64,000 nt of DNA. Source: Candidatus Moanabacter tarae. GTDB lineage: Bacteria > Verrucomicrobiota > Verrucomicrobiia > Opitutales > UBA2987. The notes below the pieces were generated by a model, which did no database searches, had not been told where the DNA came from, and worked only from the letters and a program-made list of their open reading frames with translations. The first letter of the stretch is position 1, and every line of letters begins with the position of its first letter. A program made the translations under genes and the position numbers. The stretch spans positions 416,226-480,225 of the forward strand of contig CP029803.1 in the NCBI GenBank assembly GCA_003226295.1, given 5' to 3'. This document shows, piece after piece, positions 1 to 64,000 of the stretch.

Positions 1-1
1 T

Positions 2-172
2 ACGCACCCCGAAGCCTACAAAAAGATTATAGAGGGCCAAACAGAAAGTGCTTCAGAAGAAGTGAACTCAGCCCATTTTAAAATTTGTATGCTCCCTGGC
101 TCGATGGTGCGGCTTGAACTTGGAATGGAACGTTATGTTGAGAATCCTTCCTATTCAGAACCCTGGTCTTGA
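2..172 (+). CDS. C-terminal fragment of an unidentified protein, cut by the window edge
   Basis: An open frame enters from the left edge and stops with TGA at 170-172, giving 56 visible residues that end in the motif YSEPWS. No start is visible. The composition is that of a normal soluble protein (charged helix, then a beta-like MVRLELGMERY segment), and the strand matches the next two genes. I do not recognise the family and there is too little sequence to assign a function. It is real coding sequence with moderate confidence, because the frame is clean and ends shortly before a spacer of about 300 bases. Confidence 0.5.
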   Translation, partial: THPEAYKKIIEGQTESASEEVNSAHFKICMLPGSMVRLELGMERYVENPSYSEPWS

Positions 173-479
173 TTTGATATCTTCGCAATATCCAACGGCT
201 TTCTTGCGTAGCTACGAATCTTAACCAAATATTTCTGGTCTCAACTAGAGAATTTGTTTGGTAGAGACATAGTGCAAAGAATCCCAGTTTCCAAATTAGG
301 GAAAAGACTAAGCACGCCTGGGTTCATGCCAAATTCTAGCATCAATGCTCAACTTTCCGTTTCCAACTTTAAATCTCTAAAATTGTATCTCGGATAGAAT
401 GATGTGAGTAAGATAATCGGAGTTTTTCAACTTACTAATTATTAATCATTTATAGTATAACAATATCAATAAACCTAGT
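173..479. other. Intergenic spacer, no gene seen
   Basis: About 307 bases between the truncated first gene and the oxidoreductase at 480. It is AT-rich, especially over the last 60 bases, which fits a promoter region for the downstream gene. I could not point to a convincing -35/-10 pair. No RNA gene or extended hairpin was seen. Confidence 0.4.
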
Positions 480-1553
480 ATGTCTCATAAGACTATCCGT
501 TTCGCTCAGATTAGTTTCTGGTTTGGCCACGCCAACGGTATTTGTGCCGCCGCCCAACGCCACCCGAACGTAGAATTAGTTTGCATTTGGGATGATGAGC
601 CGGAACGTGGTCGCCGGGCAGCCGCCAAATTCGGGGTAGGATACATTGATTCGTTGAGTGAATTACTACAACGGGAAGATATCGATGCGGTTGGGATCTG
701 TTCCCCCACTCATGAGCATGCGGAGCACATCATTGCTGCTGCTGAGTCTGGCAAGCACTGTTTGGTGGAGAAGCCCTTCACTCGAACTTTGGCTGAGGCT
801 GATAGTGCCATCCAGGTCGCCGAGACCCACCAAGTCCAGGTCATGCCTGTTTACAACCTTCAGTTTACGCCGGCAAACCAGAAGATGAAGGAGTTTGTCG
901 AGAACGACACCCTCGGACCCATATATCAGGTACGTCGTCGCCACGGCCATCGCGAATACACAAAGAATGGGTTCGATGCTCAACGTGTTATGAATGACTC
1001 GGATTGGCCTTGGAAGGACGGTGATGTCGAAGGGAGACGCTCCCTTTATCACGCAGGTTCCCACACGGTTTACTGGATGCTGTGGATGTTTGGCGTCCCA
1101 GAAGTTGTGGTCTCCCTAGGTGGTACGCGTTTGGCTGGGATGCCTGAAGAAGACAACAATGTAGCAGTCTTTCGCTATGACAACGGAATGCTGGTTACAC
1201 TCCACACGAGTGAGACCGAAACCGCTGCGTTACTCGCCACGGAGCTCTATGGTCAGAAAGGAGCTCTGATTCAGACGCGTGGGGATGGTCCTTCTACCTG
1301 GGCTAACCAGGGTGAAGCTGGGGCCTTAATGCACTACGAGGAAGCGATTCGTCGGTGGTTGCCTGTCCCAGGGATATCACGCCAGTTCCAGCCTGAAGGT
1401 TCCTGTCCTAACATCCGCTTCTTCGACTCCCTAGTTACCGGGACTCCGACCCCTATAACAATGTATGACGGTCGCCGTTGCATGCGGGTGCTGGCTGCTG
1501 CAGAAAGGGCCGATCGGGAGAAACGCCAAGTGGAACTAGTGGAGATCGAATAA
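480..1553 (+). CDS. Gfo/Idh/MocA family NAD(P)-dependent oxidoreductase
   Basis: A 357-residue protein with an N-terminal Rossmann domain (about 1-125) and a C-terminal alpha/beta substrate domain. The family motif EKP is intact at residues 97-99; its lysine is the usual catalytic and nicotinamide-site residue. The dinucleotide loop is atypical: the region that usually reads GxGxxG here reads ISFWFGHANG. Members oxidise or reduce sugars, inositols and related polyols in the cytoplasm; the substrate cannot be told from sequence. The PhyH gene at 1630 follows on the same strand after 76 bases, so they may be co-transcribed. The start is the first ATG, preceded by an AT-rich leader without a strong ribosome site. 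Confidence 0.9.
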   Translation: MSHKTIRFAQISFWFGHANGICAAAQRHPNVELVCIWDDEPERGRRAAAKFGVGYIDSLSELLQREDIDAVGICSPTHEHAEHIIAAAESGKHCLVEKPFTRTLAEADSAIQVAETHQVQVMPVYNLQFTPANQKMKEFVENDTLGPIYQVRRRHGHREYTKNGFDAQRVMNDSDWPWKDGDVEGRRSLYHAGSHTVYWMLWMFGVPEVVVSLGGTRLAGMPEEDNNVAVFRYDNGMLVTLHTSETETAALLATELYGQKGALIQTRGDGPSTWANQGEAGALMHYEEAIRRWLPVPGISRQFQPEGSCPNIRFFDSLVTGTPTPITMYDGRRCMRVLAAAERADREKRQVELVEIE

Positions 1554-1629
1554 GGATTTACAGGTGATCATAGATACGTTTTTCTAGTCCCCTAAAGACC
1601 CTCTTTAGTCTGAGTAAGAAAGCAATTTG

Positions 1630-2427
1630 ATGAGTGGAACTATTCCAGACCATCCTAGTGTTTCTGAACGTTTCTTTTTCGACAATTATGGCTATTTATT
1701 ATTAGAGGATTTTCTGTCCAATGATTTGGTTGCGACGCTGATTCAAGCTTTGGAAAAGACCATTTCAAAGCGCCGTACGCCGGGGTTTAAGCGAGATATT
1801 GAACCTGCCTTTCCGGATCAGCTGGACAGTAATAATAGTCGAGTTTTCCACTTGCTTGATGAGGACCCGGTCTTCTTACAAATGCTCGATTATCAACCTA
1901 TGTTAGAATATGTTCATGGGTTGTTTAATGAGATGCCTCATCTTCACAGTACCGACGCCTTTTACGAGGTGGTGCCGGGCAAACACCACGGAAGAGGTTG
2001 GCATATCGATGGGATTCAGTCCGGTTTTCGCAACTTCAAGCCTCATATCCCTTTCCTCCAGTTTAAGGTTGGGTATATCCTAAGTGATTTGAGCGTTCCC
2101 GACCAGGGTAATTTGACTGTGATTCCGGGTAGTCATAAATCCTTGTGTGAGCCGGATGCGGACGATCTTAGCAATCCGGAGTTATTGGTTGGTGCCAAAC
2201 AAATATGTGGTCCCCCGGGAACAGCGGTAATCTTCCATAATGCTCTGTGGCACATGGCTGGGCCTTTTACTCACTCGGGTGGTCGGCGGGTGATGCTTTA
2301 TTACGGTTATGAGCATCCATGGATGTTGGCTTGTGCTGAGCAGTGGCGCTACCCGGAAGAATTTTATCGTGACCTAGGTCCTGTCCAGCGCAAGTTCTTT
2401 CACGATTTTGTCTTTGAATCGACCTAG
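1630..2427 (+). CDS. PhyH-family Fe(II)/2-oxoglutarate dioxygenase (HxD type)
   Basis: A 265-residue protein of the phytanoyl-CoA dioxygenase family (double-stranded beta-helix). The iron triad is visible: H125-x-D127 in GWHIDG and the distal His near residue 208 in ALWHMAG. The 2-oxoglutarate-binding arginine is R219 or R220. VIPGSHKS is the typical loop before the second half of the barrel. Such enzymes hydroxylate or demethylate small molecules using O2 and 2-oxoglutarate; the substrate is unknown. A TTG lies directly before the ATG; I chose the ATG. The gene follows the Gfo/Idh/MocA gene on the same strand. Confidence 0.88.
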   Translation: MSGTIPDHPSVSERFFFDNYGYLLLEDFLSNDLVATLIQALEKTISKRRTPGFKRDIEPAFPDQLDSNNSRVFHLLDEDPVFLQMLDYQPMLEYVHGLFNEMPHLHSTDAFYEVVPGKHHGRGWHIDGIQSGFRNFKPHIPFLQFKVGYILSDLSVPDQGNLTVIPGSHKSLCEPDADDLSNPELLVGAKQICGPPGTAVIFHNALWHMAGPFTHSGGRRVMLYYGYEHPWMLACAEQWRYPEEFYRDLGPVQRKFFHDFVFEST

Positions 2428-2804
2428 TCTTGTCGTGACTGAGACTAACTTACGTCTAATTGTTAAATAGGCAAAACACGCATTTGGTTCAATTCATTGC
2501 GAGTAAGCGCGTTACGATATTTTTGATGAGGCAATCCTATTATATGAATTATAAAGCATTTGAAGGTAAAATGCTGCGTCTTATCAATTAAACTCTGCAC
2601 ATGAAATAGTTGGGACCTTCTTGTGATCATTAGATATGCAGGGGCAAAGTTAGGCTGGGTTCTTACCAAGATGGCAAGAATTTCGGGCTGAAGGGTTTAC
2701 TCTTCGTCTATTCATCGTTGTCCTCGTGCAAACGTCTTCAAAATTAATGCTATTTTAGGGGATTGAGGTTTAAAAGGTACATTAGACTCAGGTTCTAAGG
2801 TTTC
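2428..2804. other. Convergent intergenic region, no gene seen
   Basis: A 377-base spacer between the end of the plus-strand PhyH gene and the end of the minus-strand propeller gene. A 68-codon frame on the minus strand (2463-2669) has no recognisable features and low-complexity composition; I do not call it. Transcription from both sides should terminate here, but I saw no strong GC-rich hairpin with a T tract. Confidence 0.4.
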
Positions 2805-3791
2805 TCAAATCGTTGTTGCTGAGAGAATTCGATAATGGTTGTCAGCATCACAACATTCGTAAAACAACCTCGACCCGCCTTCATCTAAATCAATGACGCA
2901 CGGTTCCGAAATCATGGAGCTGTCTCTCTGCCCTGGTTCAAGGTCTATGATCGGTTCCCCAACCTTTTTCCAATTCAGACCGTCTTTTGAAGTTGCGGTG
3001 AATACACCTCCCTGGATCGTCTCGCTCCATCCTGAGTAATACATCCGATATGAACCATCACGCAGACGAATTATTTCTGGAGCATAGACTGAGAAGGTTT
3101 CACGGTCCGTTTCCTGTGCGATTCGTATACCGGGTTCTTCTTCAAAATTCAACCCATCGTCGGAAAGAGCGCTGATGATGTGATTTCCGACGCCTAAGCC
3201 AGCCTTGAAAGGGAAGGAGTAACGGTGGAAATACATTCGGTAAGCTATTCCTCCTGCCTGTTCGATATAAATTACGCGCGGAGTACCGTAAGACCAGTTT
3301 CCTTTACCAAATCGTATTCCCGCCTCGGGTATCCAGTCCAACCCATCGTCTGATAAAGCACTTAGAATCGTGGTTGGCTTGGGCGCAGCTCCAAAGCGTT
3401 GATTAGCAGGTGGCACTCCAGCCCGGGCCTCAAAATACATCCTATAGCCACCATCTTTAAGAGGGATTACATCTGGACATAAAGTTCGAGCTGAAGCATT
3501 CGGTGGAAACAGGTCGACCCTTACCCCAGGTTCCTTATGCCAAGTAACAGCATTCTCTGAAAATGCGCTTAGAATATAGCCTAGCGCATCCGGGTCTCTC
3601 CGTGCTGGTCCCAAACCCGTATAGTACATCCGGTATCCCCCCGAGGGGAGATGGATTACATTCGGTGTTAATATCCGCTCGGAGTCCAGTGGATTATCCA
3701 GGTCAATCGCGATCTCCGGATCCTTCACGAAATCAGTGCCAGGATCCAGTTCATGGTAATGTACAGAGGTCAGTAGCTCGGTTTTATCCAT
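2805..3791 (-). CDS. Five-bladed beta-propeller protein, GH43/GH32-like (glycosidase-like)
   Basis: A 328-residue protein built from five regular blades. Each carries a P-x-x-I-x-L-x-x-G-G-Y-R-M-Y-Y type strand pair, at about residues 43-57, 106-120, 171-188, 238-252 and 297-311. Between them sit SALSDDGL-type turns (about 76-84, 144-152, 207-214, 267-272). This architecture matches the arabinanase/levansucrase/invertase superfamily (GH32, GH43, GH62, GH130-like). I could not place catalytic acids with confidence, so glycosidase or phosphorylase activity is only likely. No signal peptide is seen. It is the last gene of a minus-strand run (PhyH, TauD-like, TIM barrel, propeller) and may act on the same carbohydrate. 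Confidence 0.8.
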   Translation of the reverse strand: MDKTELLTSVHYHELDPGTDFVKDPEIAIDLDNPLDSERILTPNVIHLPSGGYRMYYTGLGPARRDPDALGYILSAFSENAVTWHKEPGVRVDLFPPNASARTLCPDVIPLKDGGYRMYFEARAGVPPANQRFGAAPKPTTILSALSDDGLDWIPEAGIRFGKGNWSYGTPRVIYIEQAGGIAYRMYFHRYSFPFKAGLGVGNHIISALSDDGLNFEEEPGIRIAQETDRETFSVYAPEIIRLRDGSYRMYYSGWSETIQGGVFTATSKDGLNWKKVGEPIIDLEPGQRDSSMISEPCVIDLDEGGSRLFYECCDADNHYRILSATTI

Positions 3792-3964
3792 CTGCTTCCC
3801 TTAGGGTACAATAAGGATTGTGAAAGTTTCAGGGGGGCCAGAGAAAGGACACAGGAAATCCGTCTAGCTATTATCTTGATCGGGATTAATGAATGTGTCG
3901 AAGCCTTAGTGGCCTAATCGCGCTTCCAATCGGGAGGAATCGTAGCATTTGTTTTACTAACTCC

Positions 3965-5368
3965 TTAATAGGTAGCACGCCACGTTTGGCCTACTGCGTC
4001 GAGTTTAGCGTCGCTGAGATAGCCGTATCTATTGATCCAGGCTCCGTCTACATCGCTCTCAGCGACAAGTTTGAAGCGACGTAAGAAATCGTCGTATGGA
4101 CCGTAACCGTGGATCAATGGTGTTAACAGAGTGCTGTCATCTACTTCGCCACGCACCTGCTTTATCCGCCTTCTCTGACAGTCATCGTCAATGGGATGTG
4201 GCTCGTGTGGCTCAGGATACCTGAAGTCGCTTAATTGGGTCGCACGAATTTCATCACCTATGTCGAAAAGATGCCCCAAGGCCTTTACTAGGACGGCCTC
4301 ATCCAATCCGGGGTTTCGTTCCATTAATACCCGTCCCCAAAACTCAACCATGACGGCCCAATGCATAGTGTATAGCTTAGGAGATACGGCATCCAGATAA
4401 GTCCCGGAACGAGTGAAGTCAAAACCCGTAAATAGCGTCAACGGTGTCATGAATGCGTTAGCCGAAAGTTCTTTATCCGGTCCGTACATTCTCAGTGTTT
4501 GTCGCCAGTGATTTAGTAAGTCGAGCGACAGATCTGCCTTGAGCCGTAGCCAGTCCAGCACACCTGGGAATCGGCGCAGCCAAAGGGTCTCACTTATACG
4601 TCCTCGGTTTGGACCGACCCAATCAAAAAGATCACGGTTTCGAAGTTTGCCATTTAGGTAGGTATAGAAGGCTCCTACCTCGGATCGGATGCGGGTGAAG
4701 TCAAAGCCGGAATTTACCGCCCAAGTTTCGACGTGAGACCCGAAGTCTTGAAAGGCTTCATCTAGTTTGTAGCATGGGTACTCTGGCCAGTCAGGACGAA
4801 AACCTGTGATCTTTGGATATTGTTCCAGAAGATCACGCACATAGGCACGATTGTAGTCACGAATTTCTGGGCTCGCCAGACTGCCGGTTTCGGCCATGCG
4901 ATCGGGTCGAGATCCGTCAGGTAGTTTTGGGACATCCTCAATGCGCAGGTTTGAAGGTGTAGCGGCGCTGAGCTGAAAATAAACTTTTATTCCGCGGTCC
5001 AGAGCAGCATCGATAAATTGACCAATGAGTGGTCCAAATTCTTCAGTCAAATTGTTAGTTTGTTTTGGTTTATAGGGAGTACCAGAATATAATTTTTCAT
5101 TGGGATAATAGCTGGGGGCTCCGCGTACCCAAAGACCTTTTTTGCCCCAGAGTGTCCTGTCAAATAGGCGGGGGCTGGACCCTGCATCAGAGGGTGGTTG
5201 GTAAGATCCAATTCCCGGTTCAGAGGGTGCTGTCACCGTTGGATTGAGGGCCACCATAGAGGCCCCTGCCCGTTGTGTAATATTATGGAGAACCCCGTCT
5301 ATACCTTCGTTAATGATGAAGTCTGCTAATACCGTTATTCCCAATGGGCGGGTGGATTCCATAGTCAT
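3965..5368 (-). CDS. TIM-barrel glycosidase-like protein of unknown specificity
   Basis: A 467-residue protein with alternating strand and helix segments typical of a (beta/alpha)8 barrel. Examples are GIKVYFQLS at about residues 126-134 and ITGFRPDWPEYPCY at about 187-200, where D193 and E196 sit at the end of a strand as catalytic acids often do. Similar barrels occur in glycoside-hydrolase-like families that act on polysaccharides, but I cannot assign a GH family. No signal peptide is apparent, so it is probably cytoplasmic. It lies 53 bases downstream of the TauD-like gene and upstream of the propeller gene. The start could be M1 or M3. Confidence 0.75.
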   Translation of the reverse strand: MTMESTRPLGITVLADFIINEGIDGVLHNITQRAGASMVALNPTVTAPSEPGIGSYQPPSDAGSSPRLFDRTLWGKKGLWVRGAPSYYPNEKLYSGTPYKPKQTNNLTEEFGPLIGQFIDAALDRGIKVYFQLSAATPSNLRIEDVPKLPDGSRPDRMAETGSLASPEIRDYNRAYVRDLLEQYPKITGFRPDWPEYPCYKLDEAFQDFGSHVETWAVNSGFDFTRIRSEVGAFYTYLNGKLRNRDLFDWVGPNRGRISETLWLRRFPGVLDWLRLKADLSLDLLNHWRQTLRMYGPDKELSANAFMTPLTLFTGFDFTRSGTYLDAVSPKLYTMHWAVMVEFWGRVLMERNPGLDEAVLVKALGHLFDIGDEIRATQLSDFRYPEPHEPHPIDDDCQRRRIKQVRGEVDDSTLLTPLIHGYGPYDDFLRRFKLVAESDVDGAWINRYGYLSDAKLDAVGQTWRATY

Positions 5369-5421
5369 TATTTTTTATTCTTCTATCATGTCGGGACTTT
5401 GAGTACGACGATTTAATTGGG

Positions 5422-6486
5422 CTAAATAGAGGGGACCCCATCTGCACGTCGAAGGTGGGGATCACGGTTCTTCCCCTCTAGGACCTCCTTTGCTGTCCAC
5501 CCCAGCTGGCCGTGGCGGATGGCGCCGTAACGAATCCGAGCTTCGTCCCAAAAAGACCGAACATTGGGCAGATCCAACCAGATGCGTAGGAGTACGCGTT
5601 TTTTCGCTTCTTCTTCGATCTCAGCAAATCCATCTCGTCCGTGAAAGGTCGTATAGTTATTCCAAAAAGCGATCGTTCCTGGTTCGAGGGAGAAGGCATG
5701 AGAATTCGCCGCGGCTGTTTTTTCAATAAAGTCGAAGATTTTAACTTCTTCGTTATTTAATTCCACCCCTGCCTCCGTCATGCCTTTTTTAATCCATCCC
5801 GCATTGAACCGGCAGGTCACAGTTTTACCCTTGATGCTCCATGCAGGCACCCTAAACTCTGAATGCGAACTCTCGCTCGGATGTTTATCTCTCCGACTCC
5901 AGAAGTAACCTTTCTCGAGTTGCGGAAGATACTCGGGATGGTTACTGAGGATCTCATTGTAGACGGTCATAGAACTGGCTACTAGGCTTTTCGGATCGTC
6001 GGGGGCTTGATGGGTACAGAATAACCCTACGCAGTCTGTTAGGTCGGCGTGAAGGGATACCGGAGATGGTTTCCCAAGAATCCCCGCCCCGTTCTTTGGA
6101 GCTAGATCACCATCTGTAATATAGTGTATTAGTCCGACCTCAACGTTTTGGGTAATCCCTATTCCCAAATGGGAGCAAAGGCCCCAATAAAGCTTCTCTA
6201 AGTCCTCGTAGGAATAATCAATAGGCACTCCGCTGAGGGTTGCAATTCCTCGCCCATCACGAATTTCAGAAAGTAGATCCTTAAGGATTTTCGCAAATGA
6301 AGGTAGGGGAAAATCTTCTTTTCTAATCTCTCCAAATGCTAGTCCACGCATCTTAACACCTTTCAGTGCTCGGTCCAGCTCCTCAGCGTGATCCTGGGTT
6401 ACTTCAAATTGCCAAGACCGGTCAATATCTAGGTCTTCTGGTCGCCATGCGCTACGATCTTTCACAGCTAACCATTTCTCTGTCAT
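5422..6486 (-). CDS. TauD/TfdA-family Fe(II)/2-oxoglutarate dioxygenase
   Basis: A 354-residue protein with the TauD/TfdA signature: H146-x-D148 (SLHADLTD), a distal His at about 282 (TTFHGRDGF) and the 2-oxoglutarate arginine near 297-301 (KRVLLRIW). This family, including taurine dioxygenase and clavaminate-synthase-like enzymes, hydroxylates sulfonates, quaternary amines and amino-acid derivatives. The GIATLSGVPID segment at about 80-90 matches the family N-terminal region. It is the only non-PhyH 2OG oxygenase in the window and lies between a PhyH gene (162 bases upstream) and the TIM-barrel gene (53 bases downstream), which suggests one pathway. The substrate is unknown. Confidence 0.88.
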   Translation of the reverse strand: MTEKWLAVKDRSAWRPEDLDIDRSWQFEVTQDHAEELDRALKGVKMRGLAFGEIRKEDFPLPSFAKILKDLLSEIRDGRGIATLSGVPIDYSYEDLEKLYWGLCSHLGIGITQNVEVGLIHYITDGDLAPKNGAGILGKPSPVSLHADLTDCVGLFCTHQAPDDPKSLVASSMTVYNEILSNHPEYLPQLEKGYFWSRRDKHPSESSHSEFRVPAWSIKGKTVTCRFNAGWIKKGMTEAGVELNNEEVKIFDFIEKTAAANSHAFSLEPGTIAFWNNYTTFHGRDGFAEIEEEAKKRVLLRIWLDLPNVRSFWDEARIRYGAIRHGQLGWTAKEVLEGKNRDPHLRRADGVPSI

Positions 6487-6647
6487 TTTATCTACATTCT
6501 AATTCCAATTGCATTTAGTTGCTTTACAAAGTTCGAAGGGTGTAGCGATGAGCGGAACACTTTGAATTGGTAGAAAACATACCTTGTCCCTTGTTAAAAA
6601 ATATTATCGAAGACCCTAGAGACTGAGATCCAAATAGATTCTTTAGC

Positions 6648-7460
6648 TTAAGGTTGATGATCGGTATTGATTGGTGGTTCGTCGTTAGCAATAAAGCGCT
6701 CAATGGAGTTGACAGTGGAAGTGGAGGAGTCCTTTCGGGGGCGGAAATCTCTCTGCCAAACCTCACGAAAATAGGCTTGTTTTTCACGAGGTAAAGATTG
6801 CAGAACGACCGGGGGAATATTAAGACGATGCCAGTGGGTGCTAAGATGTGAATAGGCGTGGAGAATTGTTACTCGGGGTGTATTGCGGTTCCAAACAGGT
6901 CCTGCGTGACATAGATTCTCGGTAAAAAATACAGCGCTCCCTGCTGGGCAGGCGTAGGTGGTTAAGAAGGGACTGCGCTTATCGTTATCGAGGGAAAGAT
7001 GATCTGGATGGGTGTCGAATTCCGATTTGTGACTGCCGACAAGGAAGTGCGTACTCTGATCTTCCATAGAGATGTCGGTCAATTCGAAGATCACTCGGAC
7101 CATTCCCGCGTGAATCCGGCCGTTTTTTACCCGATAGCCAAAAATAGGATCGGCTTGCCTAGGGCCACCCCCGTGAAGGGGACCGTGTTCCTCGCCCTTG
7201 CAGCGCCATACACAACTGGGACTCTCGAGGCGAATGTCCGGTCCAATGACTTCGTGGAGGACGTCAATTACTTGAGGATGGTCGATGAGCAGACTGGCTG
7301 GCCCCCCGGGCACAGCACGGTGCTGGGGGGGGAGGGATTGGGGATCATGCTTTATTCGATCTACCTGTTCAAGAATGGCAGCTACCTCCATTGGCTTAAG
7401 AATTGCCGGGCGTACCAGGAAGCCTGTTAAGTCGAAACGAAAGCGTTCTTCTTCGGTCAT
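6648..7460 (-). CDS. PhyH-like protein with HxG in place of the HxD iron motif (clade A)
   Basis: A PhyH-fold protein of 270 residues from the ATG at 7460. This start matches the N-terminus of the two related proteins (MTEEERFRFD here); an in-frame ATG lies four codons upstream. The first iron-binding motif reads L-H96-G-G98-G, so glycine stands where all HxD relatives here have aspartate. The distal His is H185 (FTENLCHAG) and the 2OG arginine is R196. The same substitution (Ala or Gly for Asp) opens a halide site in Fe/2OG halogenases such as SyrB2 and WelO5. A glutamate four residues before the distal His is shared by the three HxG proteins and might instead serve as a ligand. The gene heads the minus-strand run with the TauD-like gene. 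Confidence 0.85.
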   Translation of the reverse strand: MTEEERFRFDLTGFLVRPAILKPMEVAAILEQVDRIKHDPQSLPPQHRAVPGGPASLLIDHPQVIDVLHEVIGPDIRLESPSCVWRCKGEEHGPLHGGGPRQADPIFGYRVKNGRIHAGMVRVIFELTDISMEDQSTHFLVGSHKSEFDTHPDHLSLDNDKRSPFLTTYACPAGSAVFFTENLCHAGPVWNRNTPRVTILHAYSHLSTHWHRLNIPPVVLQSLPREKQAYFREVWQRDFRPRKDSSTSTVNSIERFIANDEPPINTDHQP

Positions 7461-7714
7461 AGACATTTCCAAATAACCTTCTAATCAAGCCAATTTGTCA
7501 AACCGTACTTATGCCTATAATTACATTTCTAATTTCTCAGCGGCGTTGCGTTCGAATTCCGATGATTTACTTGTGATATACTTCATGAAATCCTATCAAG
7601 CTGGATTAGAGCCGATACACGGGTTGTTTTTGCCTAGAGGGATGAAGTTACCTATATGAGGTCAGAATTTACCGAGAGGAACTTTCCCTAGTAGCGGCGA
7701 GCCAAAATGCACCG

Positions 7715-8692
7715 TTAAGCACAGGCCGGATGGTTCGAATTCCAGCGGTTGAACGGGCCAGGATCTGGGTCGACAGCGAGGCGATCACGGGCGTCGCGCC
7801 AAGACTGTTCCCACTCAGCAGGATTTCTCAACACGTCTTCAGGATGAGTGCGGCTTCGGGCTACGAAGCCAGGGAAGGCTTCGCGCCCTGTTGCCTGACC
7901 GATGGGATTATACCGTAAATCGAAGCTCCAGCGTACTTCATTGCTTTTATTTGAAAGCGAACCATGGACGATAAGTTTATGGAAGAAAAGTACGTCTCCT
8001 GCCTCCATCGGAATAGGAATGCACGAAGATTTATCAAAATTTTGATCAGGTATTCTAAGGCCGCCAGTTCCTCCAGGGCAGTGGGTTGTCAATCCATCTA
8101 GGTGGCTCCCAGGCACTACTTGAAGGCAGCCATGTTCTTCTCGGGCTGGTGTCAGTGGAAACCACACTGTCAGCATATTCGTTTTGTCGGATTCTGGGCG
8201 GACGACCCCATTGTCCTGATGCCAGCTTGTGGCCCCGAGCATAGGTTGGCCATCTTCAGTTCGGGGAACGAGGCTCTCAGGTGGTTTGATGCGAACGTGT
8301 TGCACCGGATTGGAATAGATTTCTGGACCGATGAAACATTCGACGTAATCTAAAAGATCAGGATCCGTTATGGCCCGAAAAACAGCTGGACCAGCCCAAA
8401 ATGGTGTATCTGGCTCTATGCTACCTGCTTGAGGGAGTGAGAAGTCGAAATACTGGGCATGTATTTTGCGTGTTTCAGCATAGATACGCGTTATGCGATC
8501 ACTGAACGATAGTTCCTCATAGAGCTCAAGAATCTCTTTGGCCTCGTAAAGCTCGTTAGCCAAACGGTTAAGAACCTCGTGGTATTCCCTAATGATTGGG
8601 TTGATAATGCGCTCAACATCGAGAACCTTCTTAACAAGAAGATAGCCCTCCCTCTTGAATTGTTCCATCTGACGATGTGTAAGTCGTGGCAT
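7715..8692 (-). CDS. PhyH-family Fe(II)/2OG dioxygenase, long form (HxD type)
   Basis: A 325-residue protein with the complete PhyH triad: H158-x-D160 (SWHQDNG), distal H243 (LIVHGSLSN) and R254 for 2-oxoglutarate. QVVPGSHLDG is the conserved loop. An N-terminal helical extension (about residues 30-75) makes it longer than most relatives here. It is clearly paralogous to the protein at 35281-36207: both share the helical extension, an IQHVR or VQHVR segment before the iron motif, and the ends RWSFDLRYNP and RWSLDLRYQI. The gene is separated by about 250 bases from the next minus-strand PhyH gene and probably has its own promoter. Confidence 0.88.
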   Translation of the reverse strand: MPRLTHRQMEQFKREGYLLVKKVLDVERIINPIIREYHEVLNRLANELYEAKEILELYEELSFSDRITRIYAETRKIHAQYFDFSLPQAGSIEPDTPFWAGPAVFRAITDPDLLDYVECFIGPEIYSNPVQHVRIKPPESLVPRTEDGQPMLGATSWHQDNGVVRPESDKTNMLTVWFPLTPAREEHGCLQVVPGSHLDGLTTHCPGGTGGLRIPDQNFDKSSCIPIPMEAGDVLFFHKLIVHGSLSNKSNEVRWSFDLRYNPIGQATGREAFPGFVARSRTHPEDVLRNPAEWEQSWRDARDRLAVDPDPGPFNRWNSNHPACA

Positions 8693-9069
8693 GGTAAGTT
8701 TTTCCTAACAGGTGATAACTTGAGTGGCGCCAACAGCTGATAATGTACTTCTATACGTTTCAGTGAAGCGGAAACCTTAGTTACTAAAATTGAATAAGAA
8801 CGAGTGTCAACGGTACGTTTGTCGAACTTCCCAAGACCTTCTAGCCGTCGGGACTTCGAAACTTAGAAAGATTGTAGAGATCTGAAATGTCAGCCTATCG
8901 CCCTTTTATCGGGCTAACAATGTTGGGATTTAAAAGATATTTTACTTTTAAAAAAAGAGTGATCTTTTGTTTTTTTGGAGTCATTGTGCTCGTGCGTCCT
9001 AGTTATTAAATTCACAGTGTGAAAGCCCGAATTTCCATTGAGATTTCAAGTTAGCCGTCAGCTCTGGAA
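8693..9069. other. Divergent intergenic region
   Basis: A 377-base spacer between the starts of a minus-strand and a plus-strand PhyH gene, so it should hold promoters in both directions. Around 8931-8980 it is very AT-rich, with runs of A and T and a loose AAAAGAT/ATCTTTT inverted pair. I could not fix promoter elements by eye. Confidence 0.4.
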
Positions 9070-10371
9070 ATGACTTATCCGTACAATAGTATTATTCAAA
9101 GCTATCTCACAGATGGCTATGTTACAGTTCAAACGGATTTCGACGAGGCCTTTCATCGAAGTATCTATGATCGCATCGAGGAAATTTTTGAATCAAACGG
9201 GAATCCCGGTAACGACATCTACCCCCAAATTCCAGGACTCGGTGATGTCTTTTGCCACCCTCGTGTCCGCCGTGCGCTAACTGCGATATTGGGTCCCGAT
9301 TATATCATGCACCCACATCGTCATTGTCATCTAACTCCTCCAGGGAAGGAAGCGCAGATTAATCATAAGGACAGTTACGAGGATGATGAAAATGTCCGTC
9401 ATCACCGGAGCCGCTGGGCGATGGCTTTTTACTATCCGAGAGACGTTGACGAAGATTATGGTCCGACGGCCGTGACGCCTGGGTCTCAGTACTACATACA
9501 GAGCCAAAGCCTAGAGTCACTTGAAGAGAAAAAGCTGTGTGGACCTGCCGGCTTGGTCACGATTGTCCATTACGATCTTTGGCATCGCGCTTCCCCGAAT
9601 CTCACGGATCAGAATCGGTATATGATGAAATTTTTGTTCTGTCGGAAGAAAGAGCCGGTCTTCCCGTCTTGGAATAGCAAAAACGAACTTCCGGATTTTT
9701 GTAAGAATCGAAGTCTATGCGAACATCTTTGGCGGTGGAATACGGGTCAAGGTATGGCGCTTACAAACGGAGAGGAAATTACAACGGCGCTCATCGATCA
9801 ATATCGTCACGGATCAGAGCCGGAGAGACTCGATGCAGCCTATCGTTTAGGTGGAGCAGGTAAAACAGATGGACTTCTCGAGCTCCTTACGGACGACTTG
9901 GAAGCACGGGTGGAGGGAAACCTTGAGAAGCCCCACACAAATGCTTGCCAGATTGATGCAATCTACGGGCTTACTGCTGCCGGGGGAAAAGCCGTTCCTG
10001 ATTTAGCGGATATTTTGTCCCATTCAGATTGGTGGATGCGTGCTGTAGCGGCCGACGCCCTTGGAGATATTGGACGTCCAGCTGTTTCGGCGACCCGCCG
10101 TTTGGCAGGAGCCTTGGAAGATGAATCAGAATGGGTACGACGAAATGCAGTCGAGGCTCTTGGGAATCTGAATGCGGTGGATGTTGTAGACAATCTTGGA
10201 AGGGCACTTGGCGATGAAAGCGAAAGTGTTCGTCATAACGCGGCCCTATCAATCTTAAAGATCGGTTCGTTTTCTGCTGGCTGTCGCAAAAGTCTGACGG
10301 AGGTTTTGGATGACAGCAATCGATATGTTCGAGCTCTCTCCCGGATTTTACTGGATACGAACTTCAGTTAG
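9070..10371 (+). CDS. PhyH dioxygenase fused to C-terminal HEAT repeats
   Basis: A 433-residue fusion. Residues 1 to about 200 form a PhyH-type dioxygenase: H99-x-D101 (INHKDSYED), distal H172 (LWHRASPN) and R183. Residues about 245-433 are HEAT/PBS-lyase-type helical repeats, seen as recurring A-A-D-A-L-G-D-I-G and R-x-N-A-V-E-A-L-G type units near 325-333, 357-364 and 388-397. HEAT repeats usually bind proteins, so the oxygenase may act on, or be recruited by, a protein partner or assembly. No other PhyH gene here carries an extra domain. The boundary (about 200-245) is linker-like. It stands alone on the plus strand. Confidence 0.85.
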   Translation: MTYPYNSIIQSYLTDGYVTVQTDFDEAFHRSIYDRIEEIFESNGNPGNDIYPQIPGLGDVFCHPRVRRALTAILGPDYIMHPHRHCHLTPPGKEAQINHKDSYEDDENVRHHRSRWAMAFYYPRDVDEDYGPTAVTPGSQYYIQSQSLESLEEKKLCGPAGLVTIVHYDLWHRASPNLTDQNRYMMKFLFCRKKEPVFPSWNSKNELPDFCKNRSLCEHLWRWNTGQGMALTNGEEITTALIDQYRHGSEPERLDAAYRLGGAGKTDGLLELLTDDLEARVEGNLEKPHTNACQIDAIYGLTAAGGKAVPDLADILSHSDWWMRAVAADALGDIGRPAVSATRRLAGALEDESEWVRRNAVEALGNLNAVDVVDNLGRALGDESESVRHNAALSILKIGSFSAGCRKSLTEVLDDSNRYVRALSRILLDTNFS

Positions 10372-10394
10372 GACTCTTTCGTAACAGAAGTCTG

Positions 10395-10982
10395 TCAATT
10401 TTTTTTCGCGGTTGTAAGTTTAAAATGGCTCATAGATAATTGGCCTGTAACTTCTGAGAGAAAACCCACGAAAGCGAATCCATAGCTTGTAGTAGCGGCG
10501 AGCGCATCATCCAATGACTGAAGTTTTGGCGGCAGTCCTGCCCAGCTGTTGTGCCATTGTGATTCGTCATTGACCAGCCCTACTCGGTTCGGTTTGGCAG
10601 TCCAGCAACCTTCCCCGATTTGTAGAGGGTGTGAAACCAGATGCCATCGATTCAAGGTTGTGTTGACCCAGAAATAACACGCCACGCCTCTGGTATTTAG
10701 ATCGTCTCCCCTCAGGTAAACCGAAAGGGTTGCTCCACGCAGATCAATGGGATCCAGATTCATCCAATTACGATAGAGAATTAGCGGAAGAATGGATATC
10801 GGCTGTTCTGGCGTATCGGCACTCCATTGTTGATGATCAACGGTTATACAGTTGGATCCATATGGACCTTGGCCAGGGCGCCAAGTCGATAGAATAAAAG
10901 TCTCTCGCCATCCCGATATCACTGACGAATGATAGTCGTAGGAACACCAGCCCTCCGGACCTTTTTCGAATGAGTTTGTCAT
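10395..10982 (-). CDS. Unknown beta-rich protein, last gene of an operon with PhyH
   Basis: A 195-residue protein rich in aromatic residues (Trp, Tyr) and in alternating hydrophobic strands, such as LRGATLSVYLRGDD and FAFVGFLSE. This looks like a jelly-roll beta-sandwich of the carbohydrate-binding type. No catalytic motif is visible and I do not recognise a named family. Its start codon overlaps the stop of the PhyH gene at 10979-11854 by four bases, so the two are translationally coupled and probably act together. A substrate- or partner-binding role is a guess. Confidence 0.65.
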   Translation of the reverse strand: MTNSFEKGPEGWCSYDYHSSVISGWRETFILSTWRPGQGPYGSNCITVDHQQWSADTPEQPISILPLILYRNWMNLDPIDLRGATLSVYLRGDDLNTRGVACYFWVNTTLNRWHLVSHPLQIGEGCWTAKPNRVGLVNDESQWHNSWAGLPPKLQSLDDALAATTSYGFAFVGFLSEVTGQLSMSHFKLTTAKKN

Positions 10983-11854
10983 TGCTGCTTTGCCTCTAAA
11001 TTTGACGTATCTGGATAATTCTCCTTTACCCGTTGATTCCGCATTTGTACATCTGGAGGCATTCTATTTCGGGTCGCTCGCGACATCAAAACATCTTTAC
11101 CCCAGGCGGTGTAGACGGGGTCGAGCCAGGCTGGTATGAAACCGGTTGAAGCGCCGAGCCGGTTTGAGTTGGTCGTGATATTAGGGCCAGGGCTGTGCCA
11201 GGTCGATCCGTGGAAGATGAGAAGGGAGCCTGGAGGGCCCTCGGAAGCTACGAGTTGATTATCTCCTTCGGATTCAAGCTTTGTTCGGTAGCGACGAATG
11301 TTCTCATTTTCGTAGCGTAGCTTACCGCTGGTAGGATCCAACCATTTATTACAGACGTGGCCGAAATTATGACTGTAGGGTAAGAGAAGGGTAGCACCAT
11401 TTTCCCGCGTAAATTCAGTCAGCATCCAGATTGCATTGACCATGAAACATACGTTGCTTGGTGTCGGAAGGTTATTCTGAATGAACCAGGGCACAGGAAC
11501 ATCAGCATGTAAACCGCGCTTTAAGCAACCAGGCATCCGCCAAAGAATACCTGGTCCTATTTGCTGAAAGCCTGGTCCTAGGAGTGAGCCAACTAGATCA
11601 AGATGTACAGAATTAGTGACTAGTGGTAGGAACATATTATCTTCGATCGGCTCAATCCGATCAAAGAGCTGATCCATAATCTGTTCGCCATTAGGATTGT
11701 CGTGATCCGGTAGTGCAGACATTATTTCCATGAGCCGGTCACCTATACGCAAGGCTTGGTCCCGGGGGATGAGATCATGGATGACGACGAAACCGCGTTC
11801 CTGCAACTCGCGCTTGAGCTTACCAATGTTGAGATTGGGAGGTGATGGCACCAC
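10979..11854 (-). CDS. PhyH-family Fe(II)/2OG dioxygenase (HxD type)
   Basis: A 291-residue PhyH protein: H116-x-D118 (GLHADVPVP), distal H220 (STWHSPGPN) and R232. The conserved loop is LLLPYSHN in place of the common PGSH. It sits in the middle of a minus-strand group, 44 bases after the gene at 11899-12720 and overlapping the following gene by four bases. The consistent partners, both of unknown function and beta-rich, suggest a dedicated pathway. The substrate is unknown. Confidence 0.87.
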   Translation of the reverse strand: MVPSPPNLNIGKLKRELQERGFVVIHDLIPRDQALRIGDRLMEIMSALPDHDNPNGEQIMDQLFDRIEPIEDNMFLPLVTNSVHLDLVGSLLGPGFQQIGPGILWRMPGCLKRGLHADVPVPWFIQNNLPTPSNVCFMVNAIWMLTEFTRENGATLLLPYSHNFGHVCNKWLDPTSGKLRYENENIRRYRTKLESEGDNQLVASEGPPGSLLIFHGSTWHSPGPNITTNSNRLGASTGFIPAWLDPVYTAWGKDVLMSRATRNRMPPDVQMRNQRVKENYPDTSNLEAKQQ

Positions 11855-11898
11855 GATCGATTCTCTTTTAGTGGTGGGAATTTAGGCAAATTACCGAG

Positions 11899-12720
11899 CT
11901 AGAGTTCGTTTACCGAGAGGCTTTTCCCGGCCGTTTCTTTCCATGATTGGTAGCTCTTTAGGGCTTCATCGAGTCTACCTTCCTTAAGAAATACTATGCC
12001 GCGACGTTGAATTGATGCCTTTGGTTCTATATCATGGATCATCAAGTCGGAGTGGAGGCACCGGACACAAGGTGCTTTATTGAGGAAGATTCGATTTGCT
12101 TCATGCCAGGCATAACATAGAACGTAGCGTTCGTCTTTTGACACGACGAAGTGGGCTCCCTCAAGTAGCCGGCATTTTGATTTGTCCTGCATAGGGAGAA
12201 TTTCTCCGACCTTAATGTAGACTAGCTGCCTTTCTGGTGGAAAGATTAACTCTCGACTGGCTACGAATCCGCTGTCAGTGAAAAGAAAGGTTCTGTACCC
12301 GTCTTCATCGAAGTAATCAGGAGAGGCTGACCGTTGAAGGCAAATGCTGCTCTTAAAGTATTTCCATTTGATAGGCCCGATATTATTAATATCCAACGCG
12401 AGATGAGCCTCAGTTTCTTCCCACCGGACAATGCATTTTAAAAGCGCCAAATCGTCGATGTTCTGGGTCCGTGCTAATGTTTTACGAATCTTCCGTCCAG
12501 TCTTCATGTCTCCGATGGCCTTATTTTCGTACTGCCATGGGGCTACAGTGTTTTCATAAGTCGATTGCCAGAGAAGATTATCACTCGAATCATAGGCCAT
12601 AATGGATTCTGGAAACCACAATCTCAGAAGATTAGCAGGTGCTTGGCTGTGTTCTGCTCTGCGAGGTTCATTGAGCCAAATATCCACGCCAGCTTGGGGA
12701 TAAGCATTGAGCTGTTGCAT
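11899..12720 (-). CDS. Unknown protein, first gene of a PhyH-containing operon
   Basis: A 273-residue protein with no family I can name. The first 235 residues are mostly beta-type. The motif CVRCLHSDLMIHD near residues 219-231 has two cysteines and two histidines close together and could hold a metal, but this is weak. The last 30 residues look like a single TPR-like helix pair (GRLDEALKSYQSW). The following PhyH gene begins 44 bases downstream, so co-expression is likely. It could be a sugar-binding or mutarotase-like beta-sandwich; I give no function. Confidence 0.6.
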   Translation of the reverse strand: MQQLNAYPQAGVDIWLNEPRRAEHSQAPANLLRLWFPESIMAYDSSDNLLWQSTYENTVAPWQYENKAIGDMKTGRKIRKTLARTQNIDDLALLKCIVRWEETEAHLALDINNIGPIKWKYFKSSICLQRSASPDYFDEDGYRTFLFTDSGFVASRELIFPPERQLVYIKVGEILPMQDKSKCRLLEGAHFVVSKDERYVLCYAWHEANRIFLNKAPCVRCLHSDLMIHDIEPKASIQRRGIVFLKEGRLDEALKSYQSWKETAGKSLSVNEL

Positions 12721-12987
12721 TTTTTTTCTAAAACTTGTTTAAGTTTGTTCTATTCGGAATAAGCGATGAGAACAGGACTGGTGTCACTTTTCCAAAAAGC
12801 CGCACTGGGTCCTTAAACTATGTTGGGAATACTTGGTCTGTTGGTTCAGTTTCTCCAAAACAATTCGATGTGGATTCTAAGGTTATCCGACTGAGTACAG
12901 TGATTTGCCAATACCTTATTCCTAACCCAGTCCAGATCATTATCCTAGTCTGATGATATCGTATTTGTTTTTCCAAGGTAGTTAACG

Positions 12988-14526
12988 CTAATATGTTATA
13001 ACGAGTTCGATTCCCTCGATTCGGAGGGCCATGTCCCGCTCCACTTCTTCGACGTAGACGCTAATTTCATTCTCCCCCTGCAAAACATGCCCGACGGGAA
13101 ACTTCCATGTAGTGCAGGCTGGTGCATCGAGGCGATGCCCTTCCTTCATTTTCTCCCCATTTAGCACAACGATGATGTGTTGATTTTCAGAGATTCCCTT
13201 AGCGAAAGTGAAACGAAGCCAGATATCGACTGGAACACCTTCCCTCAATGAGCTTTCTACATCGTCACCTACCCAAATAGTAAAAGACTTCTTGTCATCC
13301 GTCGATCGGATTTCTTGAGGCAATGGTTTCACACCACCTTCCTCCGGAGTACGCAATTTCATGTCCACACAGACGCAATAGCGCTTATCCTTTCTCACAA
13401 GAGTTTTAGGGTCAGCGATCTCTTTGAGAACTTTGATCTCTTGAGGAGTGTAAGGGAAGTCTGGACCAAGTTGCCGGTGGCAGTCGTAATTAAATAGGTA
13501 GATGCTGCTGGCTCCTTGGTGCCAGAAGCTCATTGCAGCCGCGTAGAGCATGTCAGGTCCTGCTTGTCGATAACCCTTAGCCAAGTGTTCTATGCCTCCT
13601 CCGATGCGGCAGCGGGTGTTCTGAGCCATCTTTACAAAACCCTTAATGTCAGCACCCATATCAAGGTAGCTTCCCTGCATCGGAACGAAGAGATCAGCCA
13701 ACTCTTCCTGGATCCAGGTTGCGACATCGAGGCCAATATCTAAACACAAATCCAGCGTAGGCGGAATCCGAGCAATTAATATGAAAGAACGACCTTTCCT
13801 GTTGGCGACTTCACGAGTCCCATTTCGCACCTTTCTCATAAAGTCTGTCAACAGGGGCATTCCTTCCTGTTCTTTGCCTTCCTTAAAGTACCAAGGTCCC
13901 CGTTGGAAATCCAGTTCAAAGCCATCCACGTCGTATTTCTCACAGGTCTCAAGGATAAGTCCTAATTTTCTCTCCCGAACCTCCTCCTTGGCAAAGTTGA
14001 AAGCCCAGGTGAAATTATCCTGAGGGTATCCATACGATCCGTCGGACGGATAGGGAGAACCGAGAAGAAGGTCAGGATGTTCCTTTTTGAACTCGCTACG
14101 AAAGGCGGCAAATCGGCTACCATCATCTTCGTGCACATCATTCATTCTCAAAGCAGGCCAAAATTGGAGTCCTCTCTGATGAGCTCTTTCCGACAAGAGT
14201 TCGATAATATTGATTTCGGCATCTAGCAGTGCTCGGCCATTATCTGCCATAAAACGAACCCACTGAAGATTGCCGTGACCGTCTTCTCCTTCCGGCCAAT
14301 TTGAAAACCCTTCTCCGTAAAGGTCCCCGTACTCAGTAGGATGCGAGAATGTGTCGTCTCCTCGGCCCATAGAATTCGAGAAGACATCAACCCCAGTATC
14401 AGCAACTTCTTCGATGTCCCGACAGGCCTTTTCTGAGGTGATCGGTGGTTCAAAAACCGAAAGCGTTGTGCTGTCCCCGTCAGAGTTGAAGATTAGCCGA
14501 GGAAATTCTTCATTTTTAGCATTCAT
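12988..14526 (-). CDS. TIM-barrel glycoside-hydrolase-like protein with C-terminal beta domain
   Basis: A 512-residue protein. Residues about 20-390 show the pattern of a GH-like (beta/alpha)8 barrel. The strand YDVDGFELDF (about 198-207), with E204 and D206, resembles the catalytic strand of GHL10/DUF4015-type and alpha-galactosidase-like barrels. LQFWPALRMND (about 120-130) is an earlier strand. The final about 110 residues form a beta-sandwich with a KMKEGHRLD turn. No signal peptide is evident. It is probably a glycosidase or transglycosidase on a complex glycan. It is transcribed away from the HxG PhyH gene at 14657. Confidence 0.78.
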   Translation of the reverse strand: MNAKNEEFPRLIFNSDGDSTTLSVFEPPITSEKACRDIEEVADTGVDVFSNSMGRGDDTFSHPTEYGDLYGEGFSNWPEGEDGHGNLQWVRFMADNGRALLDAEINIIELLSERAHQRGLQFWPALRMNDVHEDDGSRFAAFRSEFKKEHPDLLLGSPYPSDGSYGYPQDNFTWAFNFAKEEVRERKLGLILETCEKYDVDGFELDFQRGPWYFKEGKEQEGMPLLTDFMRKVRNGTREVANRKGRSFILIARIPPTLDLCLDIGLDVATWIQEELADLFVPMQGSYLDMGADIKGFVKMAQNTRCRIGGGIEHLAKGYRQAGPDMLYAAAMSFWHQGASSIYLFNYDCHRQLGPDFPYTPQEIKVLKEIADPKTLVRKDKRYCVCVDMKLRTPEEGGVKPLPQEIRSTDDKKSFTIWVGDDVESSLREGVPVDIWLRFTFAKGISENQHIIVVLNGEKMKEGHRLDAPACTTWKFPVGHVLQGENEISVYVEEVERDMALRIEGIELVITY

Positions 14527-14656
14527 TATAGTCCCTCCAAATTGGAATACACAGGATTAGCAAGATGAGTAAGAGTATAAAATATAGGATAGAATCATAA
14601 CTCAAGTTTAACGTATTGACACGAGTTATAAAGTGGGTGACTACTATTTTCGTACG

Positions 14657-15478
14657 ATGACTGAGCATGAACGTTACCTGTTCGATCTTCAGGGCTTCTT
14701 GTTGATCGAGGATATGCTTGGTGCCGACGACTTGGAAGATCTAAACCGAGGTCTTGACGAGTACAACTTATGGGAGAAATTTGAGGAAAAGGATCCCTTT
14801 TTCGAATTTTGGGAGAACAGAGAAAATCAGATTTCTGCGGGTCCTCTGCATCTTTTTGCAAAGCCGTTTCGTCGTTTAATGGGTCATCCTCGTATTGTCC
14901 CATACTTAGTTGGACTGCTTGGTAATCAGTTCCGCTACGATCATGGACATGCTATGCTAATGAAAAAGGGTGGAGCGTCTTTGAGCCTGCACGGAGGGGC
15001 TATGCCATGGAAACCCGGCCTTCAATATGGGGTGGCCGACAATCAAATTCATTGTGAACTCTTGGTCGTCGCATATACTTTGTGTGATGTCAACGAGGGA
15101 GATGGGGGCCTCTGCCTGGTGCCAGGAAGTCACAAAAGTAATTTCCCTTGCCCGGAGAGCTTCGCGTCTCTTGAAAGAGCGGGGTCATGGCTCAGACGAC
15201 TGCCACAAAAAGCGGGTTCGGCAGTTATATTTACCGAGGCACTCACCCACGGGACGTGGCCTTGGACTGCAGCTCAGGAGCGGCGTGTGCTGTTTTACCG
15301 CTATACTCCTGGTTATATGGCATTCCTGGGACGTTACGGGGAAGATAGGCGCGAGAGAGCTGGCGGGGGATATTCTCGACTTCCTCCTGAATCAGAAGAT
15401 GAGTGGAGCTCTGAAGAACAGCGTATTCTCGAGGCGCCCTACTTGTTTAATCGTGCTGAAACAATATTGGAAAAATGA
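14657..15478 (+). CDS. PhyH-like protein with HxG in place of the HxD iron motif (clade A)
   Basis: A 273-residue protein from ATG 14657, chosen over an upstream in-frame GTG (14633) because MTEHERYLFD matches the N-termini of the two related proteins. The iron motif reads SLH112-G-G114, with glycine replacing aspartate. The distal His is H198 (FTEALTHGT) and the 2OG arginine is R209 or R210. VPGSHKSNF is the conserved loop. Either a halide or pseudohalide fills the vacant iron position as in Fe/2OG halogenases, or another residue, for example the shared Glu of FTE, replaces the carboxylate. The gene is divergent from the TIM-barrel gene. Confidence 0.85.
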   Translation: MTEHERYLFDLQGFLLIEDMLGADDLEDLNRGLDEYNLWEKFEEKDPFFEFWENRENQISAGPLHLFAKPFRRLMGHPRIVPYLVGLLGNQFRYDHGHAMLMKKGGASLSLHGGAMPWKPGLQYGVADNQIHCELLVVAYTLCDVNEGDGGLCLVPGSHKSNFPCPESFASLERAGSWLRRLPQKAGSAVIFTEALTHGTWPWTAAQERRVLFYRYTPGYMAFLGRYGEDRRERAGGGYSRLPPESEDEWSSEEQRILEAPYLFNRAETILEK

Positions 15479-15975
15479 TGGAGAGTCTTGGGGTCCATAC
15501 GCTATTGTCGATTTAGGTGGGATTGGAGAAATTCCTTAAGTTGTCCTAGAGCAATTTGTTTTGGACTCAATTACCTCCTAAAGAAATTAGCGTACCGTAA
15601 TTCCTGACTATGATTATTAGGTATAGTAATCATAGTAGTTCTTGTATTACATCCTGATGTATTGCCCACTTTGACTTTCCCAATGTCCGGTAAGCGTTCG
15701 TCAAAGAAAGTGGATTAACAAAAAGACAACTTAATCCAATTCCCTTTTTCACTGTACGGGCGATAATAATTACGATTTGCTTCGATGTTATTGTTAAGGT
15801 TTGCCTTAGGATGTAAAAGTTTAGCTTGTTTTCCGTCATGACCCCCATGATTAGCAATCCGTCAATATTAAAGTATGTTAGATCCTTACAGAGGATAAGA
15901 AGTAATCTATAATAAATTGTAGTTTAGTGTCTCTCAGAACTTGATGTTATCAAAGTGGTTGTCATACACTGAGAA
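15479..15975. other. Intergenic spacer with one perfect inverted repeat
   Basis: A spacer of nearly 500 bases between two plus-strand genes. It holds the inverted repeat listed at 15607-15636. A 75-codon minus-strand frame (15630-15857) has no family features and is not called. The AT-rich end near 15900-15960 probably carries the promoter of the gamma-glutamyltransferase gene. Confidence 0.4.
15607..15636. repeat. Perfect 10-bp inverted repeat (terminator or operator)
   Basis: ACTATGATTA (15607-15616) and TAATCATAGT (15627-15636) are exact reverse complements separated by ten bases. The stem is AT-rich and has no T tract after it. It lies about 130 bases downstream of the PhyH stop and 340 bases upstream of the next gene. 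It could be a weak terminator or a dimeric regulator site. Confidence 0.5.
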
Positions 15976-17610
15976 ATGGCCTTTTCTTCGAAAGGATTAA
16001 CGCATCGGTCGACTGTAACTAGTAAACGCGGGATGGTGGCCTCTGCCCACCCCTTGGCCTCACTTGCTGGGATTCAGATCCTAATGGATGGGGGGAATGC
16101 TATCGACAGTGCCATTGCAACCGCGGCAGCGCTCAACGTGGTTGAACCCTATATGTCTGGCATCGGTGGTGTAGGGTACATGCATATCTTTAGTTCGAAA
16201 AAAAAAGAGCAGAGAGTTCTTGATTATATCGGTCTAACCCCCGCTGCTGCGGAACTCTCCCTGTATTCTAAAGAATCGGATCAAGAACGTGGGCCGTTGG
16301 CTCCGATTGTTCCGGGCGCATGTGCCGGGTGGTTGGAGGCCTTAGCTCAATATGGGACTATGGATCCTGGAACTGTTTTCTCCCCTGCTATTGAATTTGC
16401 AGAGCAGGGTTATCCTTTGACAGTAAAAAACAGTGCCTTCTTTGAGCCGGCCGTAGAGTCCCTCATAAAATACTCTCAGGCGAGCGCTCGTTACCTGATC
16501 AACGGACAAGTTCCTAGACCGGGAGAAATTATTATTCAGCCGGAATTAGCCCGAACGTTCCGGATGGTGGCGGAGTTGGGATCGGATGTTTTTTACAAAG
16601 GTGCAATTGCGGAACAGATAGTGGCCCATATGCAATCCATCGGAGGGCTGATTACCGCCGAAGACTTGAGTAGGTTTGCTCCAGTATGGCAGGATCCTGT
16701 GTTTGTCGATTATCGTGGATACAAGGTCTGTGTTCCACCACCTCCTTGTCAAGCAGTCCAATTCCTTGAGATCCTTAATATTATGGAGGGATTCGAAGTG
16801 AGTGAACTAGGGCACAACACTGTCGAGACGCTTCACTGTTTTTTCGAAGCAGCAAAACTTTCCATAGCTGATCGGGCAGAGTTCACGGCAATCGATCAAC
16901 CTCCGACTTATGGACTCCTTTCAAAAGAGTTTTCGGCTGAGAGAAGATCACTGATTGGGGAGCGTGCTCGGCCGAGCGGCGGCGATCTTTTTACCGCCAG
17001 GAAGATGGCGGATGAAGTGTTGGCCGGAGATCCTTATGCATTTCTTCAGACAGAGTGTACAACCCATTTTGATACGATTGACTCCGAGGGTAATGCGGTG
17101 GCTTGCACTCAGAGTCTGGGCAGCGGATTCGGCTCCGCCATTGTAGTGCCTAGTACGGGAATCACGCTGAATAATTTTATGCGCTGGTTCGATCAAGAGC
17201 CAACTAGCCCTAATGCTATTGGCCCGTCCAAAAAAATCGAAATGTGCGTGTCGCCCGTTCAGATTTGGGATGATGGGGGTCTTCGACTCCTTATTGGCAC
17301 TCCGGGAAGTTATGGGATCCTCCAAACCACACCTCAGATGATTATGAATGTAATCGATCACGACATGAATATCCAGGCAGCTATTGAAGCTGCTCGAGCG
17401 AAGACTGAAAGGGGATTTAAAATATCTGCAGAAGATAGAATTGGAGATGAAGTGTTTGCCCAGCTCGAAAGAAGAGGCCACCAGATTAATCGATTAGGCG
17501 ATTGGTCTCCCGGCGTAGGTGGTGGCCAGGGAATAATGATTGATCCCAATAGTGGTGCTTTTATGGGTGGAGCCGACCCGCGTAGGGACGGCTATGCGAT
17601 AGGTTGGTAA
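15976..17610 (+). CDS. Gamma-glutamyltransferase family Ntn-hydrolase
   Basis: A 544-residue protein of the gamma-glutamyltranspeptidase family, close to the usual length. The self-cleavage site is recognisable as T362-T363-H-F; the first threonine would become the nucleophile of the small subunit. Downstream lie the glycine-rich SLGSGFGS and the TGITLNNFM segment typical of the family. The N-terminal subunit starts with MVASAHPLAS and GGNAIDSAIA motifs. No signal peptide is seen, unlike the periplasmic enzyme of E. coli, so it may be a cytoplasmic gamma-glutamyl hydrolase or an acylase-like relative. A MATE exporter and an FAD amine oxidase follow on the same strand. Confidence 0.92.
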   Translation: MAFSSKGLTHRSTVTSKRGMVASAHPLASLAGIQILMDGGNAIDSAIATAAALNVVEPYMSGIGGVGYMHIFSSKKKEQRVLDYIGLTPAAAELSLYSKESDQERGPLAPIVPGACAGWLEALAQYGTMDPGTVFSPAIEFAEQGYPLTVKNSAFFEPAVESLIKYSQASARYLINGQVPRPGEIIIQPELARTFRMVAELGSDVFYKGAIAEQIVAHMQSIGGLITAEDLSRFAPVWQDPVFVDYRGYKVCVPPPPCQAVQFLEILNIMEGFEVSELGHNTVETLHCFFEAAKLSIADRAEFTAIDQPPTYGLLSKEFSAERRSLIGERARPSGGDLFTARKMADEVLAGDPYAFLQTECTTHFDTIDSEGNAVACTQSLGSGFGSAIVVPSTGITLNNFMRWFDQEPTSPNAIGPSKKIEMCVSPVQIWDDGGLRLLIGTPGSYGILQTTPQMIMNVIDHDMNIQAAIEAARAKTERGFKISAEDRIGDEVFAQLERRGHQINRLGDWSPGVGGGQGIMIDPNSGAFMGGADPRRDGYAIGW

Positions 17611-17890
17611 TATATCGTTTAAATTTTAGACCAGTCGTGAGGGGGAAGAGTTGGCTTCCTTTAATGGCGGAAGTTTCCGTAAGCAGGGACGTCGCCTAGT
17701 TTCTGGACCTACTAAATTGTGATAGTAACAGTGATTGAATCCATACTGAAAATAATAAGCGTGTCCAATTTTACATTTTGACTTCTTGCGATGGCTGGTT
17801 TTCGAACACTACGAAATTACTATAAAATATGGAACAGGCATTTGGAGGTCAAATACTGAGATCAGTTTGCTCTTATGGAGATAAAAAAAC

Positions 17891-19270
17891 TTGAGTGCTG
17901 AACCATTGGTAACCACTGGTTCTGACTTTCCTGCAAATGGATCATTTACAGAGGGGTCTGTTTTTCGCCATGTCCTTAGATTGAGTGGTTTCCTATCGCT
18001 TGGCTATTCATTTTGGGTCTTCGCATCGCTCTTGGAGGCTTTCTATCTAGGCATGTTGGGCACCGAGCAACTTGCCGCAGTTGCATTCACTATGCCGGTG
18101 ACAATGTTGATTACGAGTATGACTTACGGTCTCGGTATCGGTGCTTCCTCTGTAATCGCACGGGCTATAGGTAGGGGTGATCATGGAGCTTCAGTCCGGT
18201 TGTGCACTCACACGCTCTTATTAGGTTGGTTGGTGGTTAGCATCGTAGGCCTTATCGGTTTCTGTTTTTCTAAGCGAATCTTCGAGTTGCTAGGCGCAAA
18301 TCCTGAGGTAATCACGTTTATTGATGACTATATTTCTATCTGGTTTTTGGGTATTCCCTTTTTTGCTCCTGCAATGTTGATTTCGAGTCTTTTGCGGGCT
18401 TCTGGAGGAGCAGCTATTTCTGGGTTACAGATGGCACTTGGGCCTTGTGTTCAAATGATCTTAGGGCCGTTCCTCATTTTCGGTCTTTGGGGAATCCCTG
18501 CCTTAGGCATTAAAGGTGCAGCTTTGGCATATATTGCAGGGCGACTAATTGCTATGTTGGCCGGCTTCTACATTATTATCTTCCATAAACGCCTACTTGT
18601 TTTTTCTTTAGATGGGATAATCAACTCCTGGCGTTCAATTTTGCATGTTGGCTTACCCTCAATGGCGACAAGCAGTGTTGCTCCTTTAGCCTCTGCCATT
18701 ATCACTCGGCTTCTCTCCAGTTATGGGCCTGAGGTGGTGGCTGGGTTTAGCATTGGAGCAAGAGCAGATTCCATGGTGATGATGGTTTTGATGGCCACCG
18801 GATCATCTATCGGGCCCTTCGTCGGTATGAATTGGGGTGCTGGCAAGTATGATCGGGTCCAGCATGCGCTTCGAATTGTCAGAAATCTTTGTTTCTGGTG
18901 GGGCGGGTGTTGTTGTTTGGTGATGTTTGTTTTTGCTAGAGAAATTGTTTCTCCGATTAACAGTGACTCCATAGTTGTATCGACGGCAGTCCTTTACCTT
19001 AGAATAGTGCCCATATCGATGGTGTTTATGGGGTTACAGAATGCTGCTAGTTCAACATTTAATGCGCTAGGGAAACCCATGCCTTCAATGACCCTTTCAA
19101 TGGCTAGGATGGCTCTTATTTACCTTCCGCTTGCTATTTTCCTTAACCGGATATGGGGTTATCACGGAATCCTTTTTGCTACAACATCAACGAGTATAAT
19201 TGTGGGTTTATGGGCCTGGAGGTGGGTGCATTGGTTTATTGATAAGGAAAGCCACTCTGCTGGCCATTAG
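17891..19270 (+). CDS. MATE family efflux transporter
   Basis: A 459-residue membrane protein with about twelve hydrophobic segments in two similar halves, as in the MATE (multidrug and toxic compound extrusion) family of Na+ or H+ antiporters. It acts in the inner membrane. The start appears to be TTG at 17891: a GGAG element lies about ten bases upstream and no ATG occurs in the conserved N-terminal region. It lies between the gamma-glutamyltransferase and FAD oxidase genes; exporting a product of that chemistry is a possibility only. Confidence 0.9.
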   Translation: MSAEPLVTTGSDFPANGSFTEGSVFRHVLRLSGFLSLGYSFWVFASLLEAFYLGMLGTEQLAAVAFTMPVTMLITSMTYGLGIGASSVIARAIGRGDHGASVRLCTHTLLLGWLVVSIVGLIGFCFSKRIFELLGANPEVITFIDDYISIWFLGIPFFAPAMLISSLLRASGGAAISGLQMALGPCVQMILGPFLIFGLWGIPALGIKGAALAYIAGRLIAMLAGFYIIIFHKRLLVFSLDGIINSWRSILHVGLPSMATSSVAPLASAIITRLLSSYGPEVVAGFSIGARADSMVMMVLMATGSSIGPFVGMNWGAGKYDRVQHALRIVRNLCFWWGGCCCLVMFVFAREIVSPINSDSIVVSTAVLYLRIVPISMVFMGLQNAASSTFNALGKPMPSMTLSMARMALIYLPLAIFLNRIWGYHGILFATTSTSIIVGLWAWRWVHWFIDKESHSAGH

Positions 19271-19364
19271 TAAGTTAGATTTTGGGCTTGAGAACGTAAC
19301 ATACTGTGTTCTAGAAGAATTGGAATTGCGTTCGGTGCTTCGTCAGATGTACTAGGAGGGGAAA

Positions 19365-20588
19365 ATGGTTCCATCAAAGGCAAGTGTGGTTATCGTAGGT
19401 GGCGGAGCGCTCGGCACATCGTCTGCTTTTCATCTTGCCGATGAAGGGATTGAAGATGTTGTACTCCTGGATAAGGGTCCGATTGCACAGGGTACAACTC
19501 CATTTGCGGCTGGCCAGACCGGCTATTTGACTGTCGACCAGGATCTGCTCAAACTGAATCAATACTGTATTGAATTCTTTGAGCGATTTGAAGAGAGAAC
19601 TGGATACCCTATATGCTTCCACCAGAATGGTAGTTTGAGAATCGCCCTGACGGATTCATTTAGAGGTGGCCTGGAAGATCGAATAAAGGTGGCAAAGGAA
19701 ACCGGCGATGAAGCAGAACTTATCTCACATGAAAGAGTGATGGAGTTGGTTCCAGAACTCAGGCTTCCTAGTGATGCCAGTGTTCTCCTGATTCCCAGGG
19801 ACGGATTTGTGGAACCTAAATCGGTTGCCGTAGCCTACGCCGCCGCCGCCGCGGCGAGAGGAGTTTCCATCCATACTGGTTGTGCCGTAACTGGGCTAGA
19901 GATAACCGACGGTCGTATTCACGGTGTTAGGACAGCTGAGGGTTTTATTGAAAGCCAGTGGGTCGTCTTGGCGGCTGGTGCGTGGGCTCGACAATTCGCG
20001 GGGAGGTTAAATTTCGAACTTAAGACAGTTCCTGTGCGACATCAGGCATTTGTCACTTCGCCGATCACTGGTGTTACAGGGCAGGAACCGGTGGTTAGAT
20101 TCGCAGAGAATCAGATTTATATTCGGCCGTACGAAGGCGGTTTATTAGTGGGTGGTTATGGATATAGGCCGCTAAGTTTTGATATGAACCAATTCGCTAA
20201 AGACTTTGAGATTGCATCCCTAGAATCGGATCCAATCTATTACCAACAGCTGAAACATGCTGCGTCGGAGTATTTTCCCGTTCTGAAAACTTCAGTCACC
20301 GTACAAGAGAGGCGAGGTCTTCCAACAATTGCTCCAGATGGGAGATTCGTAGCCTCTAAAACCAGTCAGGTCGAAGGGTTGTTGATTGCCTCCGCCTGTA
20401 TGGTTGGAGGTATTTTTGCTTCTCCTGTGATTGGGCGTGCTATCGTTGATGCCATCTTGGACAGGGATAGTGGGTTGCCTTTGGAGAGCCTGAATGCAGA
20501 TCGATTTGGCAGTAACTATTCGAGTGATGCAGATCTGCGGGCTACATGTGAGAGTTTATATGCGAACCACTATCGTCGGGAATCATAA
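19365..20588 (+). CDS. FAD-dependent oxidoreductase, DAO (D-amino acid/sarcosine oxidase-like) family
   Basis: A 407-residue flavoprotein. The FAD-binding fingerprint VVIVGGGALG starts at residue 8, and the acidic strand end LLDKG follows at about 34-38. The C-terminal FAD loop around ACMVGGIFASPVIG is also typical. Members oxidise N-methyl or primary amines of amino acids. An AGGAGGGGAAA ribosome site precedes the ATG, one of the strongest in the window. It is 94 bases after the MATE gene. A paralog lies at 25620-26738. Confidence 0.9.
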   Translation: MVPSKASVVIVGGGALGTSSAFHLADEGIEDVVLLDKGPIAQGTTPFAAGQTGYLTVDQDLLKLNQYCIEFFERFEERTGYPICFHQNGSLRIALTDSFRGGLEDRIKVAKETGDEAELISHERVMELVPELRLPSDASVLLIPRDGFVEPKSVAVAYAAAAAARGVSIHTGCAVTGLEITDGRIHGVRTAEGFIESQWVVLAAGAWARQFAGRLNFELKTVPVRHQAFVTSPITGVTGQEPVVRFAENQIYIRPYEGGLLVGGYGYRPLSFDMNQFAKDFEIASLESDPIYYQQLKHAASEYFPVLKTSVTVQERRGLPTIAPDGRFVASKTSQVEGLLIASACMVGGIFASPVIGRAIVDAILDRDSGLPLESLNADRFGSNYSSDADLRATCESLYANHYRRES

Positions 20589-20610
20589 TCCTGTACGGTG
20601 ATGCTTAGGT

Positions 20611-21861
20611 CTAAGACTCTACGTATCCTCGCGCGGTCCAAACTTTATCGGCGAGTGCCCGTGCATCTGATGACGGTTTAATCTCTCCTAGTATGCTGCT
20701 GGGTGGTTGTCCTTTGCCAGACCTTTCGGGATCTGGTGACCAATGGTCATTTTCAAATTGTTTGCGTATCGGCTCTTGCCGAAAATCTGGGATGTCCATG
20801 GGAAAGGAATCACTCAAAGCCGATCGCCATGCTTGAATGCCAACAATGCTCATATCGATGCCTCGGTAGACATCTAGAAACGGCTGTTTCCCGGTATTGA
20901 TTGCGCGCGCAAAATGGTAGACTGTAAAAAAGTCGCCGCCGCTATGGCCAGCTCTTTTGGCTTCGAGGTTGTGGGAAGGGAAATCAGGCGTATAGACAAT
21001 TTCTGTTGGTTCAGCCTTCCTTTTTTCCCAAGGCTCACGGTAAACTCTTAGGCGGTCCTTGTCGCCATGGCGCACATTTTCCATTAAACCCTTGTTTCCG
21101 TGGATACGTACGTAGAGCCCGTGACCTCTTAGTCCGCCGTGGAGTGATTTCATCACTGCACCGTTATTCATCCGGCAGATGATGATGGAACAAGTATCGC
21201 CCCTAGTCATTGCCAGGTTTTGGCTGGGATCACCGAAATCAAAGGGGACACAGAAACCGTTGACCTTCACTGGGCGGGTGTTGGTGATTACCATTACGGG
21301 GGCAATAGAATGGGTGCAGTAGTAAGTTGCCGGAATCCAGTTTCGCCAGTGATTCGATCCACAGCTTCGAGCAAGTTTAACCTCTGGAGGATCGGGGTGA
21401 ATGTACTCGCCCTCGCCATATTGGAACTCGCCAATTGTTCCTTTCTGATAGAGGCGGTGCATTTCCTGATTGTAAGCAAAGTAGGGGCAGTTTTCAGCGA
21501 ACATGTAAATGCGGTTACTCTTCTCCACCGCGCGTGCCAGCGCCACTCCTTCGGCTAATGTGTGGCAAGCTGCTGTTTCGCTCATAACGTGTTTTCCCGC
21601 CATTAGAGCTTTGATTGCAAAGGGTGCATGTTGGTGGAAGTAATTCGCTAGGATCACGGCGTCGAATTCGTGTTCAAGAAATCGATTGAAGTCAGTGTAT
21701 GTTTCAACTCCGAGGCGTTTCCCCGCTGAAACCAGACGTTCTTCCCAAAGGTCGCATAGCGCTACAACCTCGAGGCCCTTTATCGTCGAGGCACATATAC
21801 CCATTCCGCGGCTCACACCGACTATCCCTAAGCGGATCTTCTTTCGATTTCTTCTTTTCAA
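20611..21861 (-). CDS. Gfo/Idh/MocA family protein lacking the EKP lysine
   Basis: A 416-residue protein with a Rossmann N-terminus (LGIVGVSRGMG at about 11-21) and an extended C-terminal domain. Where the family normally has EKP it reads S-E95-T96-A97-A, so the catalytic and cofactor-contacting lysine and proline are absent. Residues DFFTVYHFARAI and the HSGGD segment match a subfamily often seen in genomes of this type. It may use another residue for proton transfer or have a different reaction. It is convergent with the DAO gene with only about 20 bases between stops. Confidence 0.85.
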   Translation of the reverse strand: MKRRNRKKIRLGIVGVSRGMGICASTIKGLEVVALCDLWEERLVSAGKRLGVETYTDFNRFLEHEFDAVILANYFHQHAPFAIKALMAGKHVMSETAACHTLAEGVALARAVEKSNRIYMFAENCPYFAYNQEMHRLYQKGTIGEFQYGEGEYIHPDPPEVKLARSCGSNHWRNWIPATYYCTHSIAPVMVITNTRPVKVNGFCVPFDFGDPSQNLAMTRGDTCSIIICRMNNGAVMKSLHGGLRGHGLYVRIHGNKGLMENVRHGDKDRLRVYREPWEKRKAEPTEIVYTPDFPSHNLEAKRAGHSGGDFFTVYHFARAINTGKQPFLDVYRGIDMSIVGIQAWRSALSDSFPMDIPDFRQEPIRKQFENDHWSPDPERSGKGQPPSSILGEIKPSSDARALADKVWTARGYVES

Positions 21862-22116
21862 ACTTATCTTTCGGTTCTTTCCTTCAATATAGATATTACC
21901 TAAAGTAATATGAATAGAGATACAATTGATTTTAAAGAGCTTGAAGCGTACCTTGATTCATTAGCAGAATGAATGTGGGTTCTATTTATTATCTTATCTG
22001 CGAAGGACTAACGGTGTAGTTGTCCCCGCTCTGGGGGGTGCGCTGATATAGTTATATTAGAGGATAAATAGAATAAAGTCTGAGTTTACTTTAAATGATC
22101 CAGTCACAATAATCTA

Positions 22117-23055
22117 ATGGATAATAGAACAAAGATGGTTGAATTAGAAACGCGGCGGTTGGGTCGAACGGAGATGAAGCCGAAAGCACTGGGACTGGGT
22201 TGTGCATTTCTTGGATCTCCGCAACGCGTTGACGAAGATGGAGCGATTGAAGCTGTCCGGTATGCAATTGACCAAGGTGTAAATTTTCTAGATACATCGA
22301 GTGGCTACGGTGCAGGGGAAAGCGAACGCCGAGTGGGGTTAGCTTTGGAAGACGGCTACCGAAAAAAAATTTATCTGCAGACAAAAGCGGGGACCCATCC
22401 TGAGCGGCAAAATGATTATTCAGCCGATGGGATTCGCTGGAGTGTGGAAAATAGCCTGAAACGATTACGGGTGAATTTTATCGATTCCGTTCTCATCCAT
22501 GATCCGAGAGAGGATGATAATCCCCTAGCTCCTGGTGCGGCCTTTGACGCCTTGTTGCAATTGAAGGCGGAAGGGATTATCGGGCATATGGGGATAGGGG
22601 TTCGATCGCACGAATGGCACCGCAAGGCAATTGAGACCGGTCATTGCGATATTGTTCTTACGTTTCTCGACTATACTTTGATCAACCAATCCGCAGCAGA
22701 TACGGTAATCCCTCTTGCACTCAAAAATGATGTTGGCGTTATCCTTGCGAGTGTACAGGGGATGGGGTTGTTGGCGGGACCAGAGCCAGACATAAAGATT
22801 GAAGAACGGCGTCCTCCTGGACAAGTTCAGTTAGCTCACGACATTTGGAAGTGGTGTCAAGAGAGGGATGTGAATATTCGTCAACTCGCCTTAGGATTCT
22901 GCCTGGCTGCACCCCTGAATGGGAATGGAATGGTACTGGCAGGTCCGGCAAACAAGCTAGAGGTTCAGGAGGTATTAGAGGCAGCAACAATACCATTGCC
23001 GAGAGAAGTATGGCAGGAGTTTGAGGATCGGTTTGGGGTTGGAGTAAAGATGTAA
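22117..23055 (+). CDS. Aldo/keto reductase
   Basis: A 312-residue (beta/alpha)8 NAD(P)H-dependent reductase. The AKR tetrad is visible: D59 (NFLDTS), Y64 (SGYGAGESE), K90 (LQTKAGT) and H128 (VLIHDP). The sequence resembles the D-threo-aldose or L-galactose dehydrogenase branch. It acts on sugar aldehydes or lactols in the cytoplasm, consistent with the acid-sugar dehydratase gene 247 bases downstream. A second ATG lies at 22135, and the choice between the two is uncertain. Confidence 0.9.
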   Translation: MDNRTKMVELETRRLGRTEMKPKALGLGCAFLGSPQRVDEDGAIEAVRYAIDQGVNFLDTSSGYGAGESERRVGLALEDGYRKKIYLQTKAGTHPERQNDYSADGIRWSVENSLKRLRVNFIDSVLIHDPREDDNPLAPGAAFDALLQLKAEGIIGHMGIGVRSHEWHRKAIETGHCDIVLTFLDYTLINQSAADTVIPLALKNDVGVILASVQGMGLLAGPEPDIKIEERRPPGQVQLAHDIWKWCQERDVNIRQLALGFCLAAPLNGNGMVLAGPANKLEVQEVLEAATIPLPREVWQEFEDRFGVGVKM

Positions 23056-23301
23056 AATTTCGATCAACAAGAGGGCCTCGGTTTTGCTGGATAAGTTGAT
23101 AAACAGAGAGCGGAGGATGCAGGGATAATAGTTTATAACTGACTCTGTGAATAGGATTCCTTGCCTTCTTCTCTGTTGCGAGCGAATTTTGAAGACGAGA
23201 TCTCATCGTTGGCGAATGGAATAAACTTTTTTTGTAATTGGAGTCGAAAAAATACGGTAGGGTCTCATGTTTCGACAAGGACAATAGATTAGCCATTTCC
23301 C

Positions 23302-24417
23302 ATGAAAATTACAAATATCAAGACCTTCCTTGTTGACGGGTATCTGCTTGTTCGCGTTTACACAGATTCTGGTATCGTTGGTAATGGCGAAGCCGGACTT
23401 TGGGCCTACCATCGAACGGTAAAGACTGCCATAGAAGAGATCGCAGAGTACTATATTGGCAAGGATCCACTACAGATTGAATTCCACGCTCAAGTTGTCA
23501 CACGGAATACACACTTTCGGGGTTCTGCTCTTAATGCAGCATACAGTGCTATCGATATTGCTCTTTGGGATATCCTCGGAAAGTCCGTTAATTTGCCTGT
23601 GTATCAACTGCTAGGAGGAAAGTGTCGTGAGCGGGTTCGTGTATTCGCTAACGTCATTGGAGACTCGATAGAAGAACTATGCGAATCTGCACGAACTTCT
23701 GTAGAACAAGGGTATATGGTCCTGAGACTAACACCTTTCTCAACCAACTTCGAACAACAGGAATCAACCAAAGTCATCGCGAGTGCGGTCGAATTAGTAG
23801 CAGGAGTGAGGGATGCAATTGGAATGGAGATTGACTTAGGTCTGGAGATTCATCGGAACCTCCAGCCTGATCAGGCTATTACGCTGGCCTCCGAACTAAA
23901 ACCATTCCGATTGAAATTTTACGAAGATCCTTTGCCGCCGGAGAGCACAGGAGCCCTCGAGTATATTTCCCGGCATATAGATATTCCTATGGCAGTAGGT
24001 GAGCGTAGCTACGATCTTTTCCAATTTCGGGAACTGCTTGAAAGGAAAATTGTCGCTTTCATCCGCCCGGATCTATCGCTTGCAGGAGGCTTTACTCAGG
24101 TTAAGAAGATAGCAGCCATAGCTGAGGCCGATTTTGTCCAAATTTTTCCTCATCTAATGGGAAGTCCAGTCAATACAGCGGCCTTCACCCATCTTGCTGT
24201 AGCAATTCCAAATTACTACGTGATGGAGTCTAATCGGCACAGTGTAAAACAGAGTGCAGTTGTTGATCAACCATTTGTAATCGAAGAGGGCTACCGGCGC
24301 GTTGAAGATCGACCAGGTATCGGTGTGGAGATTGATGAGAAGGCACTTGAATCTCTGGCTTTCCAACCTCGTCAGATATCCGGAAATTTCCATTCCGATG
24401 GGTCGGTAGCCCATTAA
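23302..24417 (+). CDS. Enolase-superfamily acid-sugar dehydratase-like protein
   Basis: A 371-residue member of the mandelate racemase/muconate lactonizing family. Barrel metal ligands are E182 (LEIHRN, where Asp is more common), E208 (FYEDPLPPE) and E234 (VGERS). The general base His is H284 (FPHLMGSPV). The usual strand-2 lysine is R142, as in galactonate-dehydratase-like enzymes that rely on the His. It probably dehydrates an aldonic or uronic acid. It lies downstream of the aldo/keto reductase on the same strand and convergent to the SDR gene. Confidence 0.88.
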   Translation: MKITNIKTFLVDGYLLVRVYTDSGIVGNGEAGLWAYHRTVKTAIEEIAEYYIGKDPLQIEFHAQVVTRNTHFRGSALNAAYSAIDIALWDILGKSVNLPVYQLLGGKCRERVRVFANVIGDSIEELCESARTSVEQGYMVLRLTPFSTNFEQQESTKVIASAVELVAGVRDAIGMEIDLGLEIHRNLQPDQAITLASELKPFRLKFYEDPLPPESTGALEYISRHIDIPMAVGERSYDLFQFRELLERKIVAFIRPDLSLAGGFTQVKKIAAIAEADFVQIFPHLMGSPVNTAAFTHLAVAIPNYYVMESNRHSVKQSAVVDQPFVIEEGYRRVEDRPGIGVEIDEKALESLAFQPRQISGNFHSDGSVAH

Positions 24418-24465
24418 AGTTATCGCTTCACTAATTGGAGCATTTTGGTGTTAAGAGTCCGGAAT

Positions 24466-24493
24466 CAAATTGTACCAAATGAAATACAATTTG
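24466..24493. terminator. 9-bp inverted repeat between convergent genes, candidate bidirectional terminator
   Basis: CAAATTGTA (24466-24474) and TACAATTTG (24485-24493) form a perfect stem with a ten-base loop, 48 bases after the dehydratase stop. TTTG follows on the plus strand, so the U tract is poor. The position between two convergent genes supports a terminator role. Confidence 0.4.
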
Positions 24494-24634
24494 TTTGCTA
24501 GTTCTCTAGGGGTAATTGGTTCTACTGGAATTAGAGGAACGATTTGGATTAGAGAATAGAGCAAGCCCCTTGTATGTGCGTAATAAAGAAATAGCAGTAG
24601 GAATATTAGGTGATTTTAAATTTCACGTTCCAGA

Positions 24635-25396
24635 TCAGCAAAGTACATATCCCCCACATACTCGAATGGTTTGGCCGGTAAGGTAATCGGATAAATCGGT
24701 CACGAGAAATTCAATCACTTTTGCGCAATCTTCTGGATCTCCAAGACGGCCGAGAGCGATTTTTGACTCGAGGTCTCGTCGAGTTTCACCTTGGCTGCGT
24801 CCTCCGGCAATAGCGCGTGAACTGAGAATGAATCCAGGCGCTATCGCATTAACGTTTATTCCGTAAGGACCAAGTTCATTGGCGAGGCATCTTGTATAGT
24901 GAATCACCGCTGCTTTGGATGTCGCATAGGATTGACCATTGCTACCGATGATTCCAGCTTGGCTGGCCACGTTCACTATCTTTCCCGAACGCTGGCGTTT
25001 CATAATTTCTGCCGAGGCTTCGCAACAATGCACGGTCCCGTGGAAATTCAAATCGTGCATTGGTTTGAATTCTTTCGGTCCGAATAAGGCACCTCCTGCG
25101 TTATTAACTAGAATATCGAGTTTGCCCAATGACTCCTCGACCTTACGAAACATCAATTTTACCTGTGAACAGTCCGTTACATCGCACTCAAGCCCTATGC
25201 CTCTCACTCCGATTGCTTCGATTTCCTGGGGCACGCTTGCCGCAGTTATTTCCTCGTCATACTCTTCGTGAGACCGGATGTTGATATCATTTACGGCTAC
25301 ATCAGCTCCGAGTCTTGCTAGATGAAGGGCGTAGGCTCTCCCAAGCCCGCGTGCAGCGCCTGTTACCAATGCTACTTTTCCATCTAACTTCCCCAT
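24635..25396 (-). CDS. Short-chain dehydrogenase/reductase (SDR)
   Basis: A 253-residue classical SDR. The cofactor motif TGAARGLG is at about residues 12-19, NNAGG follows, and the catalytic pair lies in S-Y-A-T-S-K. NAIAPGF and the C-terminal LTGQTIRVCGG segment are typical. The start is the ATG at 25396, giving MGKLDGKVAL; an in-frame TTG 11 codons upstream would add residues not expected in the family. It interconverts an alcohol and a ketone on a sugar or polyol. It is transcribed divergently from the FAD oxidase gene. Confidence 0.9.
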   Translation of the reverse strand: MGKLDGKVALVTGAARGLGRAYALHLARLGADVAVNDINIRSHEEYDEEITAASVPQEIEAIGVRGIGLECDVTDCSQVKLMFRKVEESLGKLDILVNNAGGALFGPKEFKPMHDLNFHGTVHCCEASAEIMKRQRSGKIVNVASQAGIIGSNGQSYATSKAAVIHYTRCLANELGPYGINVNAIAPGFILSSRAIAGGRSQGETRRDLESKIALGRLGDPEDCAKVIEFLVTDLSDYLTGQTIRVCGGYVLC

Positions 25397-25619
25397 AATT
25401 ACTAATGTTTCCTGAAGGTGGATCCACAAACCGATAGAATCAATAATGTTATAGTTAAATAGATTCTAGCGATCTTCAAGGTGGTACGTCAGGAAAATCT
25501 GTGTTTAGGGAGGAGTCTCTAAACTTTCTTGTTCCAATCAGCGAATAATCGTAAAATCTCTACAGTTTATATAGTTCTTTTAAGTTTTATATCTCAATGA
25601 ATTTAGTCTGAATTATCTT

Positions 25620-26738
25620 ATGGCTGAAACCAGTAAAATCGTTATACTAGGTGGTGGAGTAGTTGGGTGCTCGATTGCTTACTACTTGAGTCGTGAAGGT
25701 GTTAAATCGACCATAATTGAACGAGAAGGAATAGGGAGCCAGGCATCAGGATATTCCGTTGGTGGGCTTAATCCTCTCGAGGGTTCTCACATTCCGGGAC
25801 AGCTAGCACCTTTAGCGATTGAGAGCTATCGGATGCATGCAGATTTGTGGGAATGGCTAAAAGAAGAGACGAGGATCTGTTTTCAGGGAAGAGTGACGGA
25901 AATGGTAACACTTGCCTTTTCCGAGGCAGAAATTCCGGGTTTGTTCAAATCCTTGGAATACTTCGAGAATGCGAGTTCGGATGGATTCTCTGGTTGCTGG
26001 ATGGATGCCAAGGAACTGTTGAATCTCGAACCTCGGTTATCTTCAAAACTGATCGGGGGTGCATTGCTGCGTGGTAATCGGGCACTCGACAGCTTCGAAT
26101 TTACCAGGGCTTTGGCCGATGCTGCAGGTAAACGGGGGGTGGCCTTTAGGCATGGACTTGTTGAAACTTTCAAGACAGACGGTAATCGAGTATATAGAGT
26201 CATTCTTGGGGATGGAGAGATAGATTGTGAGCAAGTGGTCCTAGCTGCCGGTCCGTGGTCAGGTCAGCTCGTTCGTTGTCTGAATTTAGACTTGCCGGTC
26301 GAACCGCTCAAGGGCGAACTGTTGCGAATGAAGCTTCCTGGTCTTCGGTTGCCGTGCGACTTCATTGGAGATGGATTCTCGATCTATGCCAAGCCCGATG
26401 GCCTTGTTTGGTGCGGAACTACCGAAGAATGGCAAGGTTTTGATCGCAAGCCGAGTGATTCAGCACGTGCTTCTATATTGAAGGGAGCGATGCGAATATT
26501 ACCAGATATTGCCAAAGCCGAACTGATAAAACACACTGCGTGTCTTCGCCCAATGACTACTGATGCGATGCCTGTGATCGGACGTGCGCCTGGGTGGGAT
26601 AATGTTTTTCTAGCCACAGGTGCTGGTAGAAAGGGAATTTTACTAAGTACAGGAATGGGTAAATCCATTACTGATTTGCTGACAGCAAGGACAACCGAGA
26701 TATCAATTGAACATTGCTCTCCTGAGCGATATGGATAA
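25620..26738 (+). CDS. FAD-dependent oxidoreductase, DAO family
   Basis: A 372-residue flavoprotein with IVILGGGVVGCSIA (about residues 7-20) as FAD-binding fingerprint and the C-terminal GAGRKGILLSTGMG flavin loop. It belongs to the glycine oxidase/sarcosine oxidase-like branch, oxidising amines or N-methyl groups with O2 and releasing H2O2 or an electron-carrier product. It is the first gene of a plus-strand group (dehydratase, two PhyH, isomerase) ending at 30820. It is a distant paralog of 19365-20588. Confidence 0.9.
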   Translation: MAETSKIVILGGGVVGCSIAYYLSREGVKSTIIEREGIGSQASGYSVGGLNPLEGSHIPGQLAPLAIESYRMHADLWEWLKEETRICFQGRVTEMVTLAFSEAEIPGLFKSLEYFENASSDGFSGCWMDAKELLNLEPRLSSKLIGGALLRGNRALDSFEFTRALADAAGKRGVAFRHGLVETFKTDGNRVYRVILGDGEIDCEQVVLAAGPWSGQLVRCLNLDLPVEPLKGELLRMKLPGLRLPCDFIGDGFSIYAKPDGLVWCGTTEEWQGFDRKPSDSARASILKGAMRILPDIAKAELIKHTACLRPMTTDAMPVIGRAPGWDNVFLATGAGRKGILLSTGMGKSITDLLTARTTEISIEHCSPERYG

Positions 26739-26819
26739 CGAAAGAGTGCTGTATGAATTCGAGTCTGGGCAAGAATGGCTTGAGTTCCCAACCACCGAGT
26801 TGTTTCCTGCTTAAATCTT

Positions 26820-27977
26820 ATGATAATCAGCGATCTAAAAACTTACGTTGTACAGTTAAAGGATGCTAGCCGATATACAGTTACTTGGACCTATTTAAGG
26901 ATTGAGACAGATACGGGTATAGTGGGATGGGGTGAAGCGGGTGCTTCTGTCCAGAACACAGCGCTCGTTTGTCGTACCGGACTGGAGCAGTTGCGGCCAA
27001 TATTAATTGGTGAAAATCCTTCCGACATTGAACGTATTTGGCACAAGATCTATCGGACCTATACCTATTTCGGCTCGAAGGGTTTTGGAACGGCAATTGC
27101 ATCTGCGGTCGATCTTGCGCTTTGGGATATTAAAGGAAAGGAAGTCGGAAAACCGGTCTTCGATCTAATTGGTGGGCGATTTAGAAACCGAATACTACTT
27201 TACAATAATACCTGGTTCTTGGGTGCTAAAACACCTGAAGAATTTGCCGACTATGCTAAACGGAATGTAATTGATCAGGGTTACACTGCCTGTAAGATTG
27301 ATCCTTTCTTGGAGATGCGGCCTTATCATCGTATGTACCAGAGCGGTCAGATTTCTGAGTCCGGAGAGCAGGAAGGCTACGACATTGTTGCCTCTGTAAG
27401 GGAAGCAGTGGGACCGAAGCACGAAATTTTGATCGACGCCCATGGGCACTACAATGTGCCTACAGCGATCAGGTTGGCAAATAACCTACATGAGCAGTCA
27501 AACATAACTTGGTTCGAAGAACCGGTCCCACCAGAATCCTACGACGCTTTGGCGAGCGTCAGGCAACAAACCGTTCCTCCAATTTGCATTGGTGAAAGGT
27601 TACGAACCCGATGGGATTTCCTTCCCGTTTTGCAGAATAGTCTTACCGACTATATCATGCCAGATACTCTTTGGACGGGAGGTATAACCGAAATTCGAAA
27701 AATTGCACAATTAGCCGAAATCTACAACATCCCAATTTCACCACATTGCGTTCCCCTCGGTCCCCATGAGATAATTGCAGCGGCTCACGTGTGCTCGACG
27801 GTCCCAAACTTTTACCGACTTGAAAGTGGATTTTCTGCCATCCCTGTTTATCAGAAAATGTTGACCGAGCCGCTATTGTATGAAGACGGTCACTTGATTC
27901 TTAACGGAAAGCCGGGACTTGGATACGATCTTCGAGAGGATTGGCTAGAAGAAAACAAATTTATAACCAACGAGTAA
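26820..27977 (+). CDS. Enolase-superfamily galactonate-dehydratase-like protein
   Basis: A 385-residue enolase-superfamily protein. Metal ligands are D206 (LIDAHGHY), E233 (FEEPVPPE) and E259 (IGERLRTR). H309 (SPHCVPLGP) is the general acid/base at the barrel end, matching the SPHNPLGP motif of galactonate dehydratases. K159 lies on the strand-2 position. It therefore probably carries out syn- or anti-dehydration of an aldonic acid to a 2-keto-3-deoxy product. The next gene begins five bases after its stop, so they are co-transcribed. Confidence 0.9.
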   Translation: MIISDLKTYVVQLKDASRYTVTWTYLRIETDTGIVGWGEAGASVQNTALVCRTGLEQLRPILIGENPSDIERIWHKIYRTYTYFGSKGFGTAIASAVDLALWDIKGKEVGKPVFDLIGGRFRNRILLYNNTWFLGAKTPEEFADYAKRNVIDQGYTACKIDPFLEMRPYHRMYQSGQISESGEQEGYDIVASVREAVGPKHEILIDAHGHYNVPTAIRLANNLHEQSNITWFEEPVPPESYDALASVRQQTVPPICIGERLRTRWDFLPVLQNSLTDYIMPDTLWTGGITEIRKIAQLAEIYNIPISPHCVPLGPHEIIAAAHVCSTVPNFYRLESGFSAIPVYQKMLTEPLLYEDGHLILNGKPGLGYDLREDWLEENKFITNE

Positions 27978-27982
27978 TTCAA

Positions 27983-28819
27983 ATGTCTGAGAATAAACTA
28001 AACCCTGATCAGATCGCCCATTTCGAAACATTTGGTTTTTTACATTTTCCCAACTGTTTTCCAAGTGAGGAATTTAAATCTATATTGAAGGTGGCTGAAG
28101 AGCTGTGGACAAGGAAAGTGGGACATAAGCCTAATATTGAAGAGGATATCCATCTGGATTCTTTTCTCGAAAGTGACCCGAGGCTAATGCGACTTATCCA
28201 TGACGATCGGATTTATGAACCTGTCCATGGATTACTAGGAGATGGCTTCATTTGGTCTGGATCCGAAGGTAATCATGGATTCCCGAAAGACAATACTTCT
28301 CACCACTGGCACGCGGACCGCGCGGGTGAGAAAGAGCTAGGCTATATTCGGATCAAGATCATGCTCTACACAGAGCCGATGCGAAAAGAGCAGGGTGCTC
28401 TGCGGGTGATTCCTGGCTCTCACCGATTACCCTTGCATCGCGACCTGATGTCCTTTCAACGCCGTCACAGTGAAAAGAACCCCTCCTTTTACGGAATGTC
28501 CGGTGATCAGGTGCCCTGCTATGCTATCGAGAGCGAACCCGGAGATATGTTGATATTTAACCACAGCCTTTTTCATGGTGTCTACGGGAAACAAGGCCTC
28601 CGTCGTTATATAGCTTTAAAATTTGCCGCTTGCCCAACCTGTGACGCCAACTTCGCTTCGCTTCAGTACTGGTCTCCATATGCTTTTGAGCCGAACGAGG
28701 TCTTGATCCAAAGTGAACAGCCCCGTATCCGGAATATGGTTGAGGGGCTTAAAGAAATGGGGATACGGGGCCGACGAGTGGTCGGGAATCACTATCAAGG
28801 CGACTGGAGAACAAGTTGA
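27983..28819 (+). CDS. PhyH-family Fe(II)/2OG dioxygenase (HxD type)
   Basis: A 278-residue PhyH protein with H110-x-D112 (HHWHADRAG), distal H198 (SLFHGVYGK) and R207. The loop is RVIPGSHRLP. I start it at ATG 27983, five bases after the upstream stop; a longer in-frame reading would overlap the dehydratase gene. Coupling to an acid-sugar dehydratase suggests oxidation or demethylation of a sugar derivative, which is inference. Confidence 0.88.
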   Translation: MSENKLNPDQIAHFETFGFLHFPNCFPSEEFKSILKVAEELWTRKVGHKPNIEEDIHLDSFLESDPRLMRLIHDDRIYEPVHGLLGDGFIWSGSEGNHGFPKDNTSHHWHADRAGEKELGYIRIKIMLYTEPMRKEQGALRVIPGSHRLPLHRDLMSFQRRHSEKNPSFYGMSGDQVPCYAIESEPGDMLIFNHSLFHGVYGKQGLRRYIALKFAACPTCDANFASLQYWSPYAFEPNEVLIQSEQPRIRNMVEGLKEMGIRGRRVVGNHYQGDWRTS

Positions 28820-28920
28820 ATTTTAATTCGTAGTTAAGTTGATGAGTGATTTTTCTCAGTCTCAGACACAATAAACTAAGAGTAAACATAATCTATGTGC
28901 CAGTTCAATTAGGGTTGACC

Positions 28921-29751
28921 ATGACTGACCTTGAACTCTTTGAATTCGACCGAACAGGGTATCTCAAAATACCTGAACTCCTTTCCAGAGATGAGGTGTC
29001 CTGTCTGCGTGGAGCTGTCGATGCCCTCATCTCTGATGCGGAGAAAAATTTAGATCTGCAACCTAGGGTAACGGCTCCCTCTGGTGCAGAATACCACCGT
29101 AACAACATTCTAGGTTACCATGTCTCCGGCAGTCTGGGGAATCGCGGCAGTCTCTTGGTTGAGGATTTCTTTAATGTCGATCCAACTTTCGATTGTTTGG
29201 TGAATCACAATACCACAATGAGTTACATTGAAGCAATTGTACAAGATCGACCGGCGATTAACAATTCTGAACTTAGGGTGCGATATCCGGGTAATGCCAC
29301 AGGCGCCCACATGGGTGGGCCTGGTTCTTCCAAGCACCGTTTTCGTTTCATCGACAATCGAGTGGAATGCATGATGGTGAGAATGGTTTATTTCCTCCAC
29401 GATGTTTCGGCGAAACAAGGAGCTTTTTGCGTTGTTCCGGGAACTCATAAATCGAATTTTCGCCCTCCTTACCTGGTTGATCGATTACTTCCGGAGGATG
29501 AGCCTGGTATGTTAGCTCTTCCCGCAAAAATGGGAGATGGAATTCTCTTTACTGAAAATCTTCGACATGGAGGTGTAACGAATTACTCTACTCAGGTCCG
29601 AAAGACGCTTCACATTGGGTTTGGTCCCTTCTGGCTCAAGTCACAAAATATAGCGACAATGGATAGCTCCCCATATATTTTGAACCGTACTTTGGAGCGA
29701 TATGACAATAAGCAGAAGCAGCTCTTTAACACCTTCCCAGTGCCAAAATGA
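28921..29751 (+). CDS. PhyH-like protein with HxG in place of the HxD iron motif (clade A)
   Basis: A 276-residue protein from ATG 28921, with an AGGG ribosome-site-like element eight bases upstream. An in-frame upstream start would add 25 unrelated residues, whereas MTDLELFEFD matches the two sister proteins. The iron motif reads G-A-H130-M-G132-G, so aspartate is replaced by glycine. The distal His is H216 (FTENLRHGG), the arginine is R227, and the loop is VPGTHKSNF. It lies directly behind an HxD-type PhyH gene, so both chemistries may act in one pathway. Confidence 0.86.
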   Translation: MTDLELFEFDRTGYLKIPELLSRDEVSCLRGAVDALISDAEKNLDLQPRVTAPSGAEYHRNNILGYHVSGSLGNRGSLLVEDFFNVDPTFDCLVNHNTTMSYIEAIVQDRPAINNSELRVRYPGNATGAHMGGPGSSKHRFRFIDNRVECMMVRMVYFLHDVSAKQGAFCVVPGTHKSNFRPPYLVDRLLPEDEPGMLALPAKMGDGILFTENLRHGGVTNYSTQVRKTLHIGFGPFWLKSQNIATMDSSPYILNRTLERYDNKQKQLFNTFPVPK

Positions 29752-29926
29752 TCTTACTTCGAAATTGAGAATGCTTGATGGACCCTAGGTCTGCGGAGAT
29801 TTTTAAGGGGTATATAGGAAATACAAATTGCTTCTTTCGCATTCAACACGAAGTTTCTAGTAGGATTGTCCGAATTTTATAGTTCAAAGACCCGTATGTG
29901 AAGTGATGTATCTATTTGAGTGAAGG

Positions 29927-30820
29927 ATGATTAAACTTGGGTGTAATGCAATGCTGCTGGTTCCGGATGACCAGAGAATTGGTGACAATGAAAATCCACT
30001 TAATTGGGTGGATATCGAAACTCTGATCGATTTCATCGCAGGACTGAGGCTGGATTTTACCGATCTACAGCTTTTTAGAGGATTTCGCTCTCAAGGGATG
30101 GACTATTTCCAAAGGATCAAGCAGAAGTGTCTGAATGAAGGTCTCCCGATAGGGTTCCTTGGGGTTGGCAGTGGATTTGTGGGTGCGAAAGTCCTTTCTA
30201 ATGGCAAGAGCATTGCTGTTTCGCTAAGTGATGCCGAACACCGAAGCCGTATGGAGGAAGCCAAGCGTGCCGTTGATCTTGCTGCTTTCATGAGTGCGCC
30301 ATTGATCCGGGTATTCGCTGGGAGAATACCTGAGGAGTCGGAGAATCAAAGAGACCTTTGGGAAGGGGTCGTGCGCAGTTTTCAAGAACTAGCTGATTAC
30401 GCAGCGGGGAAGGGAATATTTGTGGGGCTTCATAATCATCCTCCGGCAACTGCGCCGGTGGGGGAGGATATTATCCGTCTCATAGAGGATAGCAATCGTG
30501 ATAATATCACTTTTATTCTTGATACCGGCCAATGGTGGGGGTCTCCGGGAGCGTTATCCGAAGGAACGATGGACGAAGACATTAACTTCTATCAATTTAT
30601 GAAGGAAACAGCTCCGTATGCTACCTATGTCCGCGCGAAGATCTACAAAATAGATAGCGGTAGAGAGGAATGGATCGATTATGAACGGGTGATGGCGATT
30701 CTTCGGGATGTGAACTTTAATGGCAATATGTCGATTGTCTACGAGGGAAGAAAAAACCGGTGTAGCGATCTGGAGGGTATAGGGTTGGCGGTTGCATATC
30801 TGCGTGAACTCTTGGACTAA
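29927..30820 (+). CDS. Sugar phosphate isomerase/epimerase-like TIM barrel (xylose-isomerase-like)
   Basis: A 297-residue protein of the AP-endonuclease-2/xylose-isomerase-like barrel superfamily. FVGLHNHPP and FILDTGQWW carry His and Asp residues typical of the divalent metal site, and IVYEGRKN holds a final Glu. Members isomerise or epimerise keto-sugars or dehydrate inosose. It closes the plus-strand group with the dehydratase and PhyH genes. The GAAGG element almost touches the ATG, so the start is a little uncertain. Confidence 0.8.
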   Translation: MIKLGCNAMLLVPDDQRIGDNENPLNWVDIETLIDFIAGLRLDFTDLQLFRGFRSQGMDYFQRIKQKCLNEGLPIGFLGVGSGFVGAKVLSNGKSIAVSLSDAEHRSRMEEAKRAVDLAAFMSAPLIRVFAGRIPEESENQRDLWEGVVRSFQELADYAAGKGIFVGLHNHPPATAPVGEDIIRLIEDSNRDNITFILDTGQWWGSPGALSEGTMDEDINFYQFMKETAPYATYVRAKIYKIDSGREEWIDYERVMAILRDVNFNGNMSIVYEGRKNRCSDLEGIGLAVAYLRELLD

Positions 30821-31193
30821 TTTTTCGCTATAGGCTTGCCTGATTTATTCTAGTAGGATCAGTCTAAGATTAGATCTCCATAGAAGGTGAGACCATCAAA
30901 TCGGCTTCTGCTCTTCTGTAATAAAATTAATTTCCTACATCCTATTGTTGTTAGTTTTATTTTAAATCCTATGGCTTGAAATAAATACATTAGAGCGTTG
31001 GGATCCCTCAACTTTTTGTAAATAGAGTTCCAGATTGAGTCTCGGGATTTTAGCGGTAATGGAGTATTGGATAAGCGCTAGGATACTGATGGGCTCCAAC
31101 ATATCCGAGATTTTCCCTTGGAAGGAAACCCCCGTCACAGACTCCAGAGCTATGAAATTACCTTCGAACAGCTTTGTATGACACCTCTACTGG
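30821..31193. other. Convergent intergenic region
   Basis: A 373-base AT-rich spacer between two convergent gene ends. It contains the inverted repeat at 30956-30985. No gene or RNA was seen. Confidence 0.4.
30956..30985. terminator. 10-bp AT-rich inverted repeat, weak bidirectional terminator candidate
   Basis: TTTATTTTAA (30956-30965) pairs with TTGAAATAAA (30976-30985) with one G-T wobble and a ten-base loop. It lies between convergent genes. The stem is almost all A-T pairs, so it would be a weak terminator on its own. Confidence 0.25.
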
Positions 31194-32873
31194 TTACGAT
31201 GGTGTTTGCGTCCAGGGTGCGAAGGCCTCGATGTCTGTGGCCACGTCTATGATGGCTGGTTTTTGAGATGCGAGAGCTTGCTCGAGTGCATTCTGGATAT
31301 CACTCGATCGCTCTACCCTTATACCGAAGCAGCCTATAACTGAAGCGAAGCGAGAGAAGTCTACGTCGTTGTAGACCCACATTTCCGTTGGATTTCCATC
31401 AGGAAAATTCCTGTATGCAACATCGACTCCAGGCCTGTCCTGATTCAGGGAACGGTTGTTATTAATCACAGTGACCGTGTTGATCCCACATCGGGTGGCT
31501 GTTTCAAGCTCAGCCATGTGGTACCAAAATCCACCATCTCCTGTAAAGCAGACTACAGGTCGATCGGGCTGAGCACATTTAGCACCTAGGCTAGCGGGGA
31601 AGGCCCAGCCCAGAGATCCAGCACAACGCATGTAGTCTTGGGTCTCTTGGGTCAGATCTACCATGGTACCCGTCCAACTTCCCGAGTGCCCAGTGTCGGC
31701 GACCAGGAGGGCATCGGATGGAAGAAATTGTGAGAGTTCGCGACATAGTCTTTCAGGGCGGATGGGGTTGGCATCAGACTCCAATTTTGGTTTGTATTCC
31801 AGATGCCATTCTTTCACCCATTGACGCACACGCTGTGCCCATTCAGGGTCTTTTCTCTTTGATCTAAGTGATTCCGAGAGCTTGATGATTGTTTTCCTGG
31901 CATCGCCCAAGATTGATAATTTTGTAGAGCAATTGCGTCCCAATTCAGCAGGATTCAGGTCAATCTGAATTACGTCTGTTCCGGGTAAAGGGACTGTCCA
32001 ATTATCGGTAACTTGGTCGCCCATTTGACTTCCCACATACACAACTAAATCAGCTTCTTGGACCACCTTGTTGGCACACCATCTTGAATAGGTACCAACT
32101 ACCCCAACGGCGAGAGGGTGATTATCAGGAATGGAGCCTTTGCCGTTCAGCGAAACAGCTACTGGAGCCGAAAGTTTCTCAGCCAGATCAAGGATGGCCG
32201 ATCCTGCTCGGGAGGCGACTGCCCCCCCGCCAGCTACAAAAACAGGAAACTTGGAGCGTTCGAGCAGTTTAGCAGCTTCTTTTACCATTTCTTTGTCTGG
32301 TTCCAATCGATACGGAGGGTATGATTGAAATTCTGCTTCCCCAAAGATTTCCAAGGTGGCCTCGGCGGCCCCAACTACTTCCCCTTGAATACCCGGAAGT
32401 TCTAAATGTACCGGTCCTGGGGTGCCGGTGGTGGATTCACGAAAAGCCTGACGCAATTCATGAGGAAATTGTTCGAGGGTATCAACAAAGGCATTATACT
32501 TTGTCACTGGTTCGAAAAGAGGCCAATGGTCAATTTCTTGGTAGGCGTGACGGTAGCGGAAAGAGGTTCGTTGCCGACCCGTGATGGCAATGACAGGCGA
32601 GTGAGCAAGATAAGCGTCCTGAAGTCCTGATGCCAGATTAGCTGCGCCCACGGATTGACACATAGCAATGCCGGGACGCCGGGATGCCCTTGCGTACCCA
32701 TCCGCCATGTAAGCAGCTCCCTTTTCCGAATGGCAAAGAACGCGTTTAATTCCTCCGACTCGCTCTATTTCCATCAATCCGGCCTTAAGAATCGCCGGCA
32801 TCCAGAAGATGGTACCAACATTATAAGCTTTAAGCATTTCAGCAAAGAATCTATAGCCGGTCATTCGAGGCAT
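31194..32873 (-). CDS. Acetolactate-synthase-like TPP-dependent enzyme
   Basis: A 559-residue TPP enzyme of the acetolactate synthase/benzoylformate decarboxylase family. E50 (HSEKGAAYMADG) is the cofactor-activating glutamate, and GDGGFWYHM with VINNN is the Mg-TPP motif. N-terminal, central and C-terminal domains are all present. I start at ATG 32873 (MPRMTGYRFF), with AAAGGA about ten bases upstream; the frame stays open for another 45 codons without family similarity. No regulatory subunit gene is nearby, so it is more likely a 2-oxoacid decarboxylase or carboligase than a biosynthetic AHAS. A paralog lies at 37290-38924. Confidence 0.88.
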   Translation of the reverse strand: MPRMTGYRFFAEMLKAYNVGTIFWMPAILKAGLMEIERVGGIKRVLCHSEKGAAYMADGYARASRRPGIAMCQSVGAANLASGLQDAYLAHSPVIAITGRQRTSFRYRHAYQEIDHWPLFEPVTKYNAFVDTLEQFPHELRQAFRESTTGTPGPVHLELPGIQGEVVGAAEATLEIFGEAEFQSYPPYRLEPDKEMVKEAAKLLERSKFPVFVAGGGAVASRAGSAILDLAEKLSAPVAVSLNGKGSIPDNHPLAVGVVGTYSRWCANKVVQEADLVVYVGSQMGDQVTDNWTVPLPGTDVIQIDLNPAELGRNCSTKLSILGDARKTIIKLSESLRSKRKDPEWAQRVRQWVKEWHLEYKPKLESDANPIRPERLCRELSQFLPSDALLVADTGHSGSWTGTMVDLTQETQDYMRCAGSLGWAFPASLGAKCAQPDRPVVCFTGDGGFWYHMAELETATRCGINTVTVINNNRSLNQDRPGVDVAYRNFPDGNPTEMWVYNDVDFSRFASVIGCFGIRVERSSDIQNALEQALASQKPAIIDVATDIEAFAPWTQTPS

Positions 32874-33190
32874 TACACCGAATCCTTTTGAGTTGATGGG
32901 TAGTATGAGATCACAGCACCTTAGCCAATCCAGTAGGCAACCTTTTCGGTACTTGTCGAGAATCTTATGGAGTATTAATTTAGCTGCGATACGAGCCGTG
33001 TGATCCAAATCTCGATTTGATTAATCAATCTTTCAGAATAAAATATGTCCAGTTTAGTAAATTATGATCAGTAATTAGGGACCTTAAAGCCTGAGTTTTA
33101 ATTACTGTTCACCAAAGAGGGCACTTGTTAGCTGAAGGTGAATTGTCGATATGCTTCCCTCCGATCGAGAAATTTGTGCACAAAGCACGC
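32874..33190. other. Intergenic spacer
   Basis: A 317-base spacer between two minus-strand genes. The first 135 bases are an open extension of the TPP enzyme frame, whose translated sequence (Leu- and Lys-rich) is not part of the known domain. No other feature is seen. Confidence 0.35.
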
Positions 33191-34009
33191 TCATCTTCGA
33201 AACACTGCACCTGGGTCAACAACACACTTATCGGCTCCGAATTGGACACCTTCCTCAAGCATTGTTGTAACTTGATTCGTCTTGAGAAACAAGAGAGGAT
33301 CCTTTCGGTATTCCTCGATTCCCAGCCGTACTGCTGTTTTAGCTTTGAACAGGCGTGAAATGGCATTACCGATTGGTGTAATCCTGACGAGCCCTAGCTC
33401 TTCCATCCTCTTTCCCAGTCTGTTAAAATCGTTTCCAGGGAAACCAGGATTTGGTACAAATGCCGCGGTAGGAAGAGGTTGCTCAGCAGCATTAGATTTA
33501 CGAAGTACTCCTTTACTTTGGACCCAATGGCGATAGGGCACTTGAACCATCTGCTCAATTAGATGGAAAATAGTACAGGTAGTGTAAGAGAGCCCGAGCA
33601 TCAGGATATAGAAATCAAGGTCACACAATTTCCAAAAAGGACCATCCGCCGCCCAGGCTGAGGGTCCATGAACGCGAGTCAGCTCATCGGCCTTAGGTCC
33701 GATAGCCGCGACCGAGTGGAAGAGATGGGTGCTGCGGCGCGCTTCTTGAAGAGTTCGCACTTTTTCCGATATTTGTCCCATACCAGAAGGATCATTATCC
33801 AAGTCTAGAGTACAGACTTTAGGCCGAAAAGTGAAAGATGGTACCGCGAGTGTCCCATCCTTGGTAAGGACACCTAGAAGAGCACGAACAACAGTTGCGG
33901 CTCCTCCCTCAACTAATCCAATGCTGCTAAGTGAACTGTGGACAAAGACTGCATCCCCCTGTTTTAGGCCTAACTTCTCAAAAGCAGCAATAAGTTGATT
34001 TTGGTTCAC
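33191..34009 (-). CDS. AAC(3)-family N-acetyltransferase
   Basis: A 272-residue protein of the aminoglycoside 3-N-acetyltransferase family (YokD-like). Motifs HSSLSSIG (about 24-31), STHLFHSV (about 93-100), and T-x-x-H149 with E152 fit the acetyl-CoA and amine sites. In clinical bacteria these enzymes inactivate aminoglycosides, but many environmental members acetylate amino sugars or thiol-cofactor intermediates. Here, beside TPP enzymes and creatininases, a metabolic role is more likely. It lies about 280 bases upstream of a divergent creatininase gene. Confidence 0.88.
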   Translation of the reverse strand: MNQNQLIAAFEKLGLKQGDAVFVHSSLSSIGLVEGGAATVVRALLGVLTKDGTLAVPSFTFRPKVCTLDLDNDPSGMGQISEKVRTLQEARRSTHLFHSVAAIGPKADELTRVHGPSAWAADGPFWKLCDLDFYILMLGLSYTTCTIFHLIEQMVQVPYRHWVQSKGVLRKSNAAEQPLPTAAFVPNPGFPGNDFNRLGKRMEELGLVRITPIGNAISRLFKAKTAVRLGIEEYRKDPLLFLKTNQVTTMLEEGVQFGADKCVVDPGAVFRR

Positions 34010-34292
34010 CGGATGCCCTTTATTTCAATTGAAGTAAGGAATGTTCCAAAGGTCAATCCAATCGTTCTTAGCTTTTGTGAGTCGCTAGGTTTGATTTATG
34101 GACAATAGTTAAAACATACAGCGATTTTTGCTTAAATTGAGGTGGCATTTCCAGTGACACATACGGTGAGATTATCAGTAATTTTCTCCATTCGTCTGAA
34201 TATGCCGAACGATGATGACCCTTGTATTCGATCATTGCCTTGGTAGCGATTTTTAGTTCAGTATTCCCAATTTCATTAGAAAGGCTAATTTG

Positions 34293-35045
34293 ATGATACT
34301 TTCAGAAATGACTTCTCCAGAAATCGATGCCTTGCCGAGGGATATTGTTGTCCTGGTTCCTATCGCGTCGTGTGAGCAGCATAGCACCCACCTGCCTGTG
34401 TTTACCGATAGTATGATCGGAGGTGAGGTGGCGCGTCGAGTACATGAGTGCGCACCCAATGACGTCCTGGTGCTCCCAGTTCAATGGCTTGGGTACTCAC
34501 AACACCATATCCGATATCCCGGTACGGTGAGCGCCATTTCTGAGACCCATCTGCTTTTAATGATGGATATTGTTGCTTCTATGGTTGGGCACGGGTTCAA
34601 GAAAATTTTCATCCAAAACTCCCATGGAGGAAATAGTGCAGGAATCTCGGTGCTCCTACAGCGTCTGATGGAGCGATATCAGGATGGGGATGTCGAATTT
34701 TACACTCGCTGGGCTTGGGCCTCGATGGATAAGCTCAACGCCATCAGAGATTTGGGTAACGCAGGCTCTGGCCATGCTGGTGAGACGGAAACGTCAATGA
34801 TTCTAGCCATGCGACCAGATCTTGTAAGGACGGAAAATTTTGATGCCGATGGTGAAAAAACTGGTATGCAGGTGCCTGGAGTTTCCTCCTATCACCGATT
34901 TGATCAACGTACTCGACATGGCGGAGTGGGGGATCCGCAGCCCGCCACTCCAGAGAAGGGGGAGGCAATGTTGAAAGCCTCAGCTGAGGAGATTGCGGCT
35001 GCTGTCCTAAAGATCAGAAAGCTTCGGCCCTTTGATTCGATATGA
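34293..35045 (+). CDS. Creatininase-family amidohydrolase
   Basis: A 250-residue protein with the creatininase-family metal site: E28 and H33 (CEQHSTHLP), D39 (FTDS), a SHGGN motif and a GHAGETETS glutamate near the C-terminal half. Family members hydrolyse cyclic or linear amides such as creatinine, mycofactocin precursors or formamidopyrimidines. A TTG immediately precedes the ATG; the ATG at 34293 has AAGG upstream. It is one of two creatininases here that flank a PhyH gene. The substrate is unknown. Confidence 0.9.
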   Translation: MILSEMTSPEIDALPRDIVVLVPIASCEQHSTHLPVFTDSMIGGEVARRVHECAPNDVLVLPVQWLGYSQHHIRYPGTVSAISETHLLLMMDIVASMVGHGFKKIFIQNSHGGNSAGISVLLQRLMERYQDGDVEFYTRWAWASMDKLNAIRDLGNAGSGHAGETETSMILAMRPDLVRTENFDADGEKTGMQVPGVSSYHRFDQRTRHGGVGDPQPATPEKGEAMLKASAEEIAAAVLKIRKLRPFDSI

Positions 35046-35280
35046 AGCCTGTAAAGGTCTTCTAGCTAGAAATTCAAGCTATTTACTGAAGTTTTCCGAG
35101 ACTTGGATCTTCACGAAAACAGAGCTTAGGCCAGCTATCGAAGTTTCGATTCTGATTTGTCTGGTCTAAACCCCAACACCCAATTTCTGGACTGATCGGT
35201 GAAGAATTTTCAACTCAAGCGGTCCTTTTACCCTGATTAAGGAACGTAGCGGAAAGATTTCAACCGAGTGGATCAGAAGT

Positions 35281-36207
35281 TTATAATCGGATTATTTGTT
35301 TAACAGGAGTATTTGGCCGATCTCTCTGAGTCATCTTGCGGATAAGTTCTTTTTGTGGGTTTTTGACGGCTTGTTTCCACTTTGCCTGCCACTCCGACGA
35401 ATCTTTCAGTTCTGAAGACGGATTTGAGCGACTGCGGGCAATAAAATCAGGGTACCATGGGCGACCGCTAGGAGAACCTGTTATTTGATATCTTAGATCG
35501 AGACTCCATCGTATCTCCTCGGCCCCGTTTGGGCCTGAACCATGCGGAGTGAGTTTGTGAAGAAAGAGAACGTCTCCTTTAGTCATAGGAAGACTCAAAG
35601 ATTTACGTGCCGGCATATTCTCTTCGCTGATTCCGAATCCTTCACTCCATAGGACCTTTTCGGTTCGATGAACTTCAGGAATTATCTCAAGACACCCGTT
35701 TCTCTCATCCGTGTCGACAAGCGGGATCCAAACCGTCAGGATAAAACAATCATCCGCCTCTTCTGTATGGACTTGAGCGTCTTGATGCCAGGGAGCAGTA
35801 TAAGAAGAAGCTCCGTCCCAGAGACTTGACGGCAGTTTACACCGGACATGTTGAATCGGAGAACAAGTGATTTCTGGACCAAGGATTCCTTCAACGAGGT
35901 CGAGCAGATTATCGTTCCTTAAAAACTCAAAAGTCGATTTACCTATGACTTTGTTGATATCCATCAACTGGTCGGCATCTCGGTAAGTTGCTTCATCGTC
36001 TGCACAGAGTCGGGCCAGTCGGGTTTCGAACCCTTCAGCCTCATGGCAACATTCGATCTTTCCCTTTTTTTTGAGGTCCCTTGCAAGATCGTCGACTACA
36101 CGATTGTACTCATTGATCACGGGTTGAAGATCAGCATCGGAAACCCCGTTCTCAATCAACAAGTAACCGTCTCTATAAAATGACTCAACTTGGTTTGCAG
36201 AAAGCAT
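35281..36207 (-). CDS. PhyH-family Fe(II)/2OG dioxygenase, long form (HxD type)
   Basis: A 308-residue PhyH protein: H141-x-D143 (PWHQDAQVH), distal H222 (LTPHGSGPN) and R233. It has the same helical N-terminal insertion, IQHVRCK segment and RWSLDLRYQ end as the protein at 7715-8692, so the two form a paralogous pair. The loop reads IIPEVHRTE rather than PGSH. It lies between two creatininase genes on the other strand. Confidence 0.88.
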   Translation of the reverse strand: MLSANQVESFYRDGYLLIENGVSDADLQPVINEYNRVVDDLARDLKKKGKIECCHEAEGFETRLARLCADDEATYRDADQLMDINKVIGKSTFEFLRNDNLLDLVEGILGPEITCSPIQHVRCKLPSSLWDGASSYTAPWHQDAQVHTEEADDCFILTVWIPLVDTDERNGCLEIIPEVHRTEKVLWSEGFGISEENMPARKSLSLPMTKGDVLFLHKLTPHGSGPNGAEEIRWSLDLRYQITGSPSGRPWYPDFIARSRSNPSSELKDSSEWQAKWKQAVKNPQKELIRKMTQRDRPNTPVKQIIRL

Positions 36208-36479
36208 AATCTAAATCGAGTTTAGATAGTACTTCTCTTGCCATCAGTTGTCAATATCTAGACTAGAGGGTAAAGGTCTGAATCTCTTAAAAAATCGTGA
36301 ATCAAACTCAACCGAACCAATTTCATCGTACTGGGAAAACTCAGATTGTCTTATAATCTGGGAGGTTGACCGAATTGAAAGTAGGAGTATTATAATGGAT
36401 TTGAGTCTTCCGAGAAGGTTGGCTGGGCCGCCAGAGGCGGACTACGAGTTGAAATAGGGCACAGAAAAGAGGGAATAGT

Positions 36480-37280
36480 ATGAGGGGATCGAGGTTGCCG
36501 TATCGTTACGATCATTACACCTGGCCAGAAATTAGGGATATCGTACAGGAGCAGAGGGTGGTGGTTTTGCCGGTTGGATCCACGGAAGATCACGGACATC
36601 ATTTACCGTTGGATGTGGATCATTTTGTAGTGGGAGAAATCTGTGAATCTGCAGCAAAGCTGATTCCGGATGAGGTCTTATTATTACCAACGATTCCGTA
36701 TGGTTTTGAGGATCATCACATGGATTTCCCTGGTACGATAACAGTAAGTGACGAGCACCTTCTTCATTTCGTTGTTGATATTACAAAGAGTGTCGCCCAT
36801 CACGGGTTCCGTAAGATTCTAATCGTGAATGGCCATGGATCGAATGCGCCAATTTTGGAACTAGCAGCTCGCCGTACTGTAATCGAGACTGATGCTCACT
36901 GCGGATCGTTAATGGGTGGCGCTGGGGTTAATACGGATGAAATTGCAGAATCCGAGCTTTCGTCGCACGCTGAAGAGATCGAGACCTCAACCTACCTCTA
37001 CCTAAATGAAGATGCAGTGCAGATAAGTAAGGCGACCAGAGAGATCAAAGCTCCTGTTTCGCGCTACTACTGGCGGGGTTCCTTGAGAGGGAAAGGTGCA
37101 TCACCCTTACGGATGATGGATATTTGGTCTCGTATTTCTGAATCTGGTGTTATCGGCGATGCTACACTCGGAACCGTTGAAAAGGGAGAGCGATTTTTCA
37201 CTGCGGCAGCACGCGAACTATCAGAGCTCATTAAGGAGTTTAGAACCATTCCGATTGAGCCTAGAGTAGATCACCACTAA
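36480..37280 (+). CDS. Creatininase-family amidohydrolase
   Basis: A 266-residue creatininase-like enzyme. E36 and H38 in STEDHGHHLP, a following Asp in LDVDH, NGHGSNAP and a SHAEEIETS motif supply the metal ligands. It is only distantly similar to the one at 34293, so the two likely have different amide substrates. The downstream minus-strand TPP enzyme ends only nine bases beyond its stop, leaving no room for a separate terminator. Confidence 0.9.
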   Translation: MRGSRLPYRYDHYTWPEIRDIVQEQRVVVLPVGSTEDHGHHLPLDVDHFVVGEICESAAKLIPDEVLLLPTIPYGFEDHHMDFPGTITVSDEHLLHFVVDITKSVAHHGFRKILIVNGHGSNAPILELAARRTVIETDAHCGSLMGGAGVNTDEIAESELSSHAEEIETSTYLYLNEDAVQISKATREIKAPVSRYYWRGSLRGKGASPLRMMDIWSRISESGVIGDATLGTVEKGERFFTAAARELSELIKEFRTIPIEPRVDHH

Positions 37281-37289
37281 TCTAGAGAA

Positions 37290-38924
37290 TTATTGGTATT
37301 CTTTGCGCAGAGGTTCAGATTGAAGCCATACGATGTTGTCCATAATTTCTTTCTGACGATCTTGCATGGCGACCTCGATGATAGCTGGACGGTTGGTATC
37401 GAGAGCTTCTTTTAGAATTCCCCTGAAGTCTTCGATTTTTTCCACTCGTTTAGCCCATGCTCCGAAAGAGAGGGCAAAGTCCACAAAATTGGGATTCACT
37501 AGGTTGGTATCAATGGTCCTTCCCTCGAATCCTTTTTCCTGGGAACGCTTGATAGCGCTGAGTGCTCCATCGTTTACAATGACAGTTACAACAGCAATGC
37601 CGTAAGTAATTGCTGTCGCCAGTTCGGGTGAACCCATCAAGAATCCTCCATCGCCGCTGAAACACACAACGGGGAGGTCGGGGCGGGCAATCTTTGCACC
37701 TAGGGCAGCGGGAAATGCATGTCCCAAGGCGACTCCAATGTTGGGATAGATAAAGGTCTTAGGATCGTAGACTGGATATTCGGCAAAGGTTGAGTAACCG
37801 ATTCCATGAACGTCCACCGATATAATACCCTCACGGGGAAGGAGTTCACGGATTTCCGATAAAAGTGGAAGAGCTGGTTGGGCCGAATGCGCGGCATTTA
37901 TTCTTTTTAATTCTTTGTTCCAAGAGTTTTCTTTAGCTGGCATCTGTTCGATCAGTGCCTGAAGAGTGGCTTTAAGATTCCCAACAACAGCAATGTCACA
38001 AGGGTATTCTCTTCCTATTTCTTGATGGTCCTCATCAATTTGGATTAGTGGCCGCGGATACTCTTGACTCCAGTTCCGCGTGTCGATCGATGTAAACCGG
38101 GTCCCAACGGCAAGTGTACAATCAGCTGCTTGTATTGCTTCTTGAGCCGGGTAGCCGTATATGATTTGGAGGGCGAGGGGGTGATCTTCGGGCAAGACAC
38201 CTTTACCGCAACGCGTTACCGCGACCGGAGCATTAATTTTTTCTGCCAGCCTCTGCAATTCGTTGCGCGCATCTGATCGGTGTACTGCAGACCCTGCTAA
38301 TAGAATTGGATACTTTGCTTCTTCAAGGGTTCTTGCTGCTCTCCCGATTTCCTCTAGATCAGCTTGCGAGGTGAATTTTCGATAAATGGGTGGCGGAATT
38401 TCGACCTCGCATTCTCCGGTTACTACTTCCATGGGGAATTCGAGCATCGTGGGTCCTGGGCGGCCTGACTGCATTGCGGAGAAGGCCTTCTCAACAACGC
38501 ATGGAATATCTTGAACTGTTCTGGCGATGGCACAGTACTTTGTTATCGGTTCGAAGAATCGCATTTGATCGAGGCCGTGGAACATTTTGTTCGGGTCACG
38601 TGAGTAGAATTGTGAATCGCTTTGTCCTGTGATCAGGAGGACGGGCGAACAGTCGGTACTTGCTTCCAAAATACCGGTTGACGCATTGCTTGCTCCGGGC
38701 CCTGGAACGGTTAGGGCGACACCGACTTTCCCGGTAGCTCGTGCGTATCCATCGGCCATCTGTGTGGCAGCATATTCGTGGCGGACTAGGTAGTGGTCGA
38801 TAACACCTGATCCACGGCGGAGGAGAGAGTCGTAAATCTGAAGATTTTGAGTGCCGGGCATGCCGAAAATAGCACTCACGCCCTGTGCCTTTAAACATTC
38901 AATCAGTATGTCTCCACCTTTCAC
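37290..38924 (-). CDS. Acetolactate-synthase-like TPP-dependent enzyme
   Basis: A 544-residue TPP enzyme with all three domains: E50 (VRHEYAATQMADG), the FGMPGTQN segment at about 20-27, and GDGGFLMGS with a following VNDGALS in place of NN-type binding. It resembles acetolactate synthase large subunits and sulfo- or phosphonopyruvate-decarboxylase-like relatives. It shares architecture with the protein at 31194-32873 and, like it, has a creatininase gene nearby. Confidence 0.88.
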   Translation of the reverse strand: MKGGDILIECLKAQGVSAIFGMPGTQNLQIYDSLLRRGSGVIDHYLVRHEYAATQMADGYARATGKVGVALTVPGPGASNASTGILEASTDCSPVLLITGQSDSQFYSRDPNKMFHGLDQMRFFEPITKYCAIARTVQDIPCVVEKAFSAMQSGRPGPTMLEFPMEVVTGECEVEIPPPIYRKFTSQADLEEIGRAARTLEEAKYPILLAGSAVHRSDARNELQRLAEKINAPVAVTRCGKGVLPEDHPLALQIIYGYPAQEAIQAADCTLAVGTRFTSIDTRNWSQEYPRPLIQIDEDHQEIGREYPCDIAVVGNLKATLQALIEQMPAKENSWNKELKRINAAHSAQPALPLLSEIRELLPREGIISVDVHGIGYSTFAEYPVYDPKTFIYPNIGVALGHAFPAALGAKIARPDLPVVCFSGDGGFLMGSPELATAITYGIAVVTVIVNDGALSAIKRSQEKGFEGRTIDTNLVNPNFVDFALSFGAWAKRVEKIEDFRGILKEALDTNRPAIIEVAMQDRQKEIMDNIVWLQSEPLRKEYQ

Positions 38925-39212
38925 TCAGTTACTCAAATAGGCGTTGAGTCTCCTCGGATAGCGCCGGAAGGTGCAAACACAAAAGGATAATATGAACTGA
39001 TTGCCACTCGTTCTCGGTAGATTTCGATCAGAGTGGTGCAATAAAACACCCTTCGATTCCCTATCTCGTAGCATCCAACAGATCTAATTTTGTATTCCGT
39101 TTAGAGATGTTTATCAAAACCGACGTTTCCCTTATTGAGTTCTGGAGGAGATCCGGGATAAGAGATCGACTGATTCTTGACCTTTTGTAATGGTATGATT
39201 ACCATACTTGTA

Positions 39213-40064
39213 ATGGATATACGTTGTCTCGATTACCAACTGTCGGATGTAGAAGCTGAGCGGTTTTTAAAGGATGGTTTCCTTATGATCGATAACGTGC
39301 TGGAGGAGGACCACGTTGGCAAGCTGGTCGATGTGGCAGATCGGCTTTTTAAGGAAGAGCGGGAGCGTCTTCGGATTGGGCCTGGAGATCGTATTAATTT
39401 ACTGGATTTCATTGGGAAGGATGATTCCTTTCTCGGGCTCCTCGACTACTACAAAACTTTCCCTAAGGTGTGGGGTTTACTAAATTGGCACATTCAACTC
39501 TACCATAGTCACATGACCTATACTCCGGTAGAACCCGAAGGTCGGTCGCTTGAGAATGACGGGCTTGGGCTTGGCTGGCATCAGGATTCAGACCGAATCA
39601 ATAGTGATCTCGCGACGAATCCTCGTCCCATGATTTCCGTCAAAGTTGCTTTTTTCCTCACGGATACTTCAATGCCTGGCCGAGGCAATTTCTATGTAAT
39701 TCCGGGGAGCCAATACACGAATGACTTTCCTGGGAGGCATCGAAACGAGGTAGTTGAGGGAGCAGTTCCGGTTCTTGCTCCCGCTGGATCGGCTGTTATT
39801 TTTGACCGACGTCTTTGGCACTCGGGAAGTTCAAATTACTGGACCCAACCAAGGCAGGTTCTTTTTTTTGGTTATTCTTTTCGATGGCTCCGCCCCCGGG
39901 ATGACATGACAGTAGATCACTACCTCGAAAGTTGTGATCCTATTCGTCAGCAGCTTCTCGGGGTAAGTCGCTCGGGAGGCCATGGATATACTTCACCCAC
40001 ACCTGAGGATGTACCGTTGAAGGATTGGCTCGAAGAGCACGCTGGTCTCAAAGGAGTGGATTGA
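39213..40064 (+). CDS. PhyH-family Fe(II)/2OG dioxygenase (HxD type)
   Basis: A 283-residue PhyH protein with H123-x-D125 (GWHQDSDR), distal H203 (RLWHSGSSN) and R214. YVIPGSQYT is the loop. Starts at 39213 and 39195 (both ATG) are possible and neither has a good ribosome site; an upstream TTG extends the frame further. It closely follows the general pattern of sugar- or osmolyte-hydroxylating PhyH proteins. The neighbours are a TPP enzyme (divergent) and a cupin (convergent). Confidence 0.87.
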   Translation: MDIRCLDYQLSDVEAERFLKDGFLMIDNVLEEDHVGKLVDVADRLFKEERERLRIGPGDRINLLDFIGKDDSFLGLLDYYKTFPKVWGLLNWHIQLYHSHMTYTPVEPEGRSLENDGLGLGWHQDSDRINSDLATNPRPMISVKVAFFLTDTSMPGRGNFYVIPGSQYTNDFPGRHRNEVVEGAVPVLAPAGSAVIFDRRLWHSGSSNYWTQPRQVLFFGYSFRWLRPRDDMTVDHYLESCDPIRQQLLGVSRSGGHGYTSPTPEDVPLKDWLEEHAGLKGVD

Positions 40065-40067
40065 TCT

Positions 40068-40085
40068 AAAAACTTTAAGTTTTTT
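40068..40085 (+). terminator. Short AT-rich hairpin with T run after the PhyH gene
   Basis: AAAAACTT and AAGTTTTT are reverse complements around a single base, directly after the stop codon, ending in six T residues. The arms overlap the T run, so it is weak. It may end the PhyH transcript. Confidence 0.3.
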
Positions 40086-40250
40086 GTTTGCTTGGCATAA
40101 CGTGCTCCTTCTCTGAAGCCTTCTAGCTAGCGCCTCGCATGGGGATTAAGTAACAGGCTATTGTATTTCTATAATATGCAGAGTGATGGAAACACGGTTA
40201 AGAGGTATAGCAATACCGTAATCCTCCTTGTCTATCAGGAAATATCATTT

Positions 40251-40625
40251 TCATATGGCATTTTTTGAGACAACAGCCGTTATGATCAGGTGCTCAATCC
40301 AATCATCCGAATCATTGATCAATTGGTGCATAGTCTTAGGTGGGAGGTGAACGGCATCGCCTTCGCAAACCGGGTGGATTTCACCATCGATTTTCATTTT
40401 ACCCTTGCCGGATGTGAAGTAATAGATCTGCTCACTTTCCTCGTGGTCATGATAGTCGCCTTTCATTTTGCTTTGCATTCGGTGGAGGGTAAGGCCTTTG
40501 GTCCCGAGTAATGGTGCTTCCTCAGGGGATCTATCTTTTGCTCCCTTGCCGGCAAATATTGGCCAAACTATGGCGGTTTCATGACCTACGTAAGGGATTG
40601 TTTCTTTCCAGTTTCGTATGACCAT
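40251..40625 (-). CDS. Cupin-domain protein
   Basis: A 124-residue single-domain cupin. Motif 1 is visible as YHDHEESEQIYYFTSGKG, with two His and a Glu as metal ligands, and motif 2 as LPPKTMHQLIN with the final His. The start ATG at 40625 has AAAGGA nine bases upstream; the longer frame begins only with TTG. Small cupins act as sugar isomerases, dioxygenases or ligand sensors; none can be chosen here. Next to it on the same strand, 187 bases upstream, is a Gfo/Idh/MocA gene. Confidence 0.85.
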   Translation of the reverse strand: MVIRNWKETIPYVGHETAIVWPIFAGKGAKDRSPEEAPLLGTKGLTLHRMQSKMKGDYHDHEESEQIYYFTSGKGKMKIDGEIHPVCEGDAVHLPPKTMHQLINDSDDWIEHLIITAVVSKNAI

Positions 40626-40812
40626 CTGTAATCCTTTTGTTTGTTGCCGAGTTGTGCTTAGGCACAAAAATTCTATGCCGTTAGGCAATGCTCGGCTCCA
40701 ATGGGAGTCAAGACGGTAGTCCTTACAGTCTAGAGAATGTCAGTCTATGATGGCAGAATTTGACTTCGGAGGACGACATCGGTTCTTTTTTGTCTCAATT
40801 ATTGATTTTATT

Positions 40813-41841
40813 TTAATCTGTTACGAATTGGTTCATATATGAAGGTACATCGACGACAGATCCCCCGTTACGAGCGGATTCCCAACCAGCCAGCAAGGGG
40901 GCAAGGGTCTTGAGTCCGTCATGGAAATCGTTCAGAAGATAGGAAGTGTCACCGGTCTGGATAGCATTCACAAAAATGCGGTCTAGTTCCCGCCATGGTT
41001 GAAATTCCGTTGCTTGAAAAACCTGATCGCCATTCATTTCGATGCCGCTATAACCTTGATGGACTGCGAGGTAACCTCCTTCGTAATAGAATAGGAAGTA
41101 TGGTTCGTTTTGAGGGCTTTTTTCGGAGGTTTGGACAAAAGTCATAGTCATCGTGGCATCATTGGAAAGGGCGAAGTTATAGGATGCCGATAGGGGAACG
41201 TGGTAACGGGCGGGGGAGCAAAAGAAGGCCTGAGCAGTAACGATTTCCAAACCGCTAACAAATCGGCAGTAATCAATTGCATGAGGCCCCCATCCGAGAA
41301 AATCAGCGTGATTCTCAATGATTCTGTCCCAACCTGGCGTGTCAATATTTGGTTGCTTAGAGGGTAACCCGGCAAAGCTTTGAAAGCGGATATGCACGAT
41401 GTTTTTATCCTTGAGCAATCGTTTTGCTTCCTGCCAGAGTGGACGATAACGCTCCCGAAAGCATACGGTACCGAGGGCACCTGATTGCTGTAATGCTTCG
41501 TCAATCTCTATAGCATCTTTCATGTCAAGGGTTTGGGGCTTATCGCAGAAAAGATGGACTCCTTTTTTAGCAGCTGTGATTTCCACATCGGGTCGTTCGC
41601 CTGCGGCGACTAATGACCAAAGGGCATCGATCGATTCGGATTTAAGCATCTTTAGTCCGTCCGTGTAGTAGCTCGGAATACCGAAGTCAGTTGCTACCTT
41701 TTGGGCCTGTTTTTTGTTGATGTCGCATATGGCTACGATTTCGACATCACCGAAGGAGTTAAGGTTAGGAAGGTGCTGATTTACACAGTGACCACCTGCG
41801 CCATAAATACCGATTTGCAATTTGTCCATGTTAGATGTCAT
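40813..41841 (-). CDS. Gfo/Idh/MocA family oxidoreductase
   Basis: A 342-residue protein with a clear Rossmann loop (GIYGAGGHCV at about 11-20) and a D100-K101-P102 version of the EKP motif, so the key lysine is kept. The C-terminal domain carries a GWGPHAIDYCRF helix with the substrate-site His. It probably oxidises or reduces a sugar acid or inositol-like compound. Starts at residue 1 or 5 are both ATG. It is transcribed divergently from the UxuA-like operon. Confidence 0.9.
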   Translation of the reverse strand: MTSNMDKLQIGIYGAGGHCVNQHLPNLNSFGDVEIVAICDINKKQAQKVATDFGIPSYYTDGLKMLKSESIDALWSLVAAGERPDVEITAAKKGVHLFCDKPQTLDMKDAIEIDEALQQSGALGTVCFRERYRPLWQEAKRLLKDKNIVHIRFQSFAGLPSKQPNIDTPGWDRIIENHADFLGWGPHAIDYCRFVSGLEIVTAQAFFCSPARYHVPLSASYNFALSNDATMTMTFVQTSEKSPQNEPYFLFYYEGGYLAVHQGYSGIEMNGDQVFQATEFQPWRELDRIFVNAIQTGDTSYLLNDFHDGLKTLAPLLAGWESARNGGSVVDVPSYMNQFVTD

Positions 41842-41977
41842 CGTCGGGTAAAAGAATGATTAAGGTATGTAAAAGATTGGACTAGGAAGTCATTAACGAG
41901 ATAGTTTAAACCCGGTTCTTTGAATTGGATTACTTCAGGGAGTCAAAGAATTAAAGGTACCTTCAAGTCTAGAGGCC

Positions 41978-42919
41978 ATGATGAAAGTAGCAGTATGGGG
42001 AAGAAACCTTGAAGACTTTTATCTTCGTTCGGTTAGCCAGTTGGGTGCTGATGCCATCGATGAATTACCTATTCCAAATGAGCCAGGGACGGGCTATTTT
42101 GATCTCAAATCGGTTCTTAATATCAAGAAAAAGATTCATTCCTATGGGATGGAAGTTAACCGTGTAAGTCTGCCTTATCTTTCGGAAAATTACATGGGAA
42201 ACGGTGATGGAGCAGAAGAGGAACTAGAGAATTGTAGTCAATGCTTAAGAGTGCTTGGTGAGGCTGGGATGTCGTTGGCCAGGGTTGGATTTGCCAAGGA
42301 CACTTACCCATGGATGCGAAGATATTACGAAGCGAAACATCGGGGAGGATACTTTTTTCGTGGCGAGTCTCTAAGCAACAACTTAATGGCGCCCTCTCCT
42401 GCCGATCAGGATTTATGGTGGCAGCGTGTGTGTCATGCATACGATAAGCTAGTACCGATTGCGGAGGATTTTGGTGTGCGTCTGATGATGCATCCCTCAG
42501 ACCCCCCAAGTCCAGGAGCGCCCTTTGGAGGTCTTGGTTTTCACCGACTAATCGACGCCTTTCCTAATAGATGCGTGGGATACCTCTACTGCTGTGGCAC
42601 CCGCGCTGAAGCGGGTGGCCAGTCTCTTGTTCTCGACGAGATAAATAATTATGGGAGAAAGGGTCGTATTTTCATGGTCCATTTTCGCAACGTAAGAGGT
42701 AGCTTGGCGACCGCGGGAGCATTCGAGGAAGTCATGCTTGATGATGGTGATATGAATATGTTTGAAGTGCTCCAAGAGTTACAGCGAGTCGGATTCGAGG
42801 GATATCTTCAGCCGGACCATTGCCCTCCCGTAGGGGATGATCTTGAAGATGCCATTCGAGGTGTCGGTTATGCTGTTGGTTATATCAAGGGGCTCCTTGC
42901 CGTATTGGCCTCTGGATAG
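41978..42919 (+). CDS. UxuA (mannonate dehydratase)-like protein
   Basis: A 313-residue TIM barrel of the mannonate dehydratase family. The four residues that bind Mn2+ in characterised UxuA are all present: H172 (MMHPSDPP), C206 (YCCGT), H235 (VHFRNV) and D280 (PDHCPP). UxuA dehydrates D-mannonate to 2-keto-3-deoxygluconate in uronate catabolism; this protein may act on a related acid. It leads a plus-strand operon (amidohydrolase 29 bases later, then an unknown, then a uronate-dehydrogenase-like gene), which supports a sugar-acid role. Two paralogs lie at 54089 and 60542. Confidence 0.87.
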   Translation: MMKVAVWGRNLEDFYLRSVSQLGADAIDELPIPNEPGTGYFDLKSVLNIKKKIHSYGMEVNRVSLPYLSENYMGNGDGAEEELENCSQCLRVLGEAGMSLARVGFAKDTYPWMRRYYEAKHRGGYFFRGESLSNNLMAPSPADQDLWWQRVCHAYDKLVPIAEDFGVRLMMHPSDPPSPGAPFGGLGFHRLIDAFPNRCVGYLYCCGTRAEAGGQSLVLDEINNYGRKGRIFMVHFRNVRGSLATAGAFEEVMLDDGDMNMFEVLQELQRVGFEGYLQPDHCPPVGDDLEDAIRGVGYAVGYIKGLLAVLASG

Positions 42920-42948
42920 CCACGGAATTTGCTACTCGAAGGAATCGA

Positions 42949-44094
42949 ATGAAAAGGTCTAAAAGACGGGAAGCGATAATTGATTCCCATGCATATTGTT
43001 TTCAGCCGGGTGATGATCGCGCAGGATTTGCCACGTTGGAAGAGCATCTGGCATGGATACAGACCTCTCAAGGTCAGCATCATCAGCCGGCTTGGCGAGT
43101 TCGAGACCGGGCTCCGGTTCCTTCAGAAGGTTTAGGAAAAGAAACACCCTTGGACTGGTCGAAGTTACCCGACGTTAATTTCCGTGTTGATCGTGATCGA
43201 GGTCGCGTCACGTGGACGATAGAAGGAGAAGATATTACAAAACAGTTCTATCCCCCCAACCTTCGTAACCTCGAATTCACGCCGCACAGTCTGATTGCAG
43301 AAATGGATTATTCAGGTGTCGATTTAGCACTCTTACATAGTAATCCGATGCTTGGCCGGGACAGCGTTTTCCTTAGTGAGTGTGTAGCACAGTATCCCGA
43401 TAGACTTCGGGCAATGGCGCCGGTGGATGAATGGCGGATCCTGTCCGACACAGATTCTGTGATTGAGCAGATTCGTAAAGCGATTTCTGAGGAGGGTTTG
43501 CATGCGGTCAAATTTAATGCTGGTTTGGTTTACAGCGTTTCGTTGGAACCATGGAGTGATGGCGGGTATCGACCTTTTTGGGAAGCAGTAACAGAGCTTG
43601 GGGTTCCTGTTTTTTTTACCTTGGGAGCTGGACCGGGAACTGCTAGAGCAGCAACGAATGGGTCCAAACATATCGATGGTTATCTTAAGGAACAGCGAAT
43701 CTTGATAGATTGGATGAATCGGTACCCAGGAACCGTATGCAGCATGACGCACGGGTTTCCTTGGAGGATATTTCTGCGTGGGAATAAAATTCAACTTCCG
43801 GACGAGATTTGGGATCCCTTTACCAATCCCCAGTTGAGCCTGGAAGTTTGTTTTCCAGTTCGAATTGGTGATTTCTTTGACTTCCCATATCGGGAAGTCT
43901 GGTCTACTTTGGAGTTGATGGTCGACAAAATTGGGGCGGATCGGCTGCTTTGGGGCACTGATATGCCTTTCCAAAATCGTTTTTGCACCTACCGGCAGTC
44001 ACGAGATTGGATAGAGAAATATTGCTCATTCTTGGGCCTAGAAGATCGATCGAACATTTTGGGAGGGACATGTGCCCGTATACTTGCATTATGA
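42949..44094 (+). CDS. Amidohydrolase-2 family metal-dependent hydrolase
   Basis: A 381-residue TIM-barrel hydrolase or decarboxylase of the amidohydrolase_2 group. The N-terminal motif is D-S-H14-A-Y16, so tyrosine takes the place of the second histidine of the usual HxH. The later His (SMTHGFPW) and Asp (WGTDMPF) are present. It has an insert of about 100 residues (25-125) before the second strand. It sits between the UxuA-like gene and an unknown gene whose start overlaps its stop as ATGA. Hydrolysis or decarboxylation of a sugar-derived lactone or acid is possible. Confidence 0.85.
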   Translation: MKRSKRREAIIDSHAYCFQPGDDRAGFATLEEHLAWIQTSQGQHHQPAWRVRDRAPVPSEGLGKETPLDWSKLPDVNFRVDRDRGRVTWTIEGEDITKQFYPPNLRNLEFTPHSLIAEMDYSGVDLALLHSNPMLGRDSVFLSECVAQYPDRLRAMAPVDEWRILSDTDSVIEQIRKAISEEGLHAVKFNAGLVYSVSLEPWSDGGYRPFWEAVTELGVPVFFTLGAGPGTARAATNGSKHIDGYLKEQRILIDWMNRYPGTVCSMTHGFPWRIFLRGNKIQLPDEIWDPFTNPQLSLEVCFPVRIGDFFDFPYREVWSTLELMVDKIGADRLLWGTDMPFQNRFCTYRQSRDWIEKYCSFLGLEDRSNILGGTCARILAL

Positions 44095-44936
44095 TTAACT
44101 TTGCTCGTTCAAGTTTCACCTGGAAAAGTCACCCTCAGGAGCCTGATCTCCATTATAAATGGATGGGAGGATTTGTTGGAGAGAAAGGAGACGCATACCA
44201 TGTTCGTTTTGCTTTAGAGGCCTCCTGTGTCGTGAAAGAAGAGAAATCGGGAACGGTTTCCGAGTTTTTTCTTGGTGCGCCATGTCGAAGCGAGTACACG
44301 ATCGCTCATCGTAACCTCTTCCAAATCCCGAGTGGCGAATGGCGAATGGCATTCAGCCATCGGAACGTTCTGGCCATAGCCTCTCGTCCTAGTCTGGAAT
44401 CAGAGCCTGCAGAGGTTGGAAGTCTCAAGGAGAGATTTGATGATTTCCGGATTGATATTCGTAAGTATGATCGGGTGAAGGAATTAAAAAATGCCGCTGA
44501 GGTCGCAAAGGCGACGCTGAATAATGATATTCTCAGTGTTCGTTCTAGTTACTTGGAAAGAGGGTTCATGGTGTCTGTTGAGTATCCGGTAAACGTAATG
44601 AATCTCAATGTGGATGGGGCTCAATTTCAGGTTTGTACGGGTCCCGTATTGCTGCCGGACCTAAAGACATGGAATGGTCTCGAAGTAGAGAGAGTTTTCG
44701 TTGCCCATGTAGCTATTAGTGACTTTGGATTTGCCGAATTCATATTGAGAAGGGAGATAGAAGCAGCTCCCGAAGAGAGGAATTGGCTAGATCAGCCGCG
44801 AGGTAGAGATCGCTTTGAACTGATTAATTTAGATAACCTTCCGGAAGGTTACCCGCCTCCTCGACCCAAGCCTCTAGTCTATAATGAGACATGGGATCGG
44901 GTCTCCGAAAACACAATTTTAATGGCTGAAGAATGA
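44091..44936 (+). CDS. Unknown protein coupled to an amidohydrolase
   Basis: A 281-residue protein I do not recognise. The start ATG at 44091 overlaps the amidohydrolase stop (ATGA), a strong sign of translational coupling; the same frame is open further upstream but only inside the preceding gene. The sequence is mixed alpha/beta, with conserved-looking segments FFLGAPCRSEY, EWRMAFSHRN and PEGYPPPRPKP near the end. No signal peptide or membrane segment is seen. It lies in an operon for sugar-acid metabolism, so it is likely an enzyme or accessory protein of that pathway. Confidence 0.75.
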   Translation: MINFARSSFTWKSHPQEPDLHYKWMGGFVGEKGDAYHVRFALEASCVVKEEKSGTVSEFFLGAPCRSEYTIAHRNLFQIPSGEWRMAFSHRNVLAIASRPSLESEPAEVGSLKERFDDFRIDIRKYDRVKELKNAAEVAKATLNNDILSVRSSYLERGFMVSVEYPVNVMNLNVDGAQFQVCTGPVLLPDLKTWNGLEVERVFVAHVAISDFGFAEFILRREIEAAPEERNWLDQPRGRDRFELINLDNLPEGYPPPRPKPLVYNETWDRVSENTILMAEE

Positions 44937-45020
44937 AAAGGAGGGCGCTAATGCTAGCGTAGCTTCCGGATTAGGAAGGTAGTAGTTCACCGAAAGTTGA
45001 CCGGTGATCTAGTGAAGGAG

Positions 45021-45743
45021 ATGGAAAGGAAGAAAGTTTTGATCACTGGGGCTGCTGGGATTGTAGGCGGTATTTTACGTTCGCATTGGGGTGAACATTA
45101 CACACTAAGGTTGGCAGATATTCGGCCAGTTGAGGATTTAGGTGAGCATGAGACTTTCATGTACACTGATATTACCGATTACGGACAATTGTTCACTGCT
45201 GCTCAGGATATGGACACGGTGGTTCACCTAGCAGCTTACCCCGGTGATGGTGCGAAATTTTACGACACTCTTCTGGATTTGAATATTCTAGGCACTTATA
45301 ATGCATTCGAAGCCTCAAATAAAGCGGGATGTAGTCGCATAGTTTTTACCAGCAGCATTGATGCGGTTGATGGATATGCTGATAAGTCTGATGTGGATTG
45401 GGACTGGCCGGTTTATCCCACTAATATTTACGGAGCGACTAAGTGTTGGGGTGAGGCGCTTGCCAGAGTTTACTCCTATCGGAATAGCTTCTCTTGTATC
45501 TGCCTGCGCCTAACCAATCCTGGATTCAATCAAAAGGGGGGATGGGATCCTAATGCCAGTATGAGTGGTAGTAGCAAGCGGGATTGTGCTCAGGTTTTCC
45601 AGCGCTGTGTGGATGTCGAAGGTATCGACTTTGCTATTGTCAATGGAATCTCCGACCACCACCGACCGCGATTAGCTCTTGATTATACTAGGAAATTGCT
45701 TGAGTACTCCCCAGACGATGGGACAAAATTTCCGAAAGATTGA
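45021..45743 (+). CDS. NAD-dependent epimerase/dehydratase, uronate-dehydrogenase-like
   Basis: A 240-residue extended-SDR protein with TGAAGIVGG (about residues 9-17), SSIDAVDG and the catalytic Y-G-A-T-K. The short length and lack of a large C-terminal domain fit uronate dehydrogenases, which oxidise glucuronate or galacturonate to aldarolactones. GAAGGAG touches the ATG at 45021; in-frame GTG (45012) and TTG (44997) starts are alternatives. It is the last gene of the UxuA-like operon. Confidence 0.83.
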   Translation: MERKKVLITGAAGIVGGILRSHWGEHYTLRLADIRPVEDLGEHETFMYTDITDYGQLFTAAQDMDTVVHLAAYPGDGAKFYDTLLDLNILGTYNAFEASNKAGCSRIVFTSSIDAVDGYADKSDVDWDWPVYPTNIYGATKCWGEALARVYSYRNSFSCICLRLTNPGFNQKGGWDPNASMSGSSKRDCAQVFQRCVDVEGIDFAIVNGISDHHRPRLALDYTRKLLEYSPDDGTKFPKD

Positions 45744-46121
45744 TTTAGATAGGAATTGTAACTATTTTAAGCTTTAGGGAATTTCGGAGAAATTTTCCCG
45801 GTTGAGAGTGAAAAACTCTTCCCTCAGTAGTATTGATTTCACCTACGAGACGAAGTCGAAACAGGAATTAATCATACTAATTAAGTCTCGAATTAAGGCA
45901 TTTGAGAAAAGAGGTCTGCTTGATTATCGATAAAATTTTCACTGAATGCAAAACTAGTTCCTGAATAGGTGTCTTTGCCTGTGCTTGAATCTCCATCCCG
46001 AATGAAGGGATCAAGAGTGAACATACAAGTTTGGCGCTCGATTAACCTCACCCCCTCATTGAGCAGCTGGAACTAATGATGCGCTGGAACTCTGAATAGA
46101 AACTATCTTATTGGATACGCC
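45744..46121. other. Intergenic spacer
   Basis: A 378-base AT-rich spacer between two plus-strand genes. A short imperfect GAGAGT/ACTCTT hairpin occurs near 45804-45821 and is too weak to call. No gene is seen. Confidence 0.35.
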
Positions 46122-46133
46122 GTGCTCAGAAAA

Positions 46134-47198
46134 ATGAATAACAGAGTGACATTAAGTTCTGGAGAGGATCTGACCATTCGAATGATAGAGCCACCGCTAA
46201 GGGCTTATACTGATAAAGTAGGTTGTTGGCTAGAAGTGAGGGACGACCTATTAAGCGGGAATTTAACTCCTTGGTTGTTCACTCCATATTTTGTCGGGGA
46301 AATTGATGGTAAGCTTGTGGGCTCGATGAGCTATTATGTCCATACTGAGAAGCGCAGTATAGGAGTGGTTGAATTTGTTCAGACAGGAGAGAGTCATCGA
46401 GGCAAGGGTATCGCAAATGCGCTGATGCACCGATTGATCAAACGTTTTAGAAAGGATGGAGGGCAGGCACTCTATTTATGCACCAACAATCCGATTGCTG
46501 GCCATCTTTACGAAAGACATGGATTCAGTTACCACGTAGGGGACGGCATGCGGTACTTGGCGCCGGATTTCCTACAGTTCGACGAGACCTATTGGCGTAA
46601 TTGTGGCGAAGCTGTTGTAAGAAATGCGACTTGGGGTGACTTGCCGGCGCTCTCCGCACTTTACAATCATCCGGAACCTAATTGGTTGATCAAGGATTAT
46701 CTGACAAGTTCGTTTTCGGAAACCCGGTATGAAAGTCATTTTGTAAAGGTGATGCGACGAATCGAAAATGGGCGAGGTTCCTTCTCAGTGCTGGAAAACC
46801 CGAAGGGAAATGTTGTTGGTGCGGCAGCCATTGAACGAAAGGACACATTTGTAGAGCAACATGTCGGAACATTGGGATTTCGAATCACTCCCGAGTACGA
46901 GTCCCAGCTGGGGGAGCTTCTCTTGGATGTAGAGGATCGGGCCCGATCTATTTCGATTCGGACGCTTCAGATTCCCATGGCCTCCTGTGACCATCATCAG
47001 TGTGAATTAGTCAGGGCAGCTGGTTTTGAGGAGGAGGTGCGACTCAAAGATCGGCTTAGGCTGGAAGAAGGATATGTAGATTTGTTGGTTTTCGGCAAAA
47101 CGACCACAGATACAGTTAAGCCCTTTCGGGAAGTTGACAGTTATTACGGGACGAGAAAGAAGTGGCAGGCTAAACGGGCCAGAAGTCTGTCGCTCTGA
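46134..47198 (+). CDS. Tandem GNAT N-acetyltransferase
   Basis: A protein of about 354 residues. The first GNAT domain spans about 10-145, with the acetyl-CoA loop HRGKGIANALM and the NNPIAGHLYERHGF end. A second, weaker GNAT-like domain spans about 155-340 (ATWGDLPALSALYN; RAAGFEEEVRLKDRL). ATG 46134 and GTG 46122 are both possible starts. The acceptor is unknown. It is convergent with the sulfatase, with 17 bases between stops. Confidence 0.85.
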   Translation: MNNRVTLSSGEDLTIRMIEPPLRAYTDKVGCWLEVRDDLLSGNLTPWLFTPYFVGEIDGKLVGSMSYYVHTEKRSIGVVEFVQTGESHRGKGIANALMHRLIKRFRKDGGQALYLCTNNPIAGHLYERHGFSYHVGDGMRYLAPDFLQFDETYWRNCGEAVVRNATWGDLPALSALYNHPEPNWLIKDYLTSSFSETRYESHFVKVMRRIENGRGSFSVLENPKGNVVGAAAIERKDTFVEQHVGTLGFRITPEYESQLGELLLDVEDRARSISIRTLQIPMASCDHHQCELVRAAGFEEEVRLKDRLRLEEGYVDLLVFGKTTTDTVKPFREVDSYYGTRKKWQAKRARSLSL

Positions 47199-47215
47199 GG
47201 TATCGAACCCCATCC

Positions 47216-48700
47216 TTAGTCAGGGTGGGTCTCTCCCCACGGCATTGGGTAGGTACGATCTGAGCCCGGTCGTCCAAATTCAGGACTGCTCGAATTAAAG
47301 GCAGTGTTGATACGTTCAGGAAATCCTGCCTCGTAAGTTGAGCGCATCATTTCCGAAGTGAGGATAGTATCTAACCGGTGAAAGATATTGGAGAATTTAG
47401 GATCGATCGCCCGATTTAGTTGTTCGCCTGGATCCTCCATAAGATCGAATAAATGGGAGCCTTTAGGGTATTTGCATAGCTTCCATCTTCCATCAAAAAG
47501 CATCCAACGATCTTTGAGGATGCCAAAGACATGTTTGCGCGCTTCTTCGTTAGACTGTCCCAAGCCAGGCATTGGGCGTGAATCCATATAGGAAGGAACC
47601 TTAATTCCAGCGAGCGAGAGGATTGTTGCGGTTGTGTCGGTCAGCGTCACCAATTCTTCAGATATTTTAGCCTCATTAAAGCGAGGATGAGAGACCAACA
47701 TCGGCACATGACAGGCTGCTTCATAGTAAGAACCTTTTCCAATTAGGCCATGATCACCGAGGTAATCACCATGGTCGGAAGAGAAGATTATGATGGTGTT
47801 TTCCAGGATACCTTTTCTCCTTAGAGAATCAAGGATCCTACCAACTTCGAGGTCAATCTGGGCAACCAAGCCAGTATAGCAGGCGCGTTGCATCAGAAAA
47901 GTATCGCGCGTCGGAGAAATTTCATTTCGTACAGCGTACCAGGACTTGCGTTTTGAATTAGGGCCTACCGGCTTTGGGACATGCATTACAGAGGTGTCTT
48001 TGGCTTCCGCAGGATGAGGTTCGGGCATGTCTCCGGGATCAAAGGTTGCGTATTCCAAAGCAGGATCGTATGGCGAGTGTGGCCCGGGAAATCCAACCAT
48101 CATAGCAAACGGCGCTTCCCCATCGTACTCTGAAATCCACTTTGCCGTATTTTTCCCCACAAAATGATCGACGTTATATTCCCAAGGGTGGGGACTGATA
48201 CATGCCATATGGTTTTTATGGTATTCGGGTACTTTTATGAAGTCCCGTTTGCTATAGCCAGCCTTGTGAAGAATGTGAAAGTAATCGTCCTCGATGAATC
48301 CCCACAGTTTATCTTCGGCGATAATCCTGTGTTGGAATCCGAAGTGCTTTTCCCAGGGGTAGAAGTGCATCTTGCCTATTCCTACAGTATAGTAGCCAGC
48401 TTCGCTAAGCAATTCAGGCCAAGTTTGAAGACCACATATCCGGTAGTCCGGGCGAATAAACTGTTCGTTATTGAGAACTCCAGTTTTAATCGCATTCATG
48501 CCGGTTAGGAGGGAAGCGCGAGCAGCAACACAGACAGGGTGCTCGGAGTAGGCATTTCGGAAAAGGATTCCGCGGCTTCCTAGACTATCTATATTCGGAG
48601 TATGAATGAAAGAGGCTCCGTAGCAGCTGAGGAAATCATGCCTCAACTGGTCGGGCATAATAAAAATGACGTTGGGACGCTCTTCAGATTTTTTTTTCAT
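47216..48700 (-). CDS. Sulfatase with a CxAxR formylglycine motif
   Basis: A 494-residue arylsulfatase-type enzyme of the alkaline-phosphatase superfamily. The metal-binding start is MPDQLRHD (D17) and SSDHGDYLGDHG forms the second part of the metal site. The formylglycine signature reads C57-V-A59-A-R61 followed by ASLLTG, so alanine replaces the usual proline of CxPxR; activation by formylglycine-generating enzyme is likely but not certain. No signal peptide is seen. It probably removes sulfate from sugars or choline-like esters, matching the carbohydrate theme. It is downstream of the CehA/McbA-type gene on the same strand, 36 bases apart. Confidence 0.9.
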   Translation of the reverse strand: MKKKSEERPNVIFIMPDQLRHDFLSCYGASFIHTPNIDSLGSRGILFRNAYSEHPVCVAARASLLTGMNAIKTGVLNNEQFIRPDYRICGLQTWPELLSEAGYYTVGIGKMHFYPWEKHFGFQHRIIAEDKLWGFIEDDYFHILHKAGYSKRDFIKVPEYHKNHMACISPHPWEYNVDHFVGKNTAKWISEYDGEAPFAMMVGFPGPHSPYDPALEYATFDPGDMPEPHPAEAKDTSVMHVPKPVGPNSKRKSWYAVRNEISPTRDTFLMQRACYTGLVAQIDLEVGRILDSLRRKGILENTIIIFSSDHGDYLGDHGLIGKGSYYEAACHVPMLVSHPRFNEAKISEELVTLTDTTATILSLAGIKVPSYMDSRPMPGLGQSNEEARKHVFGILKDRWMLFDGRWKLCKYPKGSHLFDLMEDPGEQLNRAIDPKFSNIFHRLDTILTSEMMRSTYEAGFPERINTAFNSSSPEFGRPGSDRTYPMPWGETHPD

Positions 48701-48736
48701 TAACAGATCTTATGGATGCCAAAGCCCGATGGAATC

Positions 48737-51235
48737 CTAATGGGGAATTCCAAGCTGATGCATTCGATCATGAATTGCTTTGCGTGCTTCTAGGAATGGC
48801 CGTTCAAGGTAGGCGGAATGATCCTCTTCACCGTGATGATGGGTAACATTGTTTTCGAGATGCTGTCGGCTATTTTGGCGCATGTAATGGAGCGTTCCTT
48901 CTACCAAAGTTAGCATATACTGGGCAGTATCCTGGTCGAACATCCACCATTCTTCACCACAGGCTATGTATACTGGCGAGGTATGAGCCATAATGCCGCG
49001 ACCCCATCCATCGTAGTGGGGCACGCTTTCAAAGTAACCGGGACCGCTACATCGAGCCGCGATCCAGGAGTGACTTTTGACCTCAATTTTATCTCGAAGA
49101 TGCAGCTTCCGAGTTCCTTCTGACTCTTCGACTGAAGCTACTACTCTACCTTCTTGGACAATTTCAAGGGTGTGTATCGGAACCACCGATTCGGCTTTAG
49201 CTTCAACCTCGATGGTGCCACCATTTCCGGGTAGATTAATGGTATCACCGATTTCACAGCCTTCTACCGTGAGACGAATGAGTGGGCCACCACTGTGGAA
49301 GGTACGGCCCGATGTCATCGCACGGCACCAGTTATCGTAGGTGAAGGGTTGATCCTTTGGGATCTGGACATAGGTTCTATAGATTCCCACAGGAACGTCA
49401 CTGCTCATTTTGTCTGTGCCGCCGACGAGAGGAAGTTTGTATCCACAATTGAGGTAGCGATAGTACTCACCATGCGTATATTTACCGTGACGCAACATTT
49501 CTACGGCATCGGCTCGACCAGTTGCAATTAGTGTTGCCGGTTCTCCATTTGGGCTCGGGAGGTGAGGGATGACAACATTCCCCCCTTGGGCGTGGCACTG
49601 ATCGGCCCAGTCCGACATTGTTACCTCAAGAGTTCCACCCATTTCGGCCTCACCCGGTCCGTCTGAGCACCAGGGCATAACCGGTTCCTTGAGTCCCATA
49701 AGAATAAGATGTCCCAGGAAGTGCTGGCGATTTTCCTGAGATACGTAGACAATATGAGATCCGTCTTTGGTGGCCATTTCTCCTCCGGTAAATTCTTCCG
49801 TGTTGGTGAAGAGCCCGCCCCACTGAGATTGAAGTAGGTTTACGACATTGAGGTCTTCTCCTTGGGCCTCGGTTAGGCTGCCCTGAGCAGAAAGGAAGTG
49901 AACATGAGAATCGCCGCTGTACCAGCCCTCCTTATTCATATTGCACCAGCGTTTGAGCCTTAGTTCGAGATTCCTTTGTCCCGGCTTTATTTCGACTTGA
50001 GTGCGAAGGGGTTCATATTCAAATCCTCGGGCAACATCGACCGTAACATTCCCACAAGGTAGCCAGCCTTGGCAGGTCCCATCAACGTATGCATAAGTGA
50101 TTTGGCCCATACGGACATCGCCACCAACGTCAGAATGCCATGTTCCCAAGTTGGTATTAACATGGGCGTGGTGCCCGTGGGGTGCGTAAGGGATACCCTC
50201 GGGTGAGCGAAAATGAATGCGGCAGGGAATAGGTTGTCCTGTATTGTCATCGACTACGGTTGTGTGGACCCAGTTTTTCCCTCGCTCAATCACTTGAAGT
50301 TCAAGTCTTTCAGAGGCTTTTATCTCCCTTTTTTCGCGCAAGTCACCCCAGTTTGCTTCCCCCAGGATTTCATCGTTTTGCTTTACACTGATTGTTGCCG
50401 AAGGATTAGCCGCGATTTCTGCGTAAGAAGGGCTGCTGCCCGGGTTCTGTTTCTCACCCCATCCTTTGCGTCCCTTAAGGAAGGATTCAGTCGAATCACT
50501 TGGAAGGGGATAGGGATAGGTATTAATGCCACGGTCGACTTGGACCTCCAAATTGAATGGTCGGTTTGCATCTTCTTTTCGAGGAAGATTGATGATTACT
50601 TCCCGGGTTGCTTCGCGGCAAAAGGGGTTTTCGTCAATGCTACTGACGGTAATGCCGCCAATTATAAAGGCTGGGCCTATTGGAACAATTTCAAGTTTCT
50701 CTAGTGTTTGCTCAGGATGAGGATTTTCCCAAGCCCAGAGGACAAAGTGTAACGATCGACCTCCTGCGACTTCAGTTTGTCGACGACCTGCTTCAGACCA
50801 GTCGCCAGCCCATCGCGGTAAAAGCTTATCTGCAGTGTCTGAGACAGCAATGAAAGGAGAGGATCCAGGTATCGAGATGGAAGATGGTATAGTCGAGATT
50901 TCAAACCGATCACGTGTTTGTGTTTCTTCTACCTCGCCCGTTTTAAAGTGGAAACGAAACTTCGCGATGGGCTCTCCTACTGGCCCGTTATCGGGTATTT
51001 TTGATTCCAACAGTCGTTGGGCGATGATTAGCCAAGTTGCCTTGGCTTCAATAGGGAGCTCTACTCTTTTTTCGCCCTTCTCTTTTCCAAATGCAATAAT
51101 ACAGCGGTTAGGGTCGTCTCCTAATTTAAAAGGGAGTCCGCGAAACAACTGTTGTCCAAGGGGGATCTCGGAGCTGAGGAAATTAACTCCTGCATTGTAA
51201 AGTGGATCGAGATCTAATGGATAATAATCGTTCAT
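48737..51235 (-). CDS. CehA/McbA-type metallohydrolase with beta-rich N-terminal domains
   Basis: An 832-residue multidomain protein. The first about 435 residues are beta-rich, including a carboxypeptidase-regulatory-like fold around 350-430. A PHP-type metallohydrolase starts near residue 437, with the CehA/McbA hallmark GDSHVHF. Later ligand candidates are VIPHLPSP and VGGTDKMSS, and a beta-sandwich closes the protein (about 690-770). CehA and McbA are carbamate esterases; most relatives in polysaccharide degraders are uncharacterised. No signal peptide is visible. The sulfatase gene follows 36 bases later and the dehydratase gene precedes it by 30 bases, so the three form one operon. Confidence 0.85.
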   Translation of the reverse strand: MNDYYPLDLDPLYNAGVNFLSSEIPLGQQLFRGLPFKLGDDPNRCIIAFGKEKGEKRVELPIEAKATWLIIAQRLLESKIPDNGPVGEPIAKFRFHFKTGEVEETQTRDRFEISTIPSSISIPGSSPFIAVSDTADKLLPRWAGDWSEAGRRQTEVAGGRSLHFVLWAWENPHPEQTLEKLEIVPIGPAFIIGGITVSSIDENPFCREATREVIINLPRKEDANRPFNLEVQVDRGINTYPYPLPSDSTESFLKGRKGWGEKQNPGSSPSYAEIAANPSATISVKQNDEILGEANWGDLREKREIKASERLELQVIERGKNWVHTTVVDDNTGQPIPCRIHFRSPEGIPYAPHGHHAHVNTNLGTWHSDVGGDVRMGQITYAYVDGTCQGWLPCGNVTVDVARGFEYEPLRTQVEIKPGQRNLELRLKRWCNMNKEGWYSGDSHVHFLSAQGSLTEAQGEDLNVVNLLQSQWGGLFTNTEEFTGGEMATKDGSHIVYVSQENRQHFLGHLILMGLKEPVMPWCSDGPGEAEMGGTLEVTMSDWADQCHAQGGNVVIPHLPSPNGEPATLIATGRADAVEMLRHGKYTHGEYYRYLNCGYKLPLVGGTDKMSSDVPVGIYRTYVQIPKDQPFTYDNWCRAMTSGRTFHSGGPLIRLTVEGCEIGDTINLPGNGGTIEVEAKAESVVPIHTLEIVQEGRVVASVEESEGTRKLHLRDKIEVKSHSWIAARCSGPGYFESVPHYDGWGRGIMAHTSPVYIACGEEWWMFDQDTAQYMLTLVEGTLHYMRQNSRQHLENNVTHHHGEEDHSAYLERPFLEARKAIHDRMHQLGIPH

Positions 51236-51265
51236 TCTAAACCATTTTTCCTGTTGGATTTTGGA

Positions 51266-52423
51266 TTACCAGTTTGTGTAAGATCCGTCAGTGCGTTTAA
51301 GATGTGGCGCCTCCCACATCTTAAATTTCTGTTGTTTCGCCAATTCCTCGTTGAATTCTACGCCAAGCCCGGGAGTATCTGGAACCAGAATCCGGTCACC
51401 CTCTGTTTTAACCTGAAGGGGAAACATGTCCTCATCGAGAAAGCCACCTTTTTCTGTGGGTGTGACTCGATGCTCAAGCCAAGCGAAATTAGGTACCGCT
51501 GCCGCCAAATGCACGCTGGCCGCAGTGCATATCGGGCCCAAAGGATTGTGTGGCATCAAATCAATATAGTGGGTTTCTGCGGCTGCTGCAACTTTCATGG
51601 CTTCGGTGAATCCTCCTACGTTACAGATGTCCAGGCGAGCAAAGTTTGTGATACCGCGCTCGAGGTAGGGCATAAACTGCCATTTGCTGGAGAATTCTTC
51701 ACCGATTGCGAAGGGTATGTCGGTCATTTTTCGGAGAGATTCGTAGGCCTCGGGTGTTTCATCTCGAATTGGTTCCTCGAGGAAGTCGAGGGTCCCTGAA
51801 GGCATGCGTTGGCAAAAAGAGGCTGCTTCAGCTATCGATAGTCGGTGATGATATTCAACACCCAGAATGGGTTCAGATCCCACCTTTTCACGTAATGCTG
51901 TCATTCGATCAGCGGTAAGCGGAATTGATTCTCTGGGATCAAAGATTTTAGTCTCTTCTCCTCTCGGACTTGCCTGCATTACTCTTATCACATTCCATCC
52001 CTTTTCAAGTAGTAGGTCCACGTTGTCTGTCAGCTCTTCAAGGCTCGACATTCCACAGGTGGCGAAGCAAGGCACATTGTCGCGCTGTTTTCCCCCAAGA
52101 AGCTGGTAAACCGGGACCTCAAGGGATTTTGCAAGGATATCGTGTAGTGCAATATCGATGGCAGAAATAGCTGCGGTAAGAACTCGGCCTCCTTCAAAGT
52201 ATTGGCCTCTATACATCTCTTGCCATAGAGCACCGATGTTTCTTGGATCGCGTCCGATCAGAAAGTTTCGATAGTGGCTAATAGCCCCCATCACTGCCTG
52301 TTCGCGACCGGATAGTCCGGATTCCCCAAGACCAAATATGTCCTCGTCCGTTTCGATTTTGATGATGAGTTGATTGCGTTGTCCCACCCATACGGGATAA
52401 GGGATTACATTGGTTATTTTCAT
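51266..52423 (-). CDS. Enolase-superfamily galactonate-dehydratase-like protein
   Basis: A 385-residue acid-sugar dehydratase-like enzyme. Ligands are E190 (VEYHHRLS, usually Asp), E216 (LEEPIRDE) and E242 (IGEEFSSKW). The base is H292 in MPHNPLGPI, the galactonate-dehydratase signature. R147 replaces the strand-2 lysine. It is the first gene of a minus-strand group with the CehA/McbA-type protein and sulfatase, which suggests that desulfated or de-esterified sugar acids feed into it. It is most similar here to 61775-62911. Confidence 0.9.
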   Translation of the reverse strand: MKITNVIPYPVWVGQRNQLIIKIETDEDIFGLGESGLSGREQAVMGAISHYRNFLIGRDPRNIGALWQEMYRGQYFEGGRVLTAAISAIDIALHDILAKSLEVPVYQLLGGKQRDNVPCFATCGMSSLEELTDNVDLLLEKGWNVIRVMQASPRGEETKIFDPRESIPLTADRMTALREKVGSEPILGVEYHHRLSIAEAASFCQRMPSGTLDFLEEPIRDETPEAYESLRKMTDIPFAIGEEFSSKWQFMPYLERGITNFARLDICNVGGFTEAMKVAAAAETHYIDLMPHNPLGPICTAASVHLAAAVPNFAWLEHRVTPTEKGGFLDEDMFPLQVKTEGDRILVPDTPGLGVEFNEELAKQQKFKMWEAPHLKRTDGSYTNW

Positions 52424-52785
52424 TCTATTTATTTTCTTTTACGTTGTCGGTTTCAGGCAAGGTGTAAATTCAAATGAAGATCAGAAAAGTCTACTGTTGG
52501 TGGAAGATCTGGATTAATCCTACAGTTCGTTCGATAGGGTGAAGCAGGCATTTCCCAGAGAGTTCTATAAGGCGAATAGGGCTGGGCATCAGGAGTCCAA
52601 CCCTATGACCACGGGAGACTCGGTAGCGCAAAGATGGAGGGACTACTAAATTGGAAACTCCGTAATGAATTCGGGAGAATTCGGTTTCCCTAGGTTTGTC
52701 TTCCGGGTTAATTTGCCTTCCCGTTGACTGGTTGAACCTATGTCGACGATTTCATTCGACATAGGTTAAGGCAGAATAGGATAAC
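52424..52785. other. Intergenic spacer with hairpin and short direct repeat
   Basis: A 362-base spacer between two minus-strand genes. It contains the strong inverted repeat at 52735-52767 and, near 52666-52685, two copies of GAATTCGG separated by two bases. The upstream end near 52424-52450 should hold the leader and promoter of the dehydratase operon. No gene is seen. Confidence 0.4.
52735..52767 (-). terminator. Perfect 12-bp inverted repeat downstream of the aldo/keto reductase gene
   Basis: AACCTATGTCGA (52735-52746) and TCGACATAGGTT (52756-52767) are exact reverse complements with a nine-base loop, 18 bases past the end of the aldo/keto reductase gene. It is the longest perfect stem I found here. 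No T tract follows on either strand, so it is a factor-assisted terminator, a 3'-end stabiliser or a regulator site for the downstream operon. Confidence 0.5.
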
Positions 52786-53736
52786 CTACATTGAGGTGCC
52801 TGCCCGATCCAAAGCTTCTTCTTCGCTTTTCGAAAGTGGGTTTTCAAGAGCTTTAAAAGCTTGGTCAACCTGGTGTGTGTTGCGAGCCCCTATGAGGACG
52901 GTGGTGACATCGTTTTGAGCAAAGACCCAAGCTAGTGCTAAATCGATCATGGATCGATTGCTTAATTCCGATAAATTTCGTAGGTCATCAAGCACCGCAA
53001 ACCCATGGTCATGAAAGTAGGGTTCGTCGTGGCCGGGAACCACTTCGAAACGAGTGCCGGGAGGAATGATCCTATCACGGCCGTATTTACCTGTAAGAAA
53101 ACCGGCGCCGATGGGACTATAGCCAAGAACGCCCAACGATTCTCTCCGGCAGACAGGGAAGATGTCCTTTTCAACATCTCGGTGGTTAACTAGATTAAAC
53201 TGTGGCTGAATAGATACGAACGGTTCCCATCTTCTCTCCCGCTGAAGCTCAAGCGCCATTTGGAGTTGGCTGCCGGTAGTGTTGCTAATTCCAATATATC
53301 TTACGGTTCCACGACGAACTTGATCGTCGAGTGCCTCAAGAGTTTCCTCAACTGGATGCTCTGTGTGTTTCTTACCCCATCCTTTGTTAGGCCAATGATG
53401 CAGTTGAAAAAGATCGATCCTATCGGTTTGAAGACAATGCAGACTCTTTTCGATAGATGTATTAACAGCAGCTGCGCTCATATCGCCGTTCATCTTGGAG
53501 GCAAGAATCAAGGAGTCTCGATTCCCTCGATTAATGAACCACTCTCCGAGTAGCTTTTCCGAGATCCGGTCGTTACCGTAGGCGGCAGCGGTATCAAGAA
53601 GGTTGATTCCTCCCTCGAAGGCTCGGTCCAGAACGTCAAACGAAGTGGAAGGATCTATTTCTCGTCCAAAGGTGACGCAGCCCATTCCGATGGTGCTGAC
53701 TTTTAGGGCGCTAGTGCCTAATTTTTCATATTCCAT
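52786..53736 (-). CDS. Aldo/keto reductase
   Basis: A 316-residue AKR with the tetrad D48 (NLLDTA), Y53 (AAYGNDRISE), K81 (ILASKM) and H113/H114 (QLHHWPN). The family NADPH pocket segment (VLGYSPIGAGFLTG) is present. It reduces aldehydes or oxidises sugar hemiacetals. It is a different AKR subgroup from the one at 22117. Upstream is a 350-base spacer, then the UxuA-like gene on the same strand. Confidence 0.9.
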   Translation of the reverse strand: MEYEKLGTSALKVSTIGMGCVTFGREIDPSTSFDVLDRAFEGGINLLDTAAAYGNDRISEKLLGEWFINRGNRDSLILASKMNGDMSAAAVNTSIEKSLHCLQTDRIDLFQLHHWPNKGWGKKHTEHPVEETLEALDDQVRRGTVRYIGISNTTGSQLQMALELQRERRWEPFVSIQPQFNLVNHRDVEKDIFPVCRRESLGVLGYSPIGAGFLTGKYGRDRIIPPGTRFEVVPGHDEPYFHDHGFAVLDDLRNLSELSNRSMIDLALAWVFAQNDVTTVLIGARNTHQVDQAFKALENPLSKSEEEALDRAGTSM

Positions 53737-54088
53737 ATAGAACTATCTCATTTTATTTAGAGGGAAGATCAGGGGGTTAGGTGGAAATTGCCAGGATTAA
53801 GAGCCTACATGAGAAACTAAAATAGTAACGAAGTAACCTCTGGACCAAGAGTTGAAGTATTCTTTCAGTTGTAGACTAAATTGCCTCAGTCAGATACTTA
53901 GGGGAGTGCACAACAGTCCTCGATCGATTCGGATAGATTCCTCGATCTCCTTACAAATATACTGAGAGTCACGCTGAAAACTCTGAAATAGACTTTGCTA
54001 ATCGTTAACTAATGAAACGGTGGTGGAGACACCTATAAGTAAACCGCGATTATCCAGAACAAAAGAGTATAGCCCGCTCGATGTTATA
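53737..54088. other. Intergenic spacer, no gene seen
   Basis: A 352-base spacer between two minus-strand genes. A 90-codon plus-strand frame starting at 54020 runs into the UxuA-like gene and has no protein features. Nothing else supported. Confidence 0.35.
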
Positions 54089-55072
54089 TCATTTCTCATT
54101 TACCGCCTGGAGCAGTGCATGAATGTAGCCGTAGGTGAAAGCGAAACCTACCTGATGAGGCTCGGGTCCGGATATTTTTGGCACATGATCAGGCATGATC
54201 ATGTACTCATAACCAACTTCCTTGTAGACGCGAAGTGCTTTAAGCATAGCTACATCTCCTTCGTCTGGAAAAACCTCCACAAAGTTGTTTAGCCCGCCCT
54301 TAATGTTACGGAAATGGACGTTGAAAATCTTCTTCCGTTCGCCGAAATAGCGGATGACATCAAAAATCTCTTCCGAAGGGTTTGCGAGAGCTTCCGACAT
54401 ACAACCCTGACAAAAATTTAGTCCATTATAAGGGCTATCGTAGAGTTCGATGAATTTCTTGAATCCATTCGGCATGCCCAATACACGTTCCACCCCTCGG
54501 TAAGAAGTATCGTATCCAATACCGGGATCGGAAGGGTGACACGCCATTTGGATTTTGTATTCTTCCGCCACCGGGATGATCTCATGGAGCCAATGACTGA
54601 TTCTTTCCCACATTTCGTCAGAGTCGGCTGCACCTCCTTCGAATTCACCCTTTGTTTGATCGAGTTTGTCGTATTGAAATGTAGAAAGAGTAGCACCTCC
54701 ACGTCCCGTGGATGAAGGAGTTCGCATGTGGCCGAGAATAGTGATGTTATAGTTTAGCCCACGCAGGCCGGCCTCCGAAGCCATGCGAACAATCTCTTTC
54801 ATACGATCAATTTGTCGGTCCCGTTCCTCGCTTGGCCCCAAAAATATGGCTCCCGCTTCATTTTGGAATGCATTATTCGATCCTAAGGGGATATGGATCA
54901 TCTCTAGATTGATGCCATGTTTGTCGAATCTGTCGCGCAGGCTTTTGAGAGTATCTGTGGTCCACTCCATCCAAGATTCTTTGGGTGTCTGGTCGACATG
55001 TTCGACACCGAGTTGTGCCAGAACCTGGATATCCGTGTCGTCGCGGCAATTAAATTGTGTGCCGATATACAT
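54089..55072 (-). CDS. UxuA (mannonate dehydratase)-like protein
   Basis: A 327-residue TIM barrel. The UxuA Mn2+ ligands are conserved as H179 (ACHPSDPG), C221 (FCQGC), H253 (VHFRNI) and D295 (MPDHVP). It is likely a dehydratase of mannonate or a similar hexonate. A clear AGGAAAGGA ribosome site lies before the ATG, and a GC-rich hairpin (55096-55119) is just upstream of it. It is more similar to 60542 than to 41978, sharing FCQG and DHVP. Confidence 0.87.
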   Translation of the reverse strand: MYIGTQFNCRDDTDIQVLAQLGVEHVDQTPKESWMEWTTDTLKSLRDRFDKHGINLEMIHIPLGSNNAFQNEAGAIFLGPSEERDRQIDRMKEIVRMASEAGLRGLNYNITILGHMRTPSSTGRGGATLSTFQYDKLDQTKGEFEGGAADSDEMWERISHWLHEIIPVAEEYKIQMACHPSDPGIGYDTSYRGVERVLGMPNGFKKFIELYDSPYNGLNFCQGCMSEALANPSEEIFDVIRYFGERKKIFNVHFRNIKGGLNNFVEVFPDEGDVAMLKALRVYKEVGYEYMIMPDHVPKISGPEPHQVGFAFTYGYIHALLQAVNEK

Positions 55073-55435
55073 CGTTAGTCCTTTCCTGTGTTGTTGCCGG
55101 CGGATCAGTATCCGCCGGTGTCATAGGATTGACGGTTCTGCTTTGGAAGCTGTCAAGCCAATCCACTATTTTTTAAACATGTGTATGAAGATAAGAGTCA
55201 AAGAAGCGAACTGGTTGGGTTCTCCCAATCTAAAAGTACGGGAATTTAAAGTTATGCGTTCAGGGGCTATGATTGACTTACTTTTTACCGTTTACTCGAA
55301 GGCTATTAAGCACTCGAGGTTGTTGGTGACATTGCGGTTAGTCTAAAAATTGTGAAATTCTATTGCTATTGGCAAAACTCAGTCCCAAGGATATCTGATC
55401 TAAACATCCCTTTCAAAACATAAGCAAAGAGACCA
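55073..55435. other. Divergent intergenic region with GC-rich hairpin
   Basis: A 363-base spacer between the divergent UxuA-like and GH127-like genes, so it should carry both promoters. The only distinct structure is the hairpin at 55096-55119. No gene is seen. Confidence 0.4.
55096..55119 (-). promoter_or_regulatory. GC-rich inverted repeat in the leader of the UxuA-like gene
   Basis: CCGGCGGAT (55097-55105) and ATCCGCCGG (55110-55118) are exact reverse complements around a four-base loop, with one extra G-T pair outside. It lies 24-47 bases upstream of the ATG, directly before the AGGAAAGGA ribosome site. It stands out from the AT-rich spacer. It could be an operator (for example LacI- or GntR-type) or an RNA hairpin affecting translation or mRNA stability. 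Confidence 0.5.
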
Positions 55436-57010
55436 ATGAGTAGAATCCAGAACGTTAATAGCAACGATATCGCCGACGCGATCCGGTTAGGATGTCGGAC
55501 CATGCAGAATGTATTTAACGCGGACGATAATAATGTACCATTTTTTCGCTCTCTTGTAGAACCGGAAGTATTATTGGCATTCAGCTCTGAACACAGTGAA
55601 TCTCATGTCCCAGGTAGGCATCTCAATGGTCTATTAGAAGCAGAAGATGTTGTCGGACTGAGGATTAATGAGGAGGCTATTGAGAATCATCGACGGGCAG
55701 CTATTTGGTCTTATAGTGGACCCCTAGCACTTCCTTTGAACCGAGAGGAAATAGGGGGGCCTCTGGTCAACTTCAGACCGCATAACCTTAGAGAAGGATT
55801 TCATGCCCTTTACGCGCTTGCGAGGTTTCGTGACGATGAAGAAGCCCGTAAAATTGCTGAGCGGAGTATCAACTTGATCTTTGAACTCTGGAATCCGTCT
55901 GGGGGATGGAATAAAGAGCGTATTAGCGACTTTGGTGTGAACCTTCGGGGTGACGACTATATCAGCGGCGAGGCAAGAATGCTTGGGCCGCTGGTTAAAT
56001 ACTACCGGGCAACCGGCTATGGGAGAGCTCTTGAACTGGCTCTGGTTCTCAAAGATAAAGCTGTCAGCGAGTATTATCTCGAGGATGGTTCTTTTGATCC
56101 AGAGCGGTTTGTGACTGGCCACGTCCATTCCATCACTTGCGTCTTGTCTTCTCTCGCTCAGCTTGCGGACTTACTTGACGATGTATCCCTCATGGCGCGA
56201 GTGAAGGCTTTTTACCAAAAGGGGCTCTGGCAGATGCGCGATGAGATTGGATGGACTCCTGAATCGATAAATCAGAGAGACAGCGATCACGGAGAGGCTA
56301 ACAATACTGGCGATGTTCTAGAGACGGCTCTTATTTTAGGTCGGTCTGGTTATTCCGATTGTTACCAGGACGCTGAGCGGATTATCCGTTGCCATCTCCT
56401 TCCTTCCCAACTTAGAGATGTTTCTTTTATTAGCGATCCGCCGAATCCACATGGAGTAGATGGATTATATGATGTGGCTAATCGCCATCTCGGTGCTTTC
56501 GGTTTTCCCGCTCCTTATGGGCATAAGTCGATTGGAAAAGGGCGTACCAAGATTTCCTTTAATATGGATATAGTCGGAGGTGCGATCGGATCTCTTTGTG
56601 CAGCTTATCGGGAGGTAGCTCGGTCTGAGACAACCGGTCAATGGGTGAATCTACTATTCGACCACGAGACTAGCGAGGTTAAAATAGAGTCTCCCTATGT
56701 GCACAGTCACTTACGGATAGAACCGAAAGAATCTAAACCATTGTTTGTAAGGATCCCTGGTTGGACCAATCAACAAGAGATCTGGATCGAAGGAAATGAT
56801 AGAGGGCCTCTTTGGACTAATGGTTATTTCTTCTTTCCGAATGCTTCAGCTGGACAGAGAATCGAAATTCATTTTCCGCTGAAGGAGTCTAATATGGTTC
56901 TCAACGAGCAGCTGCATGTTCAGCCGATCAGGGTAAAGCTGAAGGGAGATGCTATTGCAGCGATGGAGAACTTTGGTGCGGATCTGACTTATTTCGAAAT
57001 GTATCCATGA
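55436..57010 (+). CDS. GH127-like (alpha/alpha-barrel) glycosidase-like protein
   Basis: A 524-residue protein with an (alpha/alpha)6-toroid pattern over about residues 60-400 (repeated FHALYALARF, ARKIAERS, HSITCVLSSLAQLADLL helices) and a C-terminal beta-sandwich with LFVRIPGW (about 440-447). This layout is like DUF1680/GH127 beta-L-arabinofuranosidases and unsaturated-glucuronyl-hydrolase folds. I could not place the metal-binding Glu and Cys set of true GH127 enzymes, so activity is uncertain. No signal peptide is seen. It is divergent from the UxuA-like gene. Confidence 0.7.
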   Translation: MSRIQNVNSNDIADAIRLGCRTMQNVFNADDNNVPFFRSLVEPEVLLAFSSEHSESHVPGRHLNGLLEAEDVVGLRINEEAIENHRRAAIWSYSGPLALPLNREEIGGPLVNFRPHNLREGFHALYALARFRDDEEARKIAERSINLIFELWNPSGGWNKERISDFGVNLRGDDYISGEARMLGPLVKYYRATGYGRALELALVLKDKAVSEYYLEDGSFDPERFVTGHVHSITCVLSSLAQLADLLDDVSLMARVKAFYQKGLWQMRDEIGWTPESINQRDSDHGEANNTGDVLETALILGRSGYSDCYQDAERIIRCHLLPSQLRDVSFISDPPNPHGVDGLYDVANRHLGAFGFPAPYGHKSIGKGRTKISFNMDIVGGAIGSLCAAYREVARSETTGQWVNLLFDHETSEVKIESPYVHSHLRIEPKESKPLFVRIPGWTNQQEIWIEGNDRGPLWTNGYFFFPNASAGQRIEIHFPLKESNMVLNEQLHVQPIRVKLKGDAIAAMENFGADLTYFEMYP

Positions 57011-57294
57011 ACGTAAGTTTTGCGATGTGTCCATTTCTAAGCGAATGCATTAATGCCCCAATCGATCAATCTCGAACCATCCTTTCCTGTTCCTCTTATG
57101 ACTTCCCTCAAGGTCCTTGCCTTCCCTGAAATCTGAAGATTTTTGTGTTACCATTAAGCTTCTTATCGTTCGTCCGATTTACGGCGAAATCATTATAAAA
57201 AGCTTCAGATATCCATGTTATCGAGTACAGTCCATTTCCTTTATAATTAAACGTAAACTTGAAACCATTCCGTTGTCCTGCTTAAATTGCCGCT

Positions 57295-58362
57295 ATGCCA
57301 ATTTTTACCAATGAACAGCTTATTCGTATCGCCACTGATATCTTTGTGGGTGCAGGAACGTCACGTAAAAATGCACGCATTGTGGCGGAACTCCTGGCGG
57401 ATGCTAATTGTACCGGCCACGATTCTCACGGGATAATTCGTATTCCTCAGTATCTTGATTCGGTTGAGAAGGGACATCTCGTCACCAATGCAGAAGTAGA
57501 GGTAATCCAGGATAATCCTCTAACCTCTATCGTGGATGGGAACTGGGGGTTTGGTCAAGTGGCTATGACCCACGCGGTAGAAATTGGGCTTGAAAAGGCT
57601 CGCAGCAACGGTCTGTCCGCAGTCGCAGTCCGACATTCAAATCACATCGGACGTCTAGGAAGTTACGTCCACCACCTCGCCTGCGAGGGCATGATTGGAC
57701 TTCTCTTTGTAAACGCTGTTGGTATTCCATCATTTCGAATGGCTCCTTGGGGCGGGACTGAACCCCGTCTTTCAACCGATCCCATTGCGTTCGGGATTCC
57801 TCGATCCTCAGGTGAACCCATTGTGATGGACATGACCTCGACAGTCGTAGCAGAGGGTAAAGTGCGTGTAAAACGCAACCGAAATGAGACAACTCCAGAA
57901 GGTTGGCTTCTCGATTCTATGGGCCGACCAACCAATGATCCCAATAAGCTTTATGAAGATCCACCTGGTAGCATTCTACCGCTTGGTGGGACTACCGCTG
58001 GCCACAAAGGATATGGACTAAACATTGTTATCGAGCTCTTAGCAGGGATACTCAGTGGAACGGGGGCAGTTGGTAGCAATGTGGACCAGATCAGCAATGG
58101 TGTTCTCCTGGTTACTCTCGATATAGCTCAGTTTCTCTCCTTGGAGGACTATTACCGACAAGCCGATAAATTTATCGAGCACGTAAAGTCCTCCCCGCCG
58201 GCGGAAGGGTTTGAAGAGATCTTGCTTCCTGGCGATATCGAGATTAAAGTTAAGGGAAAGTTGCAGGATGAAGGAATTTTCGTTGAAGATGACACCTGGA
58301 ATCAGATTTTGGAATGGGGTGGAAAATTCAATGTGGATGTCAGGGCGAGTGCGGCGTTGTAA
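57295..58362 (+). CDS. Ldh-family (malate/L-lactate/sulfolactate-type) dehydrogenase
   Basis: A 355-residue NAD(P)-dependent dehydrogenase of the type-2 malate/L-lactate family. H42 and H45 lie in GHDSHGIIRIPQYL, and RHSNHIGRLG and GGTTAGHKGYGLN are typical. Members reduce 2-oxoacids such as pyruvate, 2,3-diketogulonate, sulfopyruvate or ureidoglycolate. In this context, reduction of a keto sugar acid is the best guess. It is convergent with the dehydratase at 58449. Confidence 0.9.
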   Translation: MPIFTNEQLIRIATDIFVGAGTSRKNARIVAELLADANCTGHDSHGIIRIPQYLDSVEKGHLVTNAEVEVIQDNPLTSIVDGNWGFGQVAMTHAVEIGLEKARSNGLSAVAVRHSNHIGRLGSYVHHLACEGMIGLLFVNAVGIPSFRMAPWGGTEPRLSTDPIAFGIPRSSGEPIVMDMTSTVVAEGKVRVKRNRNETTPEGWLLDSMGRPTNDPNKLYEDPPGSILPLGGTTAGHKGYGLNIVIELLAGILSGTGAVGSNVDQISNGVLLVTLDIAQFLSLEDYYRQADKFIEHVKSSPPAEGFEEILLPGDIEIKVKGKLQDEGIFVEDDTWNQILEWGGKFNVDVRASAAL

Positions 58363-58448
58363 GGGCTTGAATTTAAGTCTTGGGTGACGGGCCGAGTGAA
58401 CCTCGATACTAATCCGTAATTTTAGAAACGCTAGCAAGCCCGTCGGGT

Positions 58449-59726
58449 TTACGATTTATTTTGGATCTCGGATTCCCAGAGAGGCCAATCGGTTTCTTGA
58501 AGGCGTTCCCAGAGTGAATCAAATTCCTGGCTCCCGTCGTCCTCCCTTTCTTCTAGTCTGATTCCGGGCGCGAATGGATCATCGATACCAAGTTTCATCA
58601 AGTTTTCTGCTTGCTGAAGATTGCGATACAAATGTTGGTATGCACCGGGTAGAGTTATGACTGAGAAATGCCGGGGCCACTCCGGCTCAGGTGCATTGCG
58701 ATAGCGTTCAACGGCATCCTCATCCAGTTCGACTCCAAGCCCCGGACCTTTGGGTACCTTCATGAAACCTCGCTGAATTGTGTGGGGAGTGACGATCATA
58801 TCATCTTCGTAGCTATGACTCGCAGTGACGCCAGGAAGGGTGGCTGTGTGCATGACGGCGCCGAGTTGACAAACGAAAGCGGTTGTTATGCCAGTGCCTA
58901 CATATTGCAGTAGGATAGGGGTGTTAGCAGCAGCAAAAGTCCATGATGCAGCGAGTGCATTACGGATGTTTTCGTGGCTACAAAGGGCTCCGTCAAAGTC
59001 GCCAGAACGGAGACCTAACCACGCTCCTGCAGGTTGGCGCACAGGGCCGTCGAGCACGGTGCCCACGCCGTGGAGATAGAAAGGGATACGAATTTTCTGG
59101 TGGAGGCGCTTCCAACCTTCTACATCATGGGCAAATATGGGTTCTTCGATGCCTTTGACGATGGGTATTTTTTCCAATTTCTGGAGGATTGATAGGCCCT
59201 GTTCAACATTTATCAAGGCACCATTGAAATCGAATTCTACGCGAAAGTCAGGGGGAGCGGCCTCTTGCATGGCCTCTGCCTGTTCTACGACATCGTAGAA
59301 GGCGCGCGCTTTGCACTTGAGACCTCGATAGCCATGATCAGCTGCAATTTGGACCTCGGCAGCTGATTCCTCGGGAGACATACACGGCATCCACCACCCC
59401 ATGCTAACCCACTCTCGACGTTGCTGGCCTAGAAGTTTCCATGTCGGGAGAGCAAGGTGCTTCCCCATAAGGTCATAACAGGCCATATCGAGATTAAATC
59501 GACCAGTATTCATGACGTGGTCGAAAGGATTCGTGCCGATGTAGGAATCGATTAATTCCTGTTCGAAAGGGGGCCCAACATTTTCGCCAAGACCAATCAA
59601 CCCAGTGTCGGTGTGGAACTTATATATCGTGAGCCTCTCATCCATTCCAAAGTGGTGAAATTGCTTTCGGATACGGGTTTCGTAGGGTATGCGGAGGGGA
59701 ATGGATTCAATTTCTGTAATTTTCAT
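58449..59726 (-). CDS. Enolase-superfamily protein with an altered third metal ligand
   Basis: A 425-residue protein starting at ATG 59726 (MKITEIESIP); a longer frame adds 17 unrelated residues. D166 (FDFNGA) and E194 (GIEEPI) are normal ligands, and K137-x-K139 (LKCKAR) is the classic strand-2 pair. The third ligand site, normally Asp or Glu, reads YLH219-G, so the carboxylate is missing and a histidine is near. The protein is longer than most here, with a C-terminal tail of about 60 residues. It could be a divergent enzyme or a non-catalytic relative. It overlaps nothing and follows the decayed oxidoreductase on the same strand. Confidence 0.85.
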   Translation of the reverse strand: MKITEIESIPLRIPYETRIRKQFHHFGMDERLTIYKFHTDTGLIGLGENVGPPFEQELIDSYIGTNPFDHVMNTGRFNLDMACYDLMGKHLALPTWKLLGQQRREWVSMGWWMPCMSPEESAAEVQIAADHGYRGLKCKARAFYDVVEQAEAMQEAAPPDFRVEFDFNGALINVEQGLSILQKLEKIPIVKGIEEPIFAHDVEGWKRLHQKIRIPFYLHGVGTVLDGPVRQPAGAWLGLRSGDFDGALCSHENIRNALAASWTFAAANTPILLQYVGTGITTAFVCQLGAVMHTATLPGVTASHSYEDDMIVTPHTIQRGFMKVPKGPGLGVELDEDAVERYRNAPEPEWPRHFSVITLPGAYQHLYRNLQQAENLMKLGIDDPFAPGIRLEEREDDGSQEFDSLWERLQETDWPLWESEIQNKS

Positions 59727-59794
59727 TTGGCTGTATTGAACAGTATAGATGGAATAAAATAATGAAAATGATAGCAACGAGAGATTAGATCAAA

Positions 59795-60260
59795 TCACCT
59801 GGAAAGTTGGTCTATCGCTTCCCATTGTCCGGAGTCCTTCGACATTTCTGCAGCTAGTCCGACGGGGTGGAGTTGGGCGACAGTCTGCGCGTCTGTTACA
59901 GTGGGTTGTTCGCTTATTATAGAGTCTAGGAAGGCAGAGATACATTCGTACATTCCCGGCCAGTGGAGGCTCGTAAAATATAGCAGCTCCAGATTTCAAA
60001 GCGGTTATTAAAGTTTCCCCATGAGCCGAATCTAGAACAGCGATCATTATTGCATCAAGAGGCGGACCTTCTAAACCAGCTTGGTTACTGTTGAAGACTA
60101 TAACTTCGGGCCCGAGTTCTTCTGTAATGCATTGCTGTGTGGTTACACTCGGCGCTGCAGCGGAAACGATCTGGGCGCGGCCATCACACTGCAGTGCAGG
60201 TACGTAGGCAGTGTGAGTCCATCCGCCGTATCCAATTAGACCAATGCGTATTCTATCCAT
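59795..60260 (-). pseudogene. Gfo/Idh/MocA oxidoreductase, decayed by internal deletion and frameshift
   Basis: From ATG 60260 the frame encodes a normal Rossmann N-terminus (MDRIRIGLIGYGG, then a D-A-I-M-I-A-V segment) up to YEPPLAG, the EKP position with the lysine changed. It then turns into nonsense. In the +1 frame, from about 59967 to the TGA at 59795-59797, lies a typical family C-terminus (HWPGMYECISAFLDSI followed by about 35 more residues). Roughly 190 codons of the catalytic domain are absent. The open reading of 157 codons is therefore a remnant, not a small gene. Confidence 0.8.
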
Positions 60261-60541
60261 ATTATTAATATAGCCGTAGGAGCACGTTAGCCACAAGAGA
60301 GAACCGATGTTCCATCCTCTTGGACAGATTAACATTTATCGTGCTTTAACATGTTTACCTATCGATATCCATCTTGGGTCTAGAGGGGCATGTTGGAAAA
60401 CGCTGGATGGTCTAGTAAAGTTGCGGAAGTGTTGTTGGTTACAACATTACAAAATTGATTCCCCATAAGATACTCTTCAATCATCTAAATTTCGAATTGC
60501 GGTTGAGTTTTTTAATAGTTGGAAGTAGAAGGGATTATTCG

Positions 60542-61543
60542 ATGAAATTAGGATTTAAAGGAAATTCAGATCCGACGGTATTGGCTTTTGCCAGACAATT
60601 GGGAGCTACAGATTTTATCAGCACCTTTCGTGAATTTGATTCAGAGAGGGGCTACTATAATTTTCACGATTTGTGCCAGACTAAGGCAAGAATTGAAGAT
60701 GCCGGACTTAAATGGGCAATCTTAGAAGGAGTTCCGGCGGAGTGGTGCGACAAGATCAAATTGGGTCTACCTGGGAGAGATGAACAGATTGAGAATTGGT
60801 GTAGAACACTCCGTTCTATGGGAGCGGCAGGAATTCTTGGACTGGGCTATCCCTTTTCTTTGCGTTGTGTCGGAGGTAATTACGGATTGCGTACTTCAAA
60901 GTCTGAGCTAGGTCGGGCTGGTGCTATTGTTACTAGTTTTGACTACGAAAAGATAAAGGGAGCTCACCAAGACTACTGGGATCCTCCGGTATCGGATTGT
61001 TTAGAGCTTTCGGATGAGGAAATGTGGGATAATTTCTCTTATTTTCTTAAGGCGGTAATGCCTGTCGCTGAAGAGGCCGGTGTTCGAATGGGTCTTCATC
61101 CTGACGATCCACCGATTTCCCCAATTGGAGGGATTTCACGAATCTTCCGCACTCATGATGCATTGAAACAAGCTACAGAAACTGTTCCTAGCGATTGTAA
61201 TTGCCTAGGGTTTTGTCAGGGTACTATTTCTGAAATGCCGGGGAATGTCCTCGATGCCATCCAGTATTTCGGATCGAGAAACAAAATCCTGTACGTCCAT
61301 TATCGCTTCGTATCTGGAACTGTTCCAAAGTTCTCAGAGACTTTCATTGACCAGGGGAATGTCGATCCCATGGAGTCGATGCGAGCTTATGAGAAGGTTG
61401 GATTCGATGGCGTAATGATTGAAGATCACGTACCCGAACTCGCCATTGATCATGAATCAGAAAAATACACGTCTCGAGCCTATGCTTTGGGTTACATGAA
61501 GGCACTTATGGACAATGTAAATGGGCATACCGAGGCAGGCTAG
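60542..61543 (+). CDS. UxuA (mannonate dehydratase)-like protein
   Basis: A 333-residue TIM barrel from ATG 60542 (MKLGFKGNSD), with GAAGGG about ten bases upstream; a longer frame begins at 60455 but adds unrelated residues. Metal ligands correspond to H186 (LHPDDPP), C225 (FCQGT), H253 (VHYRFV) and D295 (EDHVPE). It is closest here to 54089-55072. It is likely a dehydratase for a hexonate different from mannonate. It is convergent with the dehydratase at 61775. Confidence 0.86.
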   Translation: MKLGFKGNSDPTVLAFARQLGATDFISTFREFDSERGYYNFHDLCQTKARIEDAGLKWAILEGVPAEWCDKIKLGLPGRDEQIENWCRTLRSMGAAGILGLGYPFSLRCVGGNYGLRTSKSELGRAGAIVTSFDYEKIKGAHQDYWDPPVSDCLELSDEEMWDNFSYFLKAVMPVAEEAGVRMGLHPDDPPISPIGGISRIFRTHDALKQATETVPSDCNCLGFCQGTISEMPGNVLDAIQYFGSRNKILYVHYRFVSGTVPKFSETFIDQGNVDPMESMRAYEKVGFDGVMIEDHVPELAIDHESEKYTSRAYALGYMKALMDNVNGHTEAG

Positions 61544-61706
61544 GTTTGGAGAAAGGGCGGGATACTAAGAGTGAAAGTATATGAAACCGTTGTGGAGGAT
61601 TCTGGGTCTAAAGCCATAGCAAGTTCAGCAGAACTTGATCTTTGTATTTGCTGTGTTAACGAGATGGTTATGGAATTTTCAAAAACTTGCTCCGAAAATG
61701 AGGTTT

Positions 61707-61727
61707 ATATTGGATACTATCCGATAT
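61707..61727. terminator. 9-bp inverted repeat between convergent genes
   Basis: ATATTGGAT (61707-61715) pairs with ATCCGATAT (61719-61727) with one G-T pair and a three-base loop. It lies between the convergent UxuA-like and dehydratase genes, 48 bases before the latter's end. A T-rich stretch (CCTTTTC) follows nine bases later on the plus strand. Candidate bidirectional terminator. Confidence 0.4.
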
Positions 61728-61774
61728 AATTAAGTCCTTTTCTGTGAGGTATAATCGGAAAAATTAATAAGGCT

Positions 61775-62911
61775 CTACCAATTCGTATATGACCCATCAT
61801 CCCGCCATAAAGCAGCGCCCGGTCTGGAGTCTTTATGGAGCTGATCGGTAATTGCTTCTTCATTGAATTCAATACCCAAACCCGGACCTTCTGGGACGAG
61901 GAGATACCCGTTTTCAAAAGGTACTTGCTTAGGAAATACATCAGTTAAGCTCGACATTGGAGGTCTTGGAAGCTCCTGTACCCCAACCAGAGAGGAAGCC
62001 AGACAGAGGTGAAGACAAGCGGCGGTGGAAACAGGTCCCAAGGGATTATGAGGTGCCAAGTGAATATAGTGTGTTTCACACCATCCGGCGATTTTTTTAG
62101 CTTCGGTTAATCCACCAGCAATACAGAGATCGACTCGACAGTAATCCATTAGGTCTTCCTCGATGACCTGTTGAAATTTCCACTTGCTGTCGAATTGTTC
62201 ACCGATTGCGATAGGGACTGAGGTATGCTGCCGGATCATTCGTAGACTCTGGGTGCTCTCACTGCGGATCGGGTCTTCAATGAAAAAGGGTCGATAGGAC
62301 TCTACGCCATTGGCTAGTGCGATGGCGGAAGCAGGGTCCAGTCGAGTATGGACATCGAAACAGATTTCAATCTCATCTCCTACTTCTTCGCGTACTGCTT
62401 TTACCTGCTCAATGCCGAATCTTACTGCCCGTGAGGGTTCTAATAGGTTTTTTCCTTTGGGATCAGATAGACCCCAGCGGACAAACCTCCATCCTTCTTT
62501 CTTCCTCTCCTTACACTCGGCTACCAGACTGTCGACACTTCCTTTAGCGACGTGTGGATAGCAAACCACCTTATCACGAGTTCTTCCTCCAAGTAATTCA
62601 TAGACTGGTACCCCAAGTGCTTTTCCCTTTATGTCCCAGAGAGCAATATCTACTGCGCTCACAGCCGCCGACTGAACCACGCCGCCTGGGAAAAACCCAC
62701 CGCGGAACATAACCTGCCAGAGGTGCTCGATACAAAACGGATTTTGTCCTATGACCTCCGGTGAAAAAGAGCGAATTACCTCGGCGATTGCGGTGCCTCT
62801 TCGCCTGACTCCGGCTTCTCCCAGGCCGTAGATCCCCTCGTCGGTTTCTACCTTTACAAAAAAATTGCCTGTGGACTGAGTGATGAAAGGCTTAATTGCT
62901 GTAATCTTCAT
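61775..62911 (-). CDS. Enolase-superfamily galactonate-dehydratase-like protein
   Basis: A 378-residue acid-sugar dehydratase with the full ligand set D186 (CFDVHTRLD), E212 (IEDPIRSE) and E238 (IGEQFDSKW), and the H288 base in APHNPLGPV. R145 is at the strand-2 position. The capping domain (residues 1-110) is complete. It likely converts an aldonate to the 2-keto-3-deoxy acid. Its close paralog is 51266-52423 (both end in RxDGSYTNW-like tails). Confidence 0.9.
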   Translation of the reverse strand: MKITAIKPFITQSTGNFFVKVETDEGIYGLGEAGVRRRGTAIAEVIRSFSPEVIGQNPFCIEHLWQVMFRGGFFPGGVVQSAAVSAVDIALWDIKGKALGVPVYELLGGRTRDKVVCYPHVAKGSVDSLVAECKERKKEGWRFVRWGLSDPKGKNLLEPSRAVRFGIEQVKAVREEVGDEIEICFDVHTRLDPASAIALANGVESYRPFFIEDPIRSESTQSLRMIRQHTSVPIAIGEQFDSKWKFQQVIEEDLMDYCRVDLCIAGGLTEAKKIAGWCETHYIHLAPHNPLGPVSTAACLHLCLASSLVGVQELPRPPMSSLTDVFPKQVPFENGYLLVPEGPGLGIEFNEEAITDQLHKDSRPGAALWRDDGSYTNW

Positions 62912-63507
62912 AATCGGATACTTAATTCTTTTGTGTTTTAGATTTTGCCCAAATATCCCACATCTTAGACATGTTCCTTGTTTTGCCTCTCAGAGGCTCA
63001 TCCGCTACTTGTATTAATCCTGGATGAAATCGTAGTTCAAGAAGGAAAATTCTGGCAAATGTTGTTTCTGGTGTTGCAGGAAAATTTTCTGGACTATGCG
63101 CTTGAATTCGCATCAACCGAAAGAAGGACTCAGATCGACATGCTTTCAAATATTATAATTAAGGTGACGAGGGCGACTAATCCCAATAGAGTTCAGTTTT
63201 CCACAAGAAACCACCTATAAATTTCATCGAAAATGTTGAACCTGTGCCTATCTGGAAAAAACGGATTCAACAACCATGGCTCCAAGAGGGATTCGAAATA
63301 GTCGGCGTCAGCCACCCTCATGGGCTTGCAACCAGTCTTCAAAGGAATAGGATTTTAACTAAACAAAGATGACTTCTAAAATGATTACTGCAATAATCGA
63401 TCTTCCGACTGTATCAGATCTCGTCAAGTTCTGGAACGAGTACACGCCGTTTAAGACATGTGGTATGAAACTTTAAAATCGAAACCCCAACTGGAACCTA
63501 ATTTTCT
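62912..63507. other. Long intergenic region, possible gene remnants
   Basis: Nearly 600 bases between divergent genes. Short frames on both strands (for example plus 62978-63220) lack any protein signature. A plus-strand open stretch around 63228-63371 (QEGFEIVGVSHPHG) and a 35-codon frame at 63369-63476 look protein-like but match nothing I know. They could be eroded remnants. The promoter of the metallo-beta-lactamase-fold gene should lie at the right end. Confidence 0.35.
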
Positions 63508-64000
63508 ATGAATGATTTAGTCCCATTCCTCTTTCTTGGCACCGGTGCTGGCAATGCAAATTTCGGCACTTTAGCTGCAAAAGGTTGTGCTCATAAGGAT
63601 GTCCGAAGATTCACTGGAAACCTTCTGGATCAGGATATTCTGATCGATTTCAATCACCATACCGTGGAAGCCCTTAAGACCTTTGGAGTTAATGCTTCAG
63701 AAATTCGATATCTCCTAATTTCCCACGGGCATGGCGATCACTTCCAGCCGATAGAGATTCTTAAGTATGCAGAATCGTTACCCCATCCCTTAGAAGTTTA
63801 TGGGAATAGCATGATCAGAGCTTCACTTGAATTCTGTAGCGAAAACGAGTTTGACATCACTTCTAATAGGTGGGTTGAAAAGCGCTCTCCATTCAACTTA
63901 AAGATTCACGTTATCGAGCCAGGGATGTCGATAAGAATGGGATCGACGCAGCTAACTGTTGTGCAGGGGAATCACTTCATGGACACACCCCATGGCATAA
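63508..64000 (+). CDS. Metallo-beta-lactamase-fold hydrolase, N-terminal part
   Basis: An open frame from ATG 63508 runs off the right edge, giving 164 residues. It contains the diagnostic metal motif H73-x-H75-x-D77-H78 (ISHGHGDHF) and a GTGAGNANFG N-terminal loop like PhnP and RNase-Z-type phosphodiesterases. VVQGNHFMD near residue 154 probably holds the next ligand. The resemblance is to the carbohydrate cyclic-phosphate or lactone-hydrolase branches of the fold; specificity is open. Confidence 0.82.
   Translation, partial: MNDLVPFLFLGTGAGNANFGTLAAKGCAHKDVRRFTGNLLDQDILIDFNHHTVEALKTFGVNASEIRYLLISHGHGDHFQPIEILKYAESLPHPLEVYGNSMIRASLEFCSENEFDITSNRWVEKRSPFNLKIHVIEPGMSIRMGSTQLTVVQGNHFMDTPHGI

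Follow-up and report, generated by a model that had tools for sequence, protein, structure and literature searches.

Three proteins encoded in the window (a stretch of 64,000 nucleotides of the Candidatus Moanabacter tarae genome, positions 416226-480225 of genome G000, contig C1), here called A, B and C, are best placed in the HygX-type branch of the PhyH proteins, to which they are new additions. We consider it likely that they are Fe(II)/2-oxoglutarate (2OG) oxygenases in which a glutamate four residues before the distal histidine (position -4) replaces the aspartate of the HxD iron motif, and that they act on substrates that are probably carbohydrate-like. New here are the size and the phylogenetic spread of this branch, and its type with Asp at position -4.

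All three proteins match the Pfam PhyH family (PF05721), at 30, 51 and 46 bits for A, B and C, respectively (cut-off 22). The HxD...H facial triad, usual in PhyH proteins though not required by the PF05721 profile, is absent from them: HxG was found in 3/3, with an acid at -4 instead, Glu standing four residues before and Arg 11 residues after the distal His (Table 1). Translations and residue mapping agreed with an earlier note on this DNA, according to which the HxD Asp is replaced by Gly in A, B and C and kept in all other PhyH proteins encoded there (7/7), and the distal His and the 2OG-binding Arg are retained. The three proteins also share, as was described there, an MTxxExxxFD start, an HKSxF loop and FTExLxH around the distal His; that the trio alone does so is true for the window only, as 13 genes of the genome share these features. 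A further PhyH domain, at 9070-10371 (+) of the window, is fused to C-terminal HEAT repeats.

Table 1. Proteins A, B and C and their motifs (positions in the window).
Feature	Position	Strand	Details
Protein A, HygX-type PhyH, 270 aa	6648..7460	-	H96/G98, HKSEF loop, E181 (-4), distal H185, R196
Protein B, HygX-type PhyH, 273 aa	14657..15478	+	H112/G114, HKSNF loop, E194 (-4), distal H198, R209
Protein C, HygX-type PhyH, 276 aa	28921..29751	+	H130/G132, HKSNF loop, E212 (-4), distal H216, R227
HxG motif of protein A (H96-G97-G98)	7167..7175	-	residue mapping
HxG motif of protein B (H112-G113-G114)	14990..14998	+	residue mapping
HxG motif of protein C (H130-M131-G132)	29308..29316	+	residue mapping
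E181 to distal H185 of protein A (ENLCH)	6906..6920	-	residue mapping
E194 to distal H198 of protein B (EALTH)	15236..15250	+	residue mapping
E212 to distal H216 of protein C (ENLRH)	29554..29568	+	residue mapping

The one-contig genome of 2.63 Mb contains 85 PhyH matches, an expansion similar to that known in sponge Poribacteria (PMC3909097). When all of these genes were aligned, the proximal and the distal His were each present in 85/85, and the HxD Asp was present in 73/85. The 12 genes without it carry G (6), A (3), H, S or N (1 each) and have Glu or Asp at -4 in 12/12 cases, a pattern that rules out both chance and an alignment error as the source of the glycine. Together with 1869512m, which keeps the Asp, they make up a group of 13 genes that have in common an N-terminal D-x-x-G-[YF] and the acid at -4, with HK following GS/GT or SS. 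Among the remaining 72 PhyH genes an acid at -4 occurs in only two (315858p and 1486517p, both Asp). The genome tally is 12 genes with the acid at -4 and no HxD Asp, 3 with both, none with neither and 70 with the Asp only (Fisher p 3.5e-12, ignoring kinship); because paralogues are not independent, this figure describes rather than proves the coupling of Asp loss and acid at -4. Within the 13-member group A, B and C lie on three separate branches, and the clade of three that had been proposed for them dissolves. Elsewhere in the genome, a PhyH gene (L008, G000:C1:1755570-1756199 (-)) carries an in-frame TAG in place of the x codon of HxD, which may mark a pseudogene, an error or recoding, and two tandem PhyH copies (G000:C1:847797-848405 and 848657-849265 (-)) are identical over the 250 residues compared.

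The 13 paralogues belong to one cross-phylum subfamily, of which about 140 sequences were seen. Of 388 genomes of the phylum, own genome uncounted, 14 contained relatives that their profile matched at an E-value of 1e-35, and the matches were strong in one genome of the same order (G016). With an alignment of the Asp(-4) branch, 335 relatives were found in named genomes, 80 of which were kept, and they come from Chloroflexota, Latescibacterota, Gemmatimonadota, Planctomycetota, Poribacteria, Verrucomicrobiota, Alphaproteobacteria, Spirochaetota and others; this set leans to the Asp(-4) branch, which was the query, the 13-row alignment having no conserved stretch. The subfamily was ranked by profile score regardless of the trait. 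At 150 bits or more (n=127) residue -4 is D in 104, E in 22 and G in 1, hence an acid in 126/127, and the single Gly sequence has an acid one place off. At the HxX position the same sequences have G (116), A (5), S (2), and H, N, D or E (1 each). The acid is fixed at -4, the old position of the HxD Asp is free to vary, and the two His are retained together with the 2OG Arg. Below about 135 bits the ranking passes to sequences with HxD, in which -4 is occupied by N or A in the closest outgroup sequences and by N, A, R or S overall; an acid is therefore present at one or other site in almost all sequences. The suggestion that the FTE glutamate is a replacement ligand was upheld as regards a conserved substitute carboxylate, and its direct contact with the metal stays a prediction. 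In the widespread HSGG/FVD subfamily (L139-L218), Gly and Asp(-4) occur together in 84/84 new HxG sequences. Two members in G016 (L131:593-1411 (-) and L075:2334-3176 (+)) lack the proximal His, one of them also the 2OG Arg, and are possible dead copies.

The only solved member of the subfamily found is HygX (PDB 4xc9, 4xca, 4xcb, 4zpi), a nonheme iron 2OG oxygenase of orthosomycin biosynthesis (reviewed in PMC8234114), among whose deposited entries are Fe, Ni/2OG and Ni/2OG/hygromycin B complexes. It scores 117 bits on the family profile, with G at HxX and E at -4, and its aligned sequence reads LHGG and LLLNEALMHGT, the Glu standing four residues before the distal His. In the SEQRES numbering of 4xcb this Glu is residue 205 and the two His are 105 and 209. 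Against the PDB the family profile matched HygX best (6e-33), followed by PHYH (3.5e-19), EctD (9e-19) and SyrB2 (1.6e-10), and HygX was the top match for each of the three proteins alone (E-values 3e-10, 4e-6 and 6e-8, not listed by protein). It was also the best fold match of the AlphaFold models of B (pLDDT 86.6; Foldseek 2.6e-20; VIA Z 25.0, rmsd 3.4 A over 223) and A (pLDDT 83.1; VIA Z 23.7, rmsd 3.3 A over 215), and in the model of B, E194 sits in the turn that joins strands 189-193 and 198-201. A variation in metal coordination is reportedly mentioned in the abstract of the HygX paper of 2015. HygX resembles A, B and C in the PhyH fold, the FDxxG[FY] start, LHGG, the HKxNF loop, the Glu four before the distal His and the Arg at +11, and falls in one clade with them. 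In contrast to them it is a Streptomyces protein of hygromycin B biosynthesis, crystallised with an aminoglycoside; the identity is about 22-25%, and no HygX-like gene cluster was seen around A, B and C. Canonical PhyH proteins (PHYH, EctD, PHYHD1) have the fold, the two His and the Arg of A, B and C, but they keep HxD, and the acid at -4 is absent in nearly all sequences compared.

In a tree computed with the trait columns removed, the family forms one clade including HygX with SH-aLRT 91 (85 in an earlier tree), a value below the starred level of 95, and the HygX branch is long. Protein C clusters with orthologues of three further genomes (support 100), B with 2497819p, 1454012p, 1869512m and others (98) and A with a G016 protein (88). 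The tree requires two changes for the acid at HxD and three for the acid at -4. Members with an acid at both sites, L103:1444-2250 (-) (1869512m) and L105:1501-2235 (+), are paired inside the clade (89), and their sequences look like the outcome of one regain. A sign test of independent swaps had 1-2 pairs only and no power. Since the swap is essentially single on the tree, the coupling rests on long conservation and not on repeated events.

In the mechanism we propose, iron would be held by the proximal and the distal His, and the Glu at -4 would supply the carboxylate that was lost with the HxD Asp, most likely by binding iron directly, possibly via a held water. The conserved Arg at +11 from the distal His would bind 2OG. 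Ordinary ferryl chemistry is probable, in which abstraction of hydrogen from a C-H bond would end in hydroxylation, oxidative demethylation or oxidative ring closure. Counting against this explanation are the two family members with an acid at both sites and the two without the proximal His, as well as the essentially single swap, which leaves an association without independent replication.

Human AspH, a 2OG oxygenase of solved structure, provides a precedent for a -4 carboxylate at the site vacated by the HxD acid. Its HxD carboxylate is absent, two His are the ligands, and Asp721, four residues before the distal His725, points at the vacant ligand site and hydrogen-bonds the water that fills it; the D721A variant is much less active (PMC13168262). 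By analogy, iron in A, B and C might be bound by the two His only, with the -4 carboxylate in the second sphere holding a water in place of the Asp. Such a site would fit the new HxG sequences of the large HSGG subfamily, in which residue -4 is the shorter Asp. We nevertheless judge it unlikely for A, B and C, as in these proteins and in HygX residue -4 is the longer Glu, whose reach is greater and which would bind the iron directly. Moreover, AspH resembles A, B and C by motif position only (no HxD, two His and an acid at -4 of the distal His); it belongs to a different 2OG-oxygenase family whose backbone geometry may differ, has Asp and not Glu and acts on a protein substrate; the likeness is convergent at most. 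A, B and C passed the Pfam cut-off for PhyH only and are not in the AspH family. A tentative history, which we hold to be possible rather than probable, would combine both types of site: the iron carboxylate of PhyH proteins moved once from HxD to -4, after which a Glu type (direct ligand: HygX, A, B and C) and a widespread Asp type (HSGG and FVD, with a water held as in AspH) arose, and rare members regained the old acid.

The reading of A, B and C as halogenases of the SyrB2/WelO5/BesD type, in which the Gly leaves room for a halide that is passed to the substrate, did not survive the comparison and appears extremely improbable. Known halogenases do share the HxG/HxA motif with A, B and C, SyrB2 is distantly related by the family profile, and SyrB2, CytC3 and other Fe/2OG halogenases share with them the change of Asp to a small residue and a PhyH-like fold. 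Halogenases, however, need the vacated site for the halide (PMC4019311), a need that misfits A, B and C because the acid adjoining the site is fixed at -4 and the HxX position is free, being S, N, H, D or E besides G and A across the family. HygX is far closer than SyrB2 by sequence score, and in AspH, which hydroxylates and does not halogenate, the -4 acid, with the water it holds, is an obstacle to halide binding (PMC13168262). With the chlorinating-enzyme model NCBIfam TIGR01762 (cut-off 226.3 bits), which covers carrier-protein halogenases and not WelO5 or BesD, A, B and C reached 11 bits at best or were unlisted; no protein came near the cut-off, and within this genome the model prefers HxD paralogues. 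SyrB2, WelO5 and BesD were not among the best 50 fold matches listed, an absence that excludes none of them. Decay into catalytically dead PhyH copies, for which the two G016 members without the proximal His could speak, is likewise very improbable: A, B and C keep both His, the Arg, the Lys and the Glu, the orthologues of C in two genomes of other families are 51-60% identical to it and carry the same HMGGP motif, and the subfamily is conserved across phyla. The view of the earlier note that random decay is not at work is thereby strengthened.

Proteins A, B and C have as window neighbours reading frames resembling Gfo/Idh, enolase-superfamily, aldo-keto reductase, sugar isomerase and TPP-enzyme families, named by eye except for PhyH, TauD and HEAT (Pfam). 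Around the Asp(-4) relatives, enolase-superfamily-like clusters were seen at 22/69 loci and sulfatase-like ones at 21/69, again named by eye. These neighbours weakly suggest carbohydrate breakdown. No conserved context was seen around the orthologues of protein C, whose neighbours matched Pfam MFS, MscS, cyclophilin, MoxR and PNP_UDP, several being without a match. PhyH proteins are also known to O-demethylate 2'-O-methyl nucleosides (PMC12709175). The substrate we name for A, B and C is a guess from gene context.

HxG is often taken as the mark of a halogenase. Our data indicate that HxG alone is insufficient as such a mark and that the residue four before the distal His must also be checked. 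A metal site known in a single antibiotic enzyme heads a large, mostly unassigned family present in many phyla, and this family offers natural intermediates for the study of iron-site rebuilding. If the single move of the carboxylate is correct, the split into Glu-type and Asp-type branches and the regain of the old acid would form a natural series for the rebuilding of the facial triad. A, B and C are probably sugar-oxidising enzymes of a large neglected family rather than halogenases.
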